DNA of 20,025 nt. Source: a virus. The stretch covers positions 1-20,025 of IMG/VR virus record IMGVR_UViG_3300033145_002632; one strand, given 5' to 3'. Both the position numbers and the translations under genes were made by a program. Positions 1 through 20,025 of the stretch are shown here, piece after piece (within the stretch, counting starts at the first letter, position 1; the number at the start of each line of letters is the position of its first letter). Below the pieces are notes generated by a model that saw only the letters and a program-made list of their open reading frames with translations, had not been told where the DNA came from and searched no databases.

Positions 1-533
1 TTGAATCCAGCTTCTTTCAATCTTTGAAAAAACATTTTTCTTTCTGAAAATAAAGGGACATTTGGTTCAAAAAATGTTTTTTCATTCGTGTTGGTAACAC
101 TTAATTGGAATGTATGTAAATTGGGATTTAGTGGGCAATCATAAGTACTTGCTGTTTTTGTAGAAAATAGAATATGTATTCCAAAACCATTTGTTATTTC
201 CAACATTGTTTTAGTATATTTGTATTTTCTTTCAAATATGGAGAAAGGATCAGCCATTCCACCACAATGCCATGTTATTTTATCTAATAATAAAACATCC
301 AAAACACTTTTTTCATTATAATCATTTTTTTCATATATTTTCTCCAATTTATTTTTAAAAGATTTAAAATTTATAACCCCCGTTTTATTTTGATTTTTAT
401 TTGGATTAAAACGATTTTTTGCAAAACAATAAACACAATTAAATGTACAATCGTAATAAGTATCTGCGCATAAAGGTAATCCACATATGGCAAATTTGGA
501 AGATACTGACAATATACCTGAAAGCCGTGTCAT
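1..533 (-). CDS. Radical SAM domain protein (partial, runs off window start)
   Basis: Reading leftward from an ATG at 533, the frame stays open for 177 codons to the window edge, so the C-terminal part is missing. Residues 29-36 read CTFNCVYC, the C-x3-C-x2-C motif that binds the [4Fe-4S] cluster in radical SAM enzymes; two more cysteines lie just upstream (17 and 22). These enzymes cleave S-adenosylmethionine to start radical chemistry on a substrate; the substrate here cannot be told. The ATG overlaps the helicase stop codon (ATGA on the minus strand), so it is probably translationally coupled to the helicase and made in the same transcript. Possible roles known for phage radical SAM proteins include base modification and spore-photoproduct-lyase-like repair, but neither is shown. 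The superfamily call is good; the specific function is unknown. Confidence 0.75.
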   Translation of the reverse strand, partial: MTRLSGILSVSSKFAICGLPLCADTYYDCTFNCVYCFAKNRFNPNKNQNKTGVINFKSFKNKLEKIYEKNDYNEKSVLDVLLLDKITWHCGGMADPFSIFERKYKYTKTMLEITNGFGIHILFSTKTASTYDCPLNPNLHTFQLSVTNTNEKTFFEPNVPLFSERKMFFQRLKEAGF

Positions 534-1897
534 TTTTTACTTTCCCTTTTTATTGGATATGAATATAAACAGAATTGACCTATTGCCAAACATTGTCCTA
601 TTACCTGTGGGTATCCCGTTTTTCCATTTCTATTGGCAAAACAACCTATGATTGCTTCTCCATGTGGCTCATATTCATCATTTGTGCCAATAAAAAATCC
701 TATATCAATATTACCAAACTTCCTTTTATCCTCAGCTAAATGCCTACCTTCTAATTTACCTTTCAAAATCATCGTTCGAATACCCTCATCATTCACCTGG
801 GACATCGTAACCATAACTAATTTTCTATCATCTGCAATTTTTTTCAAATAAATATAAGTGTCATTTATCGAATCCCTTGTTTGTTTACTTGAATCTATTG
901 GAGCCATTATATCAGCATAATCTGTTATACAGACATCAATTTTTATGTTTTCTATCGTTTCGACCTGCTCCAAAAATGAATCAAGTTTAGCTGGAGAACA
1001 AGAACCCATTGGATATTTTTGAACGATGAGCCTTCCTGAATAACGTTGGAATGTTTCCCTATTTTTCTTAACCAATTCTTTATTAAATACACTTTGCCAT
1101 TTCTTTCTTATTGTTTTTTTCTTTCCATCTTTGAATATTGAAACCTCCAATTCTTCTGGTTTTTCACTATGAGAAATTAACCCTCCAATCATCATATCAT
1201 ATCGGATAATAGTATCATCAAGTGAATTTTCATGACTAACGTGGACAACGTTCAAACCTTCTCGTAATGCTCTGTACGCAAGATAATGACCAAACCAAGA
1301 TTTACCCCCTTTGTAAATACCCGCAATAGCTATAAAATCAGTTCGTTTAATGAAAACACACTTATCGATATTTGGTATATTAAGTTTAAACAACCTTTCT
1401 GGTTTTTCTTTTCGCACAATTTCATCGGAGAAAAAATCTATCCCAATCTGTTGTGAATGAATACCTGCTTTTAACGTCTGCTGCATCAAAAACTGGGCTT
1501 CATCAAAATTACCATGTTCAACCAAATTGGCAAAATCAAAAGTAGCCTTGATATATGTTTTTGAACGGATAAAATCATTTAATCTTGATAAAATATATTC
1601 TTTATCGGGTTCAATTGTAAATCTTTCATTTAAATATTCCAAATACCGTGAAATGATATTAGATAATTCTGCATCAATGGTTTCGGTATATTTTATAAAT
1701 TCATCATGAAAATGGTTACCGGGAGCTTTTTTAAATTTATTATAATAATTACATACAATTTTATAAACCTCATAAATGTGTTTTACAGTAAAAAATTCCA
1801 TTGGTATTTGACCAACGATTAATTTGACAAAATCATCGTTGGTAATTGATAAATAGATCAAACTATCTTGTAGGTGTTCCGAGATTCTTTCTGTCAT
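530..1897 (-). CDS. DnaB-like replicative DNA helicase
   Basis: A 455-residue protein with a helical N-terminal region (about 1-160) and a RecA-fold C-terminal ATPase, the layout and length of DnaB/T4 gp41 helicases. Visible motifs are Walker A (GIYKGGKS, about residue 207), a Walker B strand ending in TDYADIM, the sensor-like TMSQVN, and a late ANRNGKTG segment where the arginine finger lies in the family. It should unwind DNA at the phage fork as a hexamer. I chose the ATG at 1897 (MTERISEH) because AAAAGGATAT lies just upstream of it; an in-frame ATG at 1924 has no such site and sits inside a hairpin. It is transcribed away from the other replication genes, from the symmetric promoter at 2052-2103. 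No primase domain is fused to it and no primase gene is in the window. Confidence 0.88.
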   Translation of the reverse strand: MTERISEHLQDSLIYLSITNDDFVKLIVGQIPMEFFTVKHIYEVYKIVCNYYNKFKKAPGNHFHDEFIKYTETIDAELSNIISRYLEYLNERFTIEPDKEYILSRLNDFIRSKTYIKATFDFANLVEHGNFDEAQFLMQQTLKAGIHSQQIGIDFFSDEIVRKEKPERLFKLNIPNIDKCVFIKRTDFIAIAGIYKGGKSWFGHYLAYRALREGLNVVHVSHENSLDDTIIRYDMMIGGLISHSEKPEELEVSIFKDGKKKTIRKKWQSVFNKELVKKNRETFQRYSGRLIVQKYPMGSCSPAKLDSFLEQVETIENIKIDVCITDYADIMAPIDSSKQTRDSINDTYIYLKKIADDRKLVMVTMSQVNDEGIRTMILKGKLEGRHLAEDKRKFGNIDIGFFIGTNDEYEPHGEAIIGCFANRNGKTGYPQVIGQCLAIGQFCLYSYPIKRESKK

Positions 1898-1917
1898 TTT
1901 ATATCCTTTTAATTTTG

Positions 1918-1945
1918 GGGGCATATATTTTAATATATATGCCCC
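1918..1945. repeat. Perfect 11-bp inverted repeat upstream of the helicase
   Basis: Arms GGGGCATATAT (1918-1928) and ATATATGCCCC (1935-1945) are perfectly complementary around a 6-base loop. In the leftward helicase mRNA this would be a 5'-leader hairpin about 20 bases before the start codon, just upstream of the ribosome binding site. No T-run follows in either direction that would make it a clear intrinsic terminator. It may be a regulator binding site or an mRNA-stabilising or translation-controlling hairpin. Confidence 0.6.
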
Positions 1946-2052
1946 AATAAAAATATTTTATAAATAGTGAAAATTTCCATTGGTAAAATCATCGTTGGTA
2001 ATTGATAAATAGATCAAAAATAAAAATATTTTATAAATAGTGAAAATTTTCC
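1946..2052. repeat. AT-rich direct repeats flanking a copied helicase-gene segment
   Basis: A 33-base AT-rich sequence beginning AATAAAAATATTTTATAA occurs at 1946-1978 and again, with one extra T, at 2019-2052. Between them, 1985-2018 is an exact 34-base copy of 1829-1862, which lies inside the helicase gene. The 11 bases before the copy (1975-1985, TTCCATTGGTA) match 1796-1806, so the copy is a helicase-gene segment with about 22 bases removed. The arrangement looks like a local duplication. Being AT-rich, repeated and between divergent replication genes, it is also a candidate replication origin; that function is inference. Confidence 0.7.
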
Positions 2053-2103
2053 TTGCTTTTTAATAACAAACATAATATATTTTATTTCAGAACGAAAAGC
2101 AAG
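2052..2103. promoter_or_regulatory. Symmetric bidirectional promoter
   Basis: Plus strand: TTGCTT (2053-2058), 17 bases, TATATT (2076-2081). Minus strand: TTGCTT (2102-2097), 17 bases, TATATT (2079-2074). Both -10 elements share the palindrome AATATATT (2074-2081), and the outer arms CTTGCTTTT (2052-2060) and AAAAGCAAG (2095-2103) form a 9-bp inverted repeat with exactly the same centre. The elements fit sigma-70-type spacing. Rightward transcription would serve the block starting at 2146, leftward transcription the helicase. Since each -35 lies in the other promoter's start region, only one polymerase could bind at a time. A palindromic repressor site is an alternative or additional reading. 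Confidence 0.65.
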
Positions 2104-2145
2104 AGAAATTTAAAATTATAACAATTCCGGTAAAAGGGGGTTGAA

Positions 2146-2349
2146 ATGAGGAAGCAAGGGGGTGTTTCAAAGATGGGAGTTGATAGCAAGAAATTTAAAA
2201 TTGCTCTAATTAAAGCAGGTATGTCTATGAAAGAATTTTGCAAATCACGAAACATAGAATATTCCGAATTTAATTTGGCGATTAATGGTTTTAGTAAAAT
2301 GAAAGAGAGTTCTGAAAAGGCTGTCAGAGATTTTCTTTCACAGAAATAA
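2146..2349 (+). CDS. Small helix-turn-helix-like protein
   Basis: A 67-residue basic protein starting after AAAAGGGGG. The central part (GMSMKEFCKSRNIEYSEF and the following helix) resembles the helix-turn-helix of small phage regulators: a short helix, a turn, and a recognition-like helix, ending in a helical segment with an FLSQ motif. It is the first gene after the symmetric promoter, a typical place for a regulator acting on that promoter or on an early switch. A second ATG at 2173 (MGVDSKKF) would give a 58-residue form but has a weaker upstream site. The DNA-binding role is inferred from pattern and position only. Confidence 0.55.
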   Translation: MRKQGGVSKMGVDSKKFKIALIKAGMSMKEFCKSRNIEYSEFNLAINGFSKMKESSEKAVRDFLSQK

Positions 2350-2378
2350 TTAAACGCATTCGAAAAGGAGAAATCAAA

Positions 2379-3152
2379 ATGAAAGTGGGGATTGAGGATG
2401 ATGTAATTGGCAGATCTGTATTTTTTGAGGTAAATGAGAAAGATGTTGAAAACGTCGAAGATATTGGAGAATATGAAGGGAAAATCATTTCTGTCACAGT
2501 CACTGGTACCTATTTTATTGAAGATATGAATGGAAATGAATGGGAATTAGCTGATGGTGAATTTTCCTTTGTTGATGAGGATGAAGATTCCGAAGGCGAA
2601 TTAAAGGATCAGGAACTTGAGGATGAATTGGAAGAAGAATCTGAAAATGAACTGGTAAATGAATTGGAAGAAAATAATACTCTTTCAGAGGAAATAAATA
2701 TCGATGAAATGGATTTTGTTCAACTGAAAGCATATATTAAGGAAAACAAAATTTCGGTTCCTTTTTTTGCTTATAAAAAAGAAGAAACCCTTCGCAAAGC
2801 AATTTTAAATGCCATTGGCATTGAGGAGGAACCAAAGAAATCCGAATCAAAGAAAAGCAAAGAAAAGGCAGTTTTACCTCCACGGAAGCCGCAACCTCAA
2901 GTAAAGAAGGAGCCATCTACTTCTCGATCCAGCAAAACAAAAAAGAAAACAGAAAAAAAGGAAAAAACAGAAAAAGTAAGGAAATTAACAAAATATGATA
3001 TTATAGCGGATATGATTCTTTTGGAAAAAACACAGGATGATATACTTGGAAAACTCGGTTCTGAATTTCCAAATGCCTCTGAGAAAGAGAATGCTTTTCA
3101 ACTCGGTAGGGCAGTACGTTTTGCAAAAAGACTTGGTATAAAAGTTAAATAA
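2379..3152 (+). CDS. Acidic/basic two-linker protein with SAP/Rho-N-like segment
   Basis: I do not recognise this 257-residue protein as a whole. Four parts can be seen. Residues 1-70 look beta-rich. Residues 70-105 are strongly acidic. Residues about 108-147 (from EMDFVQLKAYIKENKI to the LRKAILNAIG segment) resemble a SAP or Rho-N helix-extended-helix motif, which often binds nucleic acid. A Lys/Ser/Pro-rich basic linker follows at 150-195, then a helical C-terminal domain (about 198-257). AAAAGGAG precedes the ATG. It lies immediately before the sliding clamp, so a role in DNA replication or genome organisation is plausible. The long charged linkers suggest a flexible protein that tethers partners or DNA. 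Confidence 0.6.
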   Translation: MKVGIEDDVIGRSVFFEVNEKDVENVEDIGEYEGKIISVTVTGTYFIEDMNGNEWELADGEFSFVDEDEDSEGELKDQELEDELEEESENELVNELEENNTLSEEINIDEMDFVQLKAYIKENKISVPFFAYKKEETLRKAILNAIGIEEEPKKSESKKSKEKAVLPPRKPQPQVKKEPSTSRSSKTKKKTEKKEKTEKVRKLTKYDIIADMILLEKTQDDILGKLGSEFPNASEKENAFQLGRAVRFAKRLGIKVK

Positions 3153-3167
3153 ATAAAAGGGGCAAAA

Positions 3168-4199
3168 ATGAAAACTGCAAAGTTAAAAACACTATTGATT
3201 GATTTAGAACCAGCAGTATTAAAATCTGATGAGATTCCAATTTTAAAAACCATTTGTATTACCAATGATCGAATTTTATCATACAATACAATTATTGGTT
3301 GCTGTGTTTTTACTGATTTGTTTTCGGATTGGGATTCTGCCGTTTGTGTACCATTTATGAAATTGAAAACCTTTATTAATGGTGCACCTTCGGAAGATAT
3401 TGAATTTAAATTTGATGAGGATATTCTTTCTTTAAAATCTGGTAATTCCTCTGCAAAACTTCCACTTGAACCTGCTGATGATTTTCCTGATTTTACAGAT
3501 TTGGTAGAGAAGTCCAAGCAAAGTAGTAATTCAATAACAGATGATTTTGTGCGGGGACTGAAAGCCTGCTTGCCGTTTACAGCAAAAAGATCGTCAAGAA
3601 TAGTTTTACAAGGTATTCATGTCGCTGGAAATGAGGTTATTTCTACGGATGGTATTAAAATAGCATTATATCAAATATCTGAATGTCAGTTGGAAAAGGA
3701 TTTGAACTTTACTATTCCTTTTGAAATGGGTAAAGTTTTGAAAGGATCGGATTCAATTTATTTTGATGATGAAAAGATTGCTATTGTCAATGGAAATGTT
3801 ATTTATTTTAGCGGTTTGCTATCTGGTGATTTTCCAGACGTTACAAAATATTTTCCAAAAGTAAAAAAGTTTATTCATTTTCCAAAAGATGAAATGAAGG
3901 TGGCTTTAAAAAAAGTTGGTGATTTTTCAGAAGAAGGACTGGAAGATGCTGAATGTGAATTATCATTTGAGGATGGTATTCAAATCAAATATTTGGGTAA
4001 TGTTGCTCAAGTAGAGGAATATTTTGATTTTGGTGGAAAATTACCAAACCAGAAATTTAAGCTAAATCCATATCATTTTGAAAAGATATTGCAATATTGT
4101 GACCGATTCGCTTTTGTTGAAAGGGACTCATTGGATATTCTTTATGCTGTATCTGATAATGGTAAATTTAAATGTTTGCTATCTCTTGATAGAGTATAA
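3168..4199 (+). CDS. DNA polymerase sliding clamp (beta-clamp type)
   Basis: The 343-residue length and the internal pattern match the bacterial DnaN beta clamp, a ring that tethers the polymerase to DNA. The segment GIHVAGNEVISTDGIKIALY (about 153-172) matches the conserved clamp strand that ends in a TDG-x-R/K-L/I-A motif. SGLLSGDFPDVTKYFP near residue 218 matches the G-x-FP-D-Y segment at the second/third domain boundary. The C-terminal third has the expected alternation of strands but diverges from cellular clamps. AAAGGGGC precedes the ATG. It sits in the same transcription unit as the polymerase and clamp loader, which would load and use it. The protein is slightly shorter than the ~366 residues of E. 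coli DnaN. Confidence 0.85.
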   Translation: MKTAKLKTLLIDLEPAVLKSDEIPILKTICITNDRILSYNTIIGCCVFTDLFSDWDSAVCVPFMKLKTFINGAPSEDIEFKFDEDILSLKSGNSSAKLPLEPADDFPDFTDLVEKSKQSSNSITDDFVRGLKACLPFTAKRSSRIVLQGIHVAGNEVISTDGIKIALYQISECQLEKDLNFTIPFEMGKVLKGSDSIYFDDEKIAIVNGNVIYFSGLLSGDFPDVTKYFPKVKKFIHFPKDEMKVALKKVGDFSEEGLEDAECELSFEDGIQIKYLGNVAQVEEYFDFGGKLPNQKFKLNPYHFEKILQYCDRFAFVERDSLDILYAVSDNGKFKCLLSLDRV

Positions 4200-4204
4200 T
4201 AAAA

Positions 4205-4307
4205 AGCGCGGCGGTGGCAGGACAGTAACAATCCTGAAAATGATTGTCGTAGGTTCCCATTCTGAGGCAACCGAAAAACCCACTTAGTAGAACCTGCCCG
4301 CCGTGCT
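4205..4307 (+). ncRNA. Structured RNA, tRNA-like ends (copy 1)
   Basis: Ends pair as a 10-bp helix: AGCGCGGCGG (4205-4214) with CCGCCGTGCT (4298-4307), one G-T pair. After a 3-base linker beginning TG comes a hairpin, CAGGA (4218-4222) with TCCTG (4232-4236), in the position of a tRNA D arm. Further inside, GGTTCCC (4252-4258) can pair with GGCAACC (4266-4272) across a 7-base loop with one C-C mismatch; alternatively AGGTTC can pair with GAACCT near the 3' end. The same closing helix and D-arm-like hairpin occur at 18967-19075, with paired changes that keep the helices. It fills the only sizeable gap between the clamp gene and the gene at 4326. No canonical anticodon or T arm is formed, so I do not call it a tRNA. 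Confidence 0.6.
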
Positions 4308-4325
4308 AAAGAAAAGGAGAGAAAA

Positions 4326-4664
4326 ATGAGAAGAATAACTCTTAAACAGCTTTTAAAGGCTGGGGCTTATTGTGAAGTGACTGATTCGTTCAAGGTAAGA
4401 TTTGGAAAGAGTTGTACTATACTTGAATTTATGAAATGGATAAAGGAAGTGGGTGAACTTGGTTGGTTTGGATGGTTTGTTTGCCAAGTATTAATTTCGT
4501 GCAAACCAAATATGCACTGTGAGGATTGCATAGCATATAAAGTGAAATATGTTGGCAAAAAGATGGGATATGACCCATTGTTTTCTTGGTTTAGTAAAAA
4601 TACAGCCAAAGCTGCCACTAATCGTGCTGAGCATATTATTGATAAAATAAAAAAGGAAAAATAA
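4326..4664 (+). CDS. Small phage protein of unknown function, Cys-containing
   Basis: A 112-residue protein starting after AAAAGGAGA. Its first ~35 residues (RRITLKQLLKAGAYCEVTDS) resemble the opening of a recurrent family of short phage proteins with a leucine-rich ITLxQLxxAGAC-like start followed by a 'phenylalanine-x3-FG' segment; the biochemical role of that family is not known to me. The middle holds Trp-rich WFGWFVC and a cluster of cysteines (CKPNMHCEDC) that might bind metal. The C-terminus is basic and helical. It lies between the structured RNA and the DNA polymerase and ends three bases before the polymerase start, so it is probably co-transcribed with the replisome genes. Confidence 0.6.
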   Translation: MRRITLKQLLKAGAYCEVTDSFKVRFGKSCTILEFMKWIKEVGELGWFGWFVCQVLISCKPNMHCEDCIAYKVKYVGKKMGYDPLFSWFSKNTAKAATNRAEHIIDKIKKEK

Positions 4665-4667
4665 ACA

Positions 4668-7100
4668 ATGTCTTTTTTCTTTGACCCATCTGAAATTTCT
4701 GGTAAAAAGGCAACAAAAAAATCATTTATAGTTGATCCTTGCAAAATTTGTGGATTGTTCAAAGGTTGTATTTCACCAAAAATGAAATCATATGGTGGAA
4801 ATAAAAAGCGGATATTAGCTCTTGGGGAAGCTCCCGGCAAGGATGAGGATGAGTTTATTGATAAGGAAACGAAAGAAAAGGGACGTGGTTTCGTAGGCAA
4901 ATCCGGTAGACTTCTTACCTCAATTCTTGAGGATGTTGATATTGATTTTGATAAAGACTGTACTCGTAGCAATGTTTTACAATGCAGACCCCCCGGCAAT
5001 AAATTCCTGCCTGAAAAAGTTGAATATTGTTATCAGAGATTAGAAAAACAGATACAAGAATCAAAGCCAAAATTGATTCTTTGTCTTGGTTATGAAGCAA
5101 TAAAAAGAATAGCTGAAACTTCTATATTACCAACTACAATGGAAATTTTACATGGAATAGTATTTCCATCGAGAAAATATAACTGCTGGATTTCCTGTAA
5201 TTATCATCCTGCTTATATTCTTCGTAAACCGGGAATGGAAGATATTTTATATAGAGACATTAAAAATGCTTTGAGTTATTTAGATATGCCGATTTCGGAA
5301 TCACTTTTGGAGACTGGTGAAAATATAATATTAGAAGATAAGAATGATATTATTGGATTTCTTGAATCAATAACGAATATAAAGTCTGCTGTATCATTTG
5401 ATATTGAAACTTCTAAATTATCTCCATATGATAAAGACTCAGAATTGCTATCTATAGCGTTTTCATTTGATGAGAAAATTGGATATGTTTTTCTTCTAGA
5501 ACCAGTGGATAAGGATGTTTGGAAAGCTCTTGCACATTTTCTTGAATCTAAAACTCCAAAAATTTGCCATAGTGGCAAATTTGATGATTCCTGGGGTAAA
5601 GTCTTTTTCAAGAATTACATGAACAATCGGTACTGGGATACACAGTTGGCGGCTCATATACTCGATGAGCACCCTGATACCAAGTCTCTTGGATTCCAAA
5701 CATTCCTTACCACTGGTGATGAATATAAAGAAATGGTTAATCGGAAAAATATGAAAGAAGTATCAAAATCAATATTATGTAAATATAATTCATTAGATGC
5801 GAGATATACTTATTGTTTGTATAAAAAGCAAATAAAGCAGATTATAAAAGAAAACCTGTCTGATCCGAATAAATTTTTATTAGCTGGCGACAAGGCTCTT
5901 GCTCAATTGGAATTTAATGGAATAAAGATAGATAGGGATGCTTTTTATTACTATAAAGATGAAGTGGTTAATAAAAAATATAAAGAAGCAGTTCAATCTC
6001 TGCGGTCATCAGAATTAAATTCAATCTTTGCAAAAAAGAAAGGAAGGGATATAGATTTAAATTCACTGGTAGATTTAAAGTTCTTGTTTTTTAGGATGAT
6101 TAATGTTAAACCAGCATCTATAACAGAAAAAGGAAATCTACAACTAAATGAAGCATTTTTCAACCAATATTCTGATGACCCAGAGATTGGTGAATTCTGT
6201 TTAAATATGCTCGATTACAAATCAGTATTGAAAATGAAAACCACTTATATCAAAGCAATTGAAAATCATGTTGATGGCAATTGGTTTCTTCATCCAACTT
6301 ACAATTTATGGTCTACAGTTACTTATCGTTCAAGTTGTGATTCACCTAATTTACAAAACGTACCTAAACGGGATGAGGGGCAGGCAGAATTTAGAAAAGT
6401 ATTTATACCACGATTTGATTATTTACTTGATGCCGACCATAAAGGTTCTGAGGTAGTTATTCAAGCATTATTGGCAGATGATAGAACTTTAATTGAACAA
6501 TTGAAAAATGGGCTTGATCCACATAGATTCTGGGCAAGTAAATTATACCAAAAACCCGAAGAAAAAATTACAAAGAAATTACGATACAATGCAAAGAATG
6601 GTTTTATTTTCCCACTTATATATGGTAGTTACTATGTTACTATCGCAAAAAATTTAGGTTTGCCCGAAGATCATGTTAAAGAATGTGAGGATGAATTCTT
6701 TGACATGTATTGTGGGATTAATCAATATCAGCAAGAAAAGGTCCGGGAATATAATAAAAAGGGATATATAACAACACCACTTGGCTTTAGGCGACACGCT
6801 CCATTGTCGAGAAATCAAATTGTAAATTATCCAATTCAGTCTGTCTCGTTTCATTATTTACTTGATACATTAATAAAATTAGTTTCTTTGGTTATGCCGG
6901 ATTTAAAGATGAAAAGTTTACCTGTATTGCAAATACATGATAATGTTGTTTTTGATGTGGTGGAAAAGGAATTAGATGATTTGATTAATATTATTAATGA
7001 ATTAACTGAATATAAACCAAATTTCAAATTTGTAAAAGATTTAGCGATATCAGTAGAATATAATATAGGTAGAAATTGGTATGAAATGGAGGAATTATAA
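4668..7100 (+). CDS. Uracil-DNA glycosylase / 3'-5' exonuclease / family A DNA polymerase fusion
   Basis: An 810-residue replicative polymerase in three parts. Residues 25-205 match family 4 uracil-DNA glycosylase: four cysteines placed to bind an Fe-S cluster (C25, C28, C106, C121), GEAPGKDED (53-61), GFVGKSGRLL (74-83), CRPPGN (106-111) and NYHPAYILR (H180). Residues ~240-400 are a DnaQ-like proofreading exonuclease, with DIET (D245, E247), HSGKFDD, and the YNSLDARYT motif. The rest is a Pol I-type polymerase: motif A DADHKGSE (D588), O-helix R639-x3-K643-x2-F646 ending in YGS, and motif C IHDN (757-759). Motif C has Asn where Pol I has Glu (HDE), and motif A is less typical than DYSQIE, but both catalytic aspartates are present. 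There is no 5'-3' exonuclease domain. The stop overlaps the clamp-loader start. Confidence 0.9.
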   Translation: MSFFFDPSEISGKKATKKSFIVDPCKICGLFKGCISPKMKSYGGNKKRILALGEAPGKDEDEFIDKETKEKGRGFVGKSGRLLTSILEDVDIDFDKDCTRSNVLQCRPPGNKFLPEKVEYCYQRLEKQIQESKPKLILCLGYEAIKRIAETSILPTTMEILHGIVFPSRKYNCWISCNYHPAYILRKPGMEDILYRDIKNALSYLDMPISESLLETGENIILEDKNDIIGFLESITNIKSAVSFDIETSKLSPYDKDSELLSIAFSFDEKIGYVFLLEPVDKDVWKALAHFLESKTPKICHSGKFDDSWGKVFFKNYMNNRYWDTQLAAHILDEHPDTKSLGFQTFLTTGDEYKEMVNRKNMKEVSKSILCKYNSLDARYTYCLYKKQIKQIIKENLSDPNKFLLAGDKALAQLEFNGIKIDRDAFYYYKDEVVNKKYKEAVQSLRSSELNSIFAKKKGRDIDLNSLVDLKFLFFRMINVKPASITEKGNLQLNEAFFNQYSDDPEIGEFCLNMLDYKSVLKMKTTYIKAIENHVDGNWFLHPTYNLWSTVTYRSSCDSPNLQNVPKRDEGQAEFRKVFIPRFDYLLDADHKGSEVVIQALLADDRTLIEQLKNGLDPHRFWASKLYQKPEEKITKKLRYNAKNGFIFPLIYGSYYVTIAKNLGLPEDHVKECEDEFFDMYCGINQYQQEKVREYNKKGYITTPLGFRRHAPLSRNQIVNYPIQSVSFHYLLDTLIKLVSLVMPDLKMKSLPVLQIHDNVVFDVVEKELDDLINIINELTEYKPNFKFVKDLAISVEYNIGRNWYEMEEL

Positions 7101-8041
7101 TGTCGCTATATCATAAATTACGACCACAATCTTTAAATGGTTTATTTGGAAATAAAGAAACAGTAAAGAGTCTCAAAAAACTTCTTAAAATGGATAATCG
7201 TCCCCATACTTATTTATTTACAGGTGAAAGAGGAACCGGGAAAACTACTACAGCAAGAATATTAGTAAAGGAATTAGGTTGTTCTGATATTGATTTGGAA
7301 GAAATGAATGGAAGTGATAATAGAGGAATTGATGATGCCCGCCATGCTATTATGCTTGCTCATACATCTCCTATTGGTGGTAAATGTCGAGTTATTATAT
7401 ACGATGAATGCCATAGATGCACACGCGAGTGTCAGGATGCTTTATTGAAAGTGCTTGAGGATACTCCAAAAACAACCTATTTCATTTTATGCTCCACCAA
7501 TCCTGAAAAAATATTGAAAACAGTGAGAAGCAGATGTACAACTTATCATTTTGAATTATTATCAGAAGAATTAATGCAGGAGTTTCTTGAAAGTACTTTG
7601 GAAAATCTTGATAGAGATTTAGATGATACCGTATTTTTTGGATTGATTGATTGCACAGAAGGCAGCCCACGTGATGCTTTGGTATTGCTTGAACAGATTC
7701 TTTTGCTTGATAATAAAGATGAGCAAATCAAATTATTAAAGAAAACACAAATCGAACATGAGGGAATAGAAATTTGTCGTTTGTTACTGAGAGGGGGTAA
7801 TTGGAAAAGTATTGTGGAAATTTACAAAGGGATACAAGGAACTGATGCTGAAACCATACGGAGGTTAATTATTGGTTATATGAAAGTTGTAATGTTGAAG
7901 GAAACAGATAAGAAAAGGCTAAATAGAGCTTATAATGTAATAAGAATATTAGAAAAAAATACTTTTGATGGTGGAGAAGCTTTACTTCTTCGTATGCTTT
8001 ATGAATGTTCTGAGTTGTATGAATCCTGTTACCGGAGGTAA
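7100..8041 (+). CDS. Clamp loader ATPase, RFC/DnaX-like
   Basis: A 313-residue AAA+ protein that should open the sliding clamp and load it at primer ends. Motifs are Walker A GERGTGKT (42-49), Walker B IIYDECH (99-105), sensor 1 FILCSTN (128-134) and the SRC arginine-finger motif (144-146). Between Walker A and B it has EEMNGSDNRGIDDAR (67-81), the pattern of eukaryotic/archaeal RFC and T4 gp44, and it lacks the zinc-binding Cys cluster of bacterial DnaX, although the clamp upstream is of bacterial beta type. Translation is coupled to the polymerase: the start shares one base with its stop, and GGAGGAATTATA precedes it. Only one clamp-loader gene is seen, so the complex may be a homo-oligomer or use a partner encoded elsewhere. 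Confidence 0.88.
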   Translation: MSLYHKLRPQSLNGLFGNKETVKSLKKLLKMDNRPHTYLFTGERGTGKTTTARILVKELGCSDIDLEEMNGSDNRGIDDARHAIMLAHTSPIGGKCRVIIYDECHRCTRECQDALLKVLEDTPKTTYFILCSTNPEKILKTVRSRCTTYHFELLSEELMQEFLESTLENLDRDLDDTVFFGLIDCTEGSPRDALVLLEQILLLDNKDEQIKLLKKTQIEHEGIEICRLLLRGGNWKSIVEIYKGIQGTDAETIRRLIIGYMKVVMLKETDKKRLNRAYNVIRILEKNTFDGGEALLLRMLYECSELYESCYRR

Positions 8042-8046
8042 TTTAA

Positions 8047-9057
8047 ATGAGTAAAATTACAAATGAGATGCGACGGAAAGCCTTATTGCAAGATTACAAA
8101 AACAAAGGTAAGAGTGATAGGAGTTGGTATTTGATTGGAAGTGATGAGTTGGAAGAAAAATATCAATTAAAGAGCTTCACCCCTGATGAGGGGCATATAT
8201 TCCTTTCAATAATTGAAAGGTGGGAATCTGAAAAGTTCTTTCTTGAATTATTTGTACATTACAATATTGGTTCAGATAACCATGCCTTTCTTTGTGTCGA
8301 TAAGATGTTTGGTGAACCCTGTCCTATTTGTGCTTTAAGGAACGAATTGAAAACAGCAGGAGAGCCTGAGGATATTTATAATTTATACCGCTATACCAAG
8401 CGGTATCTTATGTGGGTTGTTAATGCTGAAACCGCGCGGACAATAAAAGAGGGTACTCATTTATATGATGCTCCAACAACGGTTAAAAATGGTATTCTTG
8501 ATATTTGCGTTGATCCACGAAATGATAAAATTATTGACCCATCGGATCAAGCAGAAATGGTAAATGTTGTTTTCAAAAGAGTTGGTAAAAAGGGTTATCA
8601 AAATACAAAGTATACTGGGTTTAAATTGGAAGATCGTGAAGAAGAGTTATCAGATGAGTTTTTTGATGTACCCCCAATGGAAGATCTTCTCATTAAGCCC
8701 GATATTGCGGAAATGAAAAAGTGTGTTGGATTACCTGTTAGGGACACCCAATATGATGATGAGGAAGAGGCTGAGGAAACAACACGACCAAAAAGGACAA
8801 AAGGGGTTTCGAAATTTAGGCGACACAAAATTGATAAGGAGGAGGAGCAAGAAGAAACTAAAAGAAAAACTAAACGATTCCGAAACAGAAAAGAAGAAGA
8901 AACTTCGGATGATCCCATAGGGGAGATTTTTGATCCTGAAAAAATTGATGATGAAGAAAATGGGGATGATGATTTCCCTTTTGATGAAGAGGAAGAAAAG
9001 AAAAAGATACTTGATAGGACTCGTAAAAGAATTAACCGATCAAGAAGAGGGGAGTAA
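8047..9057 (+). CDS. Single-stranded DNA-binding protein, T4 gp32-like
   Basis: A 336-residue protein that should coat single-stranded DNA at the fork and during recombination. The key evidence is a zinc-binding pattern H71-x11-C83-x8-C92-x2-C95 (HYNIG...FLC...PCPIC), very close to H-x12-C-x9-C-x2-C in T4 gp32. The N-terminus (1-30) is basic and helical, like the gp32 cooperativity domain. After about residue 235 comes a long highly charged tail, alternating basic and acidic (FDPEKIDDEENGDDDFPF), finishing with a basic patch; acidic tails of this kind contact other replication proteins, but the basic end is unusual. A GGAGG site lies just before the ATG. It is placed between the clamp loader and the recombination genes, as expected for its role in both. 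Confidence 0.85.
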   Translation: MSKITNEMRRKALLQDYKNKGKSDRSWYLIGSDELEEKYQLKSFTPDEGHIFLSIIERWESEKFFLELFVHYNIGSDNHAFLCVDKMFGEPCPICALRNELKTAGEPEDIYNLYRYTKRYLMWVVNAETARTIKEGTHLYDAPTTVKNGILDICVDPRNDKIIDPSDQAEMVNVVFKRVGKKGYQNTKYTGFKLEDREEELSDEFFDVPPMEDLLIKPDIAEMKKCVGLPVRDTQYDDEEEAEETTRPKRTKGVSKFRRHKIDKEEEQEETKRKTKRFRNRKEEETSDDPIGEIFDPEKIDDEENGDDDFPFDEEEEKKKILDRTRKRINRSRRGE

Positions 9058-9061
9058 TATT

Positions 9062-9601
9062 ATGGATTCAAGGATTAAAGAAATAAAGGAACTTCTCGTT
9101 GAATCGTTAGTAGCATACGATGTGATGGTTACTGATTTAACAGAGGATTTAAGAATTAATATCTATGATTTGGAAGAGGATTGTGCAGGGCATTCAAATT
9201 GTTTTTTGCAAGCGGCTTTATTTTTATCGGAGGTTGCTCTTTTGGCAAGCAAATCTGATTTGCTTTTGAAAGAATTAAGGGCGGAAATTGCTATTGAGGT
9301 TCGTTCAAATCCTGAAAAGTATGGGATTCAGAAAATTACGGAGGCACAGATTACAGAAGCCGTGGATACTGCTAAATATGTGAAGGAAATATTGAGGTTG
9401 CGTTCCGAATGCCAATCTTTGAAAGCGAATGCGGATGCTTTTGTACAAGCATTTGAACATCGCCGGTCGATGTTGAATAATGAAGTACAGTTATATCTTT
9501 CAAAATTATCCGAGCCAAATGCTACTATTAAAAGAAAAGATACTTTGGCAAAAATAACGGAAAAGAAAGAACAGAAACGAACAAAAAGGATGGGTGTTTG
9601 A
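9062..9601 (+). CDS. Helical protein, possible UvsY-like recombination mediator
   Basis: A 179-residue, mostly alpha-helical protein with a basic C-terminal tail (KEKKEQKRTKR-type composition). It has an early Asp/Glu-rich helix, then helices around 50-80 (FLQAALFLSEVALLASKSDL), an ITEAQITEAV segment near 105, and a final helix with FEHRRSMLNNEV. This ordering, and its place between the gp32-like protein and RecA, recall UvsY, which loads UvsX on gp32-coated DNA in T4. Similarity is by pattern and context only, so the function is a hypothesis. I start at 9062, 10-15 bases after GAGGGGAG; the reading frame is open further upstream inside the previous gene but without a start site of that quality. 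The stop codon is TGA. Confidence 0.6.
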   Translation: MDSRIKEIKELLVESLVAYDVMVTDLTEDLRINIYDLEEDCAGHSNCFLQAALFLSEVALLASKSDLLLKELRAEIAIEVRSNPEKYGIQKITEAQITEAVDTAKYVKEILRLRSECQSLKANADAFVQAFEHRRSMLNNEVQLYLSKLSEPNATIKRKDTLAKITEKKEQKRTKRMGV

Positions 9602-9612
9602 AGAAATTAACT

Positions 9613-9629
9613 AAAACCCATCCCAATTG
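9613..9629 (+). repeat. Partial copy of the recA start region
   Basis: The 17 bases AAAACCCATCCCAATTG match 10213-10229 (AAAACCCATCCCAACTG), inside the first codons of the RecA gene, at 16 of 17 positions and exactly 600 bases away. The preceding bases also share GxAATTAA. The beta-helix gene lies between the two copies. The same copy can pair with GGATGGGT (9588-9595) to form an 8-bp hairpin overlapping the end of the previous gene, which is not followed by a T-run. Confidence 0.4.
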
Positions 9630-9664
9630 AAGATGCTATCTCGTTTTAGAAAGAGGTAAAAGCA

Positions 9665-10183
9665 ATGGAAAAGAAATATGAACTGCTTGTTGATGATATG
9701 ATATATATTAATGGCATTATTTTATATCGAATACGAGCCTTGAAATCTTTTAAATATATCAAATCAGGGGATCTTGGTGGTTATGTAGAAAAAGAAAAAA
9801 ATCTTTCACATGACGGCAATGCATGGGTTTTTGATAGCGCAAGAGTTTATGGCGATGCAAGAGTTTATGGCAATGCAGAGATTTCTGGCAATGCATGGAT
9901 TTTTGGTAACACAAGGGTTTGTGGTAATGCAAAGGTTTCCGGTGATGCAGAGATTTTCGGCAATGCAAAGGTTTCTGGCGAAGCAGAGATTTTCGATGCA
10001 GAAATTTATGGTAATGCAGAGATTTCTGGCAACGCATGGGTTTTTGGTAATGCAAAGGTTTATGGTACTGCAAAAGTTTCCGACAACGCAGACATTTTTA
10101 ACAAAGCAGAGATTTATGGCAATGCAGAGATTTCCGGTGATGTGGAGATTTCCAGCAACACTGTGGTTTCTGGGAACGAGTGA
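9665..10183 (+). CDS. Beta-helix repeat protein (YdcK-like hexapeptide-type repeats)
   Basis: A 172-residue protein. Residues 1-45 (including YRIRALKSFKYIKSGDLGGY) match the leader found in YdcK-type and related phage proteins. The rest is about 20 short repeats of the form V/I-x-G-N/D-A (for example VYGNAEISGNAWIFGN), which fold as a left-handed or related parallel beta-helix. Such proteins lack a defined enzymatic role; some resemble acyltransferase beta-helices but no catalytic histidine is evident here. The DNA shows the underlying ~18-base tandem repeats, which can expand or shrink by slippage. It sits, unusually, between the UvsY-like gene and RecA, and a partial copy of the recA start precedes it, so it may be an insertion into the recombination operon. 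AGAGG precedes its ATG; the stop is 13 bases before recA. Confidence 0.8.
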   Translation: MEKKYELLVDDMIYINGIILYRIRALKSFKYIKSGDLGGYVEKEKNLSHDGNAWVFDSARVYGDARVYGNAEISGNAWIFGNTRVCGNAKVSGDAEIFGNAKVSGEAEIFDAEIYGNAEISGNAWVFGNAKVYGTAKVSDNADIFNKAEIYGNAEISGDVEISSNTVVSGNE

Positions 10184-10196
10184 GAAGGGTTATTAT

Positions 10197-11204
10197 ATGA
10201 ATCGAGTAATTAAAAACCCATCCCAACTGTTGGATATAAAAGAACTGCCTCCTGTATCAAATTATCTAAGTACGGGTTGCACAATTCTTGATTTAGCTAT
10301 TGCCGATAGATTGCCTGGGGGTTTTGGGGCTGGAAGAATATCCCATGTAATAGGATATGAATCTTCTGCAAAATCTATTCTTGCTCTGGAACCTCTTGGC
10401 TCAGCCCAAAGACAAGGAGGGTTCGCTTCATACATTGATGCTGAAATGACTCTGGATTTTCAAAGAGCATCCGATTTATTTGGCGTTGATGTTTCAAAAC
10501 TTAATTATATGCATGCTGGTAAGATAGAGGATTTAACTATTGGATATTTCTTTGATGAAATATTACCGGTGTTAGAGAAAGAAGCTTCTACTACAAAAAA
10601 ACCAAGTGTGTGTTCTATTGATAGCTTATCTGCAATCACAACTGAATTGGAATTAGAGGAAGCTACTGATAAAATGTCATATGGAACAAGGGCAAAATCG
10701 TTATCAAAAGGATTCAGAAAACATATATGGAAATTGAGCAAAGCTAATTTAGGGTTAATATTTATTGATCAGACTCGTCAAAATGTGGGTGTTTTATTTG
10801 GGAAAAAACATGTGGTTTCAGGAGGCGAGGCTTTGAAATTTTATGCTACCACGAGATTATTTGTGAAAAAAGTCTCTGATATTAAGAATAAACATGACAA
10901 AATAATTGGTATTAATGTTCATTTTAAAGTAGAGAAAAACAAACTTGCCCCACCATACAGGGAAGGTGAATTTAGTTTATTATTTGATTATGGAATAGAT
11001 GATATTGCTACGAATCTGATTTGGCTAAAAACTAATTTAGGATTGAAAGGAAAATACCAAATAGGGAATGATAGCTTTAAATCGCTTGATGCCGCTATTG
11101 CCTATATTGAGGACAATGAATTGGAGGCAGAATTACAGAATGAGGTTTATCAGTTATGGCAAGATATATATACAAAGGTTGAAAGGAAAGGAAGGATAAG
11201 ATAG
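10197..11204 (+). CDS. RecA/UvsX-family recombinase
   Basis: A 335-residue strand-exchange ATPase. Walker A is GYESSAKS (53-60), Walker B is in VCSIDSLSAI, and IFIDQTRQNVGVLFG followed by SGGEALKFYATTRL matches the L2 loop region and following strand of RecA (NQ-R-K-GV-FG ... GG-ALKFYAS-RL). In Walker A the usual GK is AK; T4 UvsX also lacks this glycine, so this is tolerated in phage recombinases. It should pair homologous DNA for recombination-dependent replication and repair, working with the ssDNA-binding protein and possibly the upstream helical protein. I start at 10197 because GAGAAGGG precedes it. The frame is open for 387 further bases upstream, but that is an out-of-frame reading of the beta-helix repeats and not part of this protein. 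Confidence 0.9.
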   Translation: MNRVIKNPSQLLDIKELPPVSNYLSTGCTILDLAIADRLPGGFGAGRISHVIGYESSAKSILALEPLGSAQRQGGFASYIDAEMTLDFQRASDLFGVDVSKLNYMHAGKIEDLTIGYFFDEILPVLEKEASTTKKPSVCSIDSLSAITTELELEEATDKMSYGTRAKSLSKGFRKHIWKLSKANLGLIFIDQTRQNVGVLFGKKHVVSGGEALKFYATTRLFVKKVSDIKNKHDKIIGINVHFKVEKNKLAPPYREGEFSLLFDYGIDDIATNLIWLKTNLGLKGKYQIGNDSFKSLDAAIAYIEDNELEAELQNEVYQLWQDIYTKVERKGRIR

Positions 11205-11205
11205 A

Positions 11206-11934
11206 ATGCTAATTGCTGGAATTGATATATCTAAAACACATTATGCTATTGTAATAAAAGAAATTTTTGCCGATACTGGTATAAGTAGTATTAACTATTC
11301 TTTTGCAATGACAACGAAGAATTTAGTAAAACAAGCGGAGAAGAAAGGTTTTCAAGCCCATTATATTCGAAACTTTACTTGGTGGAAGAAGAATGTAACT
11401 AATAATCCGCATGATTATAATTGTTATTTGTGTAAATCGATAGGGGCTGCTCTTGAAAAAGATTTAAAATATTTTGTTTCGACTGGAAGGGCACATACAG
11501 ATGATAAATTTATTGCATTTGAGGGATATGCTTTTGCGGGTTCTGGTCAATTATTACAAATAGCAGAAGTTACCAGTATCGCCAAGCAATTGTTTTACCA
11601 ACATAATTGGAAAATTCGAATTCATGATCCATTAACCGTAAAGCTATGGGCAACCGGTCATGGTAATGCAGAAAAGGATTTATTAAAAAAGAATGCTATT
11701 GAGGATGGGTTGGAGATACCCCCATTTCTTTTTAATCATGTAATAAGTTATGATATTTGTGATGCTTACTTTCTTATGAAAATAATGGAAACTGAATTGC
11801 AAGTTAGGAAGAATCCAATGCTAATGAATGATTTGAATGATAATCAAAAGAGGATATTTAATAGAGTGACTAAATCGTATCCCACAAATTTATTGGACAG
11901 ATCATTTATTTATAATTTTGATTTGAGGAAATAA
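11206..11934 (+). CDS. RuvC-like Holliday junction resolvase
   Basis: A 242-residue protein with the RNase H-like fold pattern of RuvC. It has GIDISK with D7 in the first strand, FIAFEGYAF with E106, VKLWATGHGNAEKD (146-158) matching the conserved K-x-x-x-TG-G-A-K segment, and YDICDAYFL with D183 and D186. These four acidic residues are where RuvC binds its metals. It should cut four-way or branched DNA made by the RecA-family protein encoded immediately upstream; the genes are one base apart. It is longer than bacterial RuvC (~170), with an extra segment at about 45-100 containing Cys and Trp residues and an extra C-terminal tail. GGAAGGA precedes the ATG. Confidence 0.82.
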   Translation: MLIAGIDISKTHYAIVIKEIFADTGISSINYSFAMTTKNLVKQAEKKGFQAHYIRNFTWWKKNVTNNPHDYNCYLCKSIGAALEKDLKYFVSTGRAHTDDKFIAFEGYAFAGSGQLLQIAEVTSIAKQLFYQHNWKIRIHDPLTVKLWATGHGNAEKDLLKKNAIEDGLEIPPFLFNHVISYDICDAYFLMKIMETELQVRKNPMLMNDLNDNQKRIFNRVTKSYPTNLLDRSFIYNFDLRK

Positions 11935-11949
11935 TAAAGGATTCGTATA

Positions 11950-12897
11950 ATGTTAAATCAGATTAGATTAAAGAATTTTCAAGGACATCGAGAATCTACC
12001 ATTGATTTTTGTGATGGTGTAAATGTAGTAGTGGGTGAATCCGATTCTGGTAAATCTTCTATTATAAGGGCTTTAAATTGGGTTCTAACAAATAAACCAA
12101 GGGGTAATAGTTTTATCAATGAGAAAGCAAATTCTGTTTCTGTTGATGTTAAAATGGATGGGATTGTTATAAATAGACAAAGAACTGATAAATCTACTGG
12201 AAGTTATAAAGTAGGGAAATCCAATTATTCAGTAATGGGAAATGATATACCAGAAGAAGCGTTGCGGGTGTTAAATTTGTCTGATATAAATCTACAAGCT
12301 CAATTGGATACACATTTCTTGATATTGGATACACCCGGTAAAGTGGCACAGTATTTAAATGGGATTACTAAACTTGACAAGCTTACTGATGCTTCTGATA
12401 AATTAAGGTCAAAACACAGGGAATCAAAGAGGGAATTGGATACCATTGTAAATGATATTCAGGGAATGGAAGAATATCTCAATTCTGGTGTGGTGGAAAT
12501 ACTGGAAGAATTGATTTCCATTTATGATAAAGTAGTTGCCATTGCTGATAAAAGGGATGTTTTGATTGCAAGAATTTCAGAGATAAAGAGGATTTTGGTG
12601 GAGCTTAAAAAAATAGAAGAATCAAATATTCCCGTTGACAAGGTTGATGAACTTGAGGAGCTGCTCTCAGATATTGGCATTAAAATAAGTCAGCTTGAGG
12701 AGCTTAAAAACAAATATAATGAAGTTCATAGAATATTAATTCATATTAAATCAGTTGATAAAATTTTAAAAGAGGATAAAACAGATTTGAAACTTGGTGA
12801 AATTGAATTGGTTAAGATAAAAAAGCAATTAACAAAATGCCCTTATTGTGGACAAGTTCTGACTGAAAAAGCGAAAGGAGTGTTGCTTAATGGCTAA
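11950..12897 (+). CDS. Rad50/SbcC-type ATPase, N-terminal half ending at the zinc hook
   Basis: A 315-residue protein holding only the first half of a Rad50/SbcC/T4 gp46 ATPase. It begins like the family (LNQIRLKNFQGHRESTIDF), with Walker A GESDSGKS (29-36), then a Q-loop region, then a coiled-coil arm from about 150 to 290. It ends 15 residues after CPYC (297-300), the zinc-hook motif that joins two arms at the tip. Normally the returning coiled coil and the second ATPase half follow in the same chain; here the gene stops, and those parts are encoded at 13828-14073 and 14067-14687, after the nuclease. It has no Walker B of its own, so it must assemble with the other half. Its last 8 bases overlap the nuclease gene. 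AAAGGA precedes the ATG. Confidence 0.88.
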   Translation: MLNQIRLKNFQGHRESTIDFCDGVNVVVGESDSGKSSIIRALNWVLTNKPRGNSFINEKANSVSVDVKMDGIVINRQRTDKSTGSYKVGKSNYSVMGNDIPEEALRVLNLSDINLQAQLDTHFLILDTPGKVAQYLNGITKLDKLTDASDKLRSKHRESKRELDTIVNDIQGMEEYLNSGVVEILEELISIYDKVVAIADKRDVLIARISEIKRILVELKKIEESNIPVDKVDELEELLSDIGIKISQLEELKNKYNEVHRILIHIKSVDKILKEDKTDLKLGEIELVKIKKQLTKCPYCGQVLTEKAKGVLLNG

Positions 12898-13831
12898 ACT
12901 GCTTCTTATATCTGATTTGCATTTGAGGGATACTACCCCACAGGGTAGAATTGATGATTTTCAAGAAGCAATGTGGGATAAATTGGGATATGTTTTTTAT
13001 GCCGCTAAGGATAAAGGAGTGGATTGTATTTTACAAGCGGGTGATTTTTTTGACAAACCAAAACCTTCTTATAGCCTTGTTACAAGATTAATATCATTCT
13101 GCCAATGCGATCTTGAACAACCCTCTATACCAATTCTTTGTGTCATGGGGCAGCATGATATATACATGAGACATTCTGATATAAAGGGAACTGCTCTTGG
13201 ATTATTGGATATGGTTGGGGAAATTGCTCTTGTATCAGAGAGTTCCCCATATAAAGTAGTGTCCCATCATCGTGGAAAAGAATGTTGGATTTATGGTGTT
13301 AATTATGGAGGCGATCCTAATTTTACGACCAAGAAAAATAAAGTGTCAATTTTAATTATTCATGCTGATATTGGGGACAAGCCCTTATATCCTGGACATG
13401 AATATACAGATGCAGAGGTATTTCTCAAAAATCATTCGAACTTTGACATTATACTTTGTGGAGATTATCATTATCCATTTCATATCGAGAAGAATGGAAA
13501 GCATATAGTCAATACTGGCTGTATGCTGAGAATGACAAGGGATAAAAGAGATATGAACAGAAAACCCCATTTTTATATTGTAAACACAGATACAAATAAA
13601 TGGGAAAAATATGAAATACCACATGAACCTATTGATAAGGTATTTTCAGATAAAAAAGAATTATTGGAAAAACCTATAATTGCTAATGAAGGAGATTTGA
13701 TTAGGTTTATCCAACAGTTGAAACAAAAAGGTAAATCCGGAATACATTACTTAGATGTGCTCGATGCTTATTGTTCTAAGCATGAAATATCGGAAGAAAT
13801 AAAAGAATTGATTCGGGAGGTATTAATATGA
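12890..13831 (+). CDS. Mre11/SbcD-type metallophosphoesterase nuclease
   Basis: A 313-residue calcineurin-like phosphoesterase, the nuclease partner of Rad50/SbcC (T4 gp47). Metal-binding motifs are SDLHL (D9, H11), AGDFFD (D52), GQHD (87-90), an IIHAD histidine, and GDYHYPF, in the order seen in Mre11/SbcD. The third motif has Gln where most family members have Asn (GNHD), a change I would check because that Asn binds metal. The C-terminal ~50 residues look like the helical capping or Rad50-binding region. It lies between the two parts of the split Rad50 gene, overlapping both neighbours by a few bases, which ties translation of the complex together. It should process DNA ends and possibly degrade host or stalled-fork DNA. 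Confidence 0.88.
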   Translation: MAKLLLISDLHLRDTTPQGRIDDFQEAMWDKLGYVFYAAKDKGVDCILQAGDFFDKPKPSYSLVTRLISFCQCDLEQPSIPILCVMGQHDIYMRHSDIKGTALGLLDMVGEIALVSESSPYKVVSHHRGKECWIYGVNYGGDPNFTTKKNKVSILIIHADIGDKPLYPGHEYTDAEVFLKNHSNFDIILCGDYHYPFHIEKNGKHIVNTGCMLRMTRDKRDMNRKPHFYIVNTDTNKWEKYEIPHEPIDKVFSDKKELLEKPIIANEGDLIRFIQQLKQKGKSGIHYLDVLDAYCSKHEISEEIKELIREVLI

Positions 13832-14073
13832 GTTCAGTTGAGGAATATCAGGAACTGCTTGATGATGTGAATGATTTCAGGGAAACAATCGCAAGAAATT
13901 CTGGAAAAAAGGAAGCATTGATGGCAGAATTAGAAAAGAAAAGTGGATTCAAAACCGTTAAAAAAGCAGAAAAATGGTTGGTATCTATAGAAGATAAATG
14001 TAATGAACTTCGAGAGCAATTACAGGATGAACTGGCTCTTGCCGAAGAAAAAAGGGACTCTTTAATATGTTAA
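13828..14073 (+). CDS. Coiled-coil protein, likely return arm of split Rad50
   Basis: An 81-residue, highly charged helical protein with heptad-like spacing of Leu/Met/Ile over nearly its whole length and no globular domain. It starts at an ATGA overlap with the nuclease gene, after GGGAGG, and overlaps the next gene by seven bases. Its position between the zinc-hook half and the Walker B half fits the descending coiled-coil arm of a Rad50-like protein. A short WLVSIED segment breaks the coiled coil. It lacks its own CxxC zinc hook. The overlap with the next gene is in the -1 frame and lies just after a run of six A; a slip there would fuse the two proteins, but a separate start with its own AAAGGG site is the simpler reading. 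Confidence 0.65.
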   Translation: MSSVEEYQELLDDVNDFRETIARNSGKKEALMAELEKKSGFKTVKKAEKWLVSIEDKCNELREQLQDELALAEEKRDSLIC

Positions 14074-14687
14074 TATCTGAATTGAAATCATTTATTGATA
14101 TTACAGAAAAAGAAGTATTTGATTGTAGAAAATCTGTTGCTTATTTGCAAGACAATAAAGAAAAACAGATTAAGAAAATAACTAATTTTGAAACAGCCAT
14201 TCAAGTTCTCGCTGATGTTTTGGCAATAACCCAAAATGAAATTGTGCAATATATTGAAAATGTGGTTACAACAGCCCTTCGGTATATTTATGGTGATGGT
14301 TATTTATTTAAAATTGATTACCATTTGAAAAGAGGACAACCAGAAGTTGAATTGTATGTTATGAAAAACGATTTAAGATATGATTTTGGTTATAGTTGTG
14401 GGGTAGGTGTTCTCAATATTGTATCCTTCAGCTTAAGGTGCGCTTGTTGGTCTCTAATAGAACCACCCACCAGACCATTGATGATTGTAGATGAGCCTTT
14501 TTCAAGTATTTCCGGCAGAGACCAATTAGAAAAAGCAGAATTAATGGTTAAAAAATTATCTGATATGCTCAATATTCAAATAATATTAATAAGCGGAAAG
14601 GAGCCTATTACTGATTATGCTAATAAGACGTTTATGGTGGAAATGGAAAATGGGATTAGTATTGTAAATGAAAGGGGAGTAAAATGA
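14067..14687 (+). CDS. Rad50/SbcC-type ATPase, C-terminal half
   Basis: A 206-residue protein with the second half of the ABC-type ATPase. Residues 1-60 are coiled coil. SCGVGVLNIVSFSLR (110-124) occupies the place of the ABC signature and its following helix, although the usual SGGE is not kept. LMIVDEPFSSIS (138-149) is Walker B plus D-loop, with D142 and E143, and ILISGKEP follows where the H-loop lies, without the usual histidine. Combined with the Walker A half at 11950-12897 it would complete one ATPase head. It has no Walker A of its own. AAAGGG precedes the ATG; the stop overlaps the start of the next gene. Confidence 0.85.
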   Translation: MLISELKSFIDITEKEVFDCRKSVAYLQDNKEKQIKKITNFETAIQVLADVLAITQNEIVQYIENVVTTALRYIYGDGYLFKIDYHLKRGQPEVELYVMKNDLRYDFGYSCGVGVLNIVSFSLRCACWSLIEPPTRPLMIVDEPFSSISGRDQLEKAELMVKKLSDMLNIQIILISGKEPITDYANKTFMVEMENGISIVNERGVK

Positions 14688-15130
14688 GAAATGTAAAGTT
14701 CAATTTTGGTGAAATCGTTATAGTTAGAGCAAAAATGATAAAACAGGTTACCACAAGAGGGGAAAATTATTATAGGGCACTTGTGAAAAAGGAGCTTCCA
14801 AGTGGTACTATTGGTAAAATATCCGGATTGAAATACTTTTATGTGGGGGAAATTAGAGACGACGATAATTTTGAAGGTTATGAGTATAATAGTGGTATAA
14901 GACATTTAATGGTAGAAAGTTCTGCACTTCTATATGAAATCAAAGTTGGTTGGCTGAATAAACCTATCTATGCTCGGGAAAGTGATTTGGAAGCATTTTC
15001 TAATCAATCTGTTTATAAATTTCCTATGTTGCATTTTTATAATCCATATATTATGTCAGAAAAAGACAGAAAATTACTTTCGAAGTGGTCAAAAGACTTT
15101 CCGAGAGATTCTAAGGGTAGATTTATATAG
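14684..15130 (+). CDS. Unknown protein, end of replication block
   Basis: I do not recognise this 148-residue protein. The first ~60 residues are beta-rich (VKFNFGEIVIVRAKMIKQV), consistent with a small barrel fold. Many Tyr/Phe residues follow, and the C-terminus is basic and polar, ending in a KDFPRDSKGRF segment. It has no obvious catalytic motif, signal peptide or membrane segment. The ATG overlaps the stop of the Rad50 C-terminal half (ATGA) and follows AAGGGGAG, so it is co-expressed with the recombination genes and could be an accessory factor. It is the last gene before a 128-base gap with tandem repeats. Confidence 0.6.
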   Translation: MRNVKFNFGEIVIVRAKMIKQVTTRGENYYRALVKKELPSGTIGKISGLKYFYVGEIRDDDNFEGYEYNSGIRHLMVESSALLYEIKVGWLNKPIYARESDLEAFSNQSVYKFPMLHFYNPYIMSEKDRKLLSKWSKDFPRDSKGRFI

Positions 15131-15153
15131 GTATAAGGGAGCTATGTAAAAAT

Positions 15154-15225
15154 GAGCCACATCCGATGAGAAACCCAATAATTAAGAGCGAGCCATTAAC
15201 AATGAGAAACCCAGAGAGTTTGAGC
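15154..15225 (+). repeat. Two tandem 36-base imperfect repeats
   Basis: Units 15154-15189 and 15190-15225 are adjacent, equal in length, and share GAGCCA, ATGAGAAACCCA and a final GAGC, with differing bases between. They fill the gap between the genes at 14684 and 15259. The shared block contains ATG, giving a possible 22-codon frame (15166-15234) that is preceded by and overlaps (ATGA) a 5-codon frame at 15152-15169 with AAGGGAG upstream. Either a leader-peptide arrangement or a pair of protein or RNA binding sites could explain it. Nothing else is seen in this 128-base gap. Confidence 0.6.
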
Positions 15226-15258
15226 GTACTTTAAACCAAACACAAAGAGGAAAAAGAC

Positions 15259-15726
15259 ATGTTTATATTTCTTGACAAGGAGCCCTACAGAGCTGATAAA
15301 GATACACTTTGTTATGGTGTTTTCTTAAAACTTTCTGATGGCAGCTATCGTTCTCCATTTGCAAAAGCTCCTCTCATAACAGGAAAGCAAAAGGCAAAAA
15401 ACCTCTTTCATTCTGATAAAGGAAGTGGTCATAAATTTTTTAAACAACCGGGTTTTCACAGGTTTTTAAGTTCTACTGCCGCAGCAATACTTATGTATGA
15501 TCTTGAATTGCAATCACCTCAGGCTGAGTACCATATTATAAAAAGTATAATACCAAAAAATACAATTATTAATGGTGGTTACACCTATTTTTTAAAGTGT
15601 CGTTTAAAAGCAGTTTTTGTAAAAACTTTGATCCAAACAGATGAAGAAATAGAAGTAGATGGTTTTGCTAAAGAAACAATCAATGATTTGTGTCTTTATA
15701 ATGGAATAAAGAAAGGAAAAGATTAA
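15259..15726 (+). CDS. Unknown phage protein with GFHRF segment
   Basis: A 155-residue soluble protein without motifs that I can tie to an enzyme. It has an early YGVFLKLSDGSYRSPF segment, then GFHRFLSSTAAAI near residue 70 and IIKSIIPKNTII near 93. A 'GFH-x-F ... A' segment followed by a hydrophobic strand and a small beta region is a pattern I associate with recurrent short phage proteins of unknown function; I hold that loosely. AAAGAGGA precedes the ATG. Its stop shares a base with the next start (TAATG), so it begins the operon of small, partly membrane, proteins. Confidence 0.6.
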   Translation: MFIFLDKEPYRADKDTLCYGVFLKLSDGSYRSPFAKAPLITGKQKAKNLFHSDKGSGHKFFKQPGFHRFLSSTAAAILMYDLELQSPQAEYHIIKSIIPKNTIINGGYTYFLKCRLKAVFVKTLIQTDEEIEVDGFAKETINDLCLYNGIKKGKD

Positions 15727-15932
15727 TGATAGAACTGATCCCTGATTATATTTATGCTTTTGCTTTGCCTCTTATGATAATTTCAGGCAGCTTTATTCTC
15801 TTTGTTGCTTATGGTCTTTATCATCAGGCTATAAAAGACTGGTATGCTGATTGTAATTTCTTTGATTTTATATTGTCTTATGTATTTGGAGAAGAGTATA
15901 CTGAATCCGATGATAATGAACAATGGGGTTAG
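15726..15932 (+). CDS. Small membrane protein
   Basis: A 68-residue protein with one clear hydrophobic segment (about 8-33, including FALPLMIISGSFILFVAYGL) and a weaker one near 45-55. The C-terminal ~15 residues are acidic and polar. It overlaps the previous stop by one base and lies directly before two more small membrane proteins, so the three probably act in the host envelope or are made together. The function is unknown; holin-like or superinfection-exclusion roles are possible but nothing specific supports them. Confidence 0.6.
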   Translation: MIELIPDYIYAFALPLMIISGSFILFVAYGLYHQAIKDWYADCNFFDFILSYVFGEEYTESDDNEQWG

Positions 15933-15935
15933 TTA

Positions 15936-16160
15936 ATGATAACTTTGTCATATATTATTATTCTCATATCTTGTGTGGGTATTTACTATGTTAATTGGAA
16001 ACACAATAAAGTTGGGTTTTTGTTTCATGCTGTTTCCGCCCTTTTATGGGCTATTTATGATTGGAAACTTGGAGCATGTGTCCAAACAGCAACTATGGTA
16101 TTTAGTTCTGTCACATCTATAGTAGGTTATTTAAAATGGAGGCACGATGGATTGGGTTAA
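15936..16160 (+). CDS. Small membrane protein, faintly PnuC-like
   Basis: A 74-residue protein with three hydrophobic segments (about 3-18, 26-42 and 47-65). The pattern of an Asn-Lys turn, then ALLWAIYDWKLGA, then a final VGYLKWRHDG is reminiscent of a piece of PnuC-type nicotinamide riboside transporters, which have aromatic and Trp residues at similar points. At 74 residues it is far shorter than PnuC (~230), so it would have to work as an oligomer or is unrelated. Its ribosome site is weak (GGGGTTAG). The next gene starts inside its last codons. Confidence 0.5.
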   Translation: MITLSYIIILISCVGIYYVNWKHNKVGFLFHAVSALLWAIYDWKLGACVQTATMVFSSVTSIVGYLKWRHDGLG

Positions 16161-16302
16161 AAGAGGACTTACTACTATTCGTATGTTGTGTTATTTAGCT
16201 TTTGCGATTGTAATGATTGTTATTACTGGGCTGTGGCTGATAGCGATGCTTTTTTGGGATGTTGAATACTTTACGGAGTATTATAAATATGATACTCAAT
16301 AA
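16147..16302 (+). CDS. Very small single-span membrane protein
   Basis: A 51-residue protein starting 7 bases after TGGAGG, overlapping the end of the previous gene. A basic N-terminus (about 1-12) is followed by one strong hydrophobic segment (about 13-37, with YLAFAIVMIVITGLWLIAML) and a short acidic, Tyr-rich tail. The strong ribosome site and the clean membrane-protein design support it as a real gene in spite of its size. It is directly followed by a predicted promoter, so it is probably the last gene of this small operon. Confidence 0.6.
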   Translation: MDWVKRGLTTIRMLCYLAFAIVMIVITGLWLIAMLFWDVEYFTEYYKYDTQ

Positions 16303-16306
16303 GTTC

Positions 16307-16334
16307 TTGCTTTTTTTAAAAAATATATTATATT
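16307..16334 (+). promoter_or_regulatory. Promoter with the same hexamers as the divergent promoter
   Basis: TTGCTT (16307-16312) and TATATT (16329-16334) are separated by 16 bases. Both hexamers are identical to those at 2052-2103, and the -35 box is again preceded by C and followed by a T-run. It starts right after the stop of the gene at 16147 and lies 34 bases upstream of the gene at 16368, which it would serve. There is no mirror copy on the other strand here. Confidence 0.55.
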
Positions 16335-16367
16335 GTAATTATAGACGCTAACAGGAAGGAATAATTA

Positions 16368-16568
16368 ATGCCAATTATTTTCAAAGGTTTTGCTGTTTGC
16401 TCTGTTTGTGGTAAAGAATTTCATGCGACTACTGTTGAAATGGGAAGGCTAATAAAAAGTACTCCAATCGTAAAAGCTGCTAAAAAAGAAGGGTGGTTAT
16501 TTGAAAGAAATATGTATCATAAATTAACCGGGGTTTATTGTCCTGAACATGCCAAAGGGAGGAAATGA
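16368..16568 (+). CDS. Small probable zinc-binding protein
   Basis: A 66-residue basic protein. CSVCGKEFH (11-19) and CPEH (58-61) together supply a C-x2-C ... C-x2-H pattern that could bind one zinc ion. Such short zinc-ribbon-like proteins are common in phage accessory regions and often contact nucleic acid or host proteins, but no target is evident. AGGAAGGA precedes the ATG. It is the first gene after the predicted promoter at 16307-16334 and overlaps the next gene by four bases. Confidence 0.6.
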   Translation: MPIIFKGFAVCSVCGKEFHATTVEMGRLIKSTPIVKAAKKEGWLFERNMYHKLTGVYCPEHAKGRK

Positions 16569-16765
16569 AAATGCAAGTCAAAATTGGGGCTGTAATAATG
16601 AAGAATCTTCCTATTTTGGAAGTCAAATTATCTGATGAACCTTGTTTGACATTGTATATTTCGAAGCTACAGGATGATTCGGTTTACAGAGGACTCGTTA
16701 TTTTTGATAAATCAGAAACAAAGGAGATTATGAAAAAAATAAAAGAATTTGGAGGGGGAAAATGA
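16565..16765 (+). CDS. Small protein of unknown function
   Basis: A 66-residue protein. It appears to be a small alpha/beta domain: strands around VKIGAVIM, LEVKLSD and CLTLYISKL, then a lysine-rich helix ending in a glycine-rich tail. No motif is recognised. The start overlaps the previous stop; an ATG two codons later (16571) lies at a better distance from GGGAGG and may be the true start. The end overlaps the next gene by four bases. Confidence 0.5.
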   Translation: MKMQVKIGAVIMKNLPILEVKLSDEPCLTLYISKLQDDSVYRGLVIFDKSETKEIMKKIKEFGGGK

Positions 16766-17088
16766 TTATTATAAACGAAAAATGGTTCATTCATAGTATT
16801 CTACAACGTTGGGATGCACAATATTCCCATTTATACCATACAAAGGAATTGCTTCCCAATAAGAAAACAAAATTGCAAATTAGGAAGGAATTGCAGTTAT
16901 TGGATTTAAAGGTGGCAACTATAGATGATATAAGTTGTATTATTGGTAACGATTCATGGATTAAAGAATACTGTTCTGAATGCGAAACATGGTCGAGTAA
17001 CGGAATTATAGTTGGCGAATCTATTTTTTTATGTGCAAAGTGCATAGGAAAAATTATTGCTATGGTTAACAAAGGGGTATTAAAATGA
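16762..17088 (+). CDS. Small zinc-ribbon-like protein
   Basis: A 108-residue protein. The C-terminal 40 residues contain CSEC (about 74-77) and CAKC (about 93-96) separated by a short beta-like segment (SSNGIIVGESIF), which is the two-knuckle layout of a zinc ribbon. The N-terminal part is helical with aromatic and basic residues. It may bind nucleic acid or a host protein. GGAGGGGG precedes the ATG, and both ends overlap neighbouring genes by four bases, so it is translated in a coupled set with them. Confidence 0.55.
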   Translation: MIIINEKWFIHSILQRWDAQYSHLYHTKELLPNKKTKLQIRKELQLLDLKVATIDDISCIIGNDSWIKEYCSECETWSSNGIIVGESIFLCAKCIGKIIAMVNKGVLK

Positions 17089-17528
17089 TTATTTATTGGG
17101 GAATGCTTGTACTTTTTTCTTTATTTATTGGTTATCACGAAGGAATGATAAATGTTAAATTCAGGGACACAATGCACAGCGGTGATTTTCTTGACGGAGT
17201 ACGGGGCCATAAATACCACAAATCGATATATCATAAAATACGTGTATTGCGGGATTTGTCTGGGATGTATTTTGGTTACCAACTCTTATCTGTCCAGCCT
17301 AATTTAATGGCAATAATTGCAAGTTTATTTATTGTTTGGGAGATTACAGAAGTTTTTTATGCTGTGGCAAGATGTGGTTCTGTATTTATGTTTGATTTAG
17401 GTTTACCTTATGAAAACGTCGCCTTTCTTGATATATGGGATTTGAGACTTCGTGGGGGATCGGTTTATATAATTCATTTATTGAGGATTATGTTTGCTTT
17501 TATTTTTCTTTTAATGTCAGTATTATAA
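17085..17528 (+). CDS. Integral membrane protein
   Basis: A 147-residue protein with hydrophobic segments at about 1-17, 70-95 and 125-147. The polar part between the first two (about 20-65) is rich in His, Lys and Arg, including a GHKYHKSIYHK run. It is preceded by AAAGGGG and overlaps the zinc-ribbon gene by four bases. Nothing identifies a transporter or holin family. Phage membrane proteins in such accessory regions may alter the host envelope or block superinfection, which is a guess here. Confidence 0.55.
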   Translation: MIIYWGMLVLFSLFIGYHEGMINVKFRDTMHSGDFLDGVRGHKYHKSIYHKIRVLRDLSGMYFGYQLLSVQPNLMAIIASLFIVWEITEVFYAVARCGSVFMFDLGLPYENVAFLDIWDLRLRGGSVYIIHLLRIMFAFIFLLMSVL

Positions 17529-17542
17529 GGAGAAATTGAACC

Positions 17543-17785
17543 ATGAAAACAATGTCCAGAGAAGCATATCTCGAAGTTCTTGAGAAATCAATCGAGCATC
17601 ACGAAGATGGAGTGGGAAGAACAGAAGAAAATTACTTGAATTTCCCTATTGGCAGTAATCATTGTGCTCTCTGCCAGCTCCACAGAAAGGAAAATGGTAA
17701 GATTGACTGCTATCGTCCTGAAAAATGTTTTCTCAGAGATGATAGCGATAGTTGTTGTTCTGATTGGGAGAAGGCAGCAGAGTGA
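17543..17785 (+). CDS. Cys-rich small phage protein; frame continues beyond its TGA
   Basis: An 80-residue protein after TAAGGAGA. It begins with a helix containing LEKSIEHHEDGV and has cysteines at HCALC, DCYRPEKC and SCCSDW, the layout of a family of short phage proteins that start with an 'LExSIxHWE' helix, carry a Cys cluster, then a Trp and another helix. The stop is TGA at 17783-17785. The same frame continues open for 285 more codons, and the first residues after the TGA (RAHKDFQMFHDGEVSLL) look like the missing last helix of that family. Either one nonsense change (for example TGG to TGA) split an originally longer gene, or the two are read together at some level. Confidence 0.55.
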   Translation: MKTMSREAYLEVLEKSIEHHEDGVGRTEENYLNFPIGSNHCALCQLHRKENGKIDCYRPEKCFLRDDSDSCCSDWEKAAE

Positions 17786-17806
17786 AGGGCACATAAAGAC
17801 TTTCAA

Positions 17807-18643
17807 ATGTTTCACGATGGCGAAGTTTCCCTTCTTACCAGATTGAAGGTTGAAAGGGATAGGGTAAAGGCAATACCGGAGAAGCCCAAAACCAAGACAG
17901 CAACCAAAATAACCTACTGGAATAAGTATGGTGTAAAGCGCGACACCTGCTTCAGCGGAAAACCAGATATGGATAGGGTTGTAAGGGAATTTATGGATGA
18001 GGATGGTTGTCTTGCTGTAATGATTAAGTGTACGGAGGAACTCGCTGGTATGGCGGGCGCTTTTCTCACAAAGCACTTCTCCGTCTTTATACCAGATCTA
18101 TTACCCCTATATAGCTGGGAATATAAAGGCTATAAAGCATGGTTCGGGCTTGAGGAAACAGACCTCCAAACCGCTGTAGATGAGTACCTTGCCAAACAGC
18201 CCAAAGTTGAATCGCCCCACAAGTTTGTTGAAGCAGCGGGAAAATATACCCCCTGTGAGAAGATGCCCGCAGAATATCACGTCGGGGAATTGGTTTATGT
18301 TCCTGACCTTGACAAGTGCCTTGTGATAAAGGAAATTAAGGAAGATAGGCTTGTGTTTGGTAACGGAAATTGGATTTTCAGAGTCCATGGTCGCCCCGCC
18401 ACTCTCGATGAGATTGCTGAGTTTTACACCCGTAAAGTTGGTGGAGTGTTGGTAAGAGCTTGTTATCTTTTCAATAACGGGGTACAGATAAAGACATCAG
18501 ATAATATAGCAAGAAATTTTTATTATGATATACATAAACTTATTATTTCTTTTATTACCAACAGCAATGTTCCTATTATGCCGTGGAGCGAGGTTGAGAG
18601 GTTGTATGATGGGGAGATGCCAGCACCGGAGAAAGGAGAATGA
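17807..18643 (+). CDS. Unknown protein, possible downstream part of the gene at 17543
   Basis: A 278-residue protein that I do not recognise. The N-terminal ~50 residues are basic (EKPKTKTATK). Two alpha/beta-looking regions follow (about 40-130 and 150-278), the latter starting with HVGELVYVPDLDKCLVIKEI, an SH3-like beta pattern. The ATG at 17807 has no good ribosome site nearby, whereas the frame is open back to the TGA that ends the previous gene, seven codons upstream. This supports the idea that the two ORFs were one gene or are linked by readthrough. Base composition at 17.5-18.6 kb is visibly richer in G and C than the replication genes, which hints at separate acquisition. The final residues (EMPAPEKGE) overlap a strong ribosome site. 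Confidence 0.5.
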   Translation: MFHDGEVSLLTRLKVERDRVKAIPEKPKTKTATKITYWNKYGVKRDTCFSGKPDMDRVVREFMDEDGCLAVMIKCTEELAGMAGAFLTKHFSVFIPDLLPLYSWEYKGYKAWFGLEETDLQTAVDEYLAKQPKVESPHKFVEAAGKYTPCEKMPAEYHVGELVYVPDLDKCLVIKEIKEDRLVFGNGNWIFRVHGRPATLDEIAEFYTRKVGGVLVRACYLFNNGVQIKTSDNIARNFYYDIHKLIISFITNSNVPIMPWSEVERLYDGEMPAPEKGE

Positions 18644-18711
18644 AGATGAAGAAGCGTGATAGGGCATTAAAACGGATAGGTAGATTTATAATATTTGAAA
18701 GAAGTCAATAA
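18640..18711 (+). CDS. Possible very small basic protein
   Basis: A 23-codon frame overlapping the previous stop (ATGA), preceded by AAAGGAG. A second ATG at 18646 is better spaced from that site and would give 21 residues. The peptide is strongly basic at first, then contains a short hydrophobic patch (RFIIFERSQ). The ribosome site is very good, but the size makes chance hard to exclude; there is no recognisable family. Confidence 0.3.
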   Translation: MKMKKRDRALKRIGRFIIFERSQ

Positions 18712-18733
18712 AAAGGGATGAAAGGAGCAAGTG

Positions 18734-18964
18734 ATGGCAAAGGTAATTGAACTTATTGCTGTCGATAATGGTGATCCAAGTGTTGGTATATCTGGCAGTT
18801 TTGACCGAATCACCGTTATCTATCACGATAGAGACAAACTCGAAGAAGAAATAATCGAATCCATAAAAGATTTCTTTGGCGAAGAAGGATTCTGTGTCGA
18901 TAGGGAGCAGTATGAGCAGAATTTAGTACATGAAGCAATACAGGATGCTATGAATCAGTGTTAA
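18734..18964 (+). CDS. Small acidic protein of unknown function
   Basis: A 76-residue acidic protein with an early beta strand (VIELIAVDNG), a second strand (ITVIYHD), then a long helix from about 35 to 50 and a final helix. No motif is recognised. The ATG at 18734 follows AAAGGAG by six bases; a GTG one codon earlier is possible but less likely. It is the last gene before the pair of structured RNAs, its stop codon lying two bases before the first of them. Confidence 0.5.
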   Translation: MAKVIELIAVDNGDPSVGISGSFDRITVIYHDRDKLEEEIIESIKDFFGEEGFCVDREQYEQNLVHEAIQDAMNQC

Positions 18965-18966
18965 AT

Positions 18967-19075
18967 AGTGCGGCGGTGACGGATAGGCATTTCCGTAAGG
19001 GTTCACGGTGGACATGTCGCCCTTCTGACACGACGTCAATCAGTATTCAGGGTTCGATTCCCTGCCCGCCGCGCT
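18967..19075 (+). ncRNA. tRNA-derived structured RNA with oversized anticodon loop (copy 2)
   Basis: Closing helix: AGTGCGGCGG (18967-18976) with CCGCCGCGCT (19066-19075), 10 bp with one T-G pair. tRNA hallmarks follow: T then G after the helix, a D-arm-like hairpin ACGGA/TCCGT (18979-18983 with 18992-18996) whose loop holds GG, and a near-perfect T arm, CAGGG-TTCGATT-CCCTG (19048-19064). An anticodon-like stem AAGGG/CCCTT (18997-19001 with 19020-19024) closes an 18-base loop instead of 7. A class II-like variable hairpin TGAC/GTCA lies at 19026-19038. One extra C separates the T arm from the acceptor strand, and no CCA is encoded. The outer helix and D-arm hairpin match 4205-4307 with paired changes. 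It may be a degenerate tRNA or a tRNA mimic; I do not think it decodes normally. Confidence 0.65.
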
Positions 19076-19080
19076 GAAAG

Positions 19081-19230
19081 AAAGGGTGCTGTGTTGTTGA
19101 TAGAACAGCTGATATAAGCTAAAAACCGTGCTGTCGCGACTGTGCGGGGAAATAGCTGAAAGTGTACCGGCCGGCACTCGCCCACCTATGGGCGTATCAG
19201 TACAAGTACGAGGCTTGTCAGCACCTTTTT
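19081..19230 (+). ncRNA. Larger structured RNA closed by a terminator-like stem
   Basis: The ends pair over 11 bp (19081-19091 with 19219-19229, one G-T pair), and the 3' side runs into TTTTT (19226-19230), so the RNA also works as an intrinsic-terminator-like end. Inside are AGCTA (19117-19121) with TAGCT (19153-19157) enclosing CCGTGC/GTGCGG (19126-19131 with 19142-19147), AGTG/CACT (19161-19164 with 19175-19178), CGCCCA/TGGGCG with a 4-base loop (19179-19194), and ACAAG-TACGAGG-CTTGT (19202-19218). The last hairpin directly abuts the 7-base CAGCACC strand, the geometry of a tRNA T arm and acceptor, and TG follows the 5' strand. Its loop keeps T, C, G, A of a T loop but not TTC. It is only five bases from the previous RNA. 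I recognise no known class. Confidence 0.6.
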
Positions 19231-19249
19231 AAAAAGAAAGGATATAAAG

Positions 19250-19378
19250 ATGAATCACCTTTTAAATCTTGAGATGTATCAATTAATTACTTTGCTTATT
19301 TCCTCTTGTTTTTTAGGTTATATCCTATATGAATTAATTAGGATATGGTTAGGTTGTAGAAAAACTAAATCAAAATAG
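19250..19378 (+). CDS. Very small single-span membrane protein
   Basis: A 42-residue protein starting after AAAGAAAGGA. It has one strong hydrophobic segment (about 11-33, including LITLLISSCFLGYILYELI) between a short polar N-terminus and a basic tail (GCRKTKSK), which suggests the N-terminus outside and the C-terminus in the cytoplasm. It comes 20 bases after the T-run of the structured RNA, so its expression may depend on readthrough of that end. The function is unknown. Confidence 0.5.
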   Translation: MNHLLNLEMYQLITLLISSCFLGYILYELIRIWLGCRKTKSK

Positions 19379-19388
19379 GAGAAAGAAA

Positions 19389-19739
19389 ATGCCAAGTAAA
19401 AAAGAGGAAAAAACGGGATGTCAGCAGGAATCAAGTATGGAAGCGGAAATTTTATTGCAGATTAATAATTTAAATAAGCGTGTTAAAGAAATCATCAGAA
19501 CGGGTAATAGAAATATCGAAGATAGAAAAAATATTTTAATCAAAGCAGAGCATGATAAATATATACAAGAAACGAAATCTCATGCCGAAGATTCAGAACG
19601 ACACTTGACAATGATAAAAAGGCTTATAAAACAGCTTGGTAAGTTATTATATGAAATAAACAATTTAATGTTAGAAAGAGAATGTAGCATAACGAGAGAA
19701 TTATTAGCAGAATGCAAAAGAAAGTATGGTGAATTATGA
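19389..19739 (+). CDS. Coiled-coil protein of unknown function
   Basis: A 116-residue, highly charged protein, almost entirely helical after residue 15, with heptad-like Leu/Ile spacing from about 20 to 110 and no globular motif. AATAGGAGA precedes the ATG. It ends in an ATGA overlap with the next gene. Such proteins can be dimeric scaffolds or tethers; nothing more can be said. Confidence 0.5.
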   Translation: MPSKKEEKTGCQQESSMEAEILLQINNLNKRVKEIIRTGNRNIEDRKNILIKAEHDKYIQETKSHAEDSERHLTMIKRLIKQLGKLLYEINNLMLERECSITRELLAECKRKYGEL

Positions 19740-19927
19740 AAGGTGAATGTATGTTTGATCCGCCTACAATCATCAATACTGTTGAAGGTAGAGACTATAC
19801 ATATACAGACTATACTGCGCGTCCAGTTGTTGATTGTAAGGATTGGTGTCATAATTGTGTGAGAAAAGACCAAACTGGTGGAACATGTAGACATTGTAAG
19901 TATTTCAGACTTTTTGAGGCAAAATAA
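19736..19927 (+). CDS. Small Cys-rich, probably zinc-binding protein
   Basis: A 63-residue protein whose second half has CKDWCHNC and CRHCKYF (about 34-57), enough cysteines for one zinc-ribbon site. The first half contains several Tyr and Asp residues and no clear fold. The first ATG overlaps the previous stop but has no good ribosome site; ATG at 19751 (MFDPPTII) follows AAAGGTG by five bases and may be the real start, giving 58 residues. The function is unknown; position in an operon of small accessory genes is all the context there is. Confidence 0.55.
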   Translation: MKGECMFDPPTIINTVEGRDYTYTDYTARPVVDCKDWCHNCVRKDQTGGTCRHCKYFRLFEAK

Positions 19928-19954
19928 AACCGTATAATGCTGAAGGAGTAAATG

Positions 19955-20025
19955 ATGGATACAGGCAGAGGGGAATTTGTTAAAGTCTCAGATAAAAAAG
20001 CGCTTTTCGAGAAAGATGTTAGTGG
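19955..20025 (+). CDS. Start of a small phage protein (partial, runs off window end)
   Basis: A frame beginning MDTGRGEFVKVSDKKA is open to the window edge after 23 codons. AAGGAG lies six bases before the ATG at 19955; another ATG directly before it is in frame. The opening MDTGRGEF-like sequence recalls short phage proteins in which a conserved G-x-F-x-V-G-E segment follows, but too little is present to confirm this. Confidence 0.4.
   Translation, partial: MDTGRGEFVKVSDKKALFEKDVS

Follow-up and report, generated by a model that had tools for sequence, protein, structure and literature searches.

Two divergent groups of replication genes meet in the window, by which we mean the whole 20,025-nucleotide stretch analysed (positions 1 to 20,025 of IMG/VR virus record IMGVR_UViG_3300033145_002632; GC content 33.6%), and the intergenic region between them carries the mirror-image element considered here. 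The original prediction had placed a promoter site between the helicase gene and a block of replication genes, and matches of the gene products to known families confirmed this divergent layout, which comprises the following genes and elements.

3 to 533, minus strand: radical-SAM-like protein with a CTFNCVYC (CxxxCxxC) motif and a weak match to Pfam Radical_SAM (E=0.095); runs off the window
530 to 1897, minus strand: DnaB-like replicative helicase, the first leftward gene (phrog_19, E=4e-38)
1918 to 1945, no strand assigned: near-perfect palindrome GGGGCATATATTTTAATATATATGCCCC (13/14), GC-ended, upstream of the helicase ribosome-binding site
2044 to 2111, no strand assigned: imperfect dyad around both promoter candidates, about 68 bp, with 24/34 half-positions matching
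2053 to 2081, plus strand: rightward promoter candidate TTGCTT-17-TATATT, 8/12 consensus matches, predicted start at about 2088
2074 to 2102, minus strand: leftward promoter candidate TTGCTT-17-TATATT, 8/12 consensus matches, predicted start at about 2067
2146 to 2349, plus strand: small Cro/C1-like HTH protein, the first rightward gene (AlphaFold model and Foldseek)
2379 to 3152, plus strand: acidic protein, with counterparts at the same place in the related contigs L090 and L094
3168 to 4199, plus strand: sliding clamp (phrog_947, E=1.5e-37)
4668 to 7100, plus strand: fused UDG-like domain, 3'-5' exonuclease and family A DNA polymerase (Pfam PF03167, PF01612 and PF00476)
7100 to 8041, plus strand: clamp loader (phrog_5846, E=3e-59)

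The start of the helicase was taken as the ATG at 1897, which follows AAGGA. The UDG/exonuclease and the polymerase, a single fusion at 4668-7100 in the window, occupy two adjoining reading frames in L090 (1132-3572). Elsewhere in the window, a repetitive ORF with GNA-type repeats (9665-10183) runs in a different frame across the N-terminus listed for a RecA-like ORF (9810-11204), and the true RecA start probably lies further downstream than listed. The search for Rfam families and tRNAs returned none.

The identical TTGCTT-17-TATATT sequences that had been claimed for the two strands are exact, running from 2053 to 2081 on the plus strand and from 2102 to 2074 on the minus strand. Their -10 elements (2076-2081, plus; 2074-2079, minus) overlap by 4 bp within the common core AATATATT at 2074-2081, with the bases and coordinates as predicted, and the window thereby shows the opposed -10 elements, overlapping on two strands, by which bidirectional sigma70-type promoters are recognised. 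The perfect centring of the element, with -35 arms equidistant from one point, is likewise true in the sequence, but it is largely automatic, because both spacers are 17 and the -35 elements of such a pair fall at equal distances from the centre. The symmetry as a whole exceeds what had been claimed: the inner arms of the dyad, CTTGCTTTT at 2052-2060 and AAAAGCAAG at 2095-2103, stand 34 apart with AATATATT central, and outer AAATTT extends the dyad beyond these arms to its full length of about 68 bp. The stretch at 1946-2055 contains nested duplications, in which 1946-1982 and 2019-2055 are 95% identical copies of each other and helicase-coding 1824-1862 reappears at 1980-2018 with 95% identity; recent template switching or an assembly artefact may account for them.

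Taken alone, a 9-bp inverted repeat is unremarkable, as one with a loop of 3-60 nt appeared in 44% of shuffles of 1925-2145, and so is the core AATATATT, which occurs 4 times in the window with 2.2 expected. Overlapping opposed pairs, when found by consensus count, are at chance level (5 seen, 3.9 expected). No other dyad in the 20 kb window matches at as many half-positions as this one (24/34; the next best has 20), and shuffling reproduced that figure in 0.5% of cases over the whole window and in 0.2% locally. We also scored promoter-like sites with a weight matrix of approximate frequencies, of a sigma70 type that may not be that of the host. By this matrix, the two promoter candidates are the joint top sigma70-like sites in 1897-2146 (score 7.44), and more than 50 sites elsewhere in the window outscore them. 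The overlapping pair was beaten by 1.4% of local shuffles, i.e., it exceeds 98.6% of them, with p between 0.014 and 0.07 across most weight-matrix settings and between 0.05 and 0.07 when the two scores were summed; it goes unscored when the -10 elements may be offset by no more than 1 bp, and among all overlapping pairs in the window it ranks 2nd with local base composition and 5th with uniform composition. The significance of the pair thus varies with the scoring scheme, weight matrix as opposed to flat consensus counts. Each -35 hexamer, TTGCTT, matches the consensus at 3/6 positions, and as a result we would expect the promoter to be weak.

Searches with single proteins (helicase, clamp, polymerase and clamp loader) returned no relatives in viral contigs, the bacterial genomes searched contained no relative, and the intergenic DNA had no match in the phage collection. 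The relatives compared here are IMG/VR contigs reached through profile searches, namely L010, L090 and L091, with helicases 48-53% identical to that of the window, and L094 and L096, which were reached with a polymerase profile. The closest synteny-matched relative is L090 (helicase 53% identical), in which a leftward helicase gene diverges, as in the window, from rightward genes for the HTH protein, acidic protein, clamp, UDG/exonuclease, polymerase and clamp loader. Its intergenic region holds TTGACA-17-TATCTT directed toward the HTH gene and TTGTCT-17-TAAGAT directed toward the helicase, with -10 elements overlapping by 5 bp and implied starts 18 bp apart. This pair was first spotted in a promoter list and then tested, the same test being applied unchanged to all regions; 0.2% of shuffles reached it by weight matrix, and it ranks 2nd or 3rd in its 7.9-kb locus. 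The dyad and its palindromic arms are absent from L090. In L094, a leftward helicase gene faces away from genes for the acidic protein, clamp and polymerase, without the HTH gene, and only a weak, different pair is present, inside another palindrome, while the intergenic regions of L010 and L091 hold no comparable overlapping pair. In these sequence comparisons, the overlapping arrangement is supported by one relative, L090, and not by the others. L010 also has five 22-bp tandem repeats, ACATAAAGAAATTTAATGTCGT, at 5106-5214, beside a RepA_N/DnaD-like gene at 5257-5763. Two further matches were discarded. The exact CTTGCTTTT-34-AAAAGCAAG arrangement has only one other occurrence in IMG/VR, in L004, where it forms part of a gene for an unrelated helicase-like ATPase and is attributed to chance, and the 14-mer ATAATATATTTTAT common to the window and L090 was set aside with about 0.5 such matches expected by our own estimate for AT-only sequence.

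The palindrome at 1918-1945 recurs in L094 as CGGGCATATTAAAATATGCCCG (6824-6845), in the corresponding divergent intergenic region, as a single copy per record and with none expected by chance in the window. It is a better candidate than the dyad for an operator or a conserved binding site. Its identity as a terminator was rejected, since no T-run follows it on either strand in the window or in L094.

The small HTH-like protein at 2146, which had been named as a possible regulator, is plausibly of the Cro/C1 type by its predicted fold. The AlphaFold model of this 67-aa protein has four helices (pLDDT 80-81), and its best Foldseek matches were C.Esp1396I, C.BclI, 434 Cro and HipB, with probability near 1 and E ~0.1, consistent with a Cro/C1-family fold built of helices around an HTH. 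Its sequence had no match in Pfam or the PDB and weak HTH matches only among PHROGs. The counterpart in L090 matched the Pfam Cro/C1 family HTH_26 with an E of 0.002, which falls short of the cut-off, and because the two proteins are 23% identical and gave no BLASTP alignment, their kinship rests on position and fold.

We read the element as a putative sigma70-type bidirectional promoter between the replication operons that diverge in this unclassified tailed phage, and we give this reading an even chance of being correct. The original prediction of such a promoter gains from the divergent setting, from the two candidates outscoring every other promoter-like site between the operons, from their shuffle scores and from the analogous pair in L090, but doubts follow from the -35 elements with 3/6 matches, from the chance-level consensus count and from the other relatives, L010 and L091 having no comparable pair. 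The symmetric AT-rich -10 core, with a weak TTGCTT -35 on either side, would allow host RNA polymerase to bind in either orientation. A rightward transcript from the predicted start near 2088 would carry the genes for the HTH protein, acidic protein, clamp, UDG-PolA and clamp loader, and a leftward transcript from near 2067 those for the helicase and the radical SAM protein; the use of either promoter, like the positions of the starts, is inferred.

Bidirectional promoters are a common bacterial promoter type, and the window element is probably a further example of this known kind. In E. coli they yield 19% of detected RNAs (PMC12825309), and they are defined by divergent starts 7-25 bp apart (PMC10268837). 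The predicted starts of the window pair, calculated from the -10 positions, are 21 bp apart, inside this definition and not among the preferred separations of 10, 18 and 23 bp, of which 18 bp is the commonest (PMC12825309, PMC10268837). On the Salmonella chromosome, bidirectional promoters are biased to divergent intergenic regions. Like the bidirectional sigma70 promoters described in E. coli and Salmonella by Warman, Grainger and colleagues (PMC12825309, PMC10268837), the window element has overlapping opposed -10 elements and lies between divergent genes at a comparable predicted start distance of 21 bp. Unlike them, it has identical -35 hexamers and spacers on both sides, its symmetry reaches out to a 68-bp dyad, and it is phage-borne. 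A literature search on bidirectional promoters of lytic phages returned nothing directly relevant.

The element might instead be coincidental, AT-rich intergenic DNA having yielded a quasi-palindrome, possibly through local duplication or template switching, with the real promoters elsewhere. The chance level of the component features, the recent duplications that make up neighbouring 1946-2055 and the lack of conservation of the dyad arms in relatives would all fit, but the rarity of a 24/34 dyad (0.5% of whole-window shuffles), the independent overlapping pair in L090 and the need of the divergent genes for promoters in this region, where the window pair are the best candidates, make it unlikely. 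A dyad beyond chance would also suit an operator of the HTH protein, through which both operons would be repressed together or switched between, as by C-proteins and Cro. The Cro/C1-like predicted fold agrees with this, as do the position of the HTH gene, first in the rightward unit with its L090 counterpart in the same place, and the 43 bp between the centres of the dyad arms, which we reckon to be about four helical turns. The operators of Cro/C1 proteins, however, are palindromes as short as about 14-17 bp, and each dyad arm is asymmetric; the arms were not found in L090, and in L094 the genes still diverge although no HTH gene stands at that place, all of which leaves this use of the dyad distinctly improbable. 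The control regions of 434 Cro and C.Esp1396I resemble the window in having a small Cro/C1-type HTH gene beside a dyad-symmetric region, and differ from it in that no short repeated operators were recognised in the window and replication genes lie on both sides. Regulation of the promoter pair by the HTH protein is a conjecture, and its target could equally be the palindrome at 1918-1945.

About as doubtful is a reading of the intergenic region as a replication origin, in which an initiator would bind the dyad or the palindrome at 1918-1945, or either would extrude as a hairpin, and the promoter likeness would arise from AT-richness. The AT-rich position between replication operons, the several palindromes, the recurrence of one of them in L094, the TAACGGTA repeats in L090 and, at the equivalent place in L010, the repeats with a RepA_N/DnaD-like gene speak for it. 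Likely, the L010 repeats and gene constitute an iteron origin in a relative, and together the L010 and L090 repeats suggest that members of the group may also have an origin here. Although the window resembles iteron origins with RepA-like initiators in offering an intergenic site in a replication cluster, its intergenic region has no tandem iterons and no RepA-like gene was seen adjoining it, whereas L010 has both features. GC skew changes sign at the intergenic region, but a switch of coding strand explains this as well, and one region can hold both an origin and a promoter.

For the bidirectional promoter itself, the further proposal that occupancy balances the helicase against the rest of the replisome is unsupported, and the proposed switch through one palindrome-binding regulator is conjecture. 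In an E. coli study, the basal activity of 5/5 promoters tested was too low for polymerases to compete, and competition appeared only upon activation (PMC12825309). These published results speak against competition where promoters are as weak as that of the window would be, and it seems highly improbable that in this phage group a fully mirrored promoter sets the ratio of helicase to the other replisome components by mutually exclusive polymerase binding, tuned by a Cro-like protein made from one side.

If active, the bidirectional promoter would make expression of the replicative helicase, and that of the polymerase, clamp and clamp loader, depend on a common promoter, and it would offer a compact test case for bidirectional promoters coupling functionally linked genes. 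The same small control region contains a palindrome recurring in a relative, which may mark an operator or an origin.

Follow-up and report, generated by a model that had tools for sequence, protein, structure and literature searches.

A stretch of viral DNA of 20,025 nt, here called the window, contains three structured RNAs with parts resembling those of tRNA, and one of them, RNA2, is probably a non-decoding, tRNA-derived RNA of a type that recurs among phages. Phage T4 RNAs C and D, which are already known, show that phages produce non-coding RNAs with tRNA-like parts. The RNAs described here belong to a recurring set of tRNA-ended phage RNAs with variable cores. The initial annotation had described two copies rather than three RNAs. 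Direct reading of the letters confirmed its observation of paired tRNA-like RNAs, including positions and lengths (4205–4307, 103 bases; 18967–19075, 109 bases from closing-helix end to closing-helix end), and its interpretation is partly supported. The features are as follows.

4205–4307, + strand: RNA1 (copy 1), 103 bases, with tRNA-like ends
4205–4214, + strand: RNA1 5' strand of the closing (extended acceptor) helix, AGCGCGGCGG, pairing probability 0.72–1.0
4298–4307, + strand: RNA1 closing helix, 3' strand CCGCCGTGCT, from direct reading and pairing probabilities
4218–4236, + strand: RNA1 D-arm-like hairpin CAGGA/TCCTG, uncertain (probability about 0.26, rival helices)
4249–4297, + strand: RNA1 helix at the T-arm position, GTAGGTTC/GAACCTGC around CTGAG/CTTAG, from the fold
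18966–19076, + strand: RNA2 (copy 2), an elongated tRNA-like RNA
18967–18976, + strand: RNA2 extended acceptor, 5' strand AGTGCGGCGG
18977–18978, + strand: RNA2 equivalents of U8 and G9
18979–18996, + strand: RNA2 D arm, ACGGA TAGGCATT TCCGT, with GG within the loop, probability at least 0.93
18997–19024, + strand: RNA2 anticodon-arm position, stem AAGGG/CCCTT with a loop of 18 bases (versus 7)
19025–19043, + strand: RNA2 variable-arm region, either TGAC/GTCA (probability 0.8–0.94) or CTGA/TCAG
19048–19064, + strand: RNA2 canonical T arm, CAGGG TTCGATT CCCTG
19066–19075, + strand: RNA2 extended acceptor, 3' strand CCGCCGCGCT
19085–19225, + strand: RNA3, a third tRNA-like RNA of 141 bases, starting 8 bases after RNA2
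19202–19218, + strand: RNA3 T arm, ACAAG TACGAGG CTTGT, abutting the acceptor 3' strand

RNA2 agrees with canonical tRNA in its 7-bp acceptor, U8 and T arm with a TTCRA loop, and the real T arm previously attributed to it is indeed present, with C19065 separating its stem from the acceptor 3' strand. A blind scan for an acceptor, U8 and a T arm gave RNA2 the top score in 1.25 Mb, and nothing in the reversed and complemented control sequences came close to that score. RNA3 runs from a 7-bp acceptor (GGTGCTG/CAGCACC) through U8 G9, a D-like hairpin and a multibranched core to a near-canonical T arm (five of six T-arm features) and TTTTT. The GC content of the RNAs is about 51–58%, against 33.6% for the window. 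They fold better than their shuffles (z -3.0 to -4.8 across the RNAs; -4.2 for RNA1 and -3.0 for RNA2).

We rejected a canonical tRNA as the identity of these RNAs. Neither ARAGORN nor the Rfam tRNA model recognised them, and there is no 7-base anticodon loop with U33. The absence of a normal anticodon loop, already pointed out in the initial annotation, is evident in the 18-base loop of RNA2, and no such loop is identifiable in RNA1 or RNA3. The Rfam library as a whole left the window RNAs unrecognised, and RNA2 fell far under the cut-off (14.1 bits versus 47 for tRNA-Sec). A tmRNA was not found either, with no match to RF00023 and no ARAGORN tmRNA with a tag peptide.

RNA1 and RNA2 are both closed by the 10-bp helix reported earlier (AGCGCGGCGG...CCGCCGTGCT and AGTGCGGCGG...CCGCCGCGCT) and end in the same 3' sequence, CTGCCCGCCG. 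The third and fourth pairs from the outside preserve pairing as had been claimed (C-G versus U-G, G-U versus G-C), but they are weak evidence because both are one-sided G-U changes. The hairpin said to follow a TG does so in RNA2 (ACGGA/TCCGT), whereas in RNA1 (CAGGA/TCCTG) it follows TGG. The double pair exchanges within it are real in the letters, but they come from only two sequences, one of which has an uncertain hairpin. A D arm common to both copies is not safe, as GGCAGG/CCTGCC and AACAATC/GATTGTC compete with the RNA1 hairpin, which therefore reaches a probability of only about 0.26. Scores for helix plus hairpin were 39.5 and 40.0, whereas 100 local-composition shuffles gave 37.5 at most, and full-length local alignment of the two RNAs scored 52, with no more than 47.5 in any of 2000 shuffles. 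Alignment detected no relatedness between their interiors (p = 0.49). The proposal of a conserved, tRNA-derived family stands for a structured pair, for tRNA derivation in copy 2 and for homologous ends elsewhere, but not for the interiors. The GTAGGTTC/GAACCTGC helix of RNA1, as modelled, may resemble a T stem whose loop is expanded. Given its weak D hairpin and missing T arm, RNA1 could be either a diverged relative or another kind of structure with the same ends.

We searched for relatives with an exact 20-mer covering the RNA2 T arm and acceptor 3' strand. It matched seven viral contigs, which represent five distinct elements; each has GGCGG upstream and continues to pair further outward. 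The closing helix has 8 bp in L408, L409 and L412 (CAGGGCGG/CCGCCCTG), 11 bp in L410 (GATGCTGGCGG/CCGCCAGCATC) and 7 bp with an additional bulged extension in L411, and the acceptor is 8–11 bp long in most members. Cellular genomes (257 Gb) gave only five matches to the 20-mer, and one of these is the L408 element, which lies in a prophage of a Brevibacillus genome. The prophage of Brevibacillus sp. SYP-B805 carries L419/L429. RNAs of this type occur in several unrelated phages and prophages, and ARAGORN missed the relatives as well. A recurring set that is missed by ARAGORN and Rfam, is present in a Brevibacillus prophage and has constant ends around variable cores would make the role of tRNA-like phage RNAs testable in laboratory strains.

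Because GGTTCGATTCCCTGCCCGCC was part of the search pattern, conservation of this block among the matches is by construction, and free evidence comes only from the 5' strand and the outer pairs. In the covariation test, which used five sequences, the closing helix scored 0.464, versus 0.149 for shuffled data (0/500) and at most 0.125 for slid controls. Five of six pairs beyond the search pattern changed on both sides. A lack of homologues with covarying helices had been named as what would speak against the initial annotation; for the closing helix, the outcome favours it. L408, L409 and L412 have both ends in common, with cores between them that cannot be aligned (p 0.24 to 0.62). The core of a fourth relative, L428, is again its own. 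As judged from these alignments, a constant tRNA shell surrounds a hypervariable core. RNA2 shares the GGCGG 5' strand, the extended acceptor, the T arm TTCGATT and the 3' TGC-CCGCC of the recurring type. RNA1 has its ends without the T arm, and RNA3, with a different acceptor, is not claimed as a member. The D arm of several relatives (GGCGGTGGCGGAAAGG..AGACGC) resembles that of tRNA-Leu.

RNA1 occupies the gap between the stop of a clamp-like gene at 4199 and the ribosome-binding site of the next gene. RNA1, RNA3, L410, L411 and L207 are each followed, after a few bases, by a ribosome-binding site or start codon, and RNA2 lies upstream of RNA3, not of a gene. The neighbours of the RNAs are replication and recombination genes, and the same shell precedes different genes in different phages.

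As the best explanation, we give about even chances to the joint reading that these are non-decoding, tRNA-derived phage RNAs with a processing role in their operons, the role being held loosely. The acceptor/T-arm half of a tRNA is kept, clearly in RNA2 and RNA3 and in diverged form in RNA1, with the D arm kept in RNA2, and in place of the anticodon and variable region each member has a different core. The RNAs would be transcribed inside early replication operons, where the tRNA-like top half could be read by tRNA enzymes such as RNase P, RNase Z and pseudouridine or methyl enzymes. Such recognition might free a stable RNA and set the 5' end of the downstream mRNA; the elements would therefore serve primarily as processing or stability punctuation in the operon. 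The freed RNA could have a second role in trans as a tRNA mimic. The processing role taken by itself is tentative. The RNAs have no CCA end, substrates of RNase P and RNase Z do not usually have an acceptor of 8–11 bp, and RNA1 has no T arm and a weak D hairpin.

The intact tRNA-like elbow and T arm of RNA2 would also suit trans-acting decoys, in which a stable mimic of tRNA keeps host tRNA-targeting enzymes or defence nucleases occupied while the core diversifies in an arms race; RNase P, the CCA enzyme and tRNA-targeting defence, named in the initial annotation, are candidate targets. Lacking a normal anticodon, such decoys would be useless to the ribosome and could not be cleaved at the usual site. 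Hypervariable cores between matching ends, folds that beat their shuffles and presence in phage contigs and a prophage are consistent with this possible but rather improbable reading; no defence link was seen in the window, RNA1 has no T arm, and the tight position relative to ribosome-binding sites suits a role in cis. We are similarly doubtful of its broader form, a recurring, undescribed phage RNA class in which a constant tRNA shell scaffolds a fast-changing core and which would counter host tRNA-targeting systems as a decoy or effector that diversifies. The same proximity to ribosome-binding sites could indicate unexcised 5'UTR structures that borrowed the tRNA shape and act only in cis on translation of the next gene, with the two competing RNA1 folds serving as a switch. 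This is unlikely, as RNA2 precedes another RNA, one shell stands before different genes in different phages, and Rfam gave no riboswitch match.

A tRNA gene with an unusual small intron or insertion, removed to give a working tRNA, has precedents in the 'enigmatic introns' of Lak megaphage tRNAs (PMC6784885) and in L174 (9152–9309), which reads as a tRNA split by about 84 bases between acceptor and D arm with UAACUU repeated. With introns allowed, ARAGORN calls RNA2 Val(CAC) with an 11-base insert, but at this low threshold the program made 56 calls in the window. If 9–11 bases are excised from the loop of RNA2, the variable region that remains is long and unlike that of tRNA-Val, the extended acceptor and missing CCA persist, and no evident single excision yields a tRNA from RNA1 or RNA3, which makes this explanation quite unlikely. 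Least credible, and very improbable, are functionless, decaying tRNA genes. Pseudogenes would account for the lack of a decoding anticodon and of the RNA1 T arm, but closing-helix covariation, better-than-shuffle folds and repeated constant ends with changing cores are ill-suited to neutral decay.

The covariance model of copies 1 and 2, the check proposed by the initial annotation, found nothing else in 85 sources, among them 80 replication-gene relatives and four T4-type loci. Among the matches listed for both-ends patterns, those read by eye or script were chance-like except the window and mostly in GC-rich sequence; for the pattern CTGCCCGCCGYGCTRAA, read by script, matches other than the window likewise look like chance, mostly in GC-rich sequence. 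BLAST searches of 50,697 phage records with RNA1, RNA2/RNA3 and the RNAs of L412 and L419 returned no match. Intergenic gaps inspected in relatives (scanned at a GC of 50% or less) held mostly simple hairpins or coding-like sequence. Single-protein searches with the polymerase and a 278-aa protein revealed no close relatives, the nearest polymerase found being at 36%.

The closest analogues are T4 rnaC (species 1, 139 bases) and rnaD (species 2, 119 bases), the function of which is stated as unknown (PMC3014915, PMC9697503). They lie in tandem 6 bases apart with the short one first, as do RNA2 and RNA3 at 8 bases, and rnaC combines a long replaced core with a 3'-terminal canonical T arm. Unlike the window RNAs, rnaC and rnaD belong to a tRNA cluster and count as late RNAs, and rnaC has only three end pairs plus mismatches and lacks U8. 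We rejected membership of the window RNAs in rnaC, as a covariance model from six phages recovers T4-like copies and misses the window, L174 and L207. Lak tRNAs are likewise phage tRNA genes lengthened by an inserted stretch, but they are recognised by tRNAscan-SE and their anticodon is readable after intron removal, unlike in the window RNAs. The layout of acceptor, D arm and T arm in RNA2 resembles tRNA (RF00005) and tRNA-Sec (RF01852), from which it differs by its extended acceptor and the lack of a 7-base anticodon loop and CCA. The bacterial Y RNA YrlA (RF02553) has 90–150 bases, a 5'–3' stem and a tRNA-like module (PMC8394870), and is similar in these respects. Its arms are permuted (T arm, hairpin, D arm), whereas RNA2 and RNA3 have a D arm then a T arm, closed by the acceptor; this order and the lack of a model match ruled it out. 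No RF02553 match and no TROVE gene were found within the 20-kb record, and relatives of the window phage carry YrlA-like RNA and Ro60/TROVE genes.

The two tRNA-like RNAs reported previously, RNA1 and RNA2, were confirmed at their described places in a complete IMG/VR record of 20,025 bases (33.6% GC), and both fold better than shuffled sequences (z -4.2 and -3.0, respectively). A third, RNA3, follows in tandem.

RNA1, 4205-4307: in the gap from the stop of a clamp-like gene at 4199 to the ribosome-binding site of the following gene
RNA2, 18967-19075: starts directly after a stop codon whose last base is 18964, with RNA3 8 bases further on
RNA3, 19085-19225: 3' end TTTTT, upstream of another ribosome-binding site

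The combined closing-helix and hairpin score of RNA1 and RNA2 was unmatched by any local-composition shuffle. The D-arm hairpin that the initial annotation had them share is uncertain in RNA1, where it is only one among several competing folds (probability ~0.26) and the letters preceding it are TGG, not TG. The sequence relation between RNA1 and RNA2 is confined to their ends; the interiors alone match no better than shuffles (p 0.49). Two-ended pattern scans bear only on the matches listed, and further close copies may exist.

The expected homologues with a covarying closing helix were found. A 20-mer of RNA2, GGTTCGATTCCCTGCCCGCC, matched seven viral contigs (L408-L414) holding five distinct elements, with L412, L413 and L414 carrying one RNA. 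All five have the partner GGCGG upstream, and the helix continues outward with differing letters. The 3' inner strand was fixed by the search, so the outer pairs serve as the test. With the two ends of each RNA joined and the core omitted, covariation among five representatives was 0.464, compared to 0.149 (sd 0.075) in shuffled sequences (0/500) and at most 0.125 in slid control structures, and five of the six outer pairs changed on both sides. RNA1 and RNA2 share one genome and are not mutually independent in such a count. Across cellular genomes totalling 257 Gb, the 20-mer matched only five times: a copy of the L408 element carried by Brevibacillus sp. SYP-B805 (L419), an ordinary tRNA-Gln (L416), what appears from its sequence to be a permuted, Y RNA-like element (L418), and two without the partner helix (L415 and L417). 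Searching 39 genomes of the same order added L428, which has a stem A-U replaced by G-U, another T loop and another core; the other one-mismatch matches in these genomes were without a T arm.

Constant ends and a variable core characterize the elements of L408, L409 and L412 (119, 151 and 136 bases). Both ends are common to the three, including flanking CCTCCC and CTGC, as is a D arm that we take to be tRNA-Leu-like. Alignments of their cores (65, 96 and 82 bases) score no higher than those of shuffled sequences (p 0.24 to 0.62), and shared ends with unlike cores recur within one genome in RNA1 and RNA2. Immediately upstream of these three RNAs is a structured stretch, GCGGGCTTCG..GGAGG-6 b-CCTCC, also with ends alike and a differing middle.

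We scanned the window and 80 relatives found via the polymerase using only a 7-bp acceptor, U8 and a T arm. RNA2 ranked top, and the scan also recovered RNA3, L174:9152-9309 (158 bases), L207:18377-18564 (188 bases) and ordinary tRNAs. The reversed and complemented control gave three weaker matches, none with a full T loop. In a variant scan, RNA2 scored 35 against two control matches of at most 25.5. RNA3 is likely tRNA-like but less certain than RNA2, because it has five of six T-loop features and scores 31, compared to 29.5 for the best five-feature control. ARAGORN (standard settings) and Rfam recognized none of the window RNAs. In the 188-base RNA the D arm is of Ser/Leu type. Another tRNA-like RNA adjoins it in tandem (18281-18369; whole locus L207:18281-18564), an arrangement like that of the window, and the pair lies between genes predicted from sequence to encode a strongly acidic-tailed protein and a recombinase-like protein. 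L174:8900-9310 contains a tRNA-Thr in degenerate form and a further tRNA that appears to be interrupted by ~84 bases between acceptor and D arm, with flanking UAACUU repeats. This may represent a phage tRNA insertion. Lak megaphage tRNAs contain unexplained introns (PMC6784885).

The replication module of the window encodes a DnaB-like helicase, sliding clamp, clamp loader, gp32-like protein, UvsX/RecA, and RuvC-like, SbcC-like and SbcD-like proteins. In its family A DNA polymerase (4668-7100), the exonuclease is joined to a uracil-DNA-glycosylase-like domain at the N terminus; the polymerase-based search found no phage relatives closer than 36%. The relatives' RNAs also adjoin replication and recombination genes.

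L412: RecE, RecT and DnaD
L419: Mu Gam-like protein and DnaD
L410: Sak4-like annealing protein
L411: helicase and methyltransferase

As in the window, a ribosome-binding site follows within a few bases of the helix end in L410 and L411. Beside UvsX, a gene of 18-base repeats (9665-10183) encodes GNAxVxGNA-type hexapeptide-like repeats. AT-rich repeats (1787-2055; copies of 39 and 37 bases) between divergent genes are possibly an origin or promoter region.

The retained parts are those read by RNase P, RNase Z, T-arm modifying enzymes and the CCA enzyme, and the missing part is what the ribosome reads in a tRNA. Given this and the location among replication genes by ribosome-binding sites, we infer that the RNAs may serve first in excision from, or processing of, the operon transcript. 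A decoy acting in trans would come second. Y RNAs had to be considered seriously, because TROVE genes occur in two of the 21 records searched, and one of these has an adjacent YrlA match (42.2 bits; cut-off 69). However, the T arm precedes the D arm in YrlA but not in RNA2 or RNA3. In size and tandem order, T4 rnaD and rnaC are similar to RNA2 and RNA3, and a further likeness is the canonical T arm of rnaC. The rnaC covariance model had no match in the window; the T4 and window RNAs are therefore related in kind, not members of one family. According to a review from 2010 and a study from 2022 (PMC3014915, PMC9697503), the role of T4 RNAs C and D is unknown.

The TROVE/Ro60-like genes lie in two phage relatives, G003 (L132, 26340-27041), where the sub-cut-off YrlA-like RNA adjoins the gene, and G028 (L191, 7641-8078), where the gene follows an array of ~40 tRNA genes and similar Y-like motifs occur. 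L220:276-402 and L208 are further loci listed with this observation. The related contigs L209 and L210 have a predicted tmRNA with the tag AKNKFEKAPAFALVA.
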